64,000 nucleotides of DNA from Vitreimonas flagellata (lineage in GTDB: Bacteria > Pseudomonadota > Alphaproteobacteria > Caulobacterales > Aquidulcibacteraceae). The notes beneath the pieces were generated by a model, which did no database searches, was not told the DNA's origin, and was given only the letters and a program-made list of their open reading frames with translations. The first letter of the stretch is position 1. The number at the start of each line of letters is the position of its first letter. The stretch spans positions 744,001-808,000 of the forward strand of contig NZ_SBJL01000002.1 in assembly GCF_004634425.1 (NCBI RefSeq), written 5' to 3'. Position numbers and translations under genes: made by a program. Shown piece after piece: positions 1-64,000 of this stretch.

Positions 1-1
1 C

Positions 2-697
2 CTTGGCCGCCACATCGCCGAAGGCTTGGCGCGCGCTGGCGCTTCCATCGTCGTCGCAGCACGTGATGCCGGCGCTTGCGAAAGCGCAGCCCGCGAATTC
101 GAGGCGTTGGGCGTGAAGGCGCTGGCCGCGCCCCTGGACGTCGGCAGCTGGGATGGCTGCGCGGAATTGGTCGAGAAGGCCTACGCGCATTTCGGCCATG
201 TCGACGTGCTCATCAACAATGCCGGCATGTCGCCCGTGCTGCGCAAGCTCACCGATCTCGATGAGAAGGGCTTCGACACGATCTTCAACGTGAACGTGAA
301 GAGCATCTACCGGCTCTCAACGCTGACGGCCGAGCGCATGGCCGCCGGCGACGGCGGTTCGATTCTCAACATTTCCAGCACTGCTGCCGCACTCGCATCA
401 GCCCCGGTTGCACCTTACGCCGCCGCCAAGGGCGCCGTTAACGTGCTCACCAAGGCGCTCGCGCGCTCGTACGGCCCGAAAGTGCGTGTGAACGCCATCA
501 TGTGCGGCCCGTTCCGCACTGATCTCACCGCCTCCTTTATCGATCATCCCGGCTTCCAAAAGCACGTGCAGATGGCGACGCCGCTCAAGCGCGTGGGCGA
601 GCCGCCGGAGATCGTGGGCGCCGCGCTCTATTTCGCCAGCAACATCTCCAGCTTCACGAGCGGAGCGATCCTCACGGTCGACGGCGGGGAGTCCTAA
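2..697 (+). CDS. SDR-family oxidoreductase, 5' end cut by window start
   Basis: Short-chain dehydrogenase/reductase that would oxidise or reduce a hydroxyl/keto substrate with NAD(P). The frame is open to base 2 and the first residues read LGRHIAEGLARAGA, the second half of the TGxxxGxG cofactor loop, so the true start lies upstream of the window; the TTG at 26 is not the start. NNAG is visible near base 215, and the catalytic Ser and YxxxK (ISS...YAAAK) near bases 375-430. It ends 4 nt before an acyl-CoA ligase gene on the same strand, so the two are probably co-transcribed. The substrate cannot be told from sequence; the neighbourhood suggests a hydroxyacyl-CoA or alcohol catabolic step. 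Confidence 0.88.
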   Translation, partial: LGRHIAEGLARAGASIVVAARDAGACESAAREFEALGVKALAAPLDVGSWDGCAELVEKAYAHFGHVDVLINNAGMSPVLRKLTDLDEKGFDTIFNVNVKSIYRLSTLTAERMAAGDGGSILNISSTAAALASAPVAPYAAAKGAVNVLTKALARSYGPKVRVNAIMCGPFRTDLTASFIDHPGFQKHVQMATPLKRVGEPPEIVGAALYFASNISSFTSGAILTVDGGES

Positions 698-701
698 CCC
701 T

Positions 702-2240
702 ATGCCCGCCCCGCACCTTTGGGAGCTGGTCGAGCGCGCAGCGCTTGTGAACGGCCCTGGCGAGGCGATCATTTTTGGCGATCGCCGCGCGACCTGGCGC
801 CAAACCCGCGACGAGATGGAAACGTTGGCGACCAAACTCGTCGGCGCGGGCGTTGGACGCGGGGATCGCGTCGCGCTCTTGGCCGCTAATTCTGATCGCT
901 TCATCCAGGCACTGTTCGCCATCTCCCGCATCGGCGCAATTGCGGCCCCCATCAACACGCGCTTGGCGCTCGAAGAGATGGACGCCTTGGCGCGCGACGC
1001 CGAGCCCTGCCTATTGCTGACGGACGCGACCTTCGAAAAGCATGCACTTACGCTGCGCGCGCAAGGCGCTGTGCCGAATGTGGCGCGCCTCGATGCTGTC
1101 GCGGGCGACGCGCCGTCGATCGATAGCGTGCAGGCTGGCGCCTTGCCGCCGATGGGCGATGCTAACGAGACCGTCTGCTTGCTCTACACCGGCGGCACCA
1201 CCGGCCGCCCGAAAGGCGTGATGCACAACAGCGACTCGCTGGTGATGAACGTCTTCCAGAGCGCAGACATTCTGGGTTCGCCGCGCGATATGCGCTTCGT
1301 GCACGTGGCGCCGCTCTTTCACATCGGCGCCATCGCATACACCGTCGCCGTGACGCTGCATGCCGGCACGCACATTCCACTGCCCGCTTTCGATCCCGAA
1401 GCGGTGCTGAACACGATCGGCGCCAACCAAGCCACACACGTGACCTTGGTGCCCACCATGATCGCGCGCGTGCTCGACGTCCCGAGCTTCGCGGACAAGA
1501 ATCTGAGCACACTGCGCCGCATCGTCTATGGCGCCTCGCCAATCCCGGAGACCTTGCTCACGCGCGCGATCGAGGCGCTACCGCATGTCGAGTTCGGCCA
1601 ATCCTACGGCCAAACCGAGACCATCACGATCACCGTTCTGCCGGCGCAGCGCCACGTGATGAGCGGACCTCTGGCGGGCAAGCTCAAATCGGCCGGCCTA
1701 CCCGCGCCGGGCGCGACCGTTGAAGTCCGCACCAGCGACGGCGCCATCGCGGCGCGCGGCGAGCTTGGCGAGATCTGCGTGCGCAGCGGCAGCTTGATGA
1801 GCGGCTATTGGCGCAATCCGGAAGCCACCGCCGCCACCTTGCGCGATGGCTTCGTCCACACCGGCGATATCGGCTTCATGGATGAAGAGGGCTTCGTCAC
1901 CGTCGTCGATCGCCTGAAGGACATGATCATCACGGGCGGCGAGAACGTCTATTCGGTCGAAGTCGAAGACGCGCTCTTCCGTCACCCCGCGATTGCCGAA
2001 TGCGCCGTGATCGGCCTGCCGCATTCGGAATGGGGTGAGAAAGTGCACGCAGTCGTGCGCTTGAAGGACAATACCGAGGCGAGCGCCGAAGAATTGATCG
2101 CCTTCTGCCGCACGCGCATCGCAGCGTTCAAAGCGCCGCGCTCAATCTCGTTCAGCACCACGCCATTGCCGCTGAGCGGCGCCGGCAAAGTGCTGAAGCG
2201 CGAGATCCGCGACGCCCTCGCACGCGAGGGCGCGCGCTGA
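702..2240 (+). CDS. AMP-dependent acyl-CoA synthetase (ANL superfamily)
   Basis: 512-residue adenylate-forming enzyme that would activate a carboxylic acid with ATP and join it to CoA. The P-loop-like A3 motif YTGGTTGRPKGVMH lies near residues 162-175. FGQSYGQTE near residue 300, the HTGD motif near 387 and DRLKDMIITGGENVYSVEVE near 405 are all present, and so is the C-terminal catalytic lysine context (GAGKVLKREIR). Length is normal for the family. It starts 4 nt after the SDR stop, and its own stop is 8 nt from the stop of a convergent SDR gene. The acid substrate is unknown; the setting, with SDRs, a second ligase and an acyl-CoA dehydrogenase, points to fatty- or branched-acid breakdown. 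Confidence 0.9.
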   Translation: MPAPHLWELVERAALVNGPGEAIIFGDRRATWRQTRDEMETLATKLVGAGVGRGDRVALLAANSDRFIQALFAISRIGAIAAPINTRLALEEMDALARDAEPCLLLTDATFEKHALTLRAQGAVPNVARLDAVAGDAPSIDSVQAGALPPMGDANETVCLLYTGGTTGRPKGVMHNSDSLVMNVFQSADILGSPRDMRFVHVAPLFHIGAIAYTVAVTLHAGTHIPLPAFDPEAVLNTIGANQATHVTLVPTMIARVLDVPSFADKNLSTLRRIVYGASPIPETLLTRAIEALPHVEFGQSYGQTETITITVLPAQRHVMSGPLAGKLKSAGLPAPGATVEVRTSDGAIAARGELGEICVRSGSLMSGYWRNPEATAATLRDGFVHTGDIGFMDEEGFVTVVDRLKDMIITGGENVYSVEVEDALFRHPAIAECAVIGLPHSEWGEKVHAVVRLKDNTEASAEELIAFCRTRIAAFKAPRSISFSTTPLPLSGAGKVLKREIRDALAREGAR

Positions 2241-2248
2241 TGCCGGCC

Positions 2249-3022
2249 CTAGAGCGTTGTCGAAATCCCGCCATCCACGGGGATCACCGCGCCGGTGATG
2301 AACATCGACGCTTTCGACGCCAGGAAGATCGCCGCGCCGGCGATGTCTTCCGGGCGGCCAATACGCTTCACCGGGCTCGCTTCCTTGATCTGATCGCCGA
2401 GCGCAGCGAGCGTGGCGGCCATCATCTTGCTCTCGAACGGGCCGGGCGCGAGACAATTGACCAGGATGTTGTCCGGCGCCAAGCGCGCGGCCATCGTGCG
2501 CGTCAAATGATGCACCGCCGCCTTCGAGGCGCTGTACGGGTAGGTCTCCAACGGCGGGCAATGCAGGCCGTCGATCGAGCCAATGTTGATCACACGCGCC
2601 GGGTTCTCGTGGCTTGCGGACGCGATCAGCATTTTGTGCAGGCGCTGCGTGAGGAAGAACACCGCCTTCACGTTGATGTTCATCACCTTGTCCCAAGCGG
2701 CGACGCCCAGCTCATCGAAGGGCTCCGCCCAGACCGCGCCAGCATTGTTGATCAGCACGTCGAGCTGAGCTTCGCGGGCTTCGACTTCGCGCGCGACCAG
2801 CTCGATGCCCTCGGGCTTGGTGAGATCGGCCGGGAAAGCTTCGCATTTGCCGAAGGCGCTCAAGCGCGCAGCGGCGGCTTGGCATTCCTCGACCTTGCGC
2901 GCGGTAATATACACGCTCTTGGCGCCATTGCGCAGGAAGCCCTCGGCGATCATGGCGCCGATGCCGCGCGACCCACCGGTGACCACAACAGTCTTTCCCT
3001 CGACCGAAAACAGATTCTGCAC
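2249..3022 (-). CDS. SDR-family oxidoreductase
   Basis: 257-residue short-chain dehydrogenase. It shows the TGGSRGIG cofactor loop, NNAG, and the active-site Ser (GSIDG) and YPYSASK. I chose the GTG at 3022 because AAGGGAG stands 6 nt before it and the Rossmann fold begins about 10 residues later; the longer open frame to 3169 adds only low-complexity residues and would overlap the divergent ligase gene. The 89-nt gap to the divergent ligase (3112) must hold both promoters. The 3' end is 8 nt from the convergent ligase stop. Substrate unknown; probably a hydroxyacyl-CoA or related alcohol, judging by neighbours. Confidence 0.88.
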   Translation of the reverse strand: MQNLFSVEGKTVVVTGGSRGIGAMIAEGFLRNGAKSVYITARKVEECQAAAARLSAFGKCEAFPADLTKPEGIELVAREVEAREAQLDVLINNAGAVWAEPFDELGVAAWDKVMNINVKAVFFLTQRLHKMLIASASHENPARVINIGSIDGLHCPPLETYPYSASKAAVHHLTRTMAARLAPDNILVNCLAPGPFESKMMAATLAALGDQIKEASPVKRIGRPEDIAGAAIFLASKASMFITGAVIPVDGGISTTL

Positions 3023-3111
3023 CCCAATCTCCCTTGGCGACGTACGTTCAAGCGAAATCCTAGTGTGCAGCTTACATCCCCAGCAACCGCTCGTTTCGTC
3101 AGGCTTTAGAC

Positions 3112-4737
3112 ATGCAATGGAATCTCGGAGATCTGCTCGATCACGTCGGCCGCGTTGAGCCGACCTCACGCCCGGCGCTGATCCACGGCGACCGCGTGCT
3201 CTCGTGGGCCGATGTCACACGCCGCAGCAACAATCTGGCGCGCGCCATGCACGCGCGCGGCGTCGGCCCCGGCGCGAAGGCCGCGTTCTATCTGCGCAAC
3301 GTGCCGGAATACATGGAATTCCTGATCGCGGCGCTGAAGGGTCGGCTGACGCACGTCAACGTCAACTACCGCTATCGCGAGCGCGAGCTGCTCTACATTT
3401 TCGACAATTCGGACACCGAAGTCGTCGTCTATTCCGCCGAGTTCCGTGACCGCGTCGAACAGATCCGTGAGCAATGCCCGAAAGTAAAGGTCTGGGTTGA
3501 AGTCGACAGTGAGACGCCGCCAACCTACGCCATCGCCTACGAGGCGCTCGCCGAGGAAGGCGACGGCGCGCCGCTCGACATCGAACGCGACCCGCACGAT
3601 CCGATCTTCGTTTACACCGGCGGCACGACCGGCATGCCGAAGGGCGTGATCTGGACGCACCACATCATCATGAGTGCGCAGCTCAATTCGCTGCGCGCGC
3701 TCAATGGCGACGCCGATCCGCCTTCAAGCATTCCAGAATTCCTTGAGCATGTTCGCGCGCGCGGCATGCATGCGCGCCAATTGCCGGCAGCGCCGTTGAT
3801 GCACGCAACAGGCATGACCGTGGCGATGGGCGCGATGGTGTCGGGCGGGTGCGTGATCACGCTGCCCACCACGACGAAGTTCGACGCCGCCGAACTCTGG
3901 CGCGAAGCCAGCCGCCACGGCGCGACCAGCATCACTATCGTCGGCGATGCGTTCGCCAAGCCGATGCTCGCAGCACTTGAAGAAGCGAAAGAGCCCTACA
4001 AGCTCGACAGCGTGCAAAGCATCGTCTCCTCCGGCGTCGTCTGGAGTTCGCCGGTGAAGCAGGGCCTAGTGAAGCACATCCAGCAAGTTCTGTTGCTGGA
4101 CTCGCTGGGCTCCACCGAAGCGCCAGCATGCGGCGCGACCATCACCACCAAGGATGGCGAAGTCACCGAAACGCTCGACTTCCGCGTCGGCCCTGAGTGC
4201 CGCGTGTTCGACGAGAATGACAACGAGGTCGAACCAGGCAGCGGCAAGATCGGCTTCATGGCCCGCTCGGGCTTCATCCCGATCGGCTATTACAAGGACG
4301 AGGCGAAGACCCGCGAGACATTCAAGACCATCGGCGGCGTGCGCTACGCCATTCCCGGCGACCTTTGCCATGTCGAAGCTGACGGTCGCCTCGTTCTGCT
4401 CGGCCGGCGCTCAAGCTGCATCAACACGGGCGGGGAAAAAGTTTTCGCCGAGGAAGTGGAAGAGACGCTGAAAGCGCACCCAGCGGTGGACGACGCGAAT
4501 GTCATTGGCGTACCGGATGAGAAATGGGGCCAAGCGGTAATCGCAGTAGTGGCACCGCGCGCCGGCGCCAACGCCGATGAAGCGGAACTGCGCGCCTTCG
4601 TCCACGAGCGCTTGGCCGGCTACAAGACGCCGAAGCGCATCTTCACCAAGCCAGACCTCGAGCGCCATCCGAACGGCAAGCCGAACTACGAGCGCATGCG
4701 AACCTATGCGCTCGCCGAGCTTGAGCGCAGCGCTTAG
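3112..4737 (+). CDS. acyl-CoA synthetase, FadD19-like
   Basis: 541-residue ANL-superfamily ligase. It contains VYTGGTTGMPKGVIWTH near residues 167-183, DSLGSTEAPACG near 327, YAIPGDLCHVE near 415 and LGRRSSCINTGGEKVFAEEVEE near 430, and ends with the NGKPNYE lysine motif. From memory, the order and wording of these blocks resemble actinobacterial FadD19, which activates steroid side-chain acids, more than classic FadD; this is resemblance, not proof of substrate. It is divergent from the SDR at 2249-3022 and stops 9 nt from the convergent indolepyruvate oxidoreductase gene. The ribosome-binding site before 3112 is weak. Confidence 0.88.
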   Translation: MQWNLGDLLDHVGRVEPTSRPALIHGDRVLSWADVTRRSNNLARAMHARGVGPGAKAAFYLRNVPEYMEFLIAALKGRLTHVNVNYRYRERELLYIFDNSDTEVVVYSAEFRDRVEQIREQCPKVKVWVEVDSETPPTYAIAYEALAEEGDGAPLDIERDPHDPIFVYTGGTTGMPKGVIWTHHIIMSAQLNSLRALNGDADPPSSIPEFLEHVRARGMHARQLPAAPLMHATGMTVAMGAMVSGGCVITLPTTTKFDAAELWREASRHGATSITIVGDAFAKPMLAALEEAKEPYKLDSVQSIVSSGVVWSSPVKQGLVKHIQQVLLLDSLGSTEAPACGATITTKDGEVTETLDFRVGPECRVFDENDNEVEPGSGKIGFMARSGFIPIGYYKDEAKTRETFKTIGGVRYAIPGDLCHVEADGRLVLLGRRSSCINTGGEKVFAEEVEETLKAHPAVDDANVIGVPDEKWGQAVIAVVAPRAGANADEAELRAFVHERLAGYKTPKRIFTKPDLERHPNGKPNYERMRTYALAELERSA

Positions 4738-4746
4738 TTCGGTCTT

Positions 4747-7700
4747 CTATTCCGCGGCGGCGGTTGCGCTGGTCGCCGCGGAACTTCCTGCGCTGGATTT
4801 GGCTTCAAAGCGCTGCAGCAGGCGCGCGCGGCGCGCACGAGCGTGCTTCAATGAGCGTTCCTTCACATGGCCAAAGCCGCGGATCTCTTCCGGAACACGC
4901 GCCACGTCAGTCGCGATGGCCGCGTTGGCGCTGTTCAGGCGCGCGCTGATGTCAGCGATCGTGCTTTCGTATTCCACGATCAGGCGGCGCTCCTCGCGGC
5001 GCTCCGCCGTCCAGCCGATCGGATCGTAGGATTTGCCGCGCAGGCCTTTGAACTTCGCGAGCACTTCCAGCACCGGGAAAACCCAGGGCCCGAACTTGAT
5101 CTTCTTGGCGTGCCCGGTGCGCTTATCCTTCGGTGCGATCAGCGGCGGTGAGAGATAGAGCGAAACTTTGCGCGGCTCGGAGAAATCCTGCGCCAATTGC
5201 GCACGGAACGCGCCGTCCGAATAAAGGCGCGCGACTTCGTACTCGTCCTTGTAGGCCATCAGCTTTGAGAAATTCTCCACCACGGCGCGCGGGAACGCCT
5301 CACCGGCGCCGCTCGCCGAAGCAGCAGCACGTACGCGTGACACGAGTTCGCGGAAGCGCGCCGCGTAAGCTTCGTCTTGATAGGCCGTCAAAAACGCTGC
5401 GCGGCGTTCGATCAATTCGTCGAGCGTCAAGTCGGGTACAGGCTCCGCGCCTTTGCGGCCCGGCAGCATTTTCAGATCGTAGGCCGCGATACGGCCGATA
5501 TGGAACGCGGCCTTGTTCTTCGCCACACTCGCGCCGTTGAGTTCGATTGCACGCTCGATCGCCTCCGCCGTCAACGGCAGCGCGCCCTTCTGGAAGGCGT
5601 AACCGAGCATCATGACGTTGGCATAGACAGCGTCCCCGAGCAGTGTTTTCGCCAAATCCGTCGCCGGTACTGCGTCCGTCGTTCCAGCGCCCAGCACGCT
5701 ATCCAGCGTGGCGCGATAGCCATCCGTCGTCAGCGCGACCGGCGCGCCGATCTGGAATGCACCCGGCGCCAACACGTCTTCGTTGAGGAACGCGATCGTG
5801 CGGCCAGCGCTGATCGACGCAATCGCGTCGCCCGCAACAGAAACCTGTGCTTCGCAACCAATCAGCACGTCGCAGCCATGCGGCGGCAGACGTGGGCCGA
5901 ACTCGTCGGCGACGCCGTTCTTGGTGATGCGCACATGGCTGTAAACCGCGCCGCCCTTCTGCGCGAGACCGGTCATGTCGTAGGCCGCGAGCTTGCCGCC
6001 TTCGAGGTGCGCGGCCATGCCGATGAGCGCACCCACGGTGACAACGCCCGTGCCGCCAATGCCAGCGACGAGCACGTTGGTGATGTCGCCGTGCGGCTTG
6101 TATTCGGGTGCGGGCACGGCCGCGAGTGCGGCGGCGACGTTGAATTGCGCAGCGCGCGCAGCCGGCTCAGCGCCATCCAATTCCACGAACGACGGGCAGA
6201 AGCCCTTCACGCAGGAGAAATCGCGGTTGCAGCTTGATTGATCAATCGCGCGCTTCAAGCCGAACTCGGTCGGCTTCGGAATTACGGACGTGCAATTCGA
6301 TTGTACGGAGCAATCGCCGCAGCCTTCGCACACGCGCTCATTGATCACGACCCGGCGCGACGGCGTTTCGGCCAAACCGCGCTTGCGTTGACGGCGCAGC
6401 ACTGAGGCGCAGGTCTGATCGTAGATCAGCACCGTCACGCCCGTTTGCTCGCGCAGCTCGCGCTGCACTTCGTCCATGCGGTCGCGATGGTAAAGCGCCA
6501 CGTCCGCTGGCAGCTGTGGCCCGGACACGCGCGACGGATCTTCGGCCACGACGACAACGCGGTCGACGCGCTCCGCTTGCACTTGGCGCACGATGTCGCC
6601 AACGGTGAGCTGACCGTCGTGCTTTTGACCGCCCGTCATGGCGACAGCGTCGTTGAAAAGAATTTTGTACGTGATGCGCGTGTTCGTCGCCACCGCGGCG
6701 CGGATCGCGAGCAGACCTGAGTGATTGTACGTACCGTCGCCCAAATTCTGGAACACGTGCTCAGTGTTCACGAACGGCGCCATGCCGATCCAGTTCGCGC
6801 CTTCGCCCCCCATCTGCGCCGGCGGCAGCGCATCGCGCTCCATCCAGATCGCCATCGTATGGCAGCCGATGCCGGTGAGCGTTTTGCTGCCTTCGGGCGC
6901 TTTGGTCGAGGTGTTGTGTGGGCAGCCAGAGCAGAACCACGGCGTTCGGTTAGCCTTGCCGATCGCGCCCGACGCTTGCGCCTCCTTACTCTCACGCAGA
7001 CGCGCGACACGTTGCGACACAGATTCGGTGGCAAGGCCGAGCGCTTGCAAGCGTTCGCCAATGATGATCGCGACATCGCGCGCGTCCATCACGCCATGCA
7101 TCGGCGCGAGCGGCTGACCCTTTTCGTCGAGCTTGCCGACAACGCGCGGCCGCTGGCCCTCGGCCATGTTGAACAGGAAACCAAGCGCCTGCTGCTCAAC
7201 GAGCCCCGTTTTCTCTTCGATGAACGCAAGTTCCCGCTTGCCGCTGGCAAAGCGCATAATGCCCTGGCGCTCGAGCGGATAAATCTGGCCGACTTTGTAA
7301 ACCGCGACGGGGCCAGCCTCGTCCAACTCGAGCAGACGCAGCGCGTCCAGCACGTCGAGATAGGACTTGCCGGAGGTGACGACGCCAAGCGGCGCATTCT
7401 TCGCGCCCAATGCGCGATCGATCGGATTGGCGCGCGCCCAGGCTTCTATCGCCGGCAGGCGATAGCGGATGTGCCGTGTCTCATCGCCGACCACGTCAAA
7501 CGCAATGCGCAGATTGAGCCCACCAGGCGGGAGCTCAACGTCCTGCGGCTTCACGAACGGGCGCAGCACCGCGCCAATATCGACGACGCCCGTGGCTTCG
7601 GCCGTCTCGTTCACGCACTTCAGGCCGACCCACAGCCCGCTGAAGCGCGACGCCGCCCAGCCATAGAGGCCGTATTGCATCACCTCTTCGAGCGTCGCCG

Positions 7701-8217
7701 GGTTGAGCACCGGCATACCGAGCGCCGCGAGCGAAGGATCGCTCTGGTGCGCGACCGTGGAGGATTTGCCAGCGTGGTCGTCGCCAAAGGCGACCAGCAC
7801 GCCGCCATGCTCGGAAGTTCCCGCGCGCAAGCCGTGCTTGAAAGCATCGCCGGAGCGATCAACGCCCGGGCCTTTACCATACCACATGGAAAAGACGCCG
7901 TCGTAACGCGCCGTCCCGAATTGCTGCGCCTGCTGCGTGCCGAGCAGCGCGGTCGCGGCCAAATCTTCGTTCAGGCCGGTTTGGAACAACACGTTCGCCG
8001 CGCTGAGGCGCTTCTTGTTGCGGTCGATCTCGGTGTCGAATCCCCCAAGCGGCGAGCCGCGATAGCCGGAGATCAGCCCAGCCGTATTCAAGCCAGCCTT
8101 TTTGTCGGATTCCGCCTGCAACAATGCCAGCCGCACGAGCGCCTGCATGCCCGTCATATAGACGCGGCCCGTCGCCCGATCGAACGCGTCCTCAAGTTTA
8201 ATTGAGGCGTCGATCAT
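4747..8217 (-). CDS. indolepyruvate ferredoxin oxidoreductase, fused alpha/beta/gamma type
   Basis: About 1156 residues: a fused 2-oxoacid:acceptor oxidoreductase that decarboxylates arylpyruvates (or related 2-oxoacids) to acyl-CoA and passes electrons to ferredoxin. Visible parts are a TPP/pyrimidine-type N-terminal domain (GRVYMTGMQALVRL, SGYRGSPLGGFD), CSGCPHN near residue 430, a TPP-binding region (GIGCHTMAIWMERD, GEGANWIG), a ferredoxin-like Cys cluster ERVCEGCGDCSVQSNC near residue 625, and a gamma domain starting NVLVAGIGGTGVVTVG. I chose ATG 8217 because family members begin about 15-20 residues before GRVYMTGMQALVRL; the frame is open to 8388 but that extension looks like translated promoter DNA. 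Divergent from the AraC-type gene at 8423. Confidence 0.9.
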   Translation of the reverse strand: MIDASIKLEDAFDRATGRVYMTGMQALVRLALLQAESDKKAGLNTAGLISGYRGSPLGGFDTEIDRNKKRLSAANVLFQTGLNEDLAATALLGTQQAQQFGTARYDGVFSMWYGKGPGVDRSGDAFKHGLRAGTSEHGGVLVAFGDDHAGKSSTVAHQSDPSLAALGMPVLNPATLEEVMQYGLYGWAASRFSGLWVGLKCVNETAEATGVVDIGAVLRPFVKPQDVELPPGGLNLRIAFDVVGDETRHIRYRLPAIEAWARANPIDRALGAKNAPLGVVTSGKSYLDVLDALRLLELDEAGPVAVYKVGQIYPLERQGIMRFASGKRELAFIEEKTGLVEQQALGFLFNMAEGQRPRVVGKLDEKGQPLAPMHGVMDARDVAIIIGERLQALGLATESVSQRVARLRESKEAQASGAIGKANRTPWFCSGCPHNTSTKAPEGSKTLTGIGCHTMAIWMERDALPPAQMGGEGANWIGMAPFVNTEHVFQNLGDGTYNHSGLLAIRAAVATNTRITYKILFNDAVAMTGGQKHDGQLTVGDIVRQVQAERVDRVVVVAEDPSRVSGPQLPADVALYHRDRMDEVQRELREQTGVTVLIYDQTCASVLRRQRKRGLAETPSRRVVINERVCEGCGDCSVQSNCTSVIPKPTEFGLKRAIDQSSCNRDFSCVKGFCPSFVELDGAEPAARAAQFNVAAALAAVPAPEYKPHGDITNVLVAGIGGTGVVTVGALIGMAAHLEGGKLAAYDMTGLAQKGGAVYSHVRITKNGVADEFGPRLPPHGCDVLIGCEAQVSVAGDAIASISAGRTIAFLNEDVLAPGAFQIGAPVALTTDGYRATLDSVLGAGTTDAVPATDLAKTLLGDAVYANVMMLGYAFQKGALPLTAEAIERAIELNGASVAKNKAAFHIGRIAAYDLKMLPGRKGAEPVPDLTLDELIERRAAFLTAYQDEAYAARFRELVSRVRAAASASGAGEAFPRAVVENFSKLMAYKDEYEVARLYSDGAFRAQLAQDFSEPRKVSLYLSPPLIAPKDKRTGHAKKIKFGPWVFPVLEVLAKFKGLRGKSYDPIGWTAERREERRLIVEYESTIADISARLNSANAAIATDVARVPEEIRGFGHVKERSLKHARARRARLLQRFEAKSSAGSSAATSATAAAE

Positions 8218-8422
8218 GCCTTGCACGCTCCGCGCGCAGCCTTGGGCCAAGTTGTTGACGGGAATTGCATAGGGAGACGGGTCTCCTCGGCGCTTACTGA
8301 GCTCAGTGGAGAGAAATAGAGACCAACGGCCTTTGTCATCTTGGCAGATCGCAGCATCAGCCATACAGTTTTGAAAATAAGAGAACAAAGCGCAGCAAAA
8401 ACGAGCGCGGAGGAAGCACTCG
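8218..8422. promoter_or_regulatory. divergent promoter region between oxidoreductase and AraC-type genes
   Basis: Two divergent genes start at either side of these 205 bases if the shorter oxidoreductase start is used. A good ribosome-binding site (GGAGGAAG) precedes the AraC gene, and GGAG stands 10 nt before the oxidoreductase ATG. The AraC-type protein is a natural candidate regulator of this gap. No operator could be fixed by eye. Confidence 0.4.
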
Positions 8423-9505
8423 ATGGCGTCAAATCAGGATGGTCAGCACACCATTTTGGCAAGCTGGGTCGGCGCGCTGGCCACGGCTGTTCAACGTGAA
8501 GGTCACAACTGGGACGAGCTCTGCCGTACCGAGAAGGTGATTGATCCGCGGCTCTCCGCATCGGGCGCTCGCCTGCAGCACGACATCATGCGCGATATCT
8601 GGACGCGCGCGAGCACGCTTACCAACGATCCCGCGATTTCCCTGCGCGCCGCCAAATGCTTGAAGCCGCACGCGCTGCATTCGCTGGGCTACGGCATGAT
8701 GGCCGCGTCGAGCCTCGATGAAGTGTGTCGGCTCGTGCAGCGTCATTTCCACGTGATCAGCACCGCCGCCGCTTTGGATATCGAAGTCGGCTCGAAATAT
8801 TACACGCTGACATCCGTGTGCGAGCCCGCCGTCAACGACGAAGGTTTCGAGATGTTCATGGCGTTCATCGCTGGCGTATTCGATCTCATCTCCAACGACG
8901 AAATTAAGCCTGTGAAGGTGTCGCTGCGTCGCCCCGTCAACAGCAAGGCAGCGCGCGATCGCTATTCCTATTGCTTCCAGGCCGACACGGAATTCGAAGC
9001 GCCGCAGAACATGATCGTCTTCGAGAAGGCGCAGCTGATGCAGCCGCTGCCGACGGCGAACCCAGAAATCCGCCTGATCAGCGAGCGTATGATCGCGCAA
9101 TATCTGGAAGACTTCGGCTCCGGTGAATTCCGCACCATCGTGCGGTCGCGCATCCTTTCGTTGCTGCGCAACGGTCGCGCCTCGGAAGAGGCGGTGGCGA
9201 AGGGCCTCAATATGAGCTGCTCGTCGCTCTCGCGCCGCCTACGCATGGAAGGTGTGACGTACCGTCAGATGCTCAACGAAACGCAGAAGAGCCTGGCGCT
9301 GCAACACCTGCAAGACGTGGCGCTGCCGATCAGCGAGATCGGCTTCCGTTTGGGCTTCGAGGATTTGAGCTCTTTCTCCCGCTCCTTCCGCCGCTGGACC
9401 GGCGTGTCGCCGCGCGAATGGCGTCGCCGTCACTGCGGCCCGGAAGGTTTGGCTGAGGAAAAGACATCATTGGACAAGTCCGAAGAATTGGACTGCGTAG
9501 CATAG
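8423..9505 (+). CDS. AraC-family transcriptional regulator
   Basis: 360-residue regulator with an N-terminal ligand-binding region of the arabinose-binding-like type (residues about 30-210, including LGYGMMAASSLDEVCRLVQRH) and a C-terminal AraC double helix-turn-helix (about 255-340, ending LGFEDLSSFSRSFRRWTG and SPREWRR). GGAGGAAG lies 7 nt before the ATG. It sits between the divergent oxidoreductase and the downstream acyl-CoA dehydrogenase, so it probably controls the catabolic genes around it in response to a pathway acid or acyl compound; the effector is unknown. Confidence 0.9.
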   Translation: MASNQDGQHTILASWVGALATAVQREGHNWDELCRTEKVIDPRLSASGARLQHDIMRDIWTRASTLTNDPAISLRAAKCLKPHALHSLGYGMMAASSLDEVCRLVQRHFHVISTAAALDIEVGSKYYTLTSVCEPAVNDEGFEMFMAFIAGVFDLISNDEIKPVKVSLRRPVNSKAARDRYSYCFQADTEFEAPQNMIVFEKAQLMQPLPTANPEIRLISERMIAQYLEDFGSGEFRTIVRSRILSLLRNGRASEEAVAKGLNMSCSSLSRRLRMEGVTYRQMLNETQKSLALQHLQDVALPISEIGFRLGFEDLSSFSRSFRRWTGVSPREWRRRHCGPEGLAEEKTSLDKSEELDCVA

Positions 9506-9559
9506 AAACACGCTAAGCCGTCCGCCTCCCCGCGTTGACGGGGCGCTTGAGGACGTCTG

Positions 9560-10801
9560 ATGGATTTTGATTACTCGCCACGCGTGAAGGACCTGATAGC
9601 CCGCGTGCGCGCCTTCATGGACGAGCAGATCTATCCGATCGAGCACGTCTATCATGAACAGATGGCGGCGTTCGGCACAGGCCGCGATCGCTTCCAGACG
9701 CCGCCGATCATGGAAGAGCTCAAGAAGGCAGGGCGCGCGGCGGGCCTTTGGAATCTCTTCCTGCCGCACAGCGAGCACGGCGCCGGCCTCACCAATCTCG
9801 AATATGCGCCGCTGGCCGAAATTCTAGGCGAAGTCTATTGGGCCGCCGAAGCGCTGAACTGCACCGCGCCCGACACGGGCAACATGGAAGTGCTCGATCG
9901 CTACGGCAGCGAATACCAAAAGGAGAAGTGGCTGAAGCCGCTTCTGGAAGGCGAAATTCGTTCGTCCTTCCTGATGACCGAACCGGCCGTCGCATCCTCC
10001 GACGCGCGCAACATCCAAACCAGCATCAAACGCGACGGCGATCATTACGTCATCAATGGCCGCAAATGGTGGTCTTCGGGCGCAGGCGACCCGCGCGCGA
10101 AGCTTTTTATCCTGATGGGCAAGACCGACCCAGACGCACCGACCTATTCGCAGCAATCCATGATCCTGGTGCCGTCGGACGCGCCAGGCCTCACCAAGAA
10201 GCGCTTCCTCAACGTGTTCGGCTTTGACGACGCGCCGCACGGCCACGCCGAGATCATTCTCGAGAACGTACGCGTGCCGGTCGAGAACATGCTGCTCGGC
10301 GAAGGCCGCGGCTTCGAAATTGCGCAGGGCCGCTTGGGCCCAGGCCGCATCCACCATTGCATGCGCACTATCGGTGTTGCTGAGCGCGCACTGAAAATGA
10401 TGACCGAGCGCCTGATCCAGCGCAAAGCCTTCGGGAAAGCCATCATCGAGCATTCAGTGTGGGAGCAACGCATCGCCGAAGCCCGCACCAACATCGAGAT
10501 GTGCCGCCTGCTGACGCTGAAGGCCGCCGACATGATGGACAAGGTCGGCAACAAGCAAGCGCGCGGCGAGATCGCCATGATCAAGGTCGCCGCGCCCCGC
10601 ATGGCGCTGCAGGTGATCGACGATGCGATCCAGGCCTTCGGCGGCATGGGCGTTTCGCAGGACACGCCGCTCTCGCAGATGTTCGCGCACACGCGCATAC
10701 TGCGCATCGCCGACGGCCCGGACGAAGTGCACAACCGCACCATCGCCCAGCTTGAAATCGCCGCCGCGAAAGAGCGCCTGCGTCTGCGCGAAAAGGCCTA
10801 A
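9560..10801 (+). CDS. acyl-CoA dehydrogenase family protein (ACAD10/11-like)
   Basis: 413-residue FAD enzyme catalysing alpha,beta-dehydrogenation of an acyl-CoA, the first step of beta-oxidation. [13 protein letters not shown] near residue 140, the WWSSGA block near 173, [15 protein letters not shown] near 257 and [17 protein letters not shown] near 358 are typical of the family. Residues near the N-terminus (LWNLFLP) resemble the ACAD10/11 branch. Preceded by GAGGAC at a fair distance. Its stop codon overlaps the stop of the convergent enoyl-CoA hydratase gene by 4 nt. Likely works with that hydratase and the nearby ligases. Confidence 0.92.
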
Positions 10802-11577
10802 ACCTTCGGCTTACGGAACGCCGCGAGCGCCGCTTGGTGCTCCGGCGTTGCGTGCGCCAGCGAGTTCATCGCCGCCGCCAATTCCAGATTTGCCGCCAGC
10901 GTACTGGTGCGCGCCTCGCGCATCAGACGCTTGGTCATGCGAACGGCGTTCGGAGGATTTGCGGCGATGCGGCGCGCAATGCCGAGCGCTGTCTCCAGCA
11001 AATCCGCGTCGGGCACCACTTGAGAAACCAACCCGCACGCCAACGCTTCTTGCGCACTGATGCGGTCGCCCGTGAACGCCAATTCGCAGGCCTTTGAGAA
11101 CGACACCGCGCGCTGCAACAACCATGCGCCGCCGTCGCCGGGCGTCAGGCCCAGCTTCACGAAGCTCTCGGCGAAATAGGCGGACTCGCCTGCAAGGCGG
11201 ATGTCGCACATGCAGGCGAGGTCACAGCCACCGCCCATCGCCGCGCCATTCACGGCAGCGATGGTTGGGATTTCGAGCGCTTCAAAAGCCAACGGGATGC
11301 GCTGCACGCCGACGCGATACGCGCGACGTGTCTCCACCCCTTGCTCATGCACGAGCCCCACGCCGACTTTCAACCCATCGATGTCGCCGCCGCTGGAGAA
11401 CGCCGAGCCAGCGCCTGTCAACACAATGGCGCGCACATCGCCCGCCGCCTCCGCACGCGCCAAGGCGTCGACGAGCGCCTCGACCGTCGGCTGGTCCGAC
11501 ATCGGATTGCGCCGCGCCGGCTGGTTGAGCGTTAGCAGCAGTACCGCGTCGAAACGCTCCTCCAGAAGGACAGTCAT
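10798..11577 (-). CDS. enoyl-CoA hydratase/isomerase family protein
   Basis: 259-residue crotonase-fold protein. It shows FSSGGDI near residue 63 and [23 protein letters not shown] near 105, the two oxyanion-hole loops, then [20 protein letters not shown]; the Glu that many hydratases use in the last block is replaced by the GDGGA wording, so isomerase or hydratase activity cannot be separated. CGGAG stands before the ATG. It follows the SDR at 11590-12423 by 12 nt on the same strand, an operon that would hydrate an enoyl-CoA and oxidise the resulting hydroxyacyl-CoA. Confidence 0.9.
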
Positions 11578-11589
11578 GAGAGCGCTCCG

Positions 11590-12423
11590 TTAGGCGACGG
11601 CGCCCATGCCGCCGCCGCACACAATGGTTTGGCCGCTGATGTAATCGCTCTCGGGAATGCAGAACAAATAGACCGCACCGGCCGCTTCGTCCGGCGTGCC
11701 GCCGCGCCCGAGCGGAATGAGCTTGTCGGCTTCGGCAACCGCCGCCGCGGGCACGCCCATCTTGATGTTGCGGCCTTCGATCTCGATGCCTGTGTCGCCT
11801 TCTTCGAAGGCCTTGGTCATGCGGGTTTGGATGTAGCCGAACGCCACTGTGTTCACGGCCACGCGATAGCGACCCCATTCCTTCGACAAGGTTTTGGTCA
11901 AGCCAATGATCGCCGCTTTCGCTGCGGCGTAGTTTGATTGGCCCGGATTGCCGGTCGTGCCGGCGACGGAGGAAATGTTCACCACCTTGCGCACGAAGCG
12001 CTTGCCTTGCTCGGCCTCGCGCTTCGACAGAACTCGGATAGGTTCGGCGGCGGCGCGCAGAATGCGGAACGGCGCCTTCAGATGCACGTCCATCACTGCG
12101 TCGAATTGTTCGTCCGACATCTTTTGGATGACGCTGTCCCAGGTGTAGCCCGCATTGTTGACGATGATGTGCAGGTCGCCAAAGCGATCGAGCGCGGCCT
12201 TGACGAAACGATCGCCAAAATCGGGCGCCGTCACTGAGCCGGGCACAAGCTCCACTTCGCTGCCGAGCGCTTTGATCTCGGCGGCGACTTCTTGCAGCGG
12301 CGCCTCGTCCAGATCGTTCAGCACCAAGCGCGCGCCATCGGCGGCCAGTTTCAGCGCAATCGAGCGGCCAATGCCGCGACCCGCGCCCGTCACCAGCGCC
12401 ACTTTACCGTCTAGCTTCTTCAC
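11590..12423 (-). CDS. SDR-family oxidoreductase (hydroxyacyl-CoA dehydrogenase-like)
   Basis: 277-residue short-chain dehydrogenase starting at a GTG with AAGGGAT upstream. TGAGRGIG, the NNAG motif, NISSVAG and SNYAAAK are present, with an insertion around residues 125-145 (RVLSKREAEQGKRF) also found in longer hydroxyacyl-CoA dehydrogenase-type SDRs. It is the first gene of a two-gene operon with the enoyl-CoA hydratase gene 12 nt downstream. Role inferred from this pairing: oxidation of 3-hydroxyacyl-CoA in beta-oxidation. Confidence 0.88.
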   Translation of the reverse strand: MKKLDGKVALVTGAGRGIGRSIALKLAADGARLVLNDLDEAPLQEVAAEIKALGSEVELVPGSVTAPDFGDRFVKAALDRFGDLHIIVNNAGYTWDSVIQKMSDEQFDAVMDVHLKAPFRILRAAAEPIRVLSKREAEQGKRFVRKVVNISSVAGTTGNPGQSNYAAAKAAIIGLTKTLSKEWGRYRVAVNTVAFGYIQTRMTKAFEEGDTGIEIEGRNIKMGVPAAAVAEADKLIPLGRGGTPDEAAGAVYLFCIPESDYISGQTIVCGGGMGAVA

Positions 12424-12571
12424 GATCGCATCCCTTCAAATCCGCTTCACCGAAGGTCGTGGCACGGCGGCGGCGCCATGACCTGACCGTTTGCGCCTCG
12501 TACTTGCCAGGTTCGTGCGTGATCGGCGGACCGCGCTTGCGCCACTCGACCGCCACGCGCACATTCGCGTC

Positions 12572-13222
12572 ATGGATGCGCTTTCGAGCCCCCTGCAGGT
12601 GATCTTCGCGGCGCGCGGCGGGCGCGACGCCAAATCGCGCTGCGCAGCGGCACTTTCGCCTGACGCGCGCGAAGCGCTAGCCGAATGCCTGCTGCGCGAC
12701 GTGCTCGACTCCGCGCAAGATCGTGACGTTTGGCTGGTGACGCCAACGCCGCAGCTCGCCGATATCGCCGGCGCAGCGGGCGCCCATGTTATCGTCGAAC
12801 GCACCGGCGACGGGCTCAATGGCGCTTACGCACAAGCGCTCGCGCACATTGGGTACGACGAACCGCGCGTCCTAATGCCAAGCGATCTCGCTTATCTCTC
12901 GGCCGCCGATTTCGAAGAGAGCGAAGTCGCGCTTCGCACAGCCGACGTCGCTATCGCACCCACGCAACATGGCGGGACGGGCGCGATCTTTCTCCGCGCG
13001 GGCCTCACGTTCGAACCGATGTTCGGCGCCAACAGCTTCGCGCGCCACGTGGATCAAGCACGCACCGCTGGCTTGCGCTTAGTCATTCTGGAAACGCCGG
13101 GGCTCACGCGCGACGTCGATTGGGTCGAAGATCTTGCCACGCTGGCAAGCGAGCGCCCAGACTCGCACACCGGCGCCTTCGCGCGAGCCTGGCTCGCCGC
13201 TACCGCCGCACCCGCGCGCTAG
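12572..13222 (+). CDS. cofC: 2-phospho-L-lactate guanylyltransferase-like protein (CofC)
   Basis: About 216 residues, the usual size for CofC, which transfers GMP to a three-carbon phospho-acid (2-phospholactate, PEP or 3-phosphoglycerate depending on lineage) in coenzyme F420 synthesis. Visible are the N-terminal nucleotidyltransferase strand with AKSRCAAALSP, the LLRDVL helix, the GLNGAYAQAL block and MPSDLAYLSAADF. I chose ATG 12572; the frame is open back to a TTG at 12491 but the added residues are not family-like. Convergent with cofD, sharing a 4-nt stop overlap. Its identity is supported by cofD and cofE next door. Confidence 0.82.
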   Translation: MDALSSPLQVIFAARGGRDAKSRCAAALSPDAREALAECLLRDVLDSAQDRDVWLVTPTPQLADIAGAAGAHVIVERTGDGLNGAYAQALAHIGYDEPRVLMPSDLAYLSAADFEESEVALRTADVAIAPTQHGGTGAIFLRAGLTFEPMFGANSFARHVDQARTAGLRLVILETPGLTRDVDWVEDLATLASERPDSHTGAFARAWLAATAAPAR

Positions 13223-14157
13223 GCTGCGATCTCGTCTGCGAGCGCCAGGGCTGCGCGCGCGACACGGACGCGATCCTCGAGGCTCTTCATGAGCGTGTCC
13301 GCATAAGCATGGCGCAAGGTAGGCGCGGTGCTCGCTTGATCGCGTTCGTCCAACAGAATGCCGTCGAGCACGCCCTCGTAGTGCGCCCCGATAGTGTGCG
13401 GCGTTGCTTTGAGGCCGAGCTCGTCCATCAATTTCTTCGTCGGTCCCTTCACGGCCTGACCGCCCACGAGCGGCGATACAGCCACAACCGGCGCTTTCGC
13501 ATCGCGCAACGCCTCGCGAATACCTGGCACAGCCAAAATCGGATCAATGCTCAAATACGGATTAGACGGCGCAATCAAAATCGCGCGCGTGTCGCTTGCG
13601 CCAATACGCTCCAACACGCCCTCGGCCGGCCGCGCTTGCGCAGCGCCGACAAACTCGATCGCGTTCACCACTGGCGCGCAACGACGTCCAACGAAATAGC
13701 GCTGAAACTCCAGCCGCCCTTCATCCGTCTCAAGCCAGGTCGCGACCGGATCATCCGACATCGGCAGAACTTCCTGCGTTAGACCCCAAGCGCGTGCATA
13801 CGCCGCCGTGATCTCTGACACGCTCTGCCCACGCGCCAGACGCTGCGTGCGCTCCACATGCAGCGCCAGATCGCCGTCGCCGAGCAGGAACCAATCCTCG
13901 CCGCCGATCGATTTGAGCGCGTCCATGAAATTCCACGTCTCGCCCGCACGCCCCCAACCGCGCACCTCGTCGGACTTGCCCGCGAGCGTGTAGAGCAACG
14001 TGTCGATGTCCGGGCACACGCGTAGGCCGACATGGCTGAAATCGTCGCCCGTATTGACGATCGCGGTGATCGAAGCCGGATCGATCGCGTGCGACAGGCC
14101 AAGCACGAGCTTGGCGCCGCCAACGCCGCCGGTGAGAACAACAACGCGTCCGCTCAT
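13219..14157 (-). CDS. cofD: 2-phospho-L-lactate transferase (CofD)
   Basis: 312-residue enzyme that moves the phospho-acid moiety onto the deazaflavin FO to give (dehydro)F420-0. The N-terminal LTGGVGGAKLVLGL, VNTGDDFSHVGLRVCPDIDTLLYTLAG, GWGRAGETW, WFLLGDGDLALH and APSNPYLSIDPILAVPG are hallmark CofD blocks. Its ATG overlaps the cofE stop (ATGA), so cofE-cofD form a translationally coupled operon. The 3' end overlaps convergent cofC by 4 nt. Confidence 0.93.
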   Translation of the reverse strand: MSGRVVVLTGGVGGAKLVLGLSHAIDPASITAIVNTGDDFSHVGLRVCPDIDTLLYTLAGKSDEVRGWGRAGETWNFMDALKSIGGEDWFLLGDGDLALHVERTQRLARGQSVSEITAAYARAWGLTQEVLPMSDDPVATWLETDEGRLEFQRYFVGRRCAPVVNAIEFVGAAQARPAEGVLERIGASDTRAILIAPSNPYLSIDPILAVPGIREALRDAKAPVVAVSPLVGGQAVKGPTKKLMDELGLKATPHTIGAHYEGVLDGILLDERDQASTAPTLRHAYADTLMKSLEDRVRVARAALALADEIAA

Positions 14158-14918
14158 CGAAAGAGATCCTGCTCAATCGGCCGATTAATCGCCTGCGCCG
14201 GCGAAGCAATTTCCGCATGCGGATCACACCCGCGCATCAAAACAAGCGGCACAGATTCCGCCGCTTCGCCGGACGCCAAACCCGCCGCCGCCGCGATCGC
14301 ATCCGCCAACGCCACGCGCGTCACCTCAAGCGGCCTCCCATCGCGATCGGCAATGCCGCGCTGATCGCGCACCGACGCTACACCAGCGGCGCCAATCGCC
14401 ACATTCACAACGCCGTCGCGCCACGGCCTGCCAAAACTGTCCGAGATGACCACGCCGATCTCTTGGCCAAACGCCGCCGCGATCACCGCGCGCAAGCGCG
14501 CAGCACTCGCATCCGGATCGCGCGGCAATAGCAACACGCGCTCCGGCTTGCCCGGCCCAATGTTCGATTGATCGATGCCCGCATTGGCCATCACGAAGCC
14601 CAGACGATGGCGCGTGATCAGCACATGCGGCACGGCGCGCACCACATCGCTGCTCTCACGAAGCACCATCTCGACCAGGCGGGCATCCTTCTTCACGACG
14701 CCCGCCAATTCCTCAGCGCGCGCGCTCGGCGCGATCTCGGTCAAATCGGCTAAGCTGTTTTCGGCCTTGGAGACGATCTTCTGCGTCACGATCAGGATGT
14801 CGTCGGGCTTGAGCGGTGCGAACGGGCGCAGCGCATCCAGCACCAGGGCGCCAAGGTCCGCCCCCACGGCGACTTCGCCGATGCCGCGAATGGGCGCGAT
14901 CGAGATCAAAGCTGCCAA
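14154..14918 (-). CDS. cofE: coenzyme F420-0:L-glutamate ligase (CofE)
   Basis: 254-residue GTP-dependent ligase adding L-glutamates to F420-0. PIRGIGEV near the start, VTQKIVSKAEN near 45, RLGFVMANAGIDQSN near 105, and VVISDSFGRPWRDGVVNVAIG near 158 are diagnostic. It is the stand-alone CofE form: the C-terminal nitroreductase-like domain of actinobacterial FbiB is absent. The annotated start is a TTG at 14918; another TTG at 14909 has a better spaced AGGAG and may be the true start. First gene of the cofE-cofD operon. Confidence 0.92.
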   Translation of the reverse strand: MAALISIAPIRGIGEVAVGADLGALVLDALRPFAPLKPDDILIVTQKIVSKAENSLADLTEIAPSARAEELAGVVKKDARLVEMVLRESSDVVRAVPHVLITRHRLGFVMANAGIDQSNIGPGKPERVLLLPRDPDASAARLRAVIAAAFGQEIGVVISDSFGRPWRDGVVNVAIGAAGVASVRDQRGIADRDGRPLEVTRVALADAIAAAAGLASGEAAESVPLVLMRGCDPHAEIASPAQAINRPIEQDLFR

Positions 14919-15025
14919 GCTCCTGGGCGCAAGTTCCGGCCCTGCTTAGGCCCGGGCCACGCCCACGCACAATCGCCCAAGCCATCACAGGCTTGGCGCG
15001 CATCGCAAAAATGTCCGTGAAAACA

Positions 15026-15070
15026 TGGAGCGGGCGATGAGATTCGAACTCACGACCCCAACCTTGGCAA
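15026..15070 (-). repeat. attL: displaced 3' half of tRNA-Gly
   Basis: These 45 bases match 28609-28653, the 3' part of the intact tRNA-Gly gene, at 41 positions, including the CCA, the acceptor strand, the T loop and the anticodon-loop block. After base 15070 the match stops. The four mismatches pair with each other in the T stem. The uninterrupted shared core is 15053-15070 (equal to 28636-28653), a plausible crossover region. Confidence 0.85.
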
Positions 15071-15199
15071 TAATTTTCGGCCGGATTTGAGGTCGCTTGA
15101 TCGACTTTGACGGAGCTTGAAAAACCACACGAAGTCAAGCCCTTGGAGCCATTTCCAAGTTTGACGCGGCTCGCTAATTCAGGTTCTAGTTTGATATGC

Positions 15200-15221
15200 G
15201 GTGGCTACACGGTGGCTACAC
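15200..15221 (+). repeat. tandem GGTGGCTACAC pair, probable integrase arm sites (left)
   Basis: Two consecutive copies of GGTGGCTACAC lie 20 nt before the integrase ATG and about 130 bases inside the left core. The same tandem pair, in the same orientation, is present just inside the right end (28524-28543). Placement inside both ends fits arm-type binding sites for a tyrosine recombinase. Confidence 0.65.
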
Positions 15222-15240
15222 GCGAACCTGAGTTCTCGAT

Positions 15241-16527
15241 ATGGCGCGCGCGAAAATCACGAAACGTTTCGTGGACTCGCTGTCCCCTGCGGACGGCACG
15301 CGCTTCCATTTCGACACTGAGCTTCGCGGCTTCGGAATACGCCAAACCGCCTCTGGCTTCGCATCCTACATTTTCGAGTACCGGCCCGGCGGTGGCGGCC
15401 GGAGATCGCCTAAACGCCGGCTCACGATCGGAAGTGTTTCGAGCCTTGCGCCCGACGAAGCGAGGCGCGTCGCAAGGAAGCTCCAAGCTGACGTCGCTCA
15501 CGGCAAAGACCCTCAGGCCGAGCGCCAGGCCAGACGACGAGAGCTGAAGGTTAGCGAGCTAATCGATCTTTGGGACCGTCAGAACCCACCAGGTCGCAGA
15601 AGCGGCGAGCCGATGGCTGCTCGGACCAAGGCCTACACTCTTGGCCGCCTGCGCAATCACGTGTTGCCGTTGATTGGCGCCAAGCGCGTCAGCGAAGTGA
15701 GCGTTGCTGTCGTCAACGAGGTGCTGAAGCGCGTCACCAATGGCGAAACCGCTAGGCGAGCGCCCTCGGACAAGAAGCGAGGAAGAATTGTCGCGAAAGG
15801 TGGCGCGGGTGCGGCGCTAAAGGTCGCCAGCGACCTCTCCATCATCCTGGCGTACGCCGTCGAACTCGGCATCCTACCAACCAATCCCGTCACGGGGGCG
15901 CGCAAGCCGAAGGCTGGCAAACGGCATTCTTACCTAACCGCCGAGCAAGTGGCCGCTCTCGCCAAAGCTTTGAGTGAGATGGAAGCGGCCGGAACCAACA
16001 AGGCTGGCTTGGATCTTATCCGCCTACTCTTGCTTACCGGGGCTCGCCCCTCCGAGATTGAATCGCTTCGCTGGGAAGAAGTGGATTTAGAGAACGCCTG
16101 CCTAAGGTTGTCGAAGACAAAGACCGGCTATTCGCGTCGTCCTCTGTCGCGACAAGCAATCGAGCTCATCAAAGCCCAGCCGCGAACTGACAGTCCCTAC
16201 GTCTTCCCTGCCACCCGAGGTGAAGGCAATTTTGTAGGATCGAAGAAACTCTGGAACGAGGCGCGGACCAGAGCAAAACTCCCCCACGTTGTCCGGTACG
16301 ATGCGCGGCACATGGTCGCGACTCTCGCACTGTCTTCAGGTCACGACATTGCGGCGGTTTCAGCGCTGATGGGACATGCTGGCCCGAGAACTACACTGGC
16401 AGTTTATGCCCACGTGCTCGACAATAATTCGACACGAGCAGCCGACGATGTCGCTGATCGAGTTGCGGCGACCATGAACGTTGTTTCTACCGATCAGAGC
16501 GCGCGCGCCGACGAAGAAGCTGCCTAG
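15241..16527 (+). CDS. int: tyrosine site-specific recombinase (island integrase)
   Basis: 428-residue integrase with three regions. The N-terminal arm-binding domain of the DUF4102 type covers residues about 5-90 (LRGFGIRQTASG, RRLTIGSVSSLAPDEAR). A SAM-like core-binding domain covers about 105-215, and the catalytic domain about 230-405. Catalytic signatures are TGARPSEIESLRW (Arg), YDARHMVAT (box II, with Tyr in place of the usual first His), LMGHAGPRTT and the nucleophile in AVYAHV. It starts next to attL and reads into the island, as expected for an element integrated in a tRNA gene. Confidence 0.93.
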   Translation: MARAKITKRFVDSLSPADGTRFHFDTELRGFGIRQTASGFASYIFEYRPGGGGRRSPKRRLTIGSVSSLAPDEARRVARKLQADVAHGKDPQAERQARRRELKVSELIDLWDRQNPPGRRSGEPMAARTKAYTLGRLRNHVLPLIGAKRVSEVSVAVVNEVLKRVTNGETARRAPSDKKRGRIVAKGGAGAALKVASDLSIILAYAVELGILPTNPVTGARKPKAGKRHSYLTAEQVAALAKALSEMEAAGTNKAGLDLIRLLLLTGARPSEIESLRWEEVDLENACLRLSKTKTGYSRRPLSRQAIELIKAQPRTDSPYVFPATRGEGNFVGSKKLWNEARTRAKLPHVVRYDARHMVATLALSSGHDIAAVSALMGHAGPRTTLAVYAHVLDNNSTRAADDVADRVAATMNVVSTDQSARADEEAA

Positions 16528-16608
16528 TCGCCGCTGGCCGGTGAGGATTTGTCGCCGTCCACTGTATATACTCCAACCATCGGCGCGGTGTCGGTGGTTG
16601 GAGCCCCG

Positions 16609-16833
16609 ATGCGCAAGATTCTCACCCGGCGCGAAGCAGCAGCATTTCTCACGGAGCATGGCTGGCCCTGCTCCGTGAAGACGCTCGAGACCTATGCTTC
16701 GCGTGGTGGCGATGCGCCTCCGTATCATAAATGCGGGCGGCGCGTGGTCCACTTTGAGGATGAGCTTCGGGCGTGGCTTGAAGCGCGCATGCGGGGACCA
16801 TTCACAAGCACGTCGAACTATCGCTCGACATGA
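16609..16833 (+). CDS. excisionase/AlpA-like small DNA-binding protein
   Basis: 74-residue protein beginning MRKILTRREAAAFLTEHG, a MerR/AlpA-type winged-helix opening, with CSVKTLETYASRGGDAPPYHKCGRRVVHFEDELRAWL split over the recognition helix and wing. GGAG 5 nt before ATG 16609 sets the start; the longer frame from 16549 has none. It follows the integrase by 81 nt on the same strand, the normal place for a recombination directionality factor. It could equally regulate transcription. Confidence 0.75.
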   Translation: MRKILTRREAAAFLTEHGWPCSVKTLETYASRGGDAPPYHKCGRRVVHFEDELRAWLEARMRGPFTSTSNYRST

Positions 16834-16845
16834 AGGAAGAACCCC

Positions 16846-17220
16846 ATGACGACTAGCATCAAGAACTTTGTGAGCCTCGGTGAAGCCACTAGATTGCCGG
16901 AAGCCCAGCGCCTATTTGCGGGTGGCACATCGCAGTTGGCGACCCAGCTGAGCAGCAAGAACCCACCACCCATCTGCACTATCGGTGACGAAGTGCGAAT
17001 CTGGATTCCCGATTTTCTTGCTTGGCTTCCGACCTACCTCGAAGACATTCGACGCGCTCAGGTGCCAAGCAAACCGCGAGCGCAACGTCGCAGACGCCCT
17101 CGTGTCGGGGCAATCACGCCCGAAGAAGTTATCACGATGACCGCCGCATCTGAGCCCAATTCAAATGCGCGGTCTGACGTGGCGAACGATCAGGCCACGG
17201 TGCTTGAACTCGCGAGTTGA
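16846..17220 (+). CDS. hypothetical protein, possibly a diverged DNA-binding partner
   Basis: 124 residues, not recognised. It starts 12 nt after the excisionase-like gene, so they are probably co-transcribed. Residues about 8-70 have the same plan as the preceding protein: a helical opening (LGEATRLPEAQRLF), a Thr/Ser-rich turn, then IGDEVRIWIPDFLAWL, which parallels the neighbour's VHFEDELRAWL. The middle (residues 73-90) is very basic (KPRAQRRRRPRVG) and the tail is polar. A diverged winged-helix protein is a reasonable guess only. Confidence 0.6.
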   Translation: MTTSIKNFVSLGEATRLPEAQRLFAGGTSQLATQLSSKNPPPICTIGDEVRIWIPDFLAWLPTYLEDIRRAQVPSKPRAQRRRRPRVGAITPEEVITMTAASEPNSNARSDVANDQATVLELAS

Positions 17221-17244
17221 CGCCCACTGAGGGTGTGGTTCTAC

Positions 17245-17275
17245 TTGAGGGGCGGGGATTTTCCTCGTCCCTCAA
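17245..17275 (+). promoter_or_regulatory. 14-bp hairpin before the small gene at 17288
   Basis: TTGAGGGGCGGGGA pairs with TCCTCGTCCCTCAA around a 3-nt loop: 14 bp with two G-T wobbles and no mismatch. It lies between the stop at 17220 and the ribosome-binding site (GGAG) of the gene at 17288. It has no following T-run, so it may protect the mRNA or bind a regulator rather than terminate transcription. Confidence 0.6.
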
Positions 17276-17287
17276 TGGAGCGACATC

Positions 17288-17509
17288 ATGTCAGACCAAG
17301 AGGGTGCATCACGCGAGCAAGGCTTTGTCTTCTTGCCTGCGATTAGCGGCGAAGGCGTGCTTGTACGCCGATCGCAAATCATCGGCGCTCGGCCCAACGG
17401 ACATGAGGGCGCAATCGTTTACGCAAACGGTTCCGGCCCCAGTCTCTACACCTCTCTCACAACGCGCCAGATCGCCGACCTCGTCGGCGCTCAGGTTGTG
17501 AAACCGTAG
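17288..17509 (+). CDS. small hypothetical protein
   Basis: 73 residues, not recognised. ATG 17288 is preceded by GGAG 8 nt upstream. The composition looks protein-like: alternating beta-type stretches (GFVFLPAI, VLVRRSQIIGAR, GAIVYANGS) followed by a helical end (TTRQIADLVGAQVV). A longer overlapping frame from 17217 lacks a ribosome-binding site and has a shadow-like composition. The gene is bracketed by two strong hairpins (17245-17275 and 17521-17548), so it looks like a separate short transcription unit in the island. Confidence 0.6.
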   Translation: MSDQEGASREQGFVFLPAISGEGVLVRRSQIIGARPNGHEGAIVYANGSGPSLYTSLTTRQIADLVGAQVVKP

Positions 17510-17520
17510 TGACGACAATT

Positions 17521-17548
17521 ACGACGACCCGAGAAATCGGGTCGTCGT
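17521..17548 (+). terminator. perfect 12-bp GAAA-loop hairpin
   Basis: ACGACGACCCGA and TCGGGTCGTCGT pair perfectly around a GAAA tetraloop, 11 nt after the stop of the 73-residue gene. The following T-run is short (TTT just past the stem), so it may be a weak intrinsic terminator or an mRNA end stabiliser. Confidence 0.65.
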
Positions 17549-17566
17549 TTAACCCCGAGCATAAAA

Positions 17567-18781
17567 ATGGCCGATACCCCTTCGGACGAAGTCCTTTGCT
17601 GGGCTGATGTCCAGACACCGTCATTTGAGAGTGAAGCGCCCCCACGTAGCGCCTATCTCACAGACACGTTCGCGATGAGCGTTGCGCTACCAGACACTCA
17701 CACAGAATGGTGGGTGCGCGATACGGAGCAGCCTCACCTACACCTTCGTCTACGAGGCACGAGCAAGCGATACTATTTTCGCGCAAAGGCGCTCGATGAA
17801 TGGGAAAAGCCCAAGAAGGAACCTATCGGGCTTGTGGGAGAAATCTCCTGCAGCGATGCGCGGCTCAAAGCATCAGAACTGTCTCGCTTGAGGCACTTGG
17901 GCGTGACGTTGCCAAGCGAGACGGGCTTGACACCCATAAGCGTTGCCGACGCGTATGAAAAATATGCCCGACCCTTTGCCCCAAGCAAGCACTGGCAACG
18001 AGATGACGCGCTCATGCGGCGCTTCGTCATTCCGTCCATTGGGTCAAAGCGGCTGAGCACACTTGGACGATCTGACTTCGTTGCGTGTCTCACCCCGGCC
18101 GCCCTACAGGGCCGGACCCCAGTTACTGTGCTTCACAAAAGACTGCGCGCTTTCCTCTATTGGGCGACGGAGCGCAACTTCACTCACGCTAATCCCCTCG
18201 CCCGATCAGCGCCCCCTGTAGCCCCACGGCGCAAGCAGGTGCTCCTGCATGCCAAAACGCTTGGCCAGATATACGCCGCGTCCAGAGAGATGAGCTGGCC
18301 TTGGTCCGGCATGATTGGCCTACTCTTCTTGGCTCAGTTGAACGTGAGCGCGGCGCGACATGTACGTGTCCATGACGTGAATTGGACCGACGAGACGATT
18401 TGCCCGCCTAGCTGCGACCGCTCCAACACATCGCATTGGGAAGCTCTCAGTCAAATGGCTGTGCATGCAATTGCGCCGGGTCGTGACGCGAAAGAATGGT
18501 TGTTCCAATCCCCCGTCTCCGGCGGACCTTATGACCTACGCGGCAACATTCGCCGCGAACTGCAAGAGTGCTCTGGTACGTCTACCCACTGGACATGGAG
18601 CGATCTCGTCCGATCGATCCGAGCAGCGTTCGACGCCTTCAAGAATCAGCGTGCGCCAGCGGGCGACAATATCGAAGCTCAGCGACAGCTTCAGAATGCG
18701 TGGGTCGAAGAACTCTTGCGTCTCAACGATGAATGCCTCCGGTCCTTCAACCCGACTATCGACGACGAGCTTGAGCTTTGA
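17567..18781 (+). CDS. integrase-like protein lacking recognisable catalytic residues
   Basis: 404 residues with the outline of a tyrosine recombinase. Residues about 57-115 resemble a DUF4102-type arm-binding domain (LRLRGTSKRYYFRAK). Residues about 125-215 resemble a core-binding domain (VADAYEKYARPF, LRAFLYWATERNFTHANPLAR). A C-terminal region then matches the helical catalytic domain only in outline. Where the active integrase of this island has TGARPSEIESLRW, this protein has QLNVSAARHVRVHDVNW, and no GH or final Tyr motif is visible. I infer a decayed or repurposed integrase, for example a regulator that binds the same sites. No good ribosome-binding site before the ATG. Confidence 0.55.
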   Translation: MADTPSDEVLCWADVQTPSFESEAPPRSAYLTDTFAMSVALPDTHTEWWVRDTEQPHLHLRLRGTSKRYYFRAKALDEWEKPKKEPIGLVGEISCSDARLKASELSRLRHLGVTLPSETGLTPISVADAYEKYARPFAPSKHWQRDDALMRRFVIPSIGSKRLSTLGRSDFVACLTPAALQGRTPVTVLHKRLRAFLYWATERNFTHANPLARSAPPVAPRRKQVLLHAKTLGQIYAASREMSWPWSGMIGLLFLAQLNVSAARHVRVHDVNWTDETICPPSCDRSNTSHWEALSQMAVHAIAPGRDAKEWLFQSPVSGGPYDLRGNIRRELQECSGTSTHWTWSDLVRSIRAAFDAFKNQRAPAGDNIEAQRQLQNAWVEELLRLNDECLRSFNPTIDDELEL

Positions 18782-19115
18782 CGAATCCGGGTCTTCCAAA
18801 AACTTGCCACAGCTTGGCGCGGCGCATTCTCCTCCACACAGGGAGTCGCAACACCTTGGGCGTCATTTCAGGTCATGAAATGCGCAGGCCGCTCGCGAAG
18901 CAGTGCGGCCGGAGCAAACCCGCAGTTCCAACGACACAGATGAAACGGGCGGTGCAATCCGCACGAAATGACCGCAACGGGGGCGAGTCGAAAACCCAAC
19001 ACGACTCTCTCGACTCGGCTCTATTCGGGCAAAGGACCGGGCCCTATTCCCGCCCGCTCGGCGCGCAGATCGAAAATTTTCCGGGACACTTAGGGCGACC
19101 CCGAAATCCCAGCGG
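18782..19115. other. gene-free stretch
   Basis: Nothing convincing is seen between the integrase-like gene and the convergent XRE gene. Open frames on both strands here are rich in Arg and Ser, lack ribosome-binding sites and run into the XRE gene antisense. Confidence 0.6.
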
Positions 19116-19373
19116 TCAGATTTCGATCCGCTTCGGCATGCGCTTAACGGCTTCCGCAAACAGCTCGACGGGATCGCGCCGGAGCGCCCGCGCGATAGCG
19201 CAGAACTCCGCCACATCGAGACGGCGCACCTTGCGTTCGTACTTTGACACGAAGGGCTGCGGTTTGCCGAGACGCTCCGCTAACTCCGCCTGGGTGAGAC
19301 TCGCGTCGTCACGCGCGGCGATCAGGGTGTCGACCGCATACCCATAAGCATCAGTGAACGTGGACTTCGGCAT
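19116..19373 (-). CDS. XRE-family helix-turn-helix regulator
   Basis: 85-residue Cro/CI-type DNA-binding protein. The helix-turn-helix [21 protein letters not shown] sits at residues about 26-46, followed by a typical helix ([16 protein letters not shown]). ATG 19373 has GGGGAG 9-10 nt before it; the frame is open to 19412 but no better start exists. It is divergent from the SH3-domain membrane protein gene at 19453, so it probably controls that gene and its own promoter across the 79-nt gap. Confidence 0.88.
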
Positions 19374-19452
19374 CGCCGCCGCTCCCCAAAGGAGCGATGG
19401 CCTTGATACCAAGACCGAATAATACGAATTTGGACTATCGGAGGGTGCATCG

Positions 19453-20157
19453 ATGGCGGATCAGAACGCGCAGCAAAAGGTCGGGGTACTTCTGGGAGTG
19501 GGAATATTCCTGCTGCCAATAGTCTTTGTCTGGGCGCTTCTCAGACGTGGTCATTCCACGCTCGCGCGCGCCCTTGGCTTTGGCTGGCTCGCCCTCGGCA
19601 TAGTGGTCGTGTTCGCCGCGTCTCAGAGCAATCCAAGTCCGAGCCGTGACCCAGTTTCGATTGAGGTTGCGGAGGAAGTGTCGAGCGCGCCTACTCGAAC
19701 CGCCTACGTCGAACCCCTGGAGACAGAGGAGCGGTCCGCTCCGGATGGGCCGGTGGTCAACCGCATCTACCGAGGACAACGCCTCGATATCTACGCTGTC
19801 GAAGGCGACTGGGCTCGTGTCACCGCTCCGAACCTCGATCCGCGCTGGGTCAGGCTTTCCCATCTGACCGATACAATGCCCGCCGAGGGCGATCGATCTG
19901 CCACGGCGAGCGACCCTCGCCTCGCGGCGCTACCGGGCGTGGGAGACTACGGCCACACCGAAGCCGATGTTGAGGCGCTTCGCGCTGGAGCTTTGCAGCT
20001 TCTCAACTCGGGCCAATGCACGCGCATCGACGATGCCAACAAGAGCGTCAACGTAGCCGGCGTTTACTTCATCAACTGTGGTGAGAACACCAACCGCTTC
20101 TTCCGAATGCAGGACGGCGAGCCGCGCTTCTGCGGCCGGAGCGCGGACGCGTGCTAG
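19453..20157 (+). CDS. membrane protein with SH3-like domain, function unknown
   Basis: 234 residues. Two N-terminal membrane helices (about residues 10-28 and 37-55) are followed by a polar linker and a bacterial SH3-like fold at about 95-135 ([27 protein letters not shown]). The C-terminal domain has four cysteines (GQC, INCG, RFCG, ADAC) that could form two disulphides, which suggests it faces the periplasm. It is paired divergently with an XRE regulator. No named family is recognised; bacterial SH3 domains often bind cell wall or proteins. Confidence 0.65.
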
Positions 20158-20487
20158 CCTAGCGTGAATACTCAGCAGCAAAGGTATGAGGACTCATATC
20201 CTGGCGCTCCAATCTCTTTGCGGGCTCGAGATGCATCGCCGGGACTGATGACAGGCAAGCTCGCGCCAAGAACCATTGATCAGCATCGAAATCGTGAAGG
20301 CTCTGAAGCTAACGATAATCGGAAGTGAAAAGAGGAAAAGAACAGCATCAATCTATAGACTGATAGAGCTATCTCATACTTGGGATCAACTTGGGACCGG
20401 GGGCACTACTCTAGGGTTGCGCTCCCGGTCTTTTGCCGCCCAATATATGCACAGGGTACGAGCAGTGAGGCTCCGGGCGGAAGATCG
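20158..20487. other. gene-free leader before the hsd operon
   Basis: No gene is supported in these 330 bases, which are AT-richer than surroundings. A terminator-like hairpin lies at 20395-20430. The hsd promoter is presumably here; no clear -35/-10 pair could be chosen by eye. A frame that would extend hsdR upstream to 20380 overlaps the hairpin and has no ribosome-binding site. Confidence 0.55.
20395..20430 (+). terminator. terminator-like hairpin in the hsdR leader
   Basis: GACCGGGGGC pairs with GCTCCCGGTC (10 bp with one G-T) and is followed directly by TTTT. It ends about 57 nt before the hsdR ATG, 238 nt after the previous stop. It may end the upstream transcript or attenuate the restriction operon. 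Confidence 0.5.
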
Positions 20488-22947
20488 ATGGATAAGAGGT
20501 CGCTCACAGAGCGTGACATCTGCTCGAAATTCATAACCCCTAACGTCATCGCCGCTGGCTGGGACGATCAGCTTCAAATCCGCGAGGAAGTGAGCTTCAC
20601 GAAAGGCCGCATCATTGTGCGGGGAAAGCTCGTCACCCGGGGCAAAGCCAAGCGCGCCGACTACATCCTCTACTACAAGCCCAACATCCCGATCGCGATC
20701 ATCGAGGCGAAGGACAACACCCACAGCGTCGGCGATGGGATGCAGCAGGCGCTTGAGTATGCCGAGACCCTCGACATCCCCTTCGTCTTTTCAAGCAACG
20801 GCGACGGCTTCCTATTTCACGACCGCACCGGGTTCAGCCCTACAAAGGAAGCGAACATCGCTTTGGACGCCTTCCCGTCCCCAGCAGAGCTTTGGGCGCG
20901 TTACCGGCAGTGGAAGAATCTCGGAGCCGACGCCGAGAAGATTGTCCTTCAGGACTATTATGACGACGGCAGCGGCAAGGCCCCGCGCTACTACCAGGTC
21001 AACGCCATCAACGCGACGGTGGAGGCTATCGCCAAGGGTCAGAACCGCGCCTTGCTCGTCATGGCAACGGGTACAGGCAAGACCTACACAGCGTTCCAAA
21101 TCATCTGGCGTCTATGGAAAGCGAAGCAGAAGAAGCGCGTCCTTTTCCTCGCTGACCGCAACGTCCTCGTCGATCAGACGATGGTCAACGACTTCCGGCC
21201 CTTCGGCCCAGCGATGGCGAAACTCAGCACTAAGTCCGGCACCATCGAGCGTGCTGACGGCTCGACAGTCGAACTCGCCACGGCGATCGACAATCAGCGC
21301 CGCGTCGATACCGCTTACGAGATTTATCTCGGCCTCTATCAAGCGCTGACCGGCCCCGAAGAACGCAAGAAGCTCTACAAGCAATTCTCGCCCGGCTTCT
21401 TCGACCTCATCGTTATCGACGAATGCCATCGCGGCAGCGCCGCCGAAGATGCGGCGTGGCGCGAAATTCTCGACTACTTCTCAGCGGCGACGCAGATCGG
21501 GCTGACCGCGACCCCAAAGGAAACGGCGTACGCCTCGAACATCAATTATTTCGGGGCTCCCGTTTATTCCTACTCATTGCGCCAAGGCATTCGCGACGGC
21601 TTCCTCGCGCCCTACAAGGTCGTTCGGGTCCACATCAATGTTGATATCGAGGGTTATCGCCCCGAAGCCGGCGCGGTCGATCGCGACGGCGAGGAGATCG
21701 AGGATCGCATCTACAATCAGCGCGACTTCGATCGCACCTTAGTTCTCGACGACAGAACCAAGATCGTCGCCAAGAAGGTCTCCGACTTCCTCAAGGAAAG
21801 CGGCGATCGATTCCAAAAGACGATCGTCTTCTGCGTCGATGAGGAGCACGCGGCGCGGATGCGCCAAGCGCTGATCAACGAGAACAAGGACCTCGTCGAT
21901 CAAAACCATCGCTATGTCATGCGCATCACAAGCAGCGACACCGAAGGCCAGGCGCAGCTCGGTAACTTTATCGACCCCGAGTCGAAGTACCCGGTCATCG
22001 TCACCACCTCACGCCTCCTATCAACGGGAGTGGACGCACAGACCTGCCGCGTTATCGCCATCGATCGCGCCGTTGGCTCTATGACTGAGTTTAAGCAGAT
22101 CGTGGGTCGTGGCACGCGAGTCCACGAGGATACGCGCAAGTTCTACTTCACGCTGCTCGACTTCAGGGGTGCGACCAACCACTTCGCCGATCCCACGTTC
22201 GATGGCGACCCTGTGCAAATCTACGAGCCAGGCGACAACGATCCCGTTGCGCCACCGGAAGACGCCCCGATCGTCAACGACGAGGACGATCCTATTCCGG
22301 CTCGCCCGGACCTGGACGAAATAGTCCTCGACGCGCCGGAGCCTCCAGACATCGACTTCGGCGGTGGCGTTCAAGAGCGGCGCAAGATCTACGTTGACGG
22401 CGTCGATGCCCAGATCGTCGGCGAGCGCGTCCAATACCTCGATGAGCATGGTCGGCTTGTCACCGAGAGCTTGCGCGACTTCACGCGCAAGGCCTTGAAA
22501 CGACACTTCGCGTCGCTCGACGACTTCCTGAGACGCTGGAAGTCCACCGAACGCAAGCAAGCCATCATTGACGAACTGAGCGAGGAAGGACTGACTCTTG
22601 AGGTGCTCGCCGATGAGACGGGCAAGAACCTCGATCCGTTCGATCTCATCTGTCACATCGCCTTCGATCGGCCGCCTCTCACGCGCAAAGAGCGCGCCGA
22701 GAGCGTTCGTAAGCGAGACTTCTTCACACGCTACGGCGATCAAGCGCGAGCGGTCCTCAGCGCCTTGCTTCAAAAGTACCAAGACGAAGGCGTTCTCAAT
22801 CTGGACGACGCCAACGTCCTGAAGATTCCGCCGATCTCCTTTCTCGGCACGCCCGTTCAGCTCATTGGCGCATTTGGCGGCATTGAAAAATTCGAGGCTG
22901 CCGCGCATGAGCTTCAGGAAGCGATCTACAACGAGGGGAATCAGTAG
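20488..22947 (+). CDS. hsdR: type I restriction enzyme, subunit R (EcoEI-like HsdR)
   Basis: 819-residue motor and nuclease subunit of a type I restriction-modification enzyme. The PD-(D/E)xK nuclease region is near residues 55-75 (ADYILYY ... IIEAKDN). The Walker A motif ATGTGKTYTA is near 192, the DECH box (VIDECHRGSAAEDA) near 310, and helicase motif VI (QIVGRGTR) near 540. The C-terminal part (about 650-800) resembles the EcoEI R C-terminal domain. ATG 20488 follows GGCGGAAG; the frame extends to 20380 without a good start signal. It is separated from hsdM by only 2 nt. Confidence 0.95.
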   Translation: MDKRSLTERDICSKFITPNVIAAGWDDQLQIREEVSFTKGRIIVRGKLVTRGKAKRADYILYYKPNIPIAIIEAKDNTHSVGDGMQQALEYAETLDIPFVFSSNGDGFLFHDRTGFSPTKEANIALDAFPSPAELWARYRQWKNLGADAEKIVLQDYYDDGSGKAPRYYQVNAINATVEAIAKGQNRALLVMATGTGKTYTAFQIIWRLWKAKQKKRVLFLADRNVLVDQTMVNDFRPFGPAMAKLSTKSGTIERADGSTVELATAIDNQRRVDTAYEIYLGLYQALTGPEERKKLYKQFSPGFFDLIVIDECHRGSAAEDAAWREILDYFSAATQIGLTATPKETAYASNINYFGAPVYSYSLRQGIRDGFLAPYKVVRVHINVDIEGYRPEAGAVDRDGEEIEDRIYNQRDFDRTLVLDDRTKIVAKKVSDFLKESGDRFQKTIVFCVDEEHAARMRQALINENKDLVDQNHRYVMRITSSDTEGQAQLGNFIDPESKYPVIVTTSRLLSTGVDAQTCRVIAIDRAVGSMTEFKQIVGRGTRVHEDTRKFYFTLLDFRGATNHFADPTFDGDPVQIYEPGDNDPVAPPEDAPIVNDEDDPIPARPDLDEIVLDAPEPPDIDFGGGVQERRKIYVDGVDAQIVGERVQYLDEHGRLVTESLRDFTRKALKRHFASLDDFLRRWKSTERKQAIIDELSEEGLTLEVLADETGKNLDPFDLICHIAFDRPPLTRKERAESVRKRDFFTRYGDQARAVLSALLQKYQDEGVLNLDDANVLKIPPISFLGTPVQLIGAFGGIEKFEAAAHELQEAIYNEGNQ

Positions 22948-22949
22948 CT

Positions 22950-24407
22950 TTGTCCGTTCGCACTACCGTCAAATCCATCCAAGATATCATGCGCCAAGAC
23001 AGTGGCGTTGATGGTGACGCGCAGCGCATCTCGCAGCTGTGCTGGATGTTCTTCCTCAAGATCATCGACGACCAGGACAAGGAGCTGGCGCTTCTCGACA
23101 AGACCTATCGTTCGCCGATCCCTGCCGAACTCCAATGGCGGGCCTGGGCTGCAAATCCCGAAGGCATAACAGGCGAAGAGCTACTCACATTCATCAACGG
23201 CGAGCTATTCCCGAAGCTCAAGAACCTCACGCAGTCCGGCAAAGGCGGCGATCGCCGCCGCGTCGTGCGCGATGTGTTCGAGGACGCATTCAACTACATG
23301 AAGTCCGGCCAGTTGATGCGGCAGGTGGTCAACAAGATCAACGCCATCGACTTCAACAATCTCTCAGAGCGCCAGCACTTCGGTGACATCTACGAGCAGA
23401 TTCTCAACGACCTGCAGAGCGCGGGCAATGCGGGCGAATACTACACGCCGCGCGCCGTGACGGCCTTCATGGCAGATCGGATCGATCCAAAGCCCGGCGA
23501 GATTCTTCTCGACCCCGCCTGCGGCACTGGCGGCTTTCTCACCTGCGCCATCCGGCAGATGCGCGATCGATATGTGAAGCGCCCTGAGGATGAGGCGAAG
23601 ATGCAGGCGGGCTTACGCGCCGTCGAGAAGAAGCAGCTTCCGCACATGCTGTGCGTCACGAACATGCTGCTGCACAACATCGAGAACCCGAGCTTTGTCC
23701 GGCACGACAACACGCTCGCCCGCCCCTACATCGGCTACACGCAGAGCGACCGCGTCGATGTGGTACTCACGAACCCGCCCTTTGGCGGACGTGAGGAAGA
23801 CGGCATCGAGTCCAACTTCCCGCAGCAATTTCGAACCAAGGAAACCGCCGATCTCTTCTTGGCGCTTATCGTGCGCCTATTGAAGCCAGGCGGGCGCGCA
23901 GCGGTGGTGCTTCCGGACGGCACGCTCTTTGGCGAAGGCGTAAAGACACGGCTCAAGGAACACCTGATGGAGGAGTGCAATCTCCACACCATCGTTCGCC
24001 TGCCCAACTCGGTGTTCAAGCCTTACGCTTCAATCGGCACCAACCTCCTCTTCTTCGAGAAAGGCGAACCGACCAAAGACATTTGGTTCTACGAACATCG
24101 CGTGCCCGAGAGTCAGAAAGCCTATTCGATGACGAAGCCGATCCGCTTCGAGCATCTCCAGCCCTGCATCGACTGGTGGGGCGGCAAAGAGCGCAAAGGC
24201 CGCGAAGAGGGGCCGCAAGCTTGGCGCGTCACTGCCAACGAGGTGAAGTCGCGTAGCTACAATCTCGACTTTAAGAACCCCCACGCCATAGCCGACGATC
24301 ACGGCGACCCGGAGGTGCTACTGACGGACCTCGACGCGGCAGAGCGGGACGCCGCGAGCTTGCGCGACCAATTGAAGGCGATCCTCGCCGAGGCGCTCGT
24401 CCGATGA
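22950..24407 (+). CDS. hsdM: type I restriction-modification DNA methyltransferase subunit M
   Basis: 485-residue N6-adenine methyltransferase subunit. The N-terminal helical domain includes AQRISQLCWMFFLKIIDDQD. The SAM motif LLDPACGTGGFL is near residue 190 and the catalytic NPPFGG near 277. It begins at a TTG 2 nt after hsdR, matching the usual MSVRT opening of relatives; AGGGGA is the nearest ribosome-binding site. The ATG of hsdS overlaps its stop (ATGA), so translation is coupled. With HsdS it makes the modification enzyme; with HsdR, the restriction complex. Confidence 0.95.
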   Translation: MSVRTTVKSIQDIMRQDSGVDGDAQRISQLCWMFFLKIIDDQDKELALLDKTYRSPIPAELQWRAWAANPEGITGEELLTFINGELFPKLKNLTQSGKGGDRRRVVRDVFEDAFNYMKSGQLMRQVVNKINAIDFNNLSERQHFGDIYEQILNDLQSAGNAGEYYTPRAVTAFMADRIDPKPGEILLDPACGTGGFLTCAIRQMRDRYVKRPEDEAKMQAGLRAVEKKQLPHMLCVTNMLLHNIENPSFVRHDNTLARPYIGYTQSDRVDVVLTNPPFGGREEDGIESNFPQQFRTKETADLFLALIVRLLKPGGRAAVVLPDGTLFGEGVKTRLKEHLMEECNLHTIVRLPNSVFKPYASIGTNLLFFEKGEPTKDIWFYEHRVPESQKAYSMTKPIRFEHLQPCIDWWGGKERKGREEGPQAWRVTANEVKSRSYNLDFKNPHAIADDHGDPEVLLTDLDAAERDAASLRDQLKAILAEALVR

Positions 24408-26059
24408 ACGCGGAGCGCCTGCTTCAGCACTATGAGCGATTGGCGGACGCGCCAGAGGCGATCGAACGGCTGCGTCGCTTCATTCTTGATCTGGCCGTAC
24501 GCGGCAAACTTGCGCCGCAGAACCCGAACGACGAACCGGCAAGAGACTACAAGACTTCAGATCATCTCGGTGCGCCGCTTGAGTTACCGGGAAACTGGCA
24601 GTGGACTGAAATCGGCGAGCAGTTGGAGCTCCTCAATGGTATGGCTTTCAAGCCAACCGATTGGGCAAAGGCGGGATTACGCATCGTCCGAATCCAAAAT
24701 CTGAACAATGCGGAAGCACCTTTCAACTTCTGCAGTCCTGACATGGCGCGCGAACGGTCCCTAATCGACAACGGTTCATTCCTGATAAGCTGGTCTGGAA
24801 CGCCGGGTACATCATTCGGTGCATTCATTTGGGACCGCGGCCCTGCAGTTCTGAACCAGCATATATTTCGCTGTGACTTCAAGACGAAGGCGTTTTTCCC
24901 GCCATTCTTGCGCCTCGCGATCAACGGACGCCTCGACGAAATGATCGCCAAGGCACACGGCGGCGTGGGCCTTCAGCACATCACAAAAGGCAAACTCGAA
25001 GCACTGCTCATTCCTCTTCCGCCGCTCGCCGAGCAGCACCGCATCGTGGCCAAGGTCGATGAATTGATGGGCCTCTGCGATCGGCTGGACGCGGCGCGGC
25101 ATACACGCGAAGCAACACGCGACCGACTTGCAGCGGCGAGCCTCGCCCGCCTCAACACACCCCATCCCGATACCTTTCATGCTGACGCTCGTTTCGCGCT
25201 CGACGCGCTCCCCGCCCTCACCACGCGCCCCGACCAGATCAAGCAACTCCGCCAAACCATCCTAAACCTCGCCGTGCGCGGAAAACTCGTGCCGCAAGAC
25301 CCGAACGACGAGCCGATTACAACGACGCTGAGCAACGCGATGGCCCGTCGCGCGGCGCTTGTGAAGGCGAAAAAAGTCCGCGCCAAAAAACTTGATGGTT
25401 ATGGTGGCCTGGAAGCGGACCCCAACCTGCCGTCGAGTTGGGTGACCGAGCGACTTGGAAATCTCGTCGACCCCGAGAATACGATTTCCTACGGCGTGTT
25501 GGTGCCAGGGGAAGAAGTGCCCGATGGAGTGCCGTTTGTTCGGGCGCAAGATTTAGCTCTTTCTGGCCATCCCGAACGACCGAACAAAACGATCGCTCCT
25601 GAAGTTGAACAGGCCTATGCGCGGACAAGGCTGCGAGGAGGTGAAATTCTTGTTTGCGTAGTCGGAAGTATTGGCAAGCTTGGGGTCGTTCCGCAGTCGT
25701 GGGCTGGTGCAAACATTGCCCGTGCGGTCGCGCGAATTTCACCGATATCCGAGATCTTAAGAGAATATCTGCTCATCGTTTTGCGCAGCGACCCCGCGCA
25801 AACCTACTTCAGCGAAGCAACGAGAACCCTCGCGCAGCCAACACTCAATGTTGGTCTTATCGAGCAAACACCGATTCCGCTTCCGCCGCTTGCCGAACAG
25901 CGCCGCATCGTTGCCAGAGTCGACGCACTCATGACTCTCTGCGACCAGTTGGAGGCGAGCCTTACCACCGCCGCCAAAAAACGCGGTCGCTTGCTCGATG
26001 CACTGCTCGCGGAGGCTCTCACGCCCTCTGAGGCAATTCGTTTGGAGGCTGCCGAATGA
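24404..26059 (+). CDS. hsdS: type I restriction-modification specificity subunit S
   Basis: 551-residue DNA-recognition subunit built as two half-repeats. The conserved blocks LDLAVRGKLAPQNPNDEPA (near residue 28) and LNLAVRGKLVPQDPNDEP (near 287) each precede a target-recognition domain. Each half ends in PLPPLAEQHRIVAKVDELM (near 203) or PLPPLAEQRRIVARVDALM (near 492), the coiled spacer helices. Two intact recognition domains imply a bipartite recognition site. Its start and stop overlap hsdM and the next gene by 4 nt each. Base composition dips inside the recognition domains, as is common. Confidence 0.94.
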   Translation: MNAERLLQHYERLADAPEAIERLRRFILDLAVRGKLAPQNPNDEPARDYKTSDHLGAPLELPGNWQWTEIGEQLELLNGMAFKPTDWAKAGLRIVRIQNLNNAEAPFNFCSPDMARERSLIDNGSFLISWSGTPGTSFGAFIWDRGPAVLNQHIFRCDFKTKAFFPPFLRLAINGRLDEMIAKAHGGVGLQHITKGKLEALLIPLPPLAEQHRIVAKVDELMGLCDRLDAARHTREATRDRLAAASLARLNTPHPDTFHADARFALDALPALTTRPDQIKQLRQTILNLAVRGKLVPQDPNDEPITTTLSNAMARRAALVKAKKVRAKKLDGYGGLEADPNLPSSWVTERLGNLVDPENTISYGVLVPGEEVPDGVPFVRAQDLALSGHPERPNKTIAPEVEQAYARTRLRGGEILVCVVGSIGKLGVVPQSWAGANIARAVARISPISEILREYLLIVLRSDPAQTYFSEATRTLAQPTLNVGLIEQTPIPLPPLAEQRRIVARVDALMTLCDQLEASLTTAAKKRGRLLDALLAEALTPSEAIRLEAAE

Positions 26060-27072
26060 CCGCTGTCTCGCACTTCCAACGCTTCTCGCAGCGCGAGAAC
26101 CACGCCACCAACAACACACTGCTGGTGCTGCGGCACCTCTACCAAGTCTCGCCGGCAAAGCTTCAGGCGGTTCTGAACACACTCCTCGAAGACACGCAGA
26201 TCGCCATAGGCGTTCAATTCGATCAGCAAGTGAAGGGATCGCAAAGCGTTCCAGACGCGCACATCTATCAGACGCCGTGGCGCATCTATGTCGAGACCAA
26301 ACTGGGCGCGTCACTCGATGCGGATCAAATCGAACGCCACATCAACAGCATCGCCGCGACACAAGACGGTGTCACGGTTCTACTTGGCCTGACTTCGGGC
26401 AGTGTCGAACCCATTCAAGCCGAACGCCTCGCCGCCACCGCGCGCGAGAAGAACGTCACTTTCAAGTGGGTCACATTCGTTGATCTCGCCGACGCTCTGC
26501 AAAGCCAGTGCGCCGAGTACGAGACAGCGCTCTCCGCGATCGTCACGGATTACGTCGACTATCTACGTGGCGAAGGCCTCTTGGAATCGCGAGACGATTG
26601 GCTTCTCGTCGTCCCCTGTGGCCAGTCCTACGAAGAGAACAAGCGCTTCGGCCTCTACTACGACGCCGTGAACCGCCCCTCACGAAGCGGCTGCCGATAT
26701 CTCGGCATCTACAAGAACCGCACTGTCTCTCTTATCGGCGATATCGTCGCCGTCATCGTGTGCTCCTACCAAGACGGCAAAGCCGCCCCGCAAGGTCCCG
26801 CCGAGTTCGGCGAAATCACCGAAGAGCGCCTAGCCCGGATCACAGCCGTGATCGAAGCCACGAGCTATTACGATCTGAAAGGCACCACGCAGCGCTACTT
26901 CGTGACAGACGGCCTGCACGAGACCGAAATCCGCAAGTCCACCAAGGGCGGCATCCAAGGCGCGCTTTATCTCAAGATCGACGCGCTTCTCGGAACTCGT
27001 CGGAACAGGGCGGCACCTTTAGCCGATCTCGCATCACAACTGGCCGGCACCACATTTCCAACTCGGGCGTAA
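26056..27072 (+). CDS. fourth hsd-operon protein with PD-(D/E)xK-like motif
   Basis: 338 residues, coupled to hsdS by an ATGA overlap, so it belongs to the restriction operon. Not recognised as a named family. Near residues 65-81 it reads SVPDAHIYQTPWRIYVETKL: an Asp in a PDA turn, then ExK 14 residues later on a beta strand. That is the arrangement of a PD-(D/E)xK nuclease fold. The following DADQIERHI helix fits too. The rest includes LLVVPCG and YFVTDGLHETEIRKSTKGGIQGALYLKID with no known motif. It could be an accessory nuclease, a nicking or sensing protein, or a structural relative without activity. Confidence 0.6.
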   Translation: MTAVSHFQRFSQRENHATNNTLLVLRHLYQVSPAKLQAVLNTLLEDTQIAIGVQFDQQVKGSQSVPDAHIYQTPWRIYVETKLGASLDADQIERHINSIAATQDGVTVLLGLTSGSVEPIQAERLAATAREKNVTFKWVTFVDLADALQSQCAEYETALSAIVTDYVDYLRGEGLLESRDDWLLVVPCGQSYEENKRFGLYYDAVNRPSRSGCRYLGIYKNRTVSLIGDIVAVIVCSYQDGKAAPQGPAEFGEITEERLARITAVIEATSYYDLKGTTQRYFVTDGLHETEIRKSTKGGIQGALYLKIDALLGTRRNRAAPLADLASQLAGTTFPTRA

Positions 27073-27440
27073 ACGACGAACGACGCCTCGGTTTCCCGAG
27101 ACGCCGCCGCCGTCAGTCCCTACTCAGGGACCAAGATCGGAAAAGCCTTCAGGCCGAACTGGTACGCGTAAACTACACGCCCATTTCGGTCCCGCCTCCA
27201 GGGCCGGAATATGTACCGGTACCCTGGCGGTGGCTTTGGCAAAGCACGCTTGTGCATTGCGACCTCCGTCGCGGCGATGTTTCACCTTGCCTTAAGCTGC
27301 CTGCGCCACTATTTTGCTCGTTCTCAACTAAGCAATCAGTGGTTAAGCATCGGCTCGGCGTCTCGTGCCAGCAAGCCTTAACCCAGCACGAAATTCCTAG
27401 AGCGGCACCAGACGGTCAGGTCTTGGGGCCGCTTATTTGT
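27073..27440. other. gene-free stretch between convergent island genes
   Basis: No gene is supported. Shortly after the stop at 27072 lies an imperfect hairpin (CGCCTCGG, TTTC-type loop, CCGAGACG) that could end the hsd transcript. A long frame reading through here from 26508 is an out-of-frame shadow of the fourth hsd gene. Confidence 0.55.
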
Positions 27441-28346
27441 TTAGAGCGCATCCCTCCGCCTATACTTGTCGAGCATGACCTCCGCTGCATGCTCGGTAAT
27501 TCCAAACGCTTCAGCAGCACTTGCTGGCTCCTGAAATCTCGTAGCGTGTCGGCGCGGCAATAAGAGTGCGCCGGCGAATGTATCCGCCTGCCACTCGGAG
27601 TCCGTGTAGATCTTGTCTTCCGGCGCAGATGCGCGGGCCATCGGAATGTGGCGATGCATCAAGTAATGGCCGAGTTCGTGGCATGCCGTGAAGCGATCGC
27701 GCCCGCGCCTATCCCAAGCTCGCTCATAGACGTCCTGCCGCAAGATCAGGCCATCAAGTCCGGCCATGACACGTCCCTCGTCGCCGTCCATTTCGTCTGC
27801 GTCCCAGACGTCAAAACAAAACTCAGGAAAGAACCGCTGCATCCGAAATTCGAGCACGTCCATGACGGGAAATTCGAGTTCATCGTCCGCAACGAAGGCA
27901 GATCGAATTTTGTCGGCGTAGTCCCACAAAGTGAGCGTCGTGTGAGCTGGAACGCGAATACCCCGTCGCCTACGGAGAAATGGCGTTTCTCCCGAGCACG
28001 ACTTGAAGACTTTCTTCTTCAGCTCATCGATTACGTCCTGCGGAAGTTCATCGACCTTTCGCGCGAATGCCGCGACCAATTCTCGGTTCTCGTCCGAGAC
28101 CTCATCGAGCTTCACTTCCTTTTTCGTGCGGTCTAGCGCTCGACGAAGGCTCTCCACTTCAGGAACTGCCAAGCCGTACTCATTCACGATGTTCGCGAAG
28201 AAGGCGGGAGGTACTGACTTGCGACCCGTCTCTACGGCGGAAAGAAATGCCGACGAACAACCGAGGGTCTTCGCCATGTCGAGCAAGCGAAGTCCGCGCT
28301 CTATCCGCAGCGCCCGGAGAGCTTGGCCAAAGGGCGTGAGCTTCAT
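27441..28346 (-). CDS. XRE regulator fused to an ImmA/IrrE-type metallopeptidase
   Basis: 301 residues. Residues about 8-65 form a Cro/CI-type helix-turn-helix (GLRLLDMAKTLGCSSAFLSAVE). The C-terminal part has the zinc-protease motif CHELGHYLMHR near residues 219-229 and a downstream E/D-rich block (EWQADTFAGALLLP) typical of ImmA/IrrE (COG2856) proteins. Such proteins cut or antagonise repressors in mobile elements and defence loci. AGGAGG lies before the ATG. A symmetric set of AACCT/AGGTT sites lies 26-86 nt upstream and is a likely autoregulatory operator. It is the last island gene before the tRNA. Confidence 0.9.
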   Translation of the reverse strand: MKLTPFGQALRALRIERGLRLLDMAKTLGCSSAFLSAVETGRKSVPPAFFANIVNEYGLAVPEVESLRRALDRTKKEVKLDEVSDENRELVAAFARKVDELPQDVIDELKKKVFKSCSGETPFLRRRRGIRVPAHTTLTLWDYADKIRSAFVADDELEFPVMDVLEFRMQRFFPEFCFDVWDADEMDGDEGRVMAGLDGLILRQDVYERAWDRRGRDRFTACHELGHYLMHRHIPMARASAPEDKIYTDSEWQADTFAGALLLPRRHATRFQEPASAAEAFGITEHAAEVMLDKYRRRDAL

Positions 28347-28371
28347 CTCTGCCTCCTATCCTGCCTAGCCA

Positions 28372-28432
28372 GTTAACCTTGCCGCGCGAAAAATCAACCT
28401 CTGAGGTTCATTTATCATCGCGACAGGTTAAC
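28372..28432. promoter_or_regulatory. nested palindromic operator candidate (AACCT/AGGTT x4)
   Basis: GTTAACCT (28372-28379) and AGGTTAAC (28425-28432) are exact inverted copies centred on 28402. An inner AACCT-CTG-AGGTT (28396-28408) has the same centre. Four half-sites in mirror arrangement just upstream of the XRE-ImmA gene are what a cooperatively binding repressor would use. Confidence 0.6.
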
Positions 28433-28523
28433 GACAACTAAATGTATGATGACTCTTCGGCAACATCACAACATCCAGTGTTTGGGGCTGTTGTCGTTGA
28501 TCGAGCCTCGGCGATCCCGGCGC

Positions 28524-28543
28524 GTGGCTACACGGTGGCTACA
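28524..28543 (+). repeat. tandem GTGGCTACAC pair, probable integrase arm sites (right)
   Basis: GTGGCTACAC followed by GGTGGCTACA, the same tandem unit and orientation as at 15200-15221, about 90 bases inside the right core. Probable arm-type sites for the island integrase. Confidence 0.65.
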
Positions 28544-28608
28544 TGGCGCGCATGCAGTTCAGCGGGGCCTGTCGGCCACCGCTTAACCACATGATTTTAT
28601 TTAGTAAA

Positions 28609-28683
28609 TGGAGCGGGCGAGGCGATTCGAACGCCCGACCCCAACCTTGGCAAGGTTGTGCTCTACCCCTGAGCTACGCCCGC
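28609..28683 (-). tRNA. tRNA-Gly (anticodon GCC), island attachment gene
   Basis: 75 nt reading GCGGGCGTAGCTCAGGGG... on the minus strand. All four stems form: acceptor GCGGGCG/CGCCCGC, D stem GCTC/GAGC, anticodon stem CAACC/GGTTG with loop TTGCCAA (GCC), and T stem GGGCG/CGCCT with TTCGAAT. CCA is encoded. The 3' half (28609-28653) is repeated imperfectly at 15026-15070, so the island restored the gene on insertion. Confidence 0.95.
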
Positions 28684-28794
28684 ATCCTGGGTAACAGGGA
28701 CCGAAGGCCCCGCTGAGGGGCGGTCATATCGCAGAGGCGCGGCCCGGACGCAAGGGGCCTTCCGCTTTTGCCAGGTGGGTTTGCAGGGGCCTTG

Positions 28795-29415
28795 TTACAC
28801 GGGTTTGGCCGCGCCCCAATTATTGAACCCAGCCCAGCGAGGCGAGCGGGGCAAATACATGGTTTCCAGCTCCTCGATCACGAAACCCGCGGCCGTCACA
28901 ATCGCCGGAATATCCCGCGTCAGGTGACAGCCGCCGGCTATGGGCTTCCAGACCGGCTCGATCCGACGCTGCCAGCGCCGCACGCCTTCGTCCGGCGCGA
29001 TCCCGTGTTCGCAAAACAGCAATTGCCCGCCGGGCTTCAGCGCGCGACGCGCGCCTTCGAGGGCAGCGACCGCATCTGGGATGGTGCAAAGCGAATAGGT
29101 GACGAGCACGGTATCGACGCTCGCGGCCGGCAAAGACAGATTCTCCGCCGTCTCCGCTAGCACCTCGATCGGAAACGGCGCCTGCGCGGCTTTGCTGCGT
29201 GCTGCAGCGAGCATGCCTTCGCTCGGTTCGAGTGCGTAAAGCTTGCGAACTTTGCTGGCGTCATAGTGCGGAATGTTGAGCCCCGAGCCGAAGCCCAATT
29301 CTAACACGACGCCTTCCGCACGCGGTACGATCTTGGCGCGCTGCCGACGAATGGGTCTGCACCCACACGCCGCGCCAATCATCAAAGGCAGCACATGACG
29401 TTCGTAGAAACTCAT
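28795..29415 (-). CDS. class I SAM-dependent methyltransferase
   Basis: 206-residue Rossmann-fold methyltransferase. Motif I VVLELGFGSGLNIPHY lies near residues 36-51, the acidic ribose-binding ALEPSEGML near 62-70, and VLVTYSLCTIPDA near 104. The family resembles UbiE/phospholipid N-methyltransferase-like proteins, but the acceptor is not evident. ATG 29415 overlaps the stop of the upstream secreted-protein gene (ATGA), which fixes the start over a TTG 15 nt earlier. Next to the tRNA-Gly gene, outside the island. Confidence 0.85.
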   Translation of the reverse strand: MSFYERHVLPLMIGAACGCRPIRRQRAKIVPRAEGVVLELGFGSGLNIPHYDASKVRKLYALEPSEGMLAAARSKAAQAPFPIEVLAETAENLSLPAASVDTVLVTYSLCTIPDAVAALEGARRALKPGGQLLFCEHGIAPDEGVRRWQRRIEPVWKPIAGGCHLTRDIPAIVTAAGFVIEELETMYLPRSPRWAGFNNWGAAKPV

Positions 29416-29843
29416 GGCGTTGACCCACAAAGCGGCTCAAGCGGACAGAACCCGCCCGCGCGGTCTTGCATCGATGGATTAGGTTCTTCGAGCATGCCCC
29501 AAGTTTGTGGGAGACAAACGCCTTCAAAACGATCGCTTTCGTCGAACCGAACACCCACGTCGTCAATCCAAAGCAGACCGTCCTTGTCGTATGGATTGGA
29601 ATTGGCGTCTCGTGAGACAGCCCACGCCGAGACCTCAGCGCGATCTGGCGATGGGTTTGATGGGCAGAAATGCGCGCGTATCGCCCGCAGGCTTTCGCGC
29701 TCCGCACTCAGGTATCGGAACGTTGAACCCGTATCAGACGCGAGCACGGCTTCGCTGAGAACCTGCGTGCCCCAGCCGATCGCGAGTCCAACATTCGCCA
29801 GCAGCGACGCGATCAACGCGACATGCAGCCAGCGTATGCGCAT
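29412..29843 (-). CDS. hypothetical membrane-anchored or secreted protein
   Basis: 143 residues, not recognised. The N-terminus MRIRWLHVALIASLLANVGLAIGWG is one hydrophobic segment after a short basic start, either a signal anchor or an uncleaved signal. The rest is polar with four cysteines (HFC, VCL, GFC, PLC), suggesting disulphides outside the cytoplasm. Coupled by ATGA to the downstream methyltransferase and 1 nt after the upstream DUF6065 gene stop, so the three probably form one operon. Confidence 0.6.
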   Translation of the reverse strand: MRIRWLHVALIASLLANVGLAIGWGTQVLSEAVLASDTGSTFRYLSAERESLRAIRAHFCPSNPSPDRAEVSAWAVSRDANSNPYDKDGLLWIDDVGVRFDESDRFEGVCLPQTWGMLEEPNPSMQDRAGGFCPLEPLCGSTP

Positions 29844-29844
29844 C

Positions 29845-30600
29845 TTATTCGCCCGGCTCCGCCTTGCGCGGCGGCTTTAGGCGACGGCGATTGACGTGGC
29901 TATCCGGCGCCAAATGGCCTTCCGGCGTGCGGCCGCGGAAATAATCGCGCTGCCAGCCATTCTTCACGGCTTCGGCGTCCTTGTCGGCGAGCTTGTCGAG
30001 GAAGTTGGTGCGGCTCGCGCCCCACGCATCGTATTGGCGCTTCAAATCCGGATCGTCGTGGATCGATTTGATGATCGGCTGCACCTCATCCATCTGCTCG
30101 TGCGGGATCGGATAGATGAAGCAGAACGGCTCGCCCTTCTTAAACGAGATCATGCCGGGGCGCGTGAAGCGCCAATTCATTGTGAAGGGAAACGGCAGCC
30201 AATAGGTCTCAACCACACCGGCGAGCGGCTGGATGCCGTCTTTGATGTGATTGGGCGGACCACCGCACCACAAATCCCAGCCGGGCTCGGTGCGGAAAAG
30301 ATAGCCGGTGTGGAATGTCAGCACGCCGCCGGAGAAGTGGGACACCGCCCAGCGATCGAGCAAAGCTTTCGGCGTGTCGCCATCGGGATCGAGGCGAATG
30401 TCTTCGGTGCGCGGACCGCCCGTCCACGTCGCGGTGAAGCTCACCGGCGAGAGCAATGCCCAGCCCGTCGTGTTCGCCACCACCAGCGGCAGACAGCGAT
30501 ACGGGTGGCGATCGGAGAAGCGATCCATCCATTCGCGGTCGGGCGACCCAGGCACGAGCTCCGCCGGTTGCGGATCGACTTGATAACAGGTGAGTTTCAT
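29845..30600 (-). CDS. DUF6065 family protein
   Basis: 251 residues with the opening [15 protein letters not shown], then [58 protein letters not shown] split by residues 120-158, and [15 protein letters not shown], a set I associate with DUF6065. Function is unknown; the conserved Trp, Phe and Pro residues hint at a cupin-like or hydrophobic-ligand fold. GGAGGGAGGAG before ATG 30600 sets the start; the longer frame to 30714 would run through the divergent gene's leader. It is head-to-head with the prolyl-tRNA editing gene across 46 nt. Confidence 0.75.
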
Positions 30601-30646
30601 CTCCTCCCTCCTAGACGCACGCGCCCCCATGCGCCAAGGGGAGGCG

Positions 30647-31171
30647 ATGACGCCCGCCACCGAAGAAGACCTGTTTGCCCGCTTCGATGCGCTGGGCATC
30701 AAGCACGCGACCACCCGTCACCGCCCCGTCTTCACCGTAGAGGAAGGCGCGGACCTCAAGGCGCAAATGCCCGGCGGTCATTCCAAGAATTTGTTCTTGA
30801 AGGACAAGAAGGGCGCGATCTTCCTGCTCTGCGCGCTGGGCGAGACGGTGATCGATCTGAATGCTGTGTCCAAAGTGCTGGGCGCGGGGCGGTTCAGTTT
30901 TGGCTCGGCCGAGCGGCTGAAAGAGTATTTGGGCGTCGAGCCCGGTTCGGTGACGATCTTTGCACTGATCAACGACCCCGAGCGCCGCGTCACCCTGGTT
31001 TTGGACGAGGGCCTGCTGGCGCACGACCCGGTCAATTTCCACCCGCTCAAGAACGACGCCACCACCGCCATCAGCCCCGCCGATTTGCTCAAATTCATCG
31101 CCGCCCTCGGCCGCGAGCCGATCCGGCTCAGCTTTGGTCCGAACGGTGTTCCGACCCGCGTCGCCGGCTAG
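30647..31171 (+). CDS. prolyl-tRNA editing (YbaK/ProXp-type) protein
   Basis: 174-residue trans-editing deacylase of the YbaK/INS superfamily, expected to free tRNA-Pro charged with the wrong amino acid (commonly Ala). [13 protein letters not shown] near residue 45 with the catalytic Lys, [18 protein letters not shown] near 82-100, and [15 protein letters not shown] near 128 match the ProXp-ala/PrdX form. GGGGAGGCG directly before ATG 30647 picks it over earlier Met codons. Confidence 0.88.
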
Positions 31172-31226
31172 AATTGAACCCGCATCGCTTTCAGCCCATG
31201 TAGGGGTCTGAAGTTCAGAGGTTCGC

Positions 31227-32132
31227 ATGACTTTTTACATGGATGGCGCGGCGCCGCCGGCAAATGATCTCGTCAAGGACGGCTCCGACCAGGGCTTCAT
31301 GGCCGACGTGGTGGAAGCCTCGCGCGAAGTGCCGGTCATCGTCGATTTCTGGGCGCCCTGGTGCGGGCCCTGCAAAACGCTCGGGCCGCCGCTGGAGAAG
31401 GCCGTGCGCAATGCGGGCGGCGCGGTGAAGCTGGTGAAGATCAATATCGACGAGAACCCCGGCGTCGCCGGCCAACTCGGCGTGCGCTCGATCCCGGCTG
31501 TGTACGCGTTCGACCAAGGTCGCCCGGTCGATGGCTTCATGGGCGCGATCCCGGAAAGCCAGATCAAACTCTTCGTCGAGCGCCTCACCGGCGCCGACAT
31601 GAGTGCCGAAATCGAGCCGTTGCTGGAGCAAGCCGCGGAATCATTGAAACTCGGCGACATCGGCGGCGCGGCGCAGGGCTATACCGCCGTGCTGCAACTC
31701 GATCCGGCGAACGTGCGCGCCATCACTGGCATGGCGCGCCTTGCGCTGTCGCAAGATGACGCTGCGCAAGCCGAGGAAATCCTGGCGCACGTGCCGCCGG
31801 AAAAAGCGAATGATCCAGAAGTGCTGGGCGTGCGCGCCCTGCTCGAACTCGCCGCCAATGCTAGCGACGCGGGCGATAGCGACGAGCTGTCGAGCGCCGT
31901 CGCCGCCAACCCGGACGATCTCCAAGCGCGCTTCAATCTCGCCGAAGCGCTCTCGGCGCGCGGCGATCTGCAAGGCGCCAGCGATCATCTGCTCGCCATC
32001 ATCGCCAAGGACCGCGAGTGGAACGAGGACGCTGCGCGCAAGCAGCTCCTGAAAATCTTTGAAGCCGCCGGGCCGATGTCCGACGTGGCCAAGCAGGGAC
32101 GCCGCAAACTGTCGGCGATTTTGTTCTCGTGA
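31227..32132 (+). CDS. thioredoxin-TPR protein (YbbN/CnoX-like co-chaperone)
   Basis: 301 residues. The thioredoxin domain at about 15-125 has WAPWCGPCK (two cysteines, residues about 43-51), and a helical TPR-like half follows at about 130-290. E. coli YbbN has the same plan but often lacks the CxxC; here CGPC is intact, so it may be redox-active as well as holding unfolded proteins. It starts a tight operon: the next four genes overlap by 4 nt each or nearly so. Confidence 0.9.
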   Translation: MTFYMDGAAPPANDLVKDGSDQGFMADVVEASREVPVIVDFWAPWCGPCKTLGPPLEKAVRNAGGAVKLVKINIDENPGVAGQLGVRSIPAVYAFDQGRPVDGFMGAIPESQIKLFVERLTGADMSAEIEPLLEQAAESLKLGDIGGAAQGYTAVLQLDPANVRAITGMARLALSQDDAAQAEEILAHVPPEKANDPEVLGVRALLELAANASDAGDSDELSSAVAANPDDLQARFNLAEALSARGDLQGASDHLLAIIAKDREWNEDAARKQLLKIFEAAGPMSDVAKQGRRKLSAILFS

Positions 32133-32788
32133 GCGCGTTCGGTTTCCGCAAACCCGAAGACCTGCCGCAGACCTTGGCGCTCTTCCCACTCGACGGCGTC
32201 ATCCTGTTTCCGCGCAGCGTGATTTCGCTGAACGTGTTCGAACCGCGCTATCTGAACATGGTCGACGACGCTTTGGGCGGTGAGCGCTTGATCGGCATCA
32301 TCCAGCCCGCGACGGGCCAGGATGGCGAAGCCGTGCCGCATCTGGCGGATGTCGGCACCGTTGGACGCATCACCGCGTTCAATGAAACCGATGACGGCCG
32401 CTATCTCATCACGCTGACCGGCGTCTGCCGCTTCGATTTCGAACAAGAAATCGAAGCCGGCACGCCCTATCGCCAGGCTCTGGTGAATTACGAGCCGTTC
32501 ACCAGCGATTTCCGCCAAGCCAGCGGCGCCGGCATCGATCGTCCTGAGCTGATGAAGTCGCTGAAGACTTACGCGCAGCTGCACGGCTTCCAAGTCGACT
32601 GGAACGCGGTGGACGGCGCGCCGACGGAAACCGTGATCAATGTGGCGGCGCAACTTTGCCCGTTCGACGCCGCCGCCAAGCAAGCGCTGCTGGAATCCGT
32701 CTCAATCGAGGAGCGCGCGCAAGCTTTGGTGGCGTTGCTCGAATGGGACAGCGCATCCGACGATCAAAGCAAGCGCCCGCTGCAATGA
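32129..32788 (+). CDS. Lon-protease substrate-binding-domain protein
   Basis: 219-residue stand-alone LON N-domain protein: [24 protein letters not shown] near residues 17-40 and [10 protein letters not shown] near 50 are the domain's markers. No ATPase or protease part is present. Starts at a GTG whose GTGA overlaps the thioredoxin gene's stop. Its role is uncertain; in alphaproteobacteria it commonly travels with a thioredoxin/TPR and a Trm112 gene, as here. Confidence 0.9.
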
Positions 32789-32967
32789 CGGACGTCGATC
32801 CCAAGCTTCTGGAAGTGCTCGTCTGCCCGCAATCGCGCAAACCGCTGCGCTATGACCGCGAGCGCCAGGAGCTGATCAGCGAAAACGCGCGCCTCGCTTA
32901 CCCCGTGCGCGATGGCGTGCCGATCATGCTGATCGACGAAGCGCGCGAATTGGACGCCGACGAATGA
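32785..32967 (+). CDS. Trm112-family small zinc-finger-like protein
   Basis: 60-residue protein, [17 protein letters not shown] then [20 protein letters not shown]: the Trm112 fold. The zinc ligands of eukaryotic Trm112 are reduced to one CP here, as in many bacterial relatives. It may act as a methyltransferase activator. Overlaps the upstream stop by ATGA (32785-32788) and the next gene start similarly; too short to stand out on length alone but clear by homology. Confidence 0.88.
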
Positions 32968-33323
32968 GCACGCCTTGGCCCACCGACCTGACCTTCGACA
33001 GCAAAGCCAAGGCGCTGCACATCAGCTTCGATGACGGCGCGCATTTCGACATTCCGTTCGAATTGCTGCGCATCGAAAGCCCGAGCGCGGAAAACAAGGG
33101 CCACGGCCCCAATCCGCCGCCCCCGCCCACCGGCAAAGCCAATGTCGGCGTGGTGCGCGCCGACGCCGTCGGCCGCTACGCCGTGCGCATCAGCTTCGAC
33201 GACGGCCACGACACCGGGCTTTACTCCTGGGATCTTCTCTACGACCTCGGCCGCACCAAAGATGAGCGGCTTAAAGTTTACCGTGAAACATTGCGCCTGC
33301 GCGCGCTGCGGGACGAAGCGTAA
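32964..33323 (+). CDS. DUF971 (gamma-butyrobetaine hydroxylase-like N-domain) protein
   Basis: 119 residues with [26 protein letters not shown] near 14-39 and [22 protein letters not shown] near 72-93. This is the domain found at the N-terminus of carnitine hydroxylases and alone in many bacteria, sometimes linked to iron-sulphur metabolism. ATGA overlap with the Trm112-like gene couples translation. Last clear member of the thioredoxin operon. Confidence 0.9.
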
Positions 33324-33341
33324 GCGCTTCACATCAGAACC

Positions 33342-34019
33342 ATGTGCAATCGCTACGCCGCCGACATTCGCAAAGCCAATCTTGAGGGCGAATACTGGGG
33401 CTTCGAGGAATGGAGCGAGACAGGCCAGAACATCGTTCTGGAGGTCTTTCCCGACCGCGTCGGCCCCGTAATCCGCAAGCGCATGGATGGTACGCTGGAA
33501 TGGGCGGCGATGCGTTGGGGTTTGCCCGGCCCGCCGCAATTCGGCGCGCTGCCCGTCACCAATTTGCGCAATGTCGCCAGCGCGCACTGGCGGCCGCTGC
33601 TCGGCGTCGAGCATCGCTGCCTCGTGCCGTTCACCGCCTTCAGCGAGTACGACGATTCCTCGCCCAAGGGCGCGAAGCTGTTGCGCTGGTTCGCGCGACC
33701 CGATCGCGGCATGGCGATGTTCGCCGGCATCTGGCGCCAATGGGAGGGCGTGCGCGGCACGAAGAAGGAGCCGATCGAAGGCAAGCATTTGCTCTTCTCG
33801 TTCCTCACCACCGAAGCCAACGATCTCGTCCGCCCGATCCACGCCAAGGCGATGCCGCTCGTGCTGACCGATCGCGAACAGCAGGAGGAATGGCTCAACG
33901 CCCCCGCCGCCGACATCGCCAAAATCCAAGCGCGCAAATTGCCGGCCGAAGCGCTGCAGCTCATGCGCGACGACGAAACCGAAATGTTCGCCCCGCCGCG
34001 GAAGAAGGCGGTGAAGTAA
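33342..34019 (+). CDS. SOS response-associated peptidase (SRAP, YedK/HMCES)
   Basis: 225-residue SRAP protein that forms a covalent adduct with abasic sites in single-stranded DNA and shields them. The catalytic Cys is residue 2 (MCNRYA), exposed after Met removal. The Glu region FSEYDDS near residue 105 and the His near 172 (HAKAMPLVL) complete the active site. Its stop is 6 nt from the convergent membrane-protein gene. Confidence 0.93.
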   Translation: MCNRYAADIRKANLEGEYWGFEEWSETGQNIVLEVFPDRVGPVIRKRMDGTLEWAAMRWGLPGPPQFGALPVTNLRNVASAHWRPLLGVEHRCLVPFTAFSEYDDSSPKGAKLLRWFARPDRGMAMFAGIWRQWEGVRGTKKEPIEGKHLLFSFLTTEANDLVRPIHAKAMPLVLTDREQQEEWLNAPAADIAKIQARKLPAEALQLMRDDETEMFAPPRKKAVK

Positions 34020-34025
34020 GGGTCG

Positions 34026-34301
34026 TCAGTCAGGCCTGACTTTTCTGACGATCGCTTCGAGCGCCCATACGATTAGCGCGCACAAGAGTGCGCCCAACAA
34101 ATAGCCGGCGGCGATACCCCACCATGATCGCGTCTCGACCGCCACCCAAATCCAGGAGAGCGCGCCAATCGGGCCCGCCAAAGTGTACGGCCAATCACGA
34201 CGAAAATCGTGGAGTGGGCTGATGGCAAAGACCACAAACGCCGCGACCGGATAAAGGAAGATCAGCGCCCATGCCGTCCGGCGATATTTTTGCTGGTCCA
34301 C
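34026..34301 (-). CDS. small three-helix membrane protein, unknown
   Basis: 91 residues with about three membrane helices (residues 9-27, 40-56, 61-83) and a basic C-terminus. Starts at a GTG with AAAGGAA 6-7 nt before. It is divergent from the first micropeptide gene; the GTGAC-N4-GTCAC palindrome (34317-34330) lies 16 nt before its start, so the two may share control. No family recognised. Confidence 0.65.
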   Translation of the reverse strand: MDQQKYRRTAWALIFLYPVAAFVVFAISPLHDFRRDWPYTLAGPIGALSWIWVAVETRSWWGIAAGYLLGALLCALIVWALEAIVRKVRPD

Positions 34302-34316
34302 GCTGATTCCTTTCGC

Positions 34317-34330
34317 GTGACTCGCGTCAC
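34317..34330. promoter_or_regulatory. GTGAC-N4-GTCAC palindrome, micropeptide copy 1
   Basis: Perfect inverted repeat followed by ATC, 66 nt before the ATG of micropeptide copy 1. The same perfect repeat, also followed by ATC, stands before copies 2 and 3. TGA-N6-TCA spacing is that of CRP/FNR-family sites. Confidence 0.65.
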
Positions 34331-34366
34331 ATCGCTAAGCCCAAGCGCCTAGTACGTTGGCTTCAT

Positions 34367-34383
34367 CGGAACACGGGGTTCCG
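34367..34383 (+). promoter_or_regulatory. 5' UTR hairpin, micropeptide copy 1
   Basis: CGGAAC and GTTCCG enclose a 5-nt loop and end next to the ribosome-binding site GGGAGCAAAGCAA. Copy 2 is identical; copy 3 has an unrelated 8-bp stem at the same place. Confidence 0.5.
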
Positions 34384-34396
34384 GGGAGCAAAGCAA

Positions 34397-34489
34397 ATGA
34401 CCAAGTTTTACAGCCTGATCGCAGCCGCCGCGGTGTTCATGCCCTTCGCGTTCGCCACCGCCACCCAAGCCGCACAAATCGTCGCCTAA
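34397..34489 (+). CDS. 30-residue micropeptide, family copy 1
   Basis: Tiny gene of 30 codons plus stop. The peptide starts MTKFYSLIAAAAVF, has a Lys-then-hydrophobic n/h-region, AFA at residues 18-20 as a possible signal-peptidase site, and ends QAAQIVA. GGGAG lies 9 nt before the ATG. Against copy 2 there are five base changes, four in third codon positions without effect on the protein and one Ala-to-Val; copies 3 and 4 keep the same length and residues at both ends. That pattern supports translation of this frame. Flanked by its own palindrome, 5' hairpin and terminator. No known family; possibly secreted, membrane-inserted, or a dual-function RNA's peptide. Confidence 0.75.
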   Translation: MTKFYSLIAAAAVFMPFAFATATQAAQIVA

Positions 34490-34514
34490 TCGTCCATGCA
34501 AAATCCAGAAAGCT

Positions 34515-34542
34515 AAAGGGCCCGGAGCGATCCGGGCCTTTT
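34515..34542 (+). terminator. intrinsic terminator of micropeptide copy 1
   Basis: AAAGGGCCCGGA and TCCGGGCCTTTT form a 12-bp stem (one G-T) with loop GCGA, running into TTTTGATTT. It ends 5 nt before the convergent UbiH-family stop and could serve both strands. Identical in copy 2. Confidence 0.9.
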
Positions 34543-34547
34543 GATTT

Positions 34548-35813
34548 CTAAGCCGCCAAGCTCTCGCCCCGCAGCAGCTTCGGCAAATCGCCTGCGCCGC
34601 CGCCGGCGTATTTCATAAAGAACCGCCGCGCCGGGCCAACAGCATTCACCGCCGCAAGCCCCAAGCCACGCGCTGCGCGCAGCGGCGTGATGTCGTTAGA
34701 GAACAGCTTGTCGAAAAACTCCATGCCCAACGCCATCGTCACGTTGTCGAAGCGGCGCCAGCGTTGGTAGCGCTCCAGGATTGACACATCCCCCGCATCG
34801 AGCCCCAAGCCCATGCCATCGGCGACGCATTCGGCCAAGGCCGCGCAATCTTTCAAACCTAAATTCAAACCTTGCCCCGCGAGCGGGTGAATGCCGTGCG
34901 CGCTATCGCCGGCGAGCGCCACGCGTTGATCAATCATGCGCTCGGCCAATTGCAACGAGAGCGGATAGCCAAAGCGCGGGCCTTCAAGTTTCAACGCGCC
35001 GAGGAAATCGCCGAAGCGCAAACGCAGCTCGGCCAAAAAATCCGCTTCCGGCATTTTCAGCAACGCATCAGCGGCCGCGCGCGGCTCGGCCCACACAATG
35101 TTCGAGCGCTCGCCCTTCAACGGCAAAATCGCGAACGGCCCATTCGGCAAAAAGAATTCATGCGCCACCGCGTCGTGCGGCTTCTCGTGTTGGATGGTCG
35201 CGACGATCGCCGTCACCGGATAATCCCAACCAATGGTGCGAATGCCCATCGCCGGCCGCACGAACGAGCGCCGTCCATCCGCGCCCACCAACAAGGGCGC
35301 GCGATATTTCCCGCCGTCCGCCAACGTTGCGGTGACGCCCGCGGGATCGCGCTCGATCGCGCTCACCGACATCGGCTGAATCATTTTGATCGAAGGCCGC
35401 GCCTTCACCGCGTTATCGAGCGCCATGCGCACGTGCCGCGCTTCCAGCATCAGCCCAAGCGGCTCATCGTGATCGTGCAATTCGCTGCGATCGAAATGGA
35501 GATGCAGCAGCGAGGCCCCGCCCTTGCGCGCAGCCGCGCCCAAGCGGCCGTCCGTCACCATGATCTGCTCGATCGGCTGCGCCACTTGGTCGAGTTCATC
35601 GCCCATGCCCAGCGCGCGCCACATCCGGTAGGAGGCGAAGGCGATGGCGAAGGCGCGACCGTCAAACGCCGGGGCCAAGGTGTCCGCCGGCTTCGAGGCG
35701 TCGATCACGATCACCGAAACGCCAGCCTGATCCAGCGCCAAGGCCAGCGTTTGCCCCACCAGACCGCCGCCCGAAAGGATCACGTCGGCGTCGAAACCAC
35801 GTCCATTGCTCAT
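34548..35813 (-). CDS. UbiH/UbiF/VisC/COQ6-family FAD hydroxylase
   Basis: About 421-residue flavoprotein monooxygenase, expected to hydroxylate a ring carbon in ubiquinone synthesis. ADVILSGGGLVGQTLALAL near residues 8-27 is the FAD-binding GxGxxG, LLVGADGRRSFVR near 175 the DG motif, and LAGDSAHGIHPLAGQGLNLGLKD split over about 300-320 is the family's GD motif. I placed the start at ATG 35813; an ATG at 35837 and an open frame to 35873 are alternatives, none with a good ribosome-binding site. Convergent with micropeptide copy 1. Confidence 0.88.
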   Translation of the reverse strand: MSNGRGFDADVILSGGGLVGQTLALALDQAGVSVIVIDASKPADTLAPAFDGRAFAIAFASYRMWRALGMGDELDQVAQPIEQIMVTDGRLGAAARKGGASLLHLHFDRSELHDHDEPLGLMLEARHVRMALDNAVKARPSIKMIQPMSVSAIERDPAGVTATLADGGKYRAPLLVGADGRRSFVRPAMGIRTIGWDYPVTAIVATIQHEKPHDAVAHEFFLPNGPFAILPLKGERSNIVWAEPRAAADALLKMPEADFLAELRLRFGDFLGALKLEGPRFGYPLSLQLAERMIDQRVALAGDSAHGIHPLAGQGLNLGLKDCAALAECVADGMGLGLDAGDVSILERYQRWRRFDNVTMALGMEFFDKLFSNDITPLRAARGLGLAAVNAVGPARRFFMKYAGGGAGDLPKLLRGESLAA

Positions 35814-35852
35814 AGCCAACGATAGGCCCGCTGACATTTTTCTGTCGATGCG

Positions 35853-35891
35853 GCCCTGGCGCGCAAGCGCCAAGCAGGGCGCCTCTTTTTT
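35853..35891 (+). terminator. terminator-like GCAA hairpin in the amtB leader
   Basis: TGGCGC-GCAA-GCGCCA, extended after a small bulge by GCCC/GGGC, then TTTTTT at 35886-35891. No plus-strand gene precedes it (the UbiH-family gene is on the other strand), so as a plus-strand terminator it would act as an attenuator about 105 nt before amtB. Confidence 0.45.
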
Positions 35892-35996
35892 GTGCGCTCA
35901 CGCTGCACTGCACTATGGAGAGCTCTTCATACCTTGCTCACCACGCCCAGCGCCCCGCCAATCGCACGGTCCAGATCATCCAGTGGGAGCGGGGTA

Positions 35997-37568
35997 ATGA
36001 CTGCTAAAGAGAATAGGCTGCGGGCGCTGTGGCGTTCGCTTCAAATAGGGGCGGTTTCGCTCGCCGCTGCGTTCGCGCTGACGGCGATCGCGCCCGACAT
36101 GGCGTTCGCGCAAGAGGCGCCGGCCGCTGTGGAAGCGGCGCCTGCGCCAGAAGCTGCTGTGGTTGAAGAAGCCGTGGTGGAAGAGGCTGCGGCGACGATC
36201 ACCGTGCCGGAAGCCAGCGTCGACAAGGGCGACGTGACCTGGATGATGGTCTCCACCGTGCTCGTTCTGCTCATGATTATCCCAGGCCTCGCGCTCTTCT
36301 ACAGCGGCCTGGTGCGCACCAAAAACGCGCTTTCCGTGCTGATGCAGGTCGGCACCGTGACCGTGATTGGCATGATCCTGTACGCGCTGGTTGGCTACAG
36401 CCTGTCGTTCACGACCGGGCCGAGCGCGTTCCTCGACCAATTCATTGGCGGCACGGCGCGCTTCTTCCTGATCGATGGCGCGGACGGTTCGGATCTCTCC
36501 GACAATTTGGTCGCCACGTTCTCCACCGGTATTTATCTGCCGGAACTGGTCTTCATCGTCTTCCAAATGACCTTCGCCTGCATCACCGCGGCGCTGGTGC
36601 TCGGCGGCTTGGCCGAGCGCGTGAAGTTCATCGGTGTCGTGCTGTTCGCCATCCTGTGGCCGCTGCTCGTCTATTACCCGATGGCGCACATGGTCTGGTG
36701 GTGGCCGGGCCCGGATCTGGTTGCGAGCGGCACGCCTGCCGTGGGCGGCTTCATCTGGAATTTCGGCGCGCTTGATTTCGCCGGCGGTACGGTCGTCCAC
36801 ATCAACTCGGGTATCGCGGCTCTTGTCGGCGCGATCGTGATTGGCCGCCGCAACAGCTACAAGAAAGAGCCGATCCCGCCGCACTCGCTGATGATGACGC
36901 TGATCGGCACCGGCCTGCTCTGGTTCGGCTGGTTCGGCTTCAACGCCGGCTCGAACCTGGAATCGAATTATTATTCGGTCCTCGCAATGGCCAACACCTT
37001 CCTCGCCCCGGCGGCCGCTGGCTTCTCGTGGGTGATGGTTGAGTGGCTGACGAAGGGCAAAGCGAGCCTGCTCGGCCTTTGCTCTGGCATCGTCGCTGGC
37101 CTCGTCGCGGTGACGCCGGCTGCGGGCTTCGCTGGCCCGATGGGCGCAACACTTCTCGGCCTCGTTGTCTCTCCGATCTGTTTGTTCGCCTGCTCGGCGC
37201 TCAAGAACATGCTCGGCTATGACGACAGCCTGGACGTCTTCGGCATCCACGGCGTAGGCGGCATCGTCGGCGCCATTGGCACGGGCCTTGTTGTCAACCC
37301 GGCTTGGGGCGGCGCTGGCGTGGTCGATTACGTCAGCTGCGTCGAAGCAGGCGCTGTGCTCGCGACCTGCCCGGTCGCCGAATACAACCTCGTCGGCCAA
37401 GTCACCGCGCAAGCCAAGGGCGTGCTGACCACGCTCGTGTGGTCGGGCGTGGGCTCGCTGATCATCTGGGTTGTCCTTCGCGTGCTGGGTCTGCTGCGCG
37501 TTTCGAAGGAAGTCGAACAGGAAGGTCTCGACGTCGCCGAGCACGGCGAGGCCGCCTACCATCCCTAA
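35997..37568 (+). CDS. amtB: ammonium transporter (AmtB family)
   Basis: 523-residue channel for ammonium/ammonia in the inner membrane. A cleavable signal (about residues 15-38, ending AFAQ) is followed by an Ala/Glu/Val-rich spacer (about 38-75) that would face the periplasm, then eleven membrane helices starting WMMVSTVLVLLMIIPGLALFYSG. The twin-His region shows FGIHGVGGIVGAIGTG near 427 and the first His in VHINSG near 268. GGGAG before ATG 35997 sets the start; the frame is open to 35892. No glnK neighbour, which is unusual for this gene. Confidence 0.94.
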   Translation: MTAKENRLRALWRSLQIGAVSLAAAFALTAIAPDMAFAQEAPAAVEAAPAPEAAVVEEAVVEEAAATITVPEASVDKGDVTWMMVSTVLVLLMIIPGLALFYSGLVRTKNALSVLMQVGTVTVIGMILYALVGYSLSFTTGPSAFLDQFIGGTARFFLIDGADGSDLSDNLVATFSTGIYLPELVFIVFQMTFACITAALVLGGLAERVKFIGVVLFAILWPLLVYYPMAHMVWWWPGPDLVASGTPAVGGFIWNFGALDFAGGTVVHINSGIAALVGAIVIGRRNSYKKEPIPPHSLMMTLIGTGLLWFGWFGFNAGSNLESNYYSVLAMANTFLAPAAAGFSWVMVEWLTKGKASLLGLCSGIVAGLVAVTPAAGFAGPMGATLLGLVVSPICLFACSALKNMLGYDDSLDVFGIHGVGGIVGAIGTGLVVNPAWGGAGVVDYVSCVEAGAVLATCPVAEYNLVGQVTAQAKGVLTTLVWSGVGSLIIWVVLRVLGLLRVSKEVEQEGLDVAEHGEAAYHP

Positions 37569-37598
37569 GCAACGCTCAGGGGTTCTCCTCCTCACTTC

Positions 37599-37624
37599 GG
37601 GCGCGGTTCTTCGGAACCGCGCCC
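37599..37624 (+). terminator. intrinsic terminator after amtB
   Basis: GGGCGCGGTTC and GAACCGCGCCC form a perfect 11-bp stem around a TTCG tetraloop, followed by TTTTTG and TTTTT. Confidence 0.95.
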
Positions 37625-37773
37625 TTTTTGTTTTTACCTTTGTAAACAGCGATTTTTCGCAACCAATATGAACGCGTCCGTAACTCTGTTCGCGCCCGAA
37701 TCTTCACCCCTCGTTTACCCGAAAGGACAACAGTCCCGAACCGGCACAGGCCACCGAAAGGCGCCCCACTTCC

Positions 37774-40191
37774 ATGACCGACGACGCTTACCACCAAGGG
37801 GGAAGAATCCCCTCCGTCGCCAGTTCCTCCGCGGGACGCCTCGCCTTGAAGCGCGCGACAGCCTCCGTGGGTGCGGCCATCCTTGGCGCGTACGGCCTGG
37901 GCGCTGTGCTAACCTATTCGCCGGAAGATCCGAGCCTGAACGTCGCCTCGAACGGCGCGACGCATAATCTCTTCGGCGGCGCGGGCGCTGTCGTTGCTGA
38001 TCTTTCGATTCAAGTGCTTGGCGCTGCAGCGCCGCTCGCGTTCGCGGCGTTGCTTGCGGCCGGTGCGCTGCGCATTGCGCGCCAACAGCTCGTCATGAGC
38101 ATCGATCGGCGTCGCGTGTTCGCCGCGCTCGCAGGGGTACTGTTGCTTGGCGCTGCTGCCGCCACGATTCCAACGCCGGACGGTTGGCCGCTTTCGGTCG
38201 GCTTCGGCGGCATGATGGGCGACGGCGTCGCGGGCTTCATCTCCGGCCTTGCTTCGATGCCGGGCCTGCCATTCCCGCGCGTACTCACAGGTTTGCTCTG
38301 CGCCATCGGCGGCATTCTCGCCATCGGCTGGTCTTTCCAAGTGCGCAAGGAAGACGTGAAGAACGCCGCCGCCACCGCGCGTCGCCTCGCGGACGGCGCA
38401 GGCCAGCGCGCGCAACGCGCCATCTCCTACGTCTCCGACAAAACCCGGCGCGAAGAAGAACCTCTCGATCCGCGCATGTATGAGCGCGCCGCCAACATCG
38501 CGCGCGAAGATCGCGCCCCCGCGCCGGAACAACAACAACCGCAACGCGCCCCGCGTCCCGCACCGCAACGCCCCGCGCCGCGCGCTGAAGCGCCACAACG
38601 CGCCGCAGCGCCGCGCGCTGAAGCCGCGCCCAAGCCCAAGCGCCAACAGCGCGAGCAATCGACGTTCAGCTTCGGCCGTCCGTTCGAATTGCCCGACACC
38701 GATCTGCTGGCCGAACCAAAGCAGCGCATCACGCAAACCGATGCGCAGACGCTGCACGCGATGAGTCGTCAGCTCGAAGGCGTGCTCGCCGACTTCGGCG
38801 TGCAAGGCGAAGTCTTGAGCGCACGCCCCGGCCCCGTCGTAACTTTGTTCGAGTTCGAACCCGCCGCCGGCGTGAAATCCTCACGCGTCATCGGCCTTTC
38901 CGACGACATCGCCCGCTCCATGTCCGCGACCGCCGCGCGCGTCGCCGTCATTCCCGGCCGCAACGCCATCGGCATCGAACTCCCGAACGCCAAGCGCGAG
39001 ACGGTGTATCTCAACTCGCTGCTCAACAGCGCGTCCTTCGTCGGCACGCAAGGCGATCTGCCGCTCGCGCTTGGCGAAACCATCGAAGGCGACCCCTTCG
39101 CCGCCGACCTCACGAAGATGCCGCACTTGCTCATCGCCGGCACCACCGGCTCGGGCAAATCGGTCGGCATCAACGCGATGATCCTGTCGCTGCTCTACAA
39201 GCACACGCCCGACGAGTGCCGCTTCATCATGATCGACCCGAAGATGCTGGAGCTCAGCGTCTATGAGGGCATCCCGCACCTGCTGCACCCGGTCGTGACT
39301 GATCCGAAGAAAGCCGTCGTCGCGCTGAAATGGGTCGTGCGCGAGATGGAGGATCGCTATCGCCGCATGTCGAAGCTCGGCGTGCGCAACATCTCAGGCT
39401 ACAATGAGCGCGTCTCCGACGCCCTCGAACGCGGCGAGCGCCTGGAGCGCACCGTGCACGCGGGCTTCGACCCCACCAGCGGCGAGCCGATCTACGAAAC
39501 GCGCGAGCTGCCGCTTGAGCCGATGCCGTACATCGTCGTCGTCATCGACGAAATGGCCGACCTGATGATCACGGCCGGCAAGGAAATCGAAGCCGCCGTG
39601 CAGCGTCTCGCGCAAATGGCGCGCGCCGCCGGCATCCACGTCATCATGGCGACGCAACGCCCCTCGGTCGACGTCATCACCGGCACGATCAAAGCCAATT
39701 TCCCGACGCGCATCTCCTACCAGGTCACGTCGAAGATCGATTCGCGCACCATATTGGGTGAGCAAGGCGCTGAACAATTGCTCGGCCAAGGCGACCTCTT
39801 GTTCATGGCTGGCGGCGGCCGCATCCGCCGTCTGCACGGGCCCTACGTCACTGACGCCGAAGTCGAACGCGTGGTCGACATGCTGAAGGCGCAAGGCGCG
39901 CCGCAATATCGCACCGACGTCACGCAGGAGCCGAACGAAAACGCCGGCAGCGACGAGCCCGAATTGTTCGCCGATGGCGAGGGCGGCGGCGACGAATTGC
40001 TCGAACGCGCCATCGAGATCGTGCAACGCGACCGCAAGGCCAGCACAAGCTACCTGCAGCGCCGCCTCTCAATCGGCTACAACCGCGCCGCTACGCTGAT
40101 CGAGCGCATGGAAAAGGCCGGGATCATCTCAACCGCGAACGCGGCCGGTAAGCGCGATATTCTCATCGATGAGCTGGAGGATGAGGATTAG
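37774..40191 (+). CDS. ftsK: DNA translocase FtsK
   Basis: 805-residue septal motor that pumps chromosome termini apart and activates XerCD. Hydrophobic N-terminal segments (about residues 30-190) anchor it at the divisome. A Pro/Ala/Gln-rich linker follows (about 235-300), then the RecA-like motor with [16 protein letters not shown] near 455 and [10 protein letters not shown] near 590. The C-terminal gamma winged-helix (about 740-800, [21 protein letters not shown]) reads KOPS. Length is usual for alphaproteobacteria. A TTTAC-N4-GTAAA palindrome lies upstream at 37633-37646. Confidence 0.96.
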
Positions 40192-40488
40192 GGGGCGCGA
40201 GGAGCTAAGCCCTGTGTCGTGGTCCGTCGATGGCGGGTCGCGGCTGACCCATCGTCCAGGAGGCGAGCGTAGGCAGCTGAAGAAGAGCTACGCTTCATTC
40301 AACTCCCCGGCCCAAGCCGGGAAAAACGATCGAACACCGGGGCGCGTGTGAAGCGCGCATCCTCCGCCGCAAGGCGGACACTTTTTTCCACCGCGTGCCA
40401 GCACGCGCCCCGCCTCCCTTTTGAGGCAGTAGGCAAGTAGTTTTAGAAAACCGGCGCGAGCCGGCGCTTCGTCGCGCCTATTGCCTGC
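40192..40488. other. hairpin-rich intergenic region between convergent genes
   Basis: No gene. GGGGCGCGTG (40339-40348) can pair with CACGCGCCCC (40402-40411). The latter can instead pair with CGCGTG just before it across a CCAG loop. Between them is TCCGCC-GCAA-GGCGGA (40363-40378), followed by T6 (40382-40387). Probably a complex terminator zone for ftsK. Confidence 0.55.
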
Positions 40489-41166
40489 CTACTCAATCTC
40501 CCAATCAATCTCACCGCGCACATCAACCGGCACGCGCTCACACAGCGCCTTGTGCAAGCCCGCTTGCGTCGAGCGGCGCGGCGCGCGGAAGACGTAATCG
40601 ATGCGGCGCTTGGAGAACGACTTGTCCTCGTTGATGAGCTTGCAGCCGAGTTCGTCGAGCACGGCGCGATACGCAGCCGCCGCTTCCTTCACGCGGCCTT
40701 CCGGAATCTCATGCACTTCAAGCTCGCACACAGGATGCCCGTCGAACACATAGATAAGGCCCCATGCCACGACGGCGGCGATCACAGCAAAGTGCGGCAT
40801 GTTGAGGCCGGCGATCAGCCCGAGCAGCGTGACGATGATGAGCCGGCCCGTGTCGCGCGTGGAGGCGGTGTCGGTGCGAAAGCGCATCAGGCCGCCAAGC
40901 CCGAAGATCACGAAGCCGACGACCATGCCGTAGGCCAGCACGATCTCGCCGACGACGGCGCCGACCAGGGCGTACATGATGTACACCTTCGGCATTTCCG
41001 CCTCTTCGCGCGTATCAATCGTGCGCGCCGTGGTCGGGTGAAACGCGATCGCCGCGCCCAAAGCTATGGCCAGCGCCAGTGCTGCGATGAATTCCACGAT
41101 CTGCGGCCCGTCGAGAAAACCGGCCCAGCCGATCGACGGCAGCATCTGCGTCGTGTCTGCAAACAT
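40489..41166 (-). CDS. multi-pass membrane protein with RFRT motif (DUF4956-like)
   Basis: 225 residues: about four to five membrane helices in residues 15-140 and a cytoplasmic alpha/beta tail (about 145-225). The segment GLGGLMRFRTDTASTRDTGRL near 83-103, Gly-rich then RFRT, resembles DUF4956-type proteins, of unknown function. ATG 41166 is preceded by GGGGGAC; the frame runs to 41379 but the added residues are not membrane-protein-like. It sits between ftsK and lolA, which are direct neighbours in many relatives, and faces lolA head-to-head. Confidence 0.65.
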   Translation of the reverse strand: MFADTTQMLPSIGWAGFLDGPQIVEFIAALALAIALGAAIAFHPTTARTIDTREEAEMPKVYIMYALVGAVVGEIVLAYGMVVGFVIFGLGGLMRFRTDTASTRDTGRLIIVTLLGLIAGLNMPHFAVIAAVVAWGLIYVFDGHPVCELEVHEIPEGRVKEAAAAYRAVLDELGCKLINEDKSFSKRRIDYVFRAPRRSTQAGLHKALCERVPVDVRGEIDWEIE

Positions 41167-41303
41167 TCCCGTCCCCCGCGAATCTGGTCGTGATAGGATC
41201 AAGAACTTGTGTTGGGGCGTTCGCCAAGCCCACTCGCCGCCCGGATGAACCTGACCTGAACCGAAAACGGCATTTCCGGCCAAAGCGAACCCTTTTTTTC
41301 GCC

Positions 41304-41984
41304 ATGCGTTTCCGCCACATGACACACATGAACAGACGCCTCGCCCTTCTCGGCCTTTCCGCCCTGGTTTTTGCACCAAACGCGCTCGCCCAAGAGCTGC
41401 GCCCGCGCACCAGCGAAGCCGCCACTTTGGTCACGCTCGAAGGCGCCGATCGCGCCGCAGCGCTCGGCCGCGTCAACGCCGCGCTGAACGGCGTGCGCGC
41501 GCTGCAGGGCCGTTTTGTACAAACCTCGCCCGGCGGCAGCCGCGCCACCGGCCAATTCTATCTGCAGCGCCCGGGCAAACTGCGCTTCCAGTACGATCCG
41601 CCCGCCACGCTTTTGATTGTCTCGGACGGCAGCGTCGTCGCCATGCGCGACACCGCTTTGCGCACCACCGAACGCACGCCGCTGCGCTCCACGCCGCTGC
41701 ATTTGATCCTGGGCGAGAACATCAATCTTGAGCGTAACGCCCGCATCATTCGCGTCTCGCAAGCTGGCGAATGGACGGTCGTCACCGCGCGCGATCGCAC
41801 CGGCGAGATGGACGGCGCGCTTTCGCTGCACTTCGACGCCAACACACAATTGCGCTCGTGGGATGTCACCGACGCGACAGGCGCACGCACGCGCGTGACG
41901 TTGTCCGACATTACGCAGCCCGCCAGCCTCGACCGTAACCTCTTCCGCCTGGAGGACGTATTGCCCAATCGTCCGCGTCGTTAG
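41304..41984 (+). CDS. lolA: outer-membrane lipoprotein carrier protein LolA
   Basis: About 226 residues; a periplasmic chaperone ferrying lipoproteins to LolB or the outer membrane. Signal peptide ends NALAQ. The mature part has the unclosed-barrel signature: LNGVRALQGRFVQTSPGG, ATGQFYLQRPGKLRFQYDPP, then VSDGSVVAMRD. Start is uncertain among ATGs at 41304, 41319 and 41328; all give a signal peptide. It precedes xthA, a conserved alphaproteobacterial pairing. Confidence 0.9.
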   Translation: MRFRHMTHMNRRLALLGLSALVFAPNALAQELRPRTSEAATLVTLEGADRAAALGRVNAALNGVRALQGRFVQTSPGGSRATGQFYLQRPGKLRFQYDPPATLLIVSDGSVVAMRDTALRTTERTPLRSTPLHLILGENINLERNARIIRVSQAGEWTVVTARDRTGEMDGALSLHFDANTQLRSWDVTDATGARTRVTLSDITQPASLDRNLFRLEDVLPNRPRR

Positions 41985-42215
41985 GATAAGGCGAGATTGC
42001 GGCGGCCAGCCAAATTTGGAGTGATTTGGCAAGAGGTTTCACCAGCTCAGGTCTTGAATTTTTTCTCAACGTGGCGTAGATACATCAGGCACGGTCGCCG
42101 CAACATCCCCCTGGATTAGCGTCGTCCCCCCCGCTGACCGATCCAGTAGCGGCGACCGCGACAGCCGGTTTTTCCCCTGCCGGCAAAAATAGCGCCCTCC
42201 CTCAAGGCGCAGAGT

Positions 42216-42244
42216 AAGGCCCGGCGCTGAATGCGTCGGGCCTT
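42216..42244. terminator. hairpin between lolA and xthA
   Basis: AAGGCCCG and CGGGCCTT form 8 bp around a 13-nt loop that can pair further. Located 36 nt before xthA; a likely terminator for lolA though the following T-run is poor. Confidence 0.5.
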
Positions 42245-42280
42245 CTCGCTTTTGCGGGCCGCCCGCGCCAAACAGGGCCC

Positions 42281-43075
42281 ATGCTGAGAATCGCCACCTG
42301 GAACATCAATTCCGTACGCTTGCGCATCCAGATGGTGTGCCGGTTTTTGGGCGAAGCGAAGCCGGACGTTTTGTGCCTGCAGGAAATCAAATGCCGCGAC
42401 GGCGAATTTCCCGCCAAGGCTTTTAAAGAAGCCGGCTACAAGCACATGCATGTGGTCGGCCAAAAAGGCTGGCATGGCGTGGCCATCGTCTCGAAGCGCA
42501 AGATCGAGCCGATCGAAGCGCCGCCGCTGTGCTCCAAGAAGGAAGCGCGCGTCGCCACCGTGCTGATCGACGGCGTTGAGTTGCATAATCTCTACGTGCC
42601 CGCCGGCGCCGACGTGCCCGACCCGATCAACAATCCAAAATTCGCGCACAAGCTCGACGTCCTCGACCGCATGAAGCGCGATTACAAAAAGCGGCGCGGC
42701 AAGGCGCCGATGATCTTGGTCGGCGATCTGAACGTGGCCCCCGGTGAGAACGACGTGTGGAGCCACAAGCAATTGCTCGATGTCGTAAGCCACACGCCGG
42801 GCGAGACCACGCGCTTAGAAGCTGCGCGCGAAGCTGGCGGCTTTGTCGACTTGGCGCGCTACCACAAACCAGACCCGGAGAAGCTCTTCACCTGGTGGAG
42901 TTACCGCAGCCCGGATTGGACCAAGAACAATCGCGGCCGCCGCCTCGATCACATCTGGGCCACCGACGACATCGCGCCGACGTCGCAAGCCGACGCCTTC
43001 CATATCCACGTACCTTGCCGCTCCTGGGAGCGCCCCAGCGACCACGTCCCGGTGGTAGCTGGCTTGAAACTCTAA
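42281..43075 (+). CDS. xthA: exodeoxyribonuclease III
   Basis: 264-residue AP endonuclease and 3'-5' exonuclease of the EEP fold used in base excision repair. Metal and catalytic residues are visible in NINSVR near residue 7, CLQEIKC near 33, VGDLNVAP near 147, LDHIWATD near 223, and SDHVPV near 253. Normal length. It follows lolA on the same strand. Confidence 0.94.
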   Translation: MLRIATWNINSVRLRIQMVCRFLGEAKPDVLCLQEIKCRDGEFPAKAFKEAGYKHMHVVGQKGWHGVAIVSKRKIEPIEAPPLCSKKEARVATVLIDGVELHNLYVPAGADVPDPINNPKFAHKLDVLDRMKRDYKKRRGKAPMILVGDLNVAPGENDVWSHKQLLDVVSHTPGETTRLEAAREAGGFVDLARYHKPDPEKLFTWWSYRSPDWTKNNRGRRLDHIWATDDIAPTSQADAFHIHVPCRSWERPSDHVPVVAGLKL

Positions 43076-43148
43076 CGCTTCGTCGCAACCGCCATTGAGC
43101 CACCGGTAGCGCGCGTTACGATGCGTGCATCTTTTCTGGGGATCTCAA

Positions 43149-44999
43149 ATGCAACTTTCACGACGCACTCTTCTCGGCGCAGGCGCCGCCGGCGCCGCAC
43201 TCCTCTCCGGCTGCGCCAGCGCGCCAGCGGCGGAAACCGAGGCCCCCGCCACCCCCAGCGCCCAGCTCACCGCCACCCTCGACCGCACCGTCGCCGCCAT
43301 CCTCCGCCAATCCCCCGAACGCTGCACCAGCCTCGGCCTTTCGGAAGAACGCGCTGGCTATCGCTTCATCGATAAGCTGAGCTCCTCGAGCAAAGCGTCG
43401 GCGCGCGAATATCGCGGCATCATCCAAAACGCGCTGACCGAATTGCGCGCGATCGATCGCAACGCGCTGCCGGCGAACGAGCAAGTGACGCTCGACGTCG
43501 TAGTCGCCTCTTATGAAAACAGCTTGGCGACATCGCGCTTCGAAGTCGGCGGCGGCGCTGGCGGGCCGTACATCGTCACACAGCTGACCGGCGCCTATCG
43601 AAACACGCCAGATTTCCTCGACAATCAGCACCCCCTGCGCACGCGCGATGAGGTCGATGGCTTCTTTGGCCGCCTCGAAGCTTACGTGCGCAATCTGGAC
43701 GAAGAGACCGGCATCATCCGCGAAGACGCTGGCGCCGGCGTGATCCCGCCGGATTTCGCGATCGACCGCACACTGACGCAGATGGATGCGTTCACGTCGA
43801 CGCCCGTCGCGCAGAATCTGCTCGTGCAAACACTCGTGCGTCGCCTGCCGCAAACGGCGGCGCTCACGGATGCTGAGCGCGCGAACTATGTCAGCCGCGC
43901 CGAAGCGGCGGTGCGCGACGCCATCTATCCGGCCTACGAGCGCCAGAAAGCGGCACTGCGAGAAGTGCGTCGCAGCGCCACGCACGACGCCGGTATCTGG
44001 CGCTTGCCGCAGGGCGCGGAGATGTACGCCGCGGCGCTGCAGAGCCGCACCACAACGACGATGTCGCCGGATGAGATCCACAACATCGGCCTCGAACTCA
44101 TCGCCCAATTCCACAGCGAGATGGATCAAATCCTGCGCAGCCAAGGCATGACCCGCGGCAGCGTGGCCGCACGAGTGCAGCAACTCTCGCGCCGTCCGGA
44201 TCAGCTTTATCCAAATACCGATGCTGGCCGCGCCCAAATCCTCGCAGACCTTAACGCGCAAACCCGCGCCATCGAAGCGATGATGCCGCGCGCGTTCAAC
44301 ACGCTGGCGCAAGCGCAATTGGAAATCCGCCGCGTGCCGGTGACGACCGAAGCTGGCGCGCCGGGCGGCTATTATCAGCGCGCCGCCCTCGATGGCTCCC
44401 GCCCCGGCGCCTATTACATCAATCTGCGCGACACGTCGGAATGGCCGAAATTCACGCTGCCGACGCTGAACTACCACGAAGGCGTGCCGGGCCATCACTG
44501 GCAGATTTCGATCCAACAGGAATCCGGTTCGATCCCGTTCATCCGCAGCGCGATGCTGGGTTTCAGCGCATTCAGCGAAGGCTGGGGGCTCTACGCCGAA
44601 CAACTCGCCAGCGAACTGGGCGCATACGACAGCGATCCGCTCGGCCGCTTGGGCTATCTGCAATCGGCGACGTTCCGCGCCTCGCGTCTCGTTTGCGACA
44701 CCGGCATTCACCACAAGCGCTGGACGCGCGAGCAAGCTATCGCCTCGATGGTCGAAGCTACCGGCGATCAAGAAAGCTCCATCACCACCGAGATCGAGCG
44801 CTATTGTGTGTGGCCGGGCCAGGCGTGCTCCTACATGGTCGGCCGCCAGGCGATTAACCGCATGCGCGACAGCGCTCGCAGCGCGCTCGGCGCTCGCTTC
44901 GATCTAAAGAGCTTCCACGACACGATGCTGGCGAACGGCGCTGTGCCGCTTTCAGTGCTTGAGCGCATCATGAACGAATGGGTCGCTGCACAGGGCTAG
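43149..44999 (+). CDS. DUF885-family lipoprotein, putative metallopeptidase
   Basis: 616 residues. N-terminal SRRTLLGAGAAGAALLSGC combines a twin-arginine motif with a lipobox, so it is probably Tat-exported and lipidated. The DUF885 hallmarks LNYHEGVPGHHWQIS (near residue 445) and FSEGWGLYAEQLA (near 476) contain the His/Glu residues expected to bind zinc. ATG 43149 is preceded by GGGGA; an upstream start at 43125 would spoil the signal. Substrate unknown. Confidence 0.88.
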   Translation: MQLSRRTLLGAGAAGAALLSGCASAPAAETEAPATPSAQLTATLDRTVAAILRQSPERCTSLGLSEERAGYRFIDKLSSSSKASAREYRGIIQNALTELRAIDRNALPANEQVTLDVVVASYENSLATSRFEVGGGAGGPYIVTQLTGAYRNTPDFLDNQHPLRTRDEVDGFFGRLEAYVRNLDEETGIIREDAGAGVIPPDFAIDRTLTQMDAFTSTPVAQNLLVQTLVRRLPQTAALTDAERANYVSRAEAAVRDAIYPAYERQKAALREVRRSATHDAGIWRLPQGAEMYAAALQSRTTTTMSPDEIHNIGLELIAQFHSEMDQILRSQGMTRGSVAARVQQLSRRPDQLYPNTDAGRAQILADLNAQTRAIEAMMPRAFNTLAQAQLEIRRVPVTTEAGAPGGYYQRAALDGSRPGAYYINLRDTSEWPKFTLPTLNYHEGVPGHHWQISIQQESGSIPFIRSAMLGFSAFSEGWGLYAEQLASELGAYDSDPLGRLGYLQSATFRASRLVCDTGIHHKRWTREQAIASMVEATGDQESSITTEIERYCVWPGQACSYMVGRQAINRMRDSARSALGARFDLKSFHDTMLANGAVPLSVLERIMNEWVAAQG

Positions 45000-45030
45000 G
45001 CGCCACAATTTTCCATTACCGTTCCAATTG

Positions 45031-45057
45031 GCGCCGGCGGAGCACATCCGCCGGCGC
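45031..45057. terminator. perfect 11-bp hairpin after the DUF885 gene
   Basis: GCGCCGGCGGA and TCCGCCGGCGC pair perfectly around a 5-nt loop. T-run weak. Confidence 0.6.
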
Positions 45058-45216
45058 ATTGCTGCTTTGATTTTGACATTGCTACCGGTGGCAATCGGCA
45101 TTGCGGCAGGAGGTCACATCGGCCTCGCAGAACGTGTTTGACATGGGCTTCCCCAAGCACGCTTCTTGCACACAATCATGCGCGCGCGGCTCACAAGCTG
45201 CGCCTGGAGGGATTCC

Positions 45217-47097
45217 GTGACCGTAAGCATTCCTGGCCTTCACCCGGCGCCCACGAAGCACAAGCAGCTCGTAGAATGGGTCGAGAGCATCGCCGCGCTG
45301 ACTAAGCCGGACCGCGTCTATTGGTGCGATGGCTCCGAGGACGAGTGGGAGCGCCTGACGGCTGAATTGGTCGCCGCCGGCACGCTGAAGAAACTCGACG
45401 AAAAGAAGCGCCCGAATTCCTATTACGCCGCGTCCGATCCGAAGGACGTCGCGCGCGTCGAAAGCCGCACGTTCATCTGTTCGCAAGAGCAAGGCGACGC
45501 CGGCCCCTCGAACAATTGGGTCGCGCCGGCTGAAATGCGCGAAAAGCTCGGCGGCCTGTTCGATGGCGCCATGCGCGGCCGCACCATGTACGTCGTGCCG
45601 TTCTGCATGGGCCCGCTCGGCTCAAAGATTTCGCAGCTCGGTGTTGAGATCACCGATTCCGGTTACGTCGCCGCCTCGATGCGCATCATGACGCGCATGG
45701 GCAAAGGCGCGCTCGATCAACTCGGCGAAGACGGCTTCTTCGTGCCCGCCGTGCACACGCTAGGCGCACCACTTGCGCCAGGCCAAAAGGACGTGCCGTG
45801 GCCGTGCAATGAAGAAAAGTGGATCGTGCATTTCCCGGAAACGCGCGAGATCTGGTCGTACGGCTCCGGCTACGGCGGCAACGCGCTGCTTGGCAAAAAG
45901 TGCTTCGCGCTGCGTATCGCTTCGGTGATGGCGCGCGATGAGGGTTGGCTCGCCGAGCACATGCTGATCCTCAAGCTCACCAATCCGGAAGGCCAGGCGA
46001 AGTACATCGCCGCCGCGTTCCCGTCCGCCTGCGGCAAAACCAATCTGGCCATGCTGCAGCCGACGATCCCCGGCTGGAAAGCTGAGACGATTGGCGACGA
46101 CATTGCCTGGATGCGCTTTGGCGACGATGGCCGCCTGTATGCGATCAATCCGGAAGCGGGCTTCTTTGGCGTGGCGCCGGGCACCGGTTCGAAGACGAAC
46201 AAATCCGCGCTGGAAACGCTCTACGCCAACACGGTGTTCACCAACGTCGCGCTCACCGCCGACAATGATGTGTGGTGGGAAGGTCTGACCGAAACGCCGC
46301 CAGCTGGTCTCACCGATTGGCAAGGCAATGCGTGGCTCCCGGATTCCAAATTCCCGGCCGCGCACCCGAACTCACGCTTCGCTGTGCCCGCGGGGCAGTG
46401 CCCGGTGATCGCGCCGGAATGGGAAGACCCGAAGGGTGTGCCGATTGACGCGATCCTGTTCGGCGGACGCCGCGCCAGCGCGGTGCCGCTCGTGACCGAA
46501 GCGTTTGATTGGGCGCATGGCGTGTTCTTGGCCTCGAACGTGGCGTCGGAAGGCACGGCTGCCGCTGAAAACAAGGTCGGCGAATTGCGCCGCGATCCGT
46601 TCGCGATGCTGCCGTTCTGCGGCTATCACATGGGCGATTATTTCGCGCACTGGCTGAAGATCGGCGAGCGCCAGGGCGCGAAGCTGCCGAAGATCTTCTT
46701 CGTGAACTGGTTCCGTAAGAACCAAGAGGGCAAGTTCATTTGGCCGGGCTTCGGCGACAATGCGCGCGTGCTCAAATGGGTGAGCGAGCGTTTAGACGGC
46801 AAAGCGGCTGCGAACGACACGCCGATCGGCCGCGTGCCGACCGCCGCCTCGCTCGACACGAGTGGTCTCACACTCTCGAACGACGCGCTCGATACGTTGC
46901 TCGGCGTCGATCTCGATGTTTGGGATGAAGAAGCGTCGCTGGTGACGCCGCACTACGAAAAGTTCGGCGATCGTCTGCCGCAACGTCTGTGGGATGAGCA
47001 CGAAGCCCTGCTCGCGCGTCTCGCTGATGCGCGCAGCGGCAAGGTGAAGATCGCCGCCGAACGCGGCCCCGCTTCACCGCGGGTCGCTGCGAACTAA
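45217..47097 (+). CDS. pckG: phosphoenolpyruvate carboxykinase (GTP)
   Basis: 626-residue gluconeogenic enzyme converting oxaloacetate to PEP with GTP. The P-loop with the reactive Cys, [12 protein letters not shown], lies near residue 268; [14 protein letters not shown] near 467 and the FFVNWFRKN block near 494 are GTP-class signatures. The start is the GTG at 45217, with GGAGGG 5 nt before; an upstream ATG at 45166 has none and gives an unrelated leader. Stands alone with its own terminator. Confidence 0.95.
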
Positions 47098-47117
47098 GCA
47101 ACGTCACACAAACCAGA

Positions 47118-47143
47118 AACGCCTCGGTTCGCGCCGGGGCGTT
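47118..47143 (+). terminator. intrinsic terminator of pckG
   Basis: AACGCCTCGG and CCGGGGCGTT form a 10-bp stem (one T-G) followed by TTT. Confidence 0.9.
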
Positions 47144-47163
47144 TTTCTGCGCTCGATCCGGGC

Positions 47164-47177
47164 GTGACTTGCGTCAC
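47164..47177. promoter_or_regulatory. GTGAC-N4-GTCAC palindrome, micropeptide copy 2
   Basis: Perfect inverted repeat plus ATC, 66 nt before the ATG of copy 2, exactly the distance seen in copy 1. TAGTAC follows 19 nt later in both copies and could be the -10. Confidence 0.65.
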
Positions 47178-47243
47178 ATCCATAAGCTTAAGCGCCTAGT
47201 ACCTTGGCTTCATCGGAACACGGGGTTCCGGGGAGCAAAGCAA

Positions 47244-47336
47244 ATGACCAAGTTTTACAGCCTGATCGCAGCCGCTGCGGTGTTCATGCCTTTCGCGTTC
47301 GCGACCGTCACCCAAGCCGCCCAAATCGTCGCCTAA
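47244..47336 (+). CDS. 30-residue micropeptide, family copy 2
   Basis: Same length and residues as copy 1 except Val for Ala at position 22. The 38 bases before the ATG and about 58 bases after the stop are identical to copy 1 although promoter bases further upstream differ at several positions. The gene lies between the pckG terminator and a convergent response-regulator gene. Peptide starts MTKFYSL and ends QIVA. GGGAG precedes the ATG. Confidence 0.75.
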   Translation: MTKFYSLIAAAAVFMPFAFATVTQAAQIVA

Positions 47337-47361
47337 TCGTCCATGCAAAATCCAGAAAGCT

Positions 47362-47389
47362 AAAGGGCCCGGAGCGATCCGGGCCTTTT
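47362..47389 (+). terminator. intrinsic terminator of micropeptide copy 2
   Basis: The same stem and loop as 34515-34542, again ending a few bases before the stop of a convergent gene (47396). Confidence 0.9.
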
Positions 47390-47395
47390 GATTTT

Positions 47396-48085
47396 CTAGA
47401 CCTGCAAGCGATAACCACCCGTCTCGGTGATTAAGAGCTTCGGGCTTTGCGCGTCCGGCTCGATCTTTTGGCGCAGGCGGTAGATGTGCGTTTCGAGCGT
47501 GTGCGTGGTGACGTTGGCGTTGTAGCCCCACACTTCACGCAGCAGCTCATCGCGGCCGACCGGCTTTTCACCGGAGCGATAGAGGTAGCGCAGGATCGCC
47601 GCTTCTTTGTCGGTGAGGCGGATCTTCTTTTCCTGCGAATCGATCAGGAGCCGAACGGCGGGGCGGAATTCATACGGGCCGATGCGATAGACGGCGTCTT
47701 CGCTCGCTTCGTGGCTGCGCAGGTGCGCGCGGATGCGCGCCAGCAACACCGAGAATTTGAACGGCTTCAGCACGTAATCGTTCGCGCCGGCGTCCAGACC
47801 CTGAACCTGTTGCTCTTCTTCTTGCGCTGCGCCCGTCAGCATGATGATCGGCGCTTTGACGCCTTGATCGCGGAGCTGCTTGCAAGCCTCGAAGCCGTCC
47901 ATGTCGGGCAGGCTAACGTCCAGAACGATCGCCGCCGGCTTCTGGTCGGCGGCCGCGACGAAGCCTTCGGCAGCCGAAGCGGCGCCGACGCCCCCGAAGC
48001 CATCTTCGAGGTCGAATTGTTCGACTAACGCCTGACGGAGGTCAGCATCGTCGTCGATAATGAGGATGGTCGTTTCGCGTGACAT
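47396..48085 (-). CDS. OmpR/PhoB-type response regulator
   Basis: 229 residues. Receiver domain 1-122 with acidic pocket DDD near residue 11, phospho-Asp in VLDVSLPDMDG near 55, Thr in MLTG near 83, and Lys in YVLKPF near 107. Winged-helix effector at about 135-228 (LTDKEAAILRYLYRSGE, VTTHTLETHIYRLRQKIE, GGYRL). By wording it resembles the alphaproteobacterial envelope regulator CenR, but I cannot confirm that. No histidine kinase lies beside it. Tail-to-tail with micropeptide copy 2. Confidence 0.92.
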   Translation of the reverse strand: MSRETTILIIDDDADLRQALVEQFDLEDGFGGVGAASAAEGFVAAADQKPAAIVLDVSLPDMDGFEACKQLRDQGVKAPIIMLTGAAQEEEQQVQGLDAGANDYVLKPFKFSVLLARIRAHLRSHEASEDAVYRIGPYEFRPAVRLLIDSQEKKIRLTDKEAAILRYLYRSGEKPVGRDELLREVWGYNANVTTHTLETHIYRLRQKIEPDAQSPKLLITETGGYRLQV

Positions 48086-48167
48086 CGGCCGTCCAGGGTG
48101 CAGGCTTAAAGCCTAACCTGATGCTTATGACCATGTCCTTTCACGCTTTTGCAATCGCGCTCGCGCT

Positions 48168-48842
48168 TTAGGCCCTATTTCCGAACAGTGCCGAGCCCAC
48201 GCGGACCTGGGTCGCGCCAAAGCGGATGGCGGTCTCGAAATCTTCGCTCATGCCCATGCTTAGGGTGGGCAGGCCATTGCGGGCGGCGATCTTCGCCAGC
48301 AGCGCGAAATGCATGGCCGGCTCCTCATCCACCGGCGGGATGCACATGAGGCCAGCGACCGGCAGGCCGTATTCCTTCCGCACCGCTTTGATGAAGCCAT
48401 CGGCCTCGGCCGGGGCCACGCCGGCCTTTTGCGGCTCTTCGCCCGTGTTCACCTGCACCAACAGCTCCGGGCAGCGGCCCAGCTTCTGAACTGCGTCGGC
48501 CAAGGCCTTGGCGAGCTTTGCGCGATCCAGGCTGTCGATCGCATCGAACAGGGCGACGGCATCCTCGGCCTTATTGGATTGCAGCGGGCCGATCAGGCGG
48601 AGTTTCAGATCGGAGAAACGCGCGCGGCGCTCGGTCCAGCGCGCTTGCGCCTCCTGCACGCGGTTCTCACCATAGAGCCGTTGCCCTGTTGCGAGCATGG
48701 CCTCGACGCGCTCGTCCGGCTGTAGTTTGGATACGGCCACAAGCGCCACATCAGCCGGCGCACGCTTGGCGGCGCGCGCAGCGTCGGCGATGCGCGCTAG
48801 AATGGCGGCGCGGTTGGCGGCGATTTCGGTGATGAGGTCCAT
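48168..48842 (-). CDS. YggS/PLPBP family PLP-binding protein
   Basis: 224-residue PLP homeostasis protein of the alanine-racemase N-domain fold. The PLP lysine is in LVAVSKLQPDE near residue 36; YGENRVQEA near 64, HLIGxLQSNK-like RLIGPLQSNKAEDAV near 92, and LSMGMSEDFETAIRFGATQVRVGSALFG split over about 194-221 are signatures. ATG 48842 shares two bases with the start of the divergent thiE-like gene. The frame is open to 48986 but that part is unlike the family. Confidence 0.92.
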   Translation of the reverse strand: MDLITEIAANRAAILARIADAARAAKRAPADVALVAVSKLQPDERVEAMLATGQRLYGENRVQEAQARWTERRARFSDLKLRLIGPLQSNKAEDAVALFDAIDSLDRAKLAKALADAVQKLGRCPELLVQVNTGEEPQKAGVAPAEADGFIKAVRKEYGLPVAGLMCIPPVDEEPAMHFALLAKIAARNGLPTLSMGMSEDFETAIRFGATQVRVGSALFGNRA

Positions 48843-49437
48843 GGGCTCGATACACGCACTAGCGGCGCAAGCGCGGCGGCTCAACACCGAGGTCGGCGCT
48901 ACGGGCGTTCCGGCGCTGTATTTCTTCACTGACCCGCTGCGTACGCCTGATCCGATCGCGATCACCAAGCGCCTGCCGCGCGGCACGGCCGTCGTTTATC
49001 GGCACTTTGGCGTGGAAGAGCGCGAAGAAATCGCGCGTGGGCTTGGGACGCTTTGTCGTTCGCGTGGGCTCATTTTGCTTGTGTCTGGCGATGCGGCGCT
49101 TGCCCGCCGCGTCCGCGCGCATGGCGTGCATTGGCCCGAGCGATTGCTGCCGAAACACCGCGATTATGCGCTCTCCCTGGAGACAGCATCCGCACATTCC
49201 GCCGAAGCACTGGCGCGCGCGGCCTCATTTGGCGCCAGCGCCTGCGTGCTGGCGCCGGTGTTCGAGACGCGCAGCTCTTCGGGCAATGCTCCGCTTGGCC
49301 TTTTCCATGCGAGCCAGATGGCGCGCGCGGCCCGGCTGCCGGTTATCGCTTTAGGCGGCATAGATTCAAAAAACGCGCGCACGCTGAGTGGACGCGGGTT
49401 TGCGGGGCTAGCTGCTGTGGATGCGTTCGCCGCCTAG
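48841..49437 (+). CDS. thiamine phosphate synthase-like protein (ThiE/TenI)
   Basis: 198-residue TIM-barrel protein: YFFTDPLRTPDP near the start, VVYRHFG, VHWPERLL, VLAPVFETRSSSG near 147 and VIALGGIDSKNA near 173. This is the TMP synthase/TenI fold, with a shorter phosphate-binding set than classic ThiE, so synthase activity is not assured. ATG 48841 has GAGG just before; its first bases lie inside the start codon of the divergent yggS gene (CATG). Stop overlaps the convergent ntrZ-like gene by 4 nt. Confidence 0.8.
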   Translation: MGSIHALAAQARRLNTEVGATGVPALYFFTDPLRTPDPIAITKRLPRGTAVVYRHFGVEEREEIARGLGTLCRSRGLILLVSGDAALARRVRAHGVHWPERLLPKHRDYALSLETASAHSAEALARAASFGASACVLAPVFETRSSSGNAPLGLFHASQMARAARLPVIALGGIDSKNARTLSGRGFAGLAAVDAFAA

Positions 49438-49904
49438 AAGCGGAACGCCGATTCGAGGCGCACGCCAGCCCGCGGCTCTTCTTCGGCTGGACGCGCGACC
49501 GGGCTCAGCGCCGGAGAGGTCTCGACGCTGACTTCGCCGCCGACGCGGACGCTCGGCGTGAATTGGTAGAAGGCGCCGACGGACGTTTGGTCGCCCCGGC
49601 TTTCGGCCAGGCGCTCAACGCGCTGCGCTTCGCGCACGTCCAGGGTGACGCCCCAACGTTGGTTCATGGTCCAGGTCGGCGCGAGCGCACGGTCATTCTC
49701 GGCATCGCCGGTAATGTTTTCCGTTACCCCGTTTGAGGTGGTGAAACGCTGGTACCAGGGCACCGCGGCGCGGTTTGCCGTGGATTCCGATACTGTGACG
49801 GGCGCCGCGACCGGGCGGTCTTGCGCGTGCGCGACGCCGGTCGTCGCCAAAACGGCGGCCCCCGCGATCACGAATGCAGACCCCTTAAACACGTCAAACC
49901 CCAC
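49434..49904 (-). CDS. ntrZ: NtrZ-like periplasmic protein
   Basis: 156 residues with a signal peptide ending VAHAQ. The mature protein has WYQRFTTSN, QRWGVTLDVREAQR near 83, VGAFYQFTPSVRVGGEVSV near 110, and ends VRLESAFRF. From memory this matches the NtrZ family of Caulobacterales, where NtrZ is a periplasmic inhibitor of the NtrY kinase. Start is a GTG at 49904; other GTGs downstream are possible. Recognition is by resemblance and moderately sure. Confidence 0.6.
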   Translation of the reverse strand: MGFDVFKGSAFVIAGAAVLATTGVAHAQDRPVAAPVTVSESTANRAAVPWYQRFTTSNGVTENITGDAENDRALAPTWTMNQRWGVTLDVREAQRVERLAESRGDQTSVGAFYQFTPSVRVGGEVSVETSPALSPVARPAEEEPRAGVRLESAFRF

Positions 49905-50166
49905 AGCGAAGACGCTCTACCAAATCAATATAACCGAATCGATCGCCGAGCGCAGTGAACTTTAGGACACAGGTCCTGCGAATATTTCGTCAAGAACGAG
50001 GCCAAAGCGCCCAAGTTCCCCACAGGTTAACCAGTCAGGCGAGCCCTCGCCACAACATCGCCGGGTTCGCAGTGGACCCCTGGCTCTCCATGGGGCCCGT
50101 GTTATATGGGCGCTCGCGCTGCGTCGGGGGACGATGCGGCCATACCGAATTGCGGAGGGAATGCTG

Positions 50167-50679
50167 ATGTCGCAGGCTGGGCGCACGTTAATTAAGGGCG
50201 CACTTTTCATGGTCGCCGCCCTCGCGCTTTCGGCCTGCTCCATGTTCCGCGGTGACGACGCCCCGGCGGGCCAATCGCGCGCGGACGATAACCGCGATCG
50301 CGGAGGCGTTTCGATCTTCGGCGGCGGCAACAATGACAGCAGCGCCAGCCAAGCCGGCATCGGCGTGAACTCGTTCCTGTGGCGCGCTTCGCTCGACACG
50401 CTGAACTTCATGCCGCTCGCGTCGGCCGATCCGTTCGGCGGCGTCATCATCACCGATTGGTATTCGGACCCGACGACGCCGAACGAGCGCTTCAAGGCGA
50501 CCGTGTACATCCTCGACACGCGCCTGCGCGCCGACGCGCTCAACGTCTCGATCTTCCGCCAGCAGCAGCAAAGCGGCGCGTGGGTTGATGCGACGGTCGA
50601 TCCGGCCACGGAAATCCAGATCGAGAACGCGATCCTGACGCGCGCGCGCCAACTCCGTCTCGGCCAATTGCCGCAGTAA
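50167..50679 (+). CDS. DUF3576 lipoprotein
   Basis: About 170 residues; signal with lipobox LSACS near residue 24, Asp/Gly-rich linker, then the DUF3576 core VNSFLWRASLDTLNFMPLASADPFGGVIITDWY split across about 65-95, ending with helical IENAILTRARQLR. Function unknown; it usually sits directly before leuS in alphaproteobacteria, as here. ATG 50167 is 8 nt after GGAGG; ATG 50161 is too close to that site. Confidence 0.88.
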   Translation: MSQAGRTLIKGALFMVAALALSACSMFRGDDAPAGQSRADDNRDRGGVSIFGGGNNDSSASQAGIGVNSFLWRASLDTLNFMPLASADPFGGVIITDWYSDPTTPNERFKATVYILDTRLRADALNVSIFRQQQQSGAWVDATVDPATEIQIENAILTRARQLRLGQLPQ

Positions 50680-50730
50680 GACGTTGCGCGCCATTGCCGG
50701 ACTTAAGGCGCTCCTCTAAGGGGCGTAGGC

Positions 50731-53367
50731 ATGTCGTCTAGGTACAATCACCGCGAAGTCGAGCCGAAATGGCGTGAGCGTTGGGCTGCGTCCGGGATCG
50801 ATCGCGCGCTCACGCCCGCCGAAGCCCAGGGCAAGAAAAAAGCCTACGTGCTTGAGATGTTTCCCTATCCGTCGGGACGCATCCATGTCGGCCATTCGCG
50901 TAATTACACAATGGGCGATGTGATCGCGCGCTTCCGGCGTGCGAACGGCTACAATGTGCTGCACCCGATGGGTTGGGATGCGTTCGGCTTGCCGGCGGAA
51001 AATGCCGCGATGGAGCGCGGCATCCACCCCAAGGGCTGGACCTACGACAACATCGCCGCGATGCGCGAACAGCTGAAACTGCTGGGCTTGGCGATCGATT
51101 GGTCACGCGAAATCGCGACGTGCGATCCCGCCTATTACAAGCACCAGCAAGCGATGTTCTTGGCGTTCTGGAAGAACGACCTCGTCTATCGCAAGAAGCA
51201 GAAAGTGAATTGGGACCCGGTCGACATGACCGTGCTCGCCAATGAACAAGTGGTCGACGGCAAAGGTTGGCGCTCGGGCGCTACGGTCGAGACGCGGGAG
51301 CTCGAACAATGGGTGTTCCGCGTCACCGCCTATGCCGACGATCTGCTCGACGCGCTGACCAAGCTGAATAAGTGGCCGGACAAAGTTCGGCTGATGCAGT
51401 CGAACTGGATCGGCAAAAGCCAAGGCGCGAAGATTTGGTGGGACATCGCGTCCGCGCCAGATTTCTTGCCCACGTCTCCCGCGGGCGAACCGAACCACGC
51501 GCGCGACCCGATCGAAGTTTACACCACGCGGCCGGACACGTTGTTCGGTGCGAGCTTCCTCGCGCTCGCGCCCGATCATCCGCTGACAAAAGCCATCGCC
51601 GAACATCGCCCCGATGTGGCGGCGTTTGTCGCGGAATGTGCAGCGCTCGGCACCAGCGAAGCCGACATCGAAAAGGCCGAGAAAAAGGGCGTCGATCTTG
51701 GCGTGCGCGTGAAGCACCCGTTCGATCCGAGCTGGGAATTGCCGGTGTGGGCGGCGAACTTTGTGCTCTCCTCATACGGCACGGGCGCGATCTTCGGCTC
51801 ACCCGCCGGCGATCAACGCGACCTCGACTTCGCTAACAAATACAAACTGCCGTTCAAGCCGGTCGTATTGCCGCCAGGTCAGGACGCAGCGACATATGCG
51901 GTGACCAAGGACGCCTACACTGACGACGGCGTGATCTACAATTCGCACTTCCTCGATGGCCTCTCCACGCGCGACGCAATCAATCGCGCGATCGAAGAAT
52001 TGGTGAAGCTCGGCAAGGGCGAAGCGACGACGCAATATCGCCTGCGCGATTGGGGCGTATCGCGGCAGCGTTATTGGGGCTGCCCGATCCCGGCGATCCA
52101 TTGCGCCAAGTGCGGCGTTGTGCCCGTGCCAGAAAAAGATCTGCCGGTGCAACTGCCGGAGGATGTCACCTTCGACAAGGACAAGCCGGGCAATCCGCTG
52201 GACCGGCATCCGACGTGGAAGCACGTGAAATGCCCGAGTTGCGGCGGCGCGGCGCAGCGCGAAACCGACACGCTCGACACGTTCGTGGATTCGAGCTGGT
52301 ATTTCGCGCGTTTCACCGATCCCACGAACACCGAAGCGCCGTTCGACAAAAAGCTCGCCTCGTATTGGCTGCCCGTTGATCAATATGTCGGCGGCATCGA
52401 GCACGCGGTTCTCCACCTGCTCTATTCGCGCTTCTTTACGCGCGCGATGCGCGATTGCGGCTTCCTCGATGACGTCAGCGACGGCGAACCGTTCGCCAGC
52501 CTGTTCACCCAAGGCATGGTCGTGCACGAGACGTACAAATCGGCGTCGGGTGCGTGGCTTTTGCCGGAAGACACAGACGTCAAAGACGGCAAGCGCATCG
52601 AACTGAAAACGGGCGCCCCCGTTAATGTCGGCGCGATTGAGAAGATGTCGAAATCCAAAAAGAACGTCGTCGATCTCGACGCGTTCATTCAGGACTTTGG
52701 CGCCGACGTTGCGCGTTGGTTTGTGCTTTCCGACTCGCCGCCTGAGCGCGATGTGGAATGGACGGCGTCCGGCGTCAAAGGCGCGTGGAATTTCGTGCAG
52801 CGCGTTTGGACATTGGTCGACGGCCACGGCAACCCAGCGCCCAAACCTAGCGAAGCTGCGCCGGCGATGGAGCCGGAAGCGTACGCGCTGCGCCAGCTCG
52901 CACACCGCGCCATCCAGAGCGTGACCGATGACATCGAGAACTTCCGCTTCAACGTCGCAGTCGCGCGCAGCTACGAGCTCGTCAACGCCATCGCCAAGCT
53001 GAAGAGCGAGGACGGCGGCAGCGTGTTCGCGCGCGGCGAAGCATTGCGCATCCTGGCGCAGCTGATCTCACCCTTCATGCCGCACCTGGCGGAAGAGTGC
53101 TGGGAGAAGCTGGGCTTCCTGGGCTTTGCCGCGACAGCGCCCTGGCCCGTCGCGGACCCGGAACTGGCGGCGCGCACCAGCGTGACACTGCCGATCCAGG
53201 TGAACGGCAAGAAACGTGCGGAGATCGAAGCGCCCAAGGGCGCCGCCGAGGCCGACGTGCGTGAGCTTGCGCTGCAACACGAGGCGGTGAAGCCCTTCCT
53301 GGAGGGCGTTACCGTTCGCAAGGTGATTGTGGTGACCGATAGGATCGTCAATATCGTCGCGAACTGA
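50731..53367 (+). CDS. leuS: leucyl-tRNA synthetase
   Basis: 878-residue class I synthetase. HVGH (HIGH motif) near residue 52, the CP1 editing domain at about 220-420 ([22 protein letters not shown]), [10 protein letters not shown] near 449, KMSKSK near 636, then the anticodon-binding and C-terminal domains. Full length. Heads the conserved leuS-lptE-holA block. Confidence 0.97.
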
Positions 53368-53386
53368 TCGCGGGCGGAGAATTCTG

Positions 53387-53884
53387 ATGCGCGTATGGAT
53401 GGCCAGCCTTTCGCTTCTGCTGCTCGCGGCCTGCGGCTTCCAGCCGATGTATGCGCCTGCCGGCGGCGGCAACGCTATCGGCCCCGTGCAGGTCGGCGAG
53501 ATCGAAGGCCGCGCCGGCCACACGCTGCGCACGGAATTGTCGCGCATTCTTCAGGTCGAGAATGACGGTTCGCCGCCGATGAGCCTTGAGATCAATCTGG
53601 TGGAGAACGTGACCCAGCTTGGCATTCGTCGCGACGAATCCGCGACGCGCGCCGAGCTTCGCCTCACCGCCAATTACGTTCTGACGCCGCCCTCCGGCCA
53701 AGGCCGCGTGATGCGCGGCTCGGTCGTGACGACGGCGAATTACGACATCCCGACCGCGGCCTTCGGCGAAATTGCAGCACAAGACGATGCACGCGATCGC
53801 GCCGCTGAGACGATGGCGCAACGCTTCCGGTCCGAACTCGCGCTGCGCATGGCGCAAGCGCGCTCTGAGAGCGCGGCGCGGTGA
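53387..53884 (+). CDS. lptE: LPS assembly lipoprotein LptE
   Basis: 165 residues; lipobox LLAACG near residue 17, then FQPMYAP. LptE plugs the LptD barrel for LPS insertion in the outer membrane. Weak sequence conservation is usual; identity rests on the size, lipobox, FxPMY opening and position between leuS and holA. GGAG before ATG. Stop overlaps holA by GTGA. Confidence 0.88.
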   Translation: MRVWMASLSLLLLAACGFQPMYAPAGGGNAIGPVQVGEIEGRAGHTLRTELSRILQVENDGSPPMSLEINLVENVTQLGIRRDESATRAELRLTANYVLTPPSGQGRVMRGSVVTTANYDIPTAAFGEIAAQDDARDRAAETMAQRFRSELALRMAQARSESAAR

Positions 53885-54906
53885 AAATCGCCGGCGCCTC
53901 GATCCGGCGCTTCCTCGACAAACCCGACAAGGCCGTCGGCGCTGTTCTGCTCTACGGCCCCAACGAGAGCTTCGTGCACGAAGCGGCCCAGACACTCGCC
54001 GCCTGGGCGCTTGGAAAATCCGATGACCCCTACGCGATCACCAAGCTCGGCGATGACGATCTCAAAAAGGACAGCGCCAAGCTCGCCGACGCATTGTCCG
54101 CGCAATCCCTGCTGGGCGGCCCGACCATCGTATGGGTGCGCGCCAGCGGCAAAGGCAGCGACGACGCCATCCTCGATGCGCTGAGGACAATCGAGAGCGG
54201 CGCGCCGTGCGGCTATCTGATCGTTGAGGCTGGGGACCTCGGTTCGACGGCGACGCTGGTGAAAGAATTTGGCGCGGCGAAAAATGGCGCTGTTATCGCT
54301 TTCTACGAAGAGACCGAAGCCGAGCGCGCACAATACGCCAAGGCGCTCGCGAAAGAGCTGAAAATCGAGTTCGATCGCGACGCCGAGGAGACGTTCCTCG
54401 GCAGCCTGCCGCCCGATCGGGGCCTGGCGCGGCGAGAAGTCGAGAAGCTTGCACTCTATGCCCACAATCTTGGCCGCAAGCTCAGTGTCGAGGACCTCGA
54501 AGCTCTGATGGCGAGCGAAGCCGAAAGCGCGCTCGACGCGGCTTCCCTGGCGGCGGCTCAGGGCCGCGTGGCGCAGGCGGTGGAATCGCTGGCGCGCATC
54601 GACGCGCTCTCCGGCGTCTCGGCGCTGCGCGCCCTGTTGCGGCGGCTGCACCAATTGCGCGAAGCGCGCGCGCTGATCGATCAAGGCATGAGCCCGACAG
54701 ATGCGATCGCCAAGCTACGCCCGCCTGTGTTCTGGAAAGAACGCGACGCGGTCGCCGCGCAAGCGCGGCTCTGGACAGCGAAGAAGCTCAACGCCGCGTA
54801 TGACATGCTCTGGACGGCGGAATTGCGCAGCAAGACCGCAGGCGCGCCGCAAGAATTGATCGCGGCGGACGCTTATCGCGGCGTGGCGAAACTCGTTGGC
54901 AATTAA
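53881..54906 (+). CDS. holA: DNA polymerase III subunit delta
   Basis: 341-residue clamp-loader wrench. AVLLYGPNESFVHEAA near residue 20 replaces the P-loop, followed by LADALSAQSLLGG and a helical collar (about 215-335, LRALLRRLHQLREAR, FWKERDAVAAQARLW). GTG start overlaps lptE. Confidence 0.92.
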   Translation: MKIAGASIRRFLDKPDKAVGAVLLYGPNESFVHEAAQTLAAWALGKSDDPYAITKLGDDDLKKDSAKLADALSAQSLLGGPTIVWVRASGKGSDDAILDALRTIESGAPCGYLIVEAGDLGSTATLVKEFGAAKNGAVIAFYEETEAERAQYAKALAKELKIEFDRDAEETFLGSLPPDRGLARREVEKLALYAHNLGRKLSVEDLEALMASEAESALDAASLAAAQGRVAQAVESLARIDALSGVSALRALLRRLHQLREARALIDQGMSPTDAIAKLRPPVFWKERDAVAAQARLWTAKKLNAAYDMLWTAELRSKTAGAPQELIAADAYRGVAKLVGN

Positions 54907-55009
54907 AGCTGAAAAGCGATTGCACCTGATGCAACGCTGACACGCGCTAACGGCGAGACGTCAGGTCGCGCGGCGCAAAACCTCCTTGAGCCAACTTGAG
55001 GAGACGATC

Positions 55010-55744
55010 ATGCAAGAAAGACTTGTTCGCGTCTGGGATTTGCCCACGCGCGTTTTCCATTGGGCGCTCGTCATCTTGCTGATGGTGGCGTGGTTCAGCG
55101 GCGGCGAGGAAGGCGGCGCGGCAACGCTGCATCGATACGCGGGCGAGGCGATTGCTGGCCTCATTGTCTTTCGCGTTATTTGGGGCTTCGTCGGCAACGA
55201 GCGTGCGCGCTTCCGCGACTTTGTTGCGGGTCCCCGAACCATTATCGAGCACCTCGGCGACCTTTTCCGCGACCAGCCCAAACGGCACCTCGGACACAAT
55301 CCCCTGGGCGGACTCGCCGTGTTTGCGCTGCTCGCACTTGTGACGGCTATGGTGATCACCGGACTGTTCAGCGGCGGGGATGAGATGGCCGGGCCGTTTG
55401 TGGGCATGGGCGGTTTGAACATGGCCGAAGCGCACGAAGCCTTATTTCGTGTTCTGCAAGCCTTCGTGGTGCTTCACCTGATCGGCGTCGCCATTGAATC
55501 CTGGCTCAGCCGCGACCGGCTCGTTCCAGCTATGATCTCCGGCGCAAAGCGACGTCGTGCGGATGAACCCGGTGAGGACGCTCCAGCAGCACACCCCTCT
55601 GCGCTGATCGCAGCCCTAGTTTTCGCGGCTACGACCACATTTGCACTTGCGGCTCAGCCCACGCCAACAACAGGCGACGGCGCGGGTTTCGAGCAAGAGG
55701 ACGGCGAACATGAGCGCTCACTTCTTGGCGACGATGATCATTAG
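55010..55744 (+). CDS. cytochrome b561-type membrane protein
   Basis: 244 residues; four helices with VRVWDLPTRVFHWALVILL near 5-23 (heme His), LHRYAGEAIAGLIVFRVIWG near 39-58, a helix near 105 and LFRVLQAFVVLHLIGVAIES near 145. This is the cytochrome b/b6 domain family that passes electrons to c-type partners. The tail (about 185-244) has an extra membrane segment and an acidic His end (DDDH). GAGGAG precedes ATG 55010. Confidence 0.88.
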   Translation: MQERLVRVWDLPTRVFHWALVILLMVAWFSGGEEGGAATLHRYAGEAIAGLIVFRVIWGFVGNERARFRDFVAGPRTIIEHLGDLFRDQPKRHLGHNPLGGLAVFALLALVTAMVITGLFSGGDEMAGPFVGMGGLNMAEAHEALFRVLQAFVVLHLIGVAIESWLSRDRLVPAMISGAKRRRADEPGEDAPAAHPSALIAALVFAATTTFALAAQPTPTTGDGAGFEQEDGEHERSLLGDDDH

Positions 55745-56517
55745 GGGTGGCGCGGATCCACGAAATCGACGCGGTCTTCGTGGATCTCGTAGTCCCACGA
55801 GCTCGCCTGCGTCCGTCTTGTTTCACGCGCGACGAAATCCACGATGTCGTCACGGTCAGCGAGCGGCGCGCCCGTCTGCGCTTCCCAATGTTGCGGGCGC
55901 GGCAGATCGATGCTGAATTTAACACGGCCGGTGCACATCTCGTGTGAGAAGCGGATGCGCCGCTCGCCCTCAACGTATATGATAACGCCCGCGCGCGCGT
56001 TACCTTCGAACTCCAAGCGCCGCATGAATTTGGCGACGATAGTCTCCATCGCCCGCGCCCGCACCTCCAAATCCGGATTCGGAATCACATTGCCAAAGCC
56101 ATCGCGGTAGATGCGCTCGGCATCACTCGGCTTTTCCTCTTGCGCAGGCGGCGCGGGTGGCTTTGGCGCGGCTACGCCTTCCTCAAGCTTCTCCATACGC
56201 AATTCGTGTCGCCAGCCATCGACGTGATCAATCTCCACGCGGTAGGCCCCCGGCGGCCACGGATACGTGTCGGTGAGAATTTGAATGCTGCCATTGAGGT
56301 GTGATGAGACGGGCGCCTGCACGATGGCCACGCCGTCGGGGCCGATGATGCGCAACTCGCCGTAGTTCGGCCGGCCGGGTTGCGGCAGCCACAGGATCAA
56401 TTGCTGGCAACCGGGATAGCGCGCGAATTGCGTGGAGAGGCGCGCCGCATCTTCAGGCGCGCCGACATTCACCGGCTCCTCCAACACGATCTCGCCCTCA
56501 AAGCCCTCGTCCGCCAT
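55741..56517 (-). CDS. hypothetical protein
   Basis: 258 residues, no signal, not recognised. Residues about 35-110 look like a beta-sandwich (LRIIGPDGVAIVQAP, YPWPPGAYRVEIDHVDGW), then a Pro/Glu linker (about 115-135). A C-terminal domain follows with IIYVEGERRIRFSHEMCTGRVKFSIDLPR and an acidic/Trp-rich end. Shares a 4-nt stop overlap with the convergent cytochrome gene. Confidence 0.6.
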   Translation of the reverse strand: MADEGFEGEIVLEEPVNVGAPEDAARLSTQFARYPGCQQLILWLPQPGRPNYGELRIIGPDGVAIVQAPVSSHLNGSIQILTDTYPWPPGAYRVEIDHVDGWRHELRMEKLEEGVAAPKPPAPPAQEEKPSDAERIYRDGFGNVIPNPDLEVRARAMETIVAKFMRRLEFEGNARAGVIIYVEGERRIRFSHEMCTGRVKFSIDLPRPQHWEAQTGAPLADRDDIVDFVARETRRTQASSWDYEIHEDRVDFVDPRHP

Positions 56518-56560
56518 CGCGCGCCTCCGGCGCTATCGATGTCACGGATGCTGAAAGCGC

Positions 56561-56590
56561 GAAAGCGGCCCCCGGTGGAGGGCCGCTTTC
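56561..56590 (-). terminator. hairpin terminator of the ABC-F gene
   Basis: GAAAGCGGCCC and GGGCCGCTTTC pair perfectly (11 bp) around an 8-nt loop, 59 nt downstream of the ABC-F stop on the minus strand. T-run is poor. Confidence 0.65.
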
Positions 56591-56649
56591 TAAAGGTGCG
56601 CGCAGGGCGGGGGGTGAAAGTGCGCGCCCCTGATGAACGTCAATCCAAG

Positions 56650-58245
56650 CTAACCGTTCCCCACGCCTGACAACATTTCCAGCCGCCGCGTGACGCCTAA
56701 AGCTTCCAAGAAGGTTTCATCGTGACTGACAATCAGCAGCGCCCCGTCATGAGCGCGCACGCCCGCTTCCACGGCTTCGATGGAATCGATGTCGAGGTGA
56801 TTGGTCGGCTCGTCGAGAACGAGCAATTGCGGCGGCGCCTGCCCGCCGAGCACACACGCCAACCCCGCCCGCAACATCTGCCCGCCGCTCAAGGTGCCAA
56901 CGATCTGCAACGCCGCATCCGCGCGGAACATGAAACGCGCGAGCGCTGCGCGGCACGCATTCTCGTCCGCGCCCGGATTGAGCGCCAAGAAATTGTCCCG
57001 GATGGAGAGCGCCGGATCGAGCATGCTGACGCGCTGATCGAGCATCGCCCAAGGCGCCATGACGCGCACTTCGCCCGCCCACGGCGCGAGCGCGCCGGTG
57101 ACGAGCGCCAGCAGCGTCGACTTGCCCGAGCCGTTCGGGCCCGTCACCGCCACACGCTCCGGCCCAACGATCTCCAGCGAGAGGTTCTGAATAATCGGCG
57201 CGCCGATCTCATAACCCGCTGTCACATCGCTGAGGCGCAGCACCTGCTTGCTCGCAGCCAAGCCTGTCGGCGCAAGCGTCACCGCAAACGGTTGTAGCAC
57301 CTCGATCCGCTCGCGCGCGGCGGTGACGTCCGCCGCCGCCTGCTCACGTCGCTTTTCCACGAGACGCGCGTGCTCAGCGCCGGTGTTCTCGGCATTCTCC
57401 TTCATGCCGCCGAGCATGATCTTCGGAATGTCGCCGCGCAGAGCTTTGCGTTTGCCAGCGCTGTCCTTGCGCGCCTTACGTTCGATCGCGGCCTGCGCGG
57501 TGCGTGCGAGATCGACCACGCGCTTCTCCGCGTCCGCCAAATCATGCTGCGCGGCGGCAAGCTCAAGCGCTTTGCGCGCGCGATAGGCGCTCCAATTCCC
57601 ACCGTAGCGCGTGGCGCCGAGGGAGGTCATTTCCACGATCGCATCCATCGTATCGAGTAATTCGCGATCATGGCTGACAACGATCGCGCCCGCTCGCCAT
57701 TCGGCCAGAAGGTCAATGACAGCGGCACGGCCTTCGCGGTCGAGATTGTTGGTCGGCTCATCCAAGATGAGAAAATCGGGCTCCGCGAACACAAGCGCGG
57801 CCAACGCTGCGCGTGTGCGTTGGCCGCCGGAAAGCCTTGCGAGCTTCGTTTCGGCTCCTGCGTTCAAGCCCAATGGCGCCAGCGCCGCTGCCAACCGCGC
57901 TTCGAGCGTCCAATCCGCATGCGTGAGATCATCGGCGTTCGCCTCGCCCCGCTCCGCACGCGCAAGCAAGGCCAGCGCATCGCGCACGCCGAAAAGATCA
58001 GCGATGGTTTCATCCGGGCCGACTTGCACACACTGACGCAATACCGCGATCCGCCCGTTCACGCTGACGCAGCCGCTGCGCGGCGCAAGCTGGCCGGCGA
58101 CGATCTTCAAGAGCGTAGTCTTGCCGACGCCGTTGCGGCCGACGAGACCAGCGCGCTCAGCGCCGAAAGTTAGATCAAGATCGGAGAAAAGAGGCCGGCC
58201 ATCGGGCAACGCCCAGGCGAGCTTGGAAACAACAATAGACGACAT
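56650..58245 (-). CDS. ABC-F family ATPase
   Basis: 531-residue soluble protein with two ABC domains and no membrane part; ABC-F proteins act on ribosomes. First domain: VGRNGVGKTTLLKI near 34, LARLSGGQRTRAAL, LILDEPTNNLD. Second: VTGPNGSGKSTLLAL near 365, LSGGQMLRAGL, LVLDEPTNHLD. Starts at ATG 58245; an in-frame TTG at 58269 is less likely. Whether housekeeping or antibiotic-protecting cannot be told. Confidence 0.9.
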   Translation of the reverse strand: MSSIVVSKLAWALPDGRPLFSDLDLTFGAERAGLVGRNGVGKTTLLKIVAGQLAPRSGCVSVNGRIAVLRQCVQVGPDETIADLFGVRDALALLARAERGEANADDLTHADWTLEARLAAALAPLGLNAGAETKLARLSGGQRTRAALAALVFAEPDFLILDEPTNNLDREGRAAVIDLLAEWRAGAIVVSHDRELLDTMDAIVEMTSLGATRYGGNWSAYRARKALELAAAQHDLADAEKRVVDLARTAQAAIERKARKDSAGKRKALRGDIPKIMLGGMKENAENTGAEHARLVEKRREQAAADVTAARERIEVLQPFAVTLAPTGLAASKQVLRLSDVTAGYEIGAPIIQNLSLEIVGPERVAVTGPNGSGKSTLLALVTGALAPWAGEVRVMAPWAMLDQRVSMLDPALSIRDNFLALNPGADENACRAALARFMFRADAALQIVGTLSGGQMLRAGLACVLGGQAPPQLLVLDEPTNHLDIDSIEAVEAGVRAHDGALLIVSHDETFLEALGVTRRLEMLSGVGNG

Positions 58246-58367
58246 GAGACGCACATTTCCCGCAGGCAATCCGACAAAGGGTTTGGCTGTCAGGCGATGT
58301 TCACGTGCGCGCGTCCTTCAATGCTGAGCGCTCAAGATAGTCGGATTGGCGTGCGCATCAAGAGGCG

Positions 58368-59585
58368 CTAACCGGCCGTCTGCACGACCCGCGCGTGTTC
58401 GACGCTCATTTCGTCTTGCCGCACCGCGCTCATGAGCGCTGCGTGCACGATCGGCGTCACGGTTTCCATCCGCCCATCATTGCATGCCGCCGCCGCGGAT
58501 TTCTTCGCGACAGGATCGACCAAAACTTCAGCGTACCACATGGAATTGGTGCCGTTGTGCCAAAGGCCGCCGTTGCGGAGGTACCAACCGAGCGCGTAAT
58601 CGCCGCCGAAGGGCGGCGTGTGCATCAAATCCCACGTCTCGCGCTTCAAGAAATCCGCTTTGTCGCGGTGCGCATTGAGATAGGCGATGAGGTCCGGCAG
58701 CGACGCGTGCGTTGACCCCGCCGGCGCCCATGCGCTCGGGATATCGGCAATGCCCTCGCCGGGCGGGTGCGGCGTGATGCTTTGGGTGAACCAAGACGCA
58801 TGGCCGACCGGTTGCGGCGCGCCCTGCTCGCTCAAACCGGGTGGACCAAAGCCGGCCGATTGCATGCCCAGCGGCGTGAACACGTGCGCGCGCATCAACT
58901 CTTCCCACGGCGCGCCGAGTTTCGCCTCCAGCATCGCCGCCGCGATCACGTAACCGCTCTGCGAATATTCGAACGCGGTTTCGCGCGGACCGGCGGGCTC
59001 CTGACGCAACGCGTAACGCGCCACCACACGGCGACTTTCTCGCGCGTCCTCCTCTCTCAGCGGCAAACCTAGCATGCCGACGTCCATCACATCGGTTTGC
59101 AGGCCAGCACGGTGCGAGAGCAGATGAAGGAAATTGGCGCCACGATACTCCTCGCGCACCTCCGGCACGAATTCGCCCAACACGTTTTCAATCGTATCGA
59201 GCCAATCGATCAGACCGGCTTCAACACAACGCGCAACCAAGGTGGCCGTCATGGATTTGGTGATCGAACCCAGATGCCATTGATCGGCAATGGTCACCGG
59301 ATCATCGGCGCCGCGACGGCGAACGCCCGACACCCATCCGATCACAGGTCCGGACTCGGCCTGGACGGCTGCGGCCAGAGCCGGCGAGCCGGTGATTTCG
59401 CGCAGGCGCGTGAGCTCCAATTCGGTGAGCTGCGCCGGCGGGGCGGGTGGCGGCGCAACCGGCCTGCGCGGCGCCTGGTTGGTGACTTGTTGTTGGACCA
59501 ACGGCGCGCCGCACGCCGTCACGGCGACGGCGGCGATCCCGGCGCCCACGCGCCGGCGTGTCACGCTTACGCCACCGCCGTTCAA
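58368..59585 (-). CDS. beta-lactamase-family serine hydrolase, lipoprotein
   Basis: 405 residues. Basic start TRRRVGAGIAAVAVTACG with lipobox TAC, Pro-rich linker, then the class C-like fold: nucleophile in SITK near residue 110, second motif FEYSQSGYVIAAAM near 205 (YSQ where YSN/YAN is usual), and a late HNGTNS. Likely an esterase or peptidase. TTG 59585 is 5 nt after GGGGG; GTG 59564 is an alternative start. Divergent from micropeptide copy 3. Confidence 0.85.
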   Translation of the reverse strand: MNGGGVSVTRRRVGAGIAAVAVTACGAPLVQQQVTNQAPRRPVAPPPAPPAQLTELELTRLREITGSPALAAAVQAESGPVIGWVSGVRRRGADDPVTIADQWHLGSITKSMTATLVARCVEAGLIDWLDTIENVLGEFVPEVREEYRGANFLHLLSHRAGLQTDVMDVGMLGLPLREEDARESRRVVARYALRQEPAGPRETAFEYSQSGYVIAAAMLEAKLGAPWEELMRAHVFTPLGMQSAGFGPPGLSEQGAPQPVGHASWFTQSITPHPPGEGIADIPSAWAPAGSTHASLPDLIAYLNAHRDKADFLKRETWDLMHTPPFGGDYALGWYLRNGGLWHNGTNSMWYAEVLVDPVAKKSAAAACNDGRMETVTPIVHAALMSAVRQDEMSVEHARVVQTAG

Positions 59586-59664
59586 GCCTTCCCCCGTTCA
59601 ACCGCGCCAAACCGTTGTTCCGGGATCAGGCCCAAGTCAAGCGATCGCCTCCGGTGAGCCGGGC

Positions 59665-59678
59665 GTGACTGAGGTCAC
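59665..59678. promoter_or_regulatory. GTGAC-N4-GTCAC palindrome, micropeptide copies 3-4
   Basis: Third perfect copy of the inverted repeat, again followed by ATC, 74 nt before the ATG of copy 3. Surrounding bases differ from copies 1-2, so the palindrome has been kept while its flanks changed. Confidence 0.65.
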
Positions 59679-59712
59679 ATCGCCAAGAGTGGGGCGCAGG
59701 TAGGTTCTGTTC

Positions 59713-59732
59713 ATCGAAGCGACGCCGCTTCG
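59713..59732 (+). promoter_or_regulatory. 5' UTR hairpin, micropeptide copies 3-4
   Basis: TCGAAGCG and CGCTTCGA form a perfect 8-bp stem with loop ACGC, ending 6 nt before GAGGAGCAAAGCCA. Different sequence from the copy 1-2 hairpin but the same position. Confidence 0.5.
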
Positions 59733-59752
59733 AGACCTGAGGAGCAAAGCCA

Positions 59753-59845
59753 ATGACCAAGTTTTACGCCCTGATCGCCGCCTGCACAGTGTTTGCCCCG
59801 ATGGCTTTCGCCACGTTGAACCAAGCAGCGCTTATCGTCGCCTGA
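59753..59845 (+). CDS. 30-residue micropeptide, family copy 3
   Basis: 30 codons; starts MTKFYALIAACTVF, then AFAT at 18-21 and ends NQAALIVA. GAGGAG lies 9 nt before the ATG. Compared with copies 1-2 it has Ala6, Cys11 and a different middle but keeps length, the MTKFY start, Gln24 and the IVA end. IAAC at residues 8-11 fits a lipobox pattern. First of a tandem pair, 35 nt before copy 4, with no terminator between. Confidence 0.72.
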   Translation: MTKFYALIAACTVFAPMAFATLNQAALIVA

Positions 59846-59880
59846 TCGGCCCCGCCCAACCCAAATTCGAGAACAACCCA

Positions 59881-59973
59881 ATGACCAAGTTCTACGCCCT
59901 GATCGCCGCTTGCGCCGTGTTCGCACCGATGGCGATGGCCACACTCAGCCAAGCCGCTCAAATCGTCGCGTAG
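59881..59973 (+). CDS. 30-residue micropeptide, family copy 4
   Basis: 30 codons; starts MTKFYALIAACAVF and ends SQAAQIVA. Most base differences from copy 3 are in third positions. The ribosome-binding site is weak (GAGAAC), so it may be translated less than copy 3. Co-transcribed with copy 3 and followed by a strong terminator. Confidence 0.72.
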   Translation: MTKFYALIAACAVFAPMAMATLSQAAQIVA

Positions 59974-60001
59974 CTCCCCGCGACCATACGAGCGAGCCAA
60001 A

Positions 60002-60037
60002 GAAGGCCGTCGAGGATGCTCCCCCTCGGCGGCCTTC
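60002..60037 (+). terminator. intrinsic terminator of micropeptide copies 3-4
   Basis: GAAGGCCGTCGAGG and CCTCGGCGGCCTTC form a 14-bp stem (one T-G) followed by TTATTTTTT. Confidence 0.92.
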
Positions 60038-60118
60038 GTTATTTTTTGTAGGACGTTTCGATTTAATCCCTTGTTCACCCAATCAGCCAAGCTTCCTGCG
60101 GTATCGAGGGACGCGAAC

Positions 60119-60835
60119 ATGAAGCGATTGGGCTTAGCGACGCTTGCATTGCTGACGCCGGCTGGCGTGGCGGAAGCGGGCGACTTCACCGCCAATGTAA
60201 GCGTTGTCAGCGATTACGTGTTTCGCGGCGTTTCGCTCACCGACGGTTCGCCCGCGATCCAAGGCGGCTTCGATTGGGTGCACAACGATCTCTTCTATGC
60301 CGGCACGTGGGCGTCGAACGTCACCGATGGCGTCGAGCTTGATCTCTACGCAGGCGTCACACCGACAACTGGCCCCATCACCTGGGACTTTGCCATCACC
60401 GGCTATTTCTATCCGGGCGCCGACGACGAGGCCGCGGAGTTCGATTACATTGAGCTTTCGACCGCCGCGAGTTTCTCGCCGATCGACAAGCTCTCCCTGC
60501 GCCCAGCCGTCTATTTCGCGCCGGACAATTATGGCGAGACCGGCGAGGCCGCTTACATCGAAATCAGCGCCGCCTACGCCGCGACCGACGCCCTCACGCT
60601 CTCCGGCGCCTTCGGCTCACAAAGCATCGAAGACCCAGACGGGCCGTTCGGCGCCGCCGATCAGGACGAATACGCCACTTGGCACGTTGGCGCGGTGTAT
60701 GAATTCTCTGGTTTCAGCCTCGATCTGCGCTACCACGACAACGACATCGACGCCGGCTCCGACATCGAGACCTATACCTACGGCCCGGACAGCTATGAGA
60801 GCACAATCGTGTTCTCGATTGGCCGGGCATTCTAA
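60119..60835 (+). CDS. TorF-family putative outer-membrane porin
   Basis: 238 residues; signal peptide ends AEAG, then FTANVSVVSDYVFRGVSLTDGSPAIQGGFD split over about 23-50, the TorF opening. The rest is alternating beta strands and the chain ends in Phe (IGRAF), as for beta-barrel proteins. Probably an outer-membrane channel; substrate unknown. ATG 60119 chosen because the signal peptide starts there (MKRLGLATLALL). Confidence 0.88.
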   Translation: MKRLGLATLALLTPAGVAEAGDFTANVSVVSDYVFRGVSLTDGSPAIQGGFDWVHNDLFYAGTWASNVTDGVELDLYAGVTPTTGPITWDFAITGYFYPGADDEAAEFDYIELSTAASFSPIDKLSLRPAVYFAPDNYGETGEAAYIEISAAYAATDALTLSGAFGSQSIEDPDGPFGAADQDEYATWHVGAVYEFSGFSLDLRYHDNDIDAGSDIETYTYGPDSYESTIVFSIGRAF

Positions 60836-60893
60836 CGCGCTTTTCGCAGCGTCAGCGCTTGCGCCTCTCGGCTAAAGCCGACACCTAAATGCC

Positions 60894-61631
60894 ATGACCG
60901 ACGCTCAGCCCCAGCAGCCGAAGCTGCAAATCCGCATCATCCCGGTGACGCCGCTGCAGCAGAATTGCTCGCTGATCTGGAACGAAGAGACCAAGAACGC
61001 GGCCTTCGTCGATCCGGGCGGCGATATCGAAAAGCTGATCGGCGCGCTCAACCATTTTGGCCTCAAGCTCACACGCATCTGGTTGACACACGGCCATGTC
61101 GATCACGCTGGCGCGGCGGATGAATTACGCGAGCGTTTGGGGGTCGCCGTCGAAGGCCCGCACGCGGCGGATCAATTCTGGCTCGATCAGATTGAAGATG
61201 CCGCGACACGCTATGGCGTGCCTGGCCTGCGCAACGTGACGCCGGATCGCTATTTCGAAGACGGCGAAGTGCTCGAGTTTGAAGGCGTGAATTTCGATGT
61301 TTCACATACGCCGGGGCACACGCCGGGCCATGTCGTGATCCACAATCGTGACGCGCGGATTGCGTTCGTTGGCGACGTCTTGTTCCAAGGCTCGATCGGG
61401 CGCACCGATTTTCCGCGGGGCAATCACCAGCAGCTGATCGACTCGATCACGCAAAAACTCTGGCCGCTGGGTGACGACATGGCGTTCGTGCCCGGCCACG
61501 GGCCGACCTCGACATTCGGCCGCGAGCGCCAAACCAATCCGTTCGTCGCCGATCACATCACCGGCTATGCGGGCGCCGAGAAGGTGGACACCGACATCGG
61601 CGAGCAACGCACGTCGAAGCGCTACACCTAA
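60894..61631 (+). CDS. metallo-beta-lactamase-fold hydrolase (glyoxalase II-like)
   Basis: 245 residues; zinc ligands in LTHGHVDHAGAADEL near 65-79, HTPGHTPGHVVIH near 142, GDVLFQGSIGRTDFPRG near 159 and VPGHGPTSTFGRE near 200. Close in plan to YcbL-type glyoxalase II proteins that hydrolyse thioesters. Shares a 4-nt stop overlap with the convergent thioesterase. Confidence 0.92.
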   Translation: MTDAQPQQPKLQIRIIPVTPLQQNCSLIWNEETKNAAFVDPGGDIEKLIGALNHFGLKLTRIWLTHGHVDHAGAADELRERLGVAVEGPHAADQFWLDQIEDAATRYGVPGLRNVTPDRYFEDGEVLEFEGVNFDVSHTPGHTPGHVVIHNRDARIAFVGDVLFQGSIGRTDFPRGNHQQLIDSITQKLWPLGDDMAFVPGHGPTSTFGRERQTNPFVADHITGYAGAEKVDTDIGEQRTSKRYT

Positions 61632-62422
61632 ACGAAGATGGCCACGGCTTGGCGGCCGACGGCGAGCGGCTTGCCCGCGCCGTCCCACAGTGTCATCGCT
61701 TGCATCGAATAGCCCTCGCCCGCCTGCTCGCTTGACGCCCAGAGCAAATGCCATGCGTCGAGACGCTCCGGCGGCGCCATCACGTCGACCGTCCATGTCA
61801 TCGTGCTGATCGGGCCAGGCTGCGGGAAATGCACCATCGCTGCTGGCGGCAAGCAATCGGCCAGGGCGAGCAGGGCCGTGTTCGGATCGGCCGCGCCGGC
61901 ATTGAGGAAGCGCGTCCACACTGCAAATTCCGGGCGGGGTGCATCGATCTCCAAGAGGCGACCGCCCGATGCGAGCCGCGTCTCGAAATTATTCCAGAAC
62001 CCTGGACGCGCGCCCTCGCCCTCTTTGCGGAACGACTTCAGCGTTTCGGGCCGCGCGACGTCCGGCGCTGTCAGATAATCGTGCGCCACCTTGCTCTCGC
62101 GCGCGCCGCCGAACACGAACACTGCGCGCGCAACCGCACCGTCGTCGTTCACGCATTCGCTGGCGAAGATCGCCGACGAGCGCCCGCGCCGCAGCAACGG
62201 CGATGTGAAACGCAAACGCCCAGAGGCCGGGCCCACGAATGTGAATTGCGAGGAGCGGAGCGGGGGCAGCTCGCCATGCGTGCGCTTCAGTGCTTCGTAA
62301 GCGAGCGCGGCCGTCATGCCGCCATAGAGCGTGCGCCCTTGCGCCCACGCTTCAGGCGCATCAATCACGAAGCTCTCCCCTTCCGGGGCCAGCGCGGCGA
62401 CAACTTCAGCAAGCGAGCTCAT
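61628..62422 (-). CDS. TesB-like acyl-CoA thioesterase
   Basis: 264 residues forming a double hot-dog: GRTLYGGMTAALAYEAL near 40-56, FVGPASGRLRFTSPLLRRGRSS, and in the second half VHFPQPGPISTMTWTVDVM. Would release free acid from acyl-CoA. ATG 62422; the ribosome-binding site is weak. Followed upstream by an SDR gene on the same strand 39 nt away. Confidence 0.85.
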   Translation of the reverse strand: MSSLAEVVAALAPEGESFVIDAPEAWAQGRTLYGGMTAALAYEALKRTHGELPPLRSSQFTFVGPASGRLRFTSPLLRRGRSSAIFASECVNDDGAVARAVFVFGGARESKVAHDYLTAPDVARPETLKSFRKEGEGARPGFWNNFETRLASGGRLLEIDAPRPEFAVWTRFLNAGAADPNTALLALADCLPPAAMVHFPQPGPISTMTWTVDVMAPPERLDAWHLLWASSEQAGEGYSMQAMTLWDGAGKPLAVGRQAVAIFV

Positions 62423-62461
62423 AGGTTCTTGATAGGCGCCCGGGGCGCGCAAAGCAAAGCG

Positions 62462-63274
62462 TCACTCCGCGCCGAGCTTCTTGGCGTACCCGTCGGCAAT
62501 CAGCTTCGCCATCACATCGAACAATTGATCGGGATTGCTGCGCCGAAGTGCTGCGCCCATCGCCTCCATTCCTTCCGCAAGGATAAGCTCGCGCGTCCCA
62601 TTTTCCAGCGCGGCCACAATCGTGTTGGCCGCGACGTCCGCCGGCATCCCATTGTCGATCGCTGTGTCGCTGAAACCGCGCGTCCGCGCTTTACCATCGA
62701 GCGCGTTCTTCGAGACGTTGGTCTGCACCGAGCCCGGCGCGACAACGAGCACCTTCATGCCCTGATGCGTCGTCTCCGCGCGCACGCTGTCATGATAGCC
62801 GATGATGCCGGCCTTCGCCGCACTATAGGCTGCGCGCAGCGGCGCCCCGACAATGCCGGCGACGCTGGAGATGGCCACCAGATGTCCGCCGCCCGCGCCC
62901 ACTAAAAGCGGCAACAATTCCTGCGTCAGCCGGATCGGCGCCATGAGATCGACGCCGATGATGCGCTCGTACACTTCGAAGGCCGTATCGACCGCGAGCG
63001 AACGCTGCGAGATGCCGGCATTGTTGACGAGGCCATCCACACGACCGCGCCACGCCCAAGCTTGTTTCACAACATCCGGCACGCGCGCGAAATCCGTCGC
63101 CTCGAACGGCAGGATCAAGCTCTCGCCGCCAACACGCGCCGCCACGTCGCGCAGCGCCGCTTCATTACGTCCCGACAAGATCAGGCGCGCACCTTTGGCG
63201 GCCAGCGCTTCCGCTAATGCCGCACCGATGCCGGACGACGCGCCCGTGATCCACCAGATCTTGCCTTCGAACAT
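62462..63274 (-). CDS. SDR-family oxidoreductase
   Basis: 270 residues: TGASSGIGAALAEALA, NNAGISQ, ISSVAG and YSAAKAG. Resembles the classical SDRs of the DHRS7 kind with a longer C-terminal helix. ATG 63274 follows GGAGAGGA at good distance; the frame is open to 63346. Its position between thioesterase and P450 genes suggests oxidation of a hydroxylated lipid. Confidence 0.87.
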   Translation of the reverse strand: MFEGKIWWITGASSGIGAALAEALAAKGARLILSGRNEAALRDVAARVGGESLILPFEATDFARVPDVVKQAWAWRGRVDGLVNNAGISQRSLAVDTAFEVYERIIGVDLMAPIRLTQELLPLLVGAGGGHLVAISSVAGIVGAPLRAAYSAAKAGIIGYHDSVRAETTHQGMKVLVVAPGSVQTNVSKNALDGKARTRGFSDTAIDNGMPADVAANTIVAALENGTRELILAEGMEAMGAALRRSNPDQLFDVMAKLIADGYAKKLGAE

Positions 63275-63386
63275 CGCGGTCCTCTCCATCTTTGCGCGCA
63301 TGTAACGCCAAAGTTGACGCGGCGTCCACGCTTGCACGTGACGCACAGCGGCCTAGGTTCGCATCCAAAGATGCGTGGAGCGCCCG

Positions 63387-64000
63387 ATGCAATTGATCTC
63401 TCAGACAGCCGTCGAAGGCAGGCCCGGCCCGAACTTCGCGCCGCGCCAGAGCGCGATTGACGCGTCCGCGCTTACCGATCTGCATGTCTATGCCAAGGGC
63501 CAGCCTTATGCGCTCTATCGCGAGCTGCGTGAGCATGCGCCCGTCGCGTGGGTAGATGAGCCCATTAGTGGCGCAGGCTTCTGGGCCGTTACGCGTTATG
63601 CCGATGTGATGAAGGTCAACGCGGACCCGCAAACCTTCTCGTCGCAACGCGGCGGCATTCTGATGGGCACGCCAAAGCCGGAGCAGGGCCATCCCCTGCT
63701 CACGCGCGCTTCGCTCGACGCCATGATCAACATGGACGCGCCGTGGCACCTCGAATTGCGCCGCGAGCACATGGCGTTCTTCACGCCGAAATATTTGGAC
63801 AAGCTGAAAGGCCGCATCGCGCAGGAGGTCACCAACCTGCTCGACGCAATGGCTCCGCACGCGGCCGAAGACATCGACATGGTCGAGCATTTCTCCGCGC
63901 GCTTGCCGCTCTATACGTTATGCGAATTGCTCGGCGTGCCGGAGCCGGATCGGCCGAAATTCCTCGAATGGATGCACTATCTCGAGCGCGCACAAGATCT
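63387..64000 (+). CDS. cytochrome P450, 3' end cut by window end
   Basis: First 204 codons of a P450. MQLISQTAVEG at the start, then YALYRELREHAPVAWV, FWAVTRYADVM, FSSQRGGI and NMDAPWHLELRREHMAFFTPKYLDKLK split over about 112-140: the B-C helix region with the heme-propionate His/Arg. The ExxR and heme Cys motifs lie beyond the window. GGAG precedes the ATG. Likely a fatty-acid, terpene or steroid hydroxylase. Confidence 0.9.
   Translation, partial: MQLISQTAVEGRPGPNFAPRQSAIDASALTDLHVYAKGQPYALYRELREHAPVAWVDEPISGAGFWAVTRYADVMKVNADPQTFSSQRGGILMGTPKPEQGHPLLTRASLDAMINMDAPWHLELRREHMAFFTPKYLDKLKGRIAQEVTNLLDAMAPHAAEDIDMVEHFSARLPLYTLCELLGVPEPDRPKFLEWMHYLERAQD

Follow-up and report, generated by a model that had tools for sequence, protein, structure and literature searches.

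A multicopy, apparently undescribed family of 30-residue peptide genes under two promoter types in Vitreimonas flagellata and its relatives

The window analysed here, a 64,000-nucleotide stretch of a Vitreimonas flagellata contig (NZ_SBJL01000002.1), carries four open reading frames (ORFs) of exactly 30 residues on its forward strand: copy 1 at 34397..34489 (MTKFYSLIAAAAVFMPFAFATATQAAQIVA), copy 2 at 47244..47336 (MTKFYSLIAAAAVFMPFAFATVTQAAQIVA), copy 3 at 59753..59845 (MTKFYALIAACTVFAPMAFATLNQAALIVA) and copy 4 at 59881..59973 (MTKFYALIAACAVFAPMAMATLSQAAQIVA). Our translations agree with those of a preliminary description of this DNA. The surrounding units share one order of parts, namely operator, -10 element, 5' hairpin, Shine-Dalgarno sequence, one or two ORFs and terminator, all read on the same forward strand. 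In the unit of copy 1, the palindromic class A operator (GTGAC-N4-GTCAC; 34317..34330) is centred at -41.5 from a putative +1 at 34365 and is followed by the -10 element TACGTT (34353..34358), a 5' hairpin with arms CGGAAC/GTTCCG (34367..34383), the Shine-Dalgarno sequence GGGGAG (34383-34388), which abuts the hairpin and has one base in common with it, and, beyond the ORF, a terminator hairpin (AAAGGGCCCGGA/TCCGGGCCTTTT; 34514..34543; z -2.96). Copy 2 has its operator at 47164..47177, a TACCTT -10 element at 47200..47205 and a putative +1 at 47212; its 5' hairpin (47214..47230) and terminator hairpin (47361..47390; z -2.96) are letter for letter those of copy 1. The two units are thus alike from operator through terminator, well beyond the ORF, and unlike outside these limits. 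Their ORFs differ at the five bases reported before; four of the changes fall on third positions and are silent, and the fifth is an A>V replacement.

Copies 3 and 4, separated by 35 bases, share a single promoter, with the class A operator at 59665..59678, the -10 element TAGGTT at 59701..59706, a putative +1 at 59713, a 5' hairpin at 59714..59733 (TCGAAGCG/CGCTTCGA; z -2.58) and, after the second ORF, a terminator at 60002..60047 composed of a hairpin (60002-60037) and a T-run (z -4.49). Fourteen sense codons differ between these two ORFs, ten of them silently, in line with the earlier remark that third positions account for most of the differences. Copy 3, the first of the pair, is of an F19 subtype and copy 4, the second, of a C11/M19 subtype. 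The same two subtypes recur in a fixed order in two-gene operons at large (C11 is present in 39 of 43 second-of-pair peptides), so that the pair is demonstrably asymmetric at the sequence level.

The four ORFs were originally put forward as a four-member family dispersed over 25 kb. As ORFs they all stand; the size of the family was understated, since a hidden Markov model (HMM; E <= 0.01), a criterion that favours sequence likeness among the members it counts, finds 24 copies in the genome holding the window. A tblastn search of that genome returned 26 matches at E <= 10, the last two of which (E 0.7 and 1.3) are unconvincing, and an N-terminal DNA pattern occurred at 12 places in it, compared with none in a reversed control. 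Between 1 and 24 copies were found in 29 of the 30 genomes of the genus that were searched, and the sole match in a sample of the class (n=385) was the window's own genome; the family thins fast beyond the genus. The carrier bacteria are mostly uncultured and belong to a lineage related to Hyphomonadaceae and Caulobacterales. The four window peptides had no match among Pfam profiles at E <= 10, and 28 family members gave only stray matches in NCBIfam and PHROGs (E 0.1-0.9) and none in PADLOC; PDB sequences yielded nothing at E <= 1. The initial impression that no known short-peptide family is involved therefore holds for the libraries searched. Titles and abstract openings among the literature matches listed contained no description of these peptides, and this multicopy family of tiny genes has apparently not been described before.

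Selection on the reading frame is evident from the ratio of replacement to silent polymorphism. pN/pS was 0.25 over codons 11-30 of 40 sequences fetched by their N-terminus only, and 0.28 among 56 sequences matching neither fetch pattern. Fetching by amino-acid pattern lowers pN/pS and inflates conservation at residues 1-10 and 20-30; a recount without the pattern-fetched sequences altered none of the conclusions. Comparison of the window ORFs with those of a syntenic relative (G023) revealed 22 codon changes that are silent and 3 that replace the amino acid, stop codons and an extra copy in G023 being left out of the count. By these measures the frame is under purifying selection, and the preliminary proposal, for which a frame not conserved across related genomes was one half of the refuting condition, is not refuted on that count. 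The promoter, ribosome-binding site and terminator around the ORFs are conserved as well, lending further support to the view that these short genes form a real family encoding signal-like peptides. Taken on their sequences, the 30-residue peptide genes are a genuine, selected and lineage-specific family, far beyond what chance would produce.

This coding signal bears on whether the RNA, rather than the peptide, might be the functional product. The sequences show a terminator and, for about two class A units in three, a 5' hairpin, the arms of which vary among units yet stay complementary. Such hairpins, together with the compact transcript, the terminator and the arrays of single units, would suit a set of sibling small RNAs in which the ORF is incidental or the RNA has a dual function. 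We nevertheless regard this as very improbable in view of the excess of third-codon-position changes, the low pN/pS and the amino acids that stay invariant despite base changes; moreover, in copies 1 and 2 the 5' stretch taken whole has ordinary stability, no greater than that of shuffled versions (z -0.30), and 35% of the 97 class A units have no strong stem. The same hairpin, adjoining the ribosome-binding site of multicopy genes for short, hydrophobic peptides, also brings to mind type I toxin-antitoxin-like systems, in which hydrophobic toxins would be silenced by an antisense RNA or by 5' structure. In the predicted folds of the window units, which cover short stretches only, the 5' hairpin stops just at the Shine-Dalgarno sequence or short of it, leaving it unburied, and the distance from stop codon to terminator (about 25-30 bases) leaves little space for an antisense gene. 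One family member queried by tblastn (E <= 1) had no match in 72,556 plasmid and 50,697 phage records either, and we consider the toxin hypothesis improbable.

Each of the three loci in the window is matched by a copy at the corresponding place in G023, and where the flanks align they are 84-90% identical. The operator-to-terminator likeness of copies 1 and 2 amid unlike surroundings, and the extra G023 copy, located within about 3.3 kb that the window lacks, are what one would expect of a mobile or repetitive (REP-like) cassette with an incidental ORF. That reading is disfavoured by the synteny of the three loci, the coding selection and the distribution of the family, its C-terminal pattern being absent from viral contigs just as tblastn matches of the one member queried are from plasmids and phages; we hold it to be scarcely credible. 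Short ORFs followed by a terminator and encoding Ala-rich peptides could likewise be attenuator leader peptides controlling downstream genes. However, copies 1 and 2 are each met by a convergent reverse-strand gene, encoding a FAD-binding protein (34548-35873) and a response regulator (47396-48085), respectively, because of which neither is directly followed by a gene on its own strand. Attenuation is accordingly rejected for these two copies, and its likelihood overall is next to negligible. Nor did the neighbourhoods provide a functional clue: 102 loci fell into 23 flank groups, the largest of which (44 loci) was probably merged by common domains, and a link to any one neighbouring function was rejected.

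Control of the genes appears to be their own. The class A operator is found at the right distance upstream of 97 of the 136 first-in-unit copies, and only 2 of the 46 second-of-pair copies reach its score. Alignment of the 97 promoters reveals a TANNTT -10 element 36 bases from the first base of the operator, placing the centre of the palindrome at -41.5. This arrangement defines the class A promoter at the level of sequence and, with start sites that we infer from it, corresponds to the class II layout of CRP/FNR promoters (a GTGA-N6-TCAC palindrome centred at -41.5 with fixed spacing to the -10 element), suggesting a regulator of CRP/FNR type. What sets these promoters apart is that, of the 10 exact sites that the window's genome contains, 8 serve a single peptide family. 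The extended promoter is present in 24 of 30 genomes of the genus versus 1 of 31 others. The operator is not dedicated to the family everywhere: in one genome (G020), five of ten extended promoters have no listed family member behind them. Eight CRP-type genes above the PF13545 cut-off in the window's genome are candidate regulators; none of the eight has an exact operator site at its own locus, and identification of the regulator through self-regulation was therefore rejected.

At about a quarter of promoter-proximal copies class A is replaced by a second motif, GCATCC-N16-GCATCT (class B), which also precedes DUF2807/DUF6249 genes. Of 17 orthologous loci, 14 have the motif beside an ECF sigma operon, 13 of them exactly and one with GCATCC for the second element, as against a single looser match, placed elsewhere, at the 13 loci of the paralogue and 0.013 per locus in a shuffled control. 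These counts set class B apart as a second promoter type. Class B shares with ECF sigma factor regulons a pair of conserved elements, here 16 bases apart, that recurs next to the sigma operon in related genomes; the difference is that class B precedes micro-peptide arrays as well as the DUF2807/DUF6249 genes. To our knowledge, the motif is not that of a described ECF sigma factor.

The peptides themselves resemble small Sec substrates. Residue 3 is K or R in 125 of 126 distinct peptides and in all 53 that were not pattern-fetched, as befits a Sec n-region. Residue 18 is A in 124 of the 126 (52/53 not pattern-fetched), and either A or S stands at residue 20 in 115 (47/53). Small residues occupy both positions, -3 and -1 to a predicted cut, in 114 (46/53), in keeping with the possible AxA cleavage site noted at the outset, and no acceptable pair is present in the remaining 12 (7/53). 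A10, P16 and Q24 are invariant even among the 53, and P-x-A-x-A at 16/18/20 has the classic form of a leader-peptidase c-region. Conservation over residues 16-30 alternates with a period of two (p 0.004-0.007 in four overlapping sets, uncorrected, for one among 20 angle-and-stretch tests), as would suit a substrate that a protease binds in extended form. A lipoprotein was rejected: C11 is found in only 49 of the 126 peptides, and it lies too close to the start, the lipobox cysteine falling by rule at positions 15-35. On this basis, the likeliest reading is that Sec exports the micro-peptides, probably with a cut after residue 20 that would release a roughly 10-residue peptide of the TLNQAAQIVA type.

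Several features count against cleavage. The -1 position is the strictest in leader-peptidase sites, and here the order is inverted, conservation being higher at position 18 than at position 20. Residues 2-20 (pN/pS 0.29) are nearly as constrained as residues 21-30 (0.24), which argues against a disposable signal peptide, expected to drift more quickly; conservation of K3 and A10 equals that of the putative mature part, and this, like the 12 peptides without a good AxA, we count against the cleavage explanation. The main alternative is that the peptides stay uncleaved as single-span inner-membrane micro-proteins, N-terminus inside, and under stress tune either the envelope or a partner in the membrane. 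It would account for constraint over the whole length, for a total length almost constant at 30 residues and for K3 as the only charged residue of the window copies; the conserved K3 and A10 and the 12 of 126 peptides short of a good AxA speak for it too. On the other hand, it leaves the c-region unexplained, conservation showed no helical (100 degree) period in the stretches tested, so that a helical face was rejected, and the copies lie in varied neighbourhoods rather than next to one membrane complex gene. We regard the uncleaved form as a distinct possibility, if a somewhat doubtful one. Small membrane proteins that tune a membrane partner include CydX, AcrZ, KdpF and MgtS. The enterobacterial CydX, AcrZ, MgtS and MgtR are similarly short, have a single hydrophobic stretch and are easily overlooked by annotation. 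They differ in being single-copy with one partner, whereas the present family has up to 24 paralogues, arrays, pairs and the AxA motif, and no sequence relation to such proteins emerged from the libraries searched.

The explanation that we tentatively favour, though we would grant it somewhat less than an even chance, is one of autonomous micro-peptide genes under CRP/FNR or ECF control whose products are exported by Sec and cleaved to an acting decapeptide. A CRP/FNR-type activator bound at the class A operator would switch on a short mRNA, often with a 5' hairpin, carrying one or two 30-codon ORFs and its own terminator, while other paralogues, often arrayed, would be switched on by the ECF sigma factor that may also drive the envelope-type DUF2807/DUF6249 genes. 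Production under a stress or envelope programme is the most likely circumstance. The first 20 residues (K3, the hydrophobic core and P16-x-A18-x-A20) would direct entry into Sec, and leader peptidase would most likely cut after residue 20, freeing TLNQAAQIVA, or some variant of it, to the periplasm or the exterior; two-gene units would yield two distinct peptides. That the freed peptide serves as a signal for the envelope or the population is a guess. Gram-positive pheromone precursors, including pheromones from lipoprotein signal peptides, offer a parallel as short exported precursors with a conserved C-terminal peptide, export being a prediction here; the present family differs in its Gram-negative lineage and in a 30-residue precursor of which two thirds resemble a signal. 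Gram-negative peptide signalling by decapeptides, encoded singly and in ordered pairs and run by two programmes (CRP/FNR-type and ECF sigma), we rate as unlikely, if worth stating.

The family represents a large and clearly selected group of micro-proteins with regulation of its own, in a lineage of which most members are uncultured. The two types of promoter, both conserved, are direct handles on the timing of expression, and, export being predicted, it makes a clean case for asking what role exported peptides of about ten residues play in Gram-negative bacteria. Should the signalling role be true, the mix of peptides from two dozen paralogues would report the state of the cell to its own envelope or to its neighbours.

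Translation of the window at 34397, 47244, 59753 and 59881 confirmed the four open reading frames of the preliminary description, whose positions are exact and which comprise 30 codons each. The window occupies C2:744001-808000 of the Vitreimonas flagellata genome (G000). Further copies are dispersed through this 3.91-Mb, 16-contig genome, which we take, following GTDB, to lie near the Vitreimonas/Terricaulis/Aquidulcibacter clade. A degenerate DNA pattern for the N-terminus occurred at 12 places (reversed control, 0), at E <= 10 tblastn with copy 4 as query returned 26 places, of which the last two are unconvincing, and an HMM built from 14 members recovered 24 copies. By HMM, 29 of 30 genus genomes possess the family, with 1 to 24 copies each, the missing genome being 57% complete. 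Across a sample of the order, 31 of 249 genomes gave a match at E <= 0.01 (22 from the same genus and 7 from further genera within the family, plus 2 weak matches from another family), and in a class sample of 385 genomes the only match at E <= 0.001 came from the window's own genome. A search of 84,980 public species genomes for an exact C-terminal pattern found 58 stretches, every one in a MAG whose title gives Hyphomonadaceae, Caulobacterales, Caulobacteraceae or Alphaproteobacteria. One study places Vitreimonas, Terricaulis and Aquidulcibacter together in a clade that is sister to Hyphomonadaceae (PMC12700997). The four window peptides had no match in Pfam; 28 members had none in PADLOC and only stray ones in NCBIfam and PHROGs (E 0.1-0.9), and there was none among PDB sequences. 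Rfam at gathering scores yielded nothing in the window except a tRNA, one member tried by tblastn had no match in plasmid and phage records, and no description of such a peptide family was found in the literature covered, which mostly excludes subscription papers and preprints.

Scanning the fetched loci for short ORFs recovered, at E <= 0.1, 191 members that differ in context; the 148 members at E < 1e-4 have exactly 30 residues and represent 126 distinct peptides. Many loci had been fetched by amino-acid patterns, which bias residues 1-10 or 20-30; both conservation and pN/pS were therefore calculated again with the pattern-fetched sequences left out. Conservation of the reading frame across relatives, whose absence was one half of the refuting condition set by the preliminary description, is kept in these less conditioned sets: pN/pS is 0.25 over codons 11-30 when the set is 40 sequences retrieved through their N-terminus (20 disjoint pairs), and 0.28 when it is 56 sequences that fit neither pattern (25 pairs), the conditioned estimate being 0.21. 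In the 53 distinct peptides that fit neither pattern, A10, P16 and Q24 never vary; A18 is kept in 52, A25 in 51, A26 in 52, A30 in 48, K3 in 47 (K or R in all 53), and I28 and V29 in 45 each. Compared with the syntenic relative G023, stop codons excluded, copies 1 to 4 differ by 4, 8, 4 and 6 silent and 0, 2, 1 and 0 replacement codons, respectively, copy 1 being set against the left of two G023 copies.

Residues 1-20 read as a putative Sec signal, with K3, a hydrophobic core and P16-x-A18-x-A20. Small residues occupy positions 18 and 20 in 114 of the 126 distinct peptides (46 of the 53 remaining without pattern-fetched ones); the other 12 lack a fitting pair, mostly having V or T at 20. From residue 16 conservation alternates with period 2 (p 0.007, uncorrected, among 20 angle-and-stretch tests; p 0.004-0.006 in four overlapping sets), and the periodicity tests found no helical period. 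An uncleaved membrane peptide would explain why the signal part is constrained nearly as much as the remainder, and position 18 being stricter than position 20 also speaks against cleavage; the period-2 conservation without a helical period, however, favours an extended stretch bound by a protease, which would imply cleavage after residue 20. Removal of the putative Sec signal at that point, releasing TLNQAAQIVA or a variant, is considered slightly more likely than the uncleaved form.

Copies 3 and 4 lie 35 bases apart behind one shared promoter. Among 44 tandem pairs, F or Y stands at residue 19 in 40/44 first and 7/43 second peptides, and C11 in 16/44 and 39/43, respectively (one second peptide is unalignable); p-values for these contrasts are inflated by the relatedness of the genomes. 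Judged from this asymmetry in sequence, the places of a pair are two subtypes in fixed order. C11 in second peptides, that of window 59881-59973 included, yields IAAC, which is lipobox-like though placed very close to the start. Window 60071-60835, immediately downstream of copies 3 and 4, encodes a Gcw_chp (PF09694) protein. Elsewhere on the same contig (G000:C2:279175-280684) five different paralogues form a tandem array with both promoter classes described below and terminator-like hairpins between paralogues; similar arrays occur in several other species (L125, L135, L138, L145, L153).

The first promoter class, A, carries GTGA-N6-TCAC (at least 7 of 8 bases) within 160 bases upstream of 99 of 136 first-in-unit members (shuffled, 4.4%), 78-107 bases before the start in 97 of these 99, and of only 2 of 46 second-in-pair members. 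Aligned on the site, the 97 promoters read GTGACC-N3-GTCACAKCG; a TANNTT follows whose start is 36 bases from the first base of the site, and after it comes TCATCGAA, position 48 being A in 76%. If the hexamer is taken as -12 to -7, the site is centred at -41.5 and +1 is the A at position 48; a centre at -41.5 is the geometry of class II CRP/FNR promoters. A genome-wide search for GTGACNNNNGTCACRKC gave 11 hits, which correspond to 10 separate sites since one was read on both strands (control, 0); 8 of these sites belong to the peptide family. The remaining two, the only exact operators of this genome outside the family (G000:C2:151837, L166; G000:C2:427695, L169), precede, respectively, a 137-aa ORF that looks secreted and has no Pfam match and a 95-aa ORF of membrane-like character. 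Of the 30 genus genomes 24 carry the extended pattern, versus 1 of 31 other relatives, its reversed control giving 1 hit across all 61. Every genus genome with at least 7 copies has it; the six without it hold 0, 1, 3, 4, 6 and 6 copies, and two of them are less than 80% complete. By eye, a listed member lies downstream at the usual distance from 6/6 extended sites in V. flagellata and 4/4 in G023, and from at least 4/6, 5/10 and 4/5 in the relatives G009, G020 and G027. The site may serve further genes too, above all in G020.

Copies 1 and 2 are similar from operator through terminator and dissimilar outside. A 5' stem scoring at least 5.5, sought in 34 bases beginning 4 before the inferred start, is found in 65% of the 97 class A units versus 8% in shuffles, and its arms vary yet pair (CGAAGC/GCTTCG, GGAAC/GTTCC, GGAAGC/GCTTCC, CGGGGC/GCCCCG, CGGATC/GATCCG). 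Folding of the 5' stretches in isolation gave a stability above that of shuffles for copies 3 and 4 (z -2.58) but not for copies 1 and 2 (z -0.30), where the short stem is still predicted. Shine-Dalgarno-like sequences precede 129/136 first and 35/46 second ORFs (control stretch, 28/136 and 1/46), and terminator-like sites follow 98/134 last-in-unit members (shuffled, 4.6%), the window's three terminators having folding z of -2.96, -2.96 and -4.49.

G023 has copies at the same positions for all three window loci, and identity across the aligned flanks is 84-90%. Its copy 1 locus has, directly after the first copy's terminator, about 3.3 kb not in the window (L226:4580-7860, reverse complement, against window 34547), within which a second peptide copy lies 3.1 kb away from the first. 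Either an insertion in G023 or a deletion in the window would account for the difference; plain recombination between the two G023 copies would not, since the window also lacks the 188 bases that follow the second copy.

The second promoter class, B, was recognised by GCATC...GCATC in 35 of 39 first members without a properly placed class A site (0.02 expected from shuffles), with a spacing of 22 bases in 34 and 21 in one; it is shared by 14 of the 97 promoters of class A, one of which has a doubtful class A site. In V. flagellata GCATCC-N16-GCATCT has 9 places (control, 0): three in the peptide array at G000 C2:279-280 kb, three before DUF2807 genes, one before a DUF6249 gene, one before a secreted-looking 111-aa ORF and one without clear target. 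The DUF6249 site separates that gene from an operon with an ECF sigma factor; this locus (L191, G000:C1:1094213-1095079) combines the sigma operon with genes for a putative membrane partner and DUF6249. Among 17 loci of sigma orthologues (at least 67% identity), 14 have the motif in the equivalent position, 13 exactly and one whose second element is GCATCC; 13 loci of the factor's paralogue gave one looser match, elsewhere (shuffles, 0.013 per locus). Since the motif adjoins the sigma operon in orthologous loci, this ECF factor is the likely reader of class B. Occurrence of the motif at the ECF operon and before DUF2807 genes suggests an envelope regulon. A role of the peptides as signals would be a guess; their regulation suggests an envelope or physiological stress programme.
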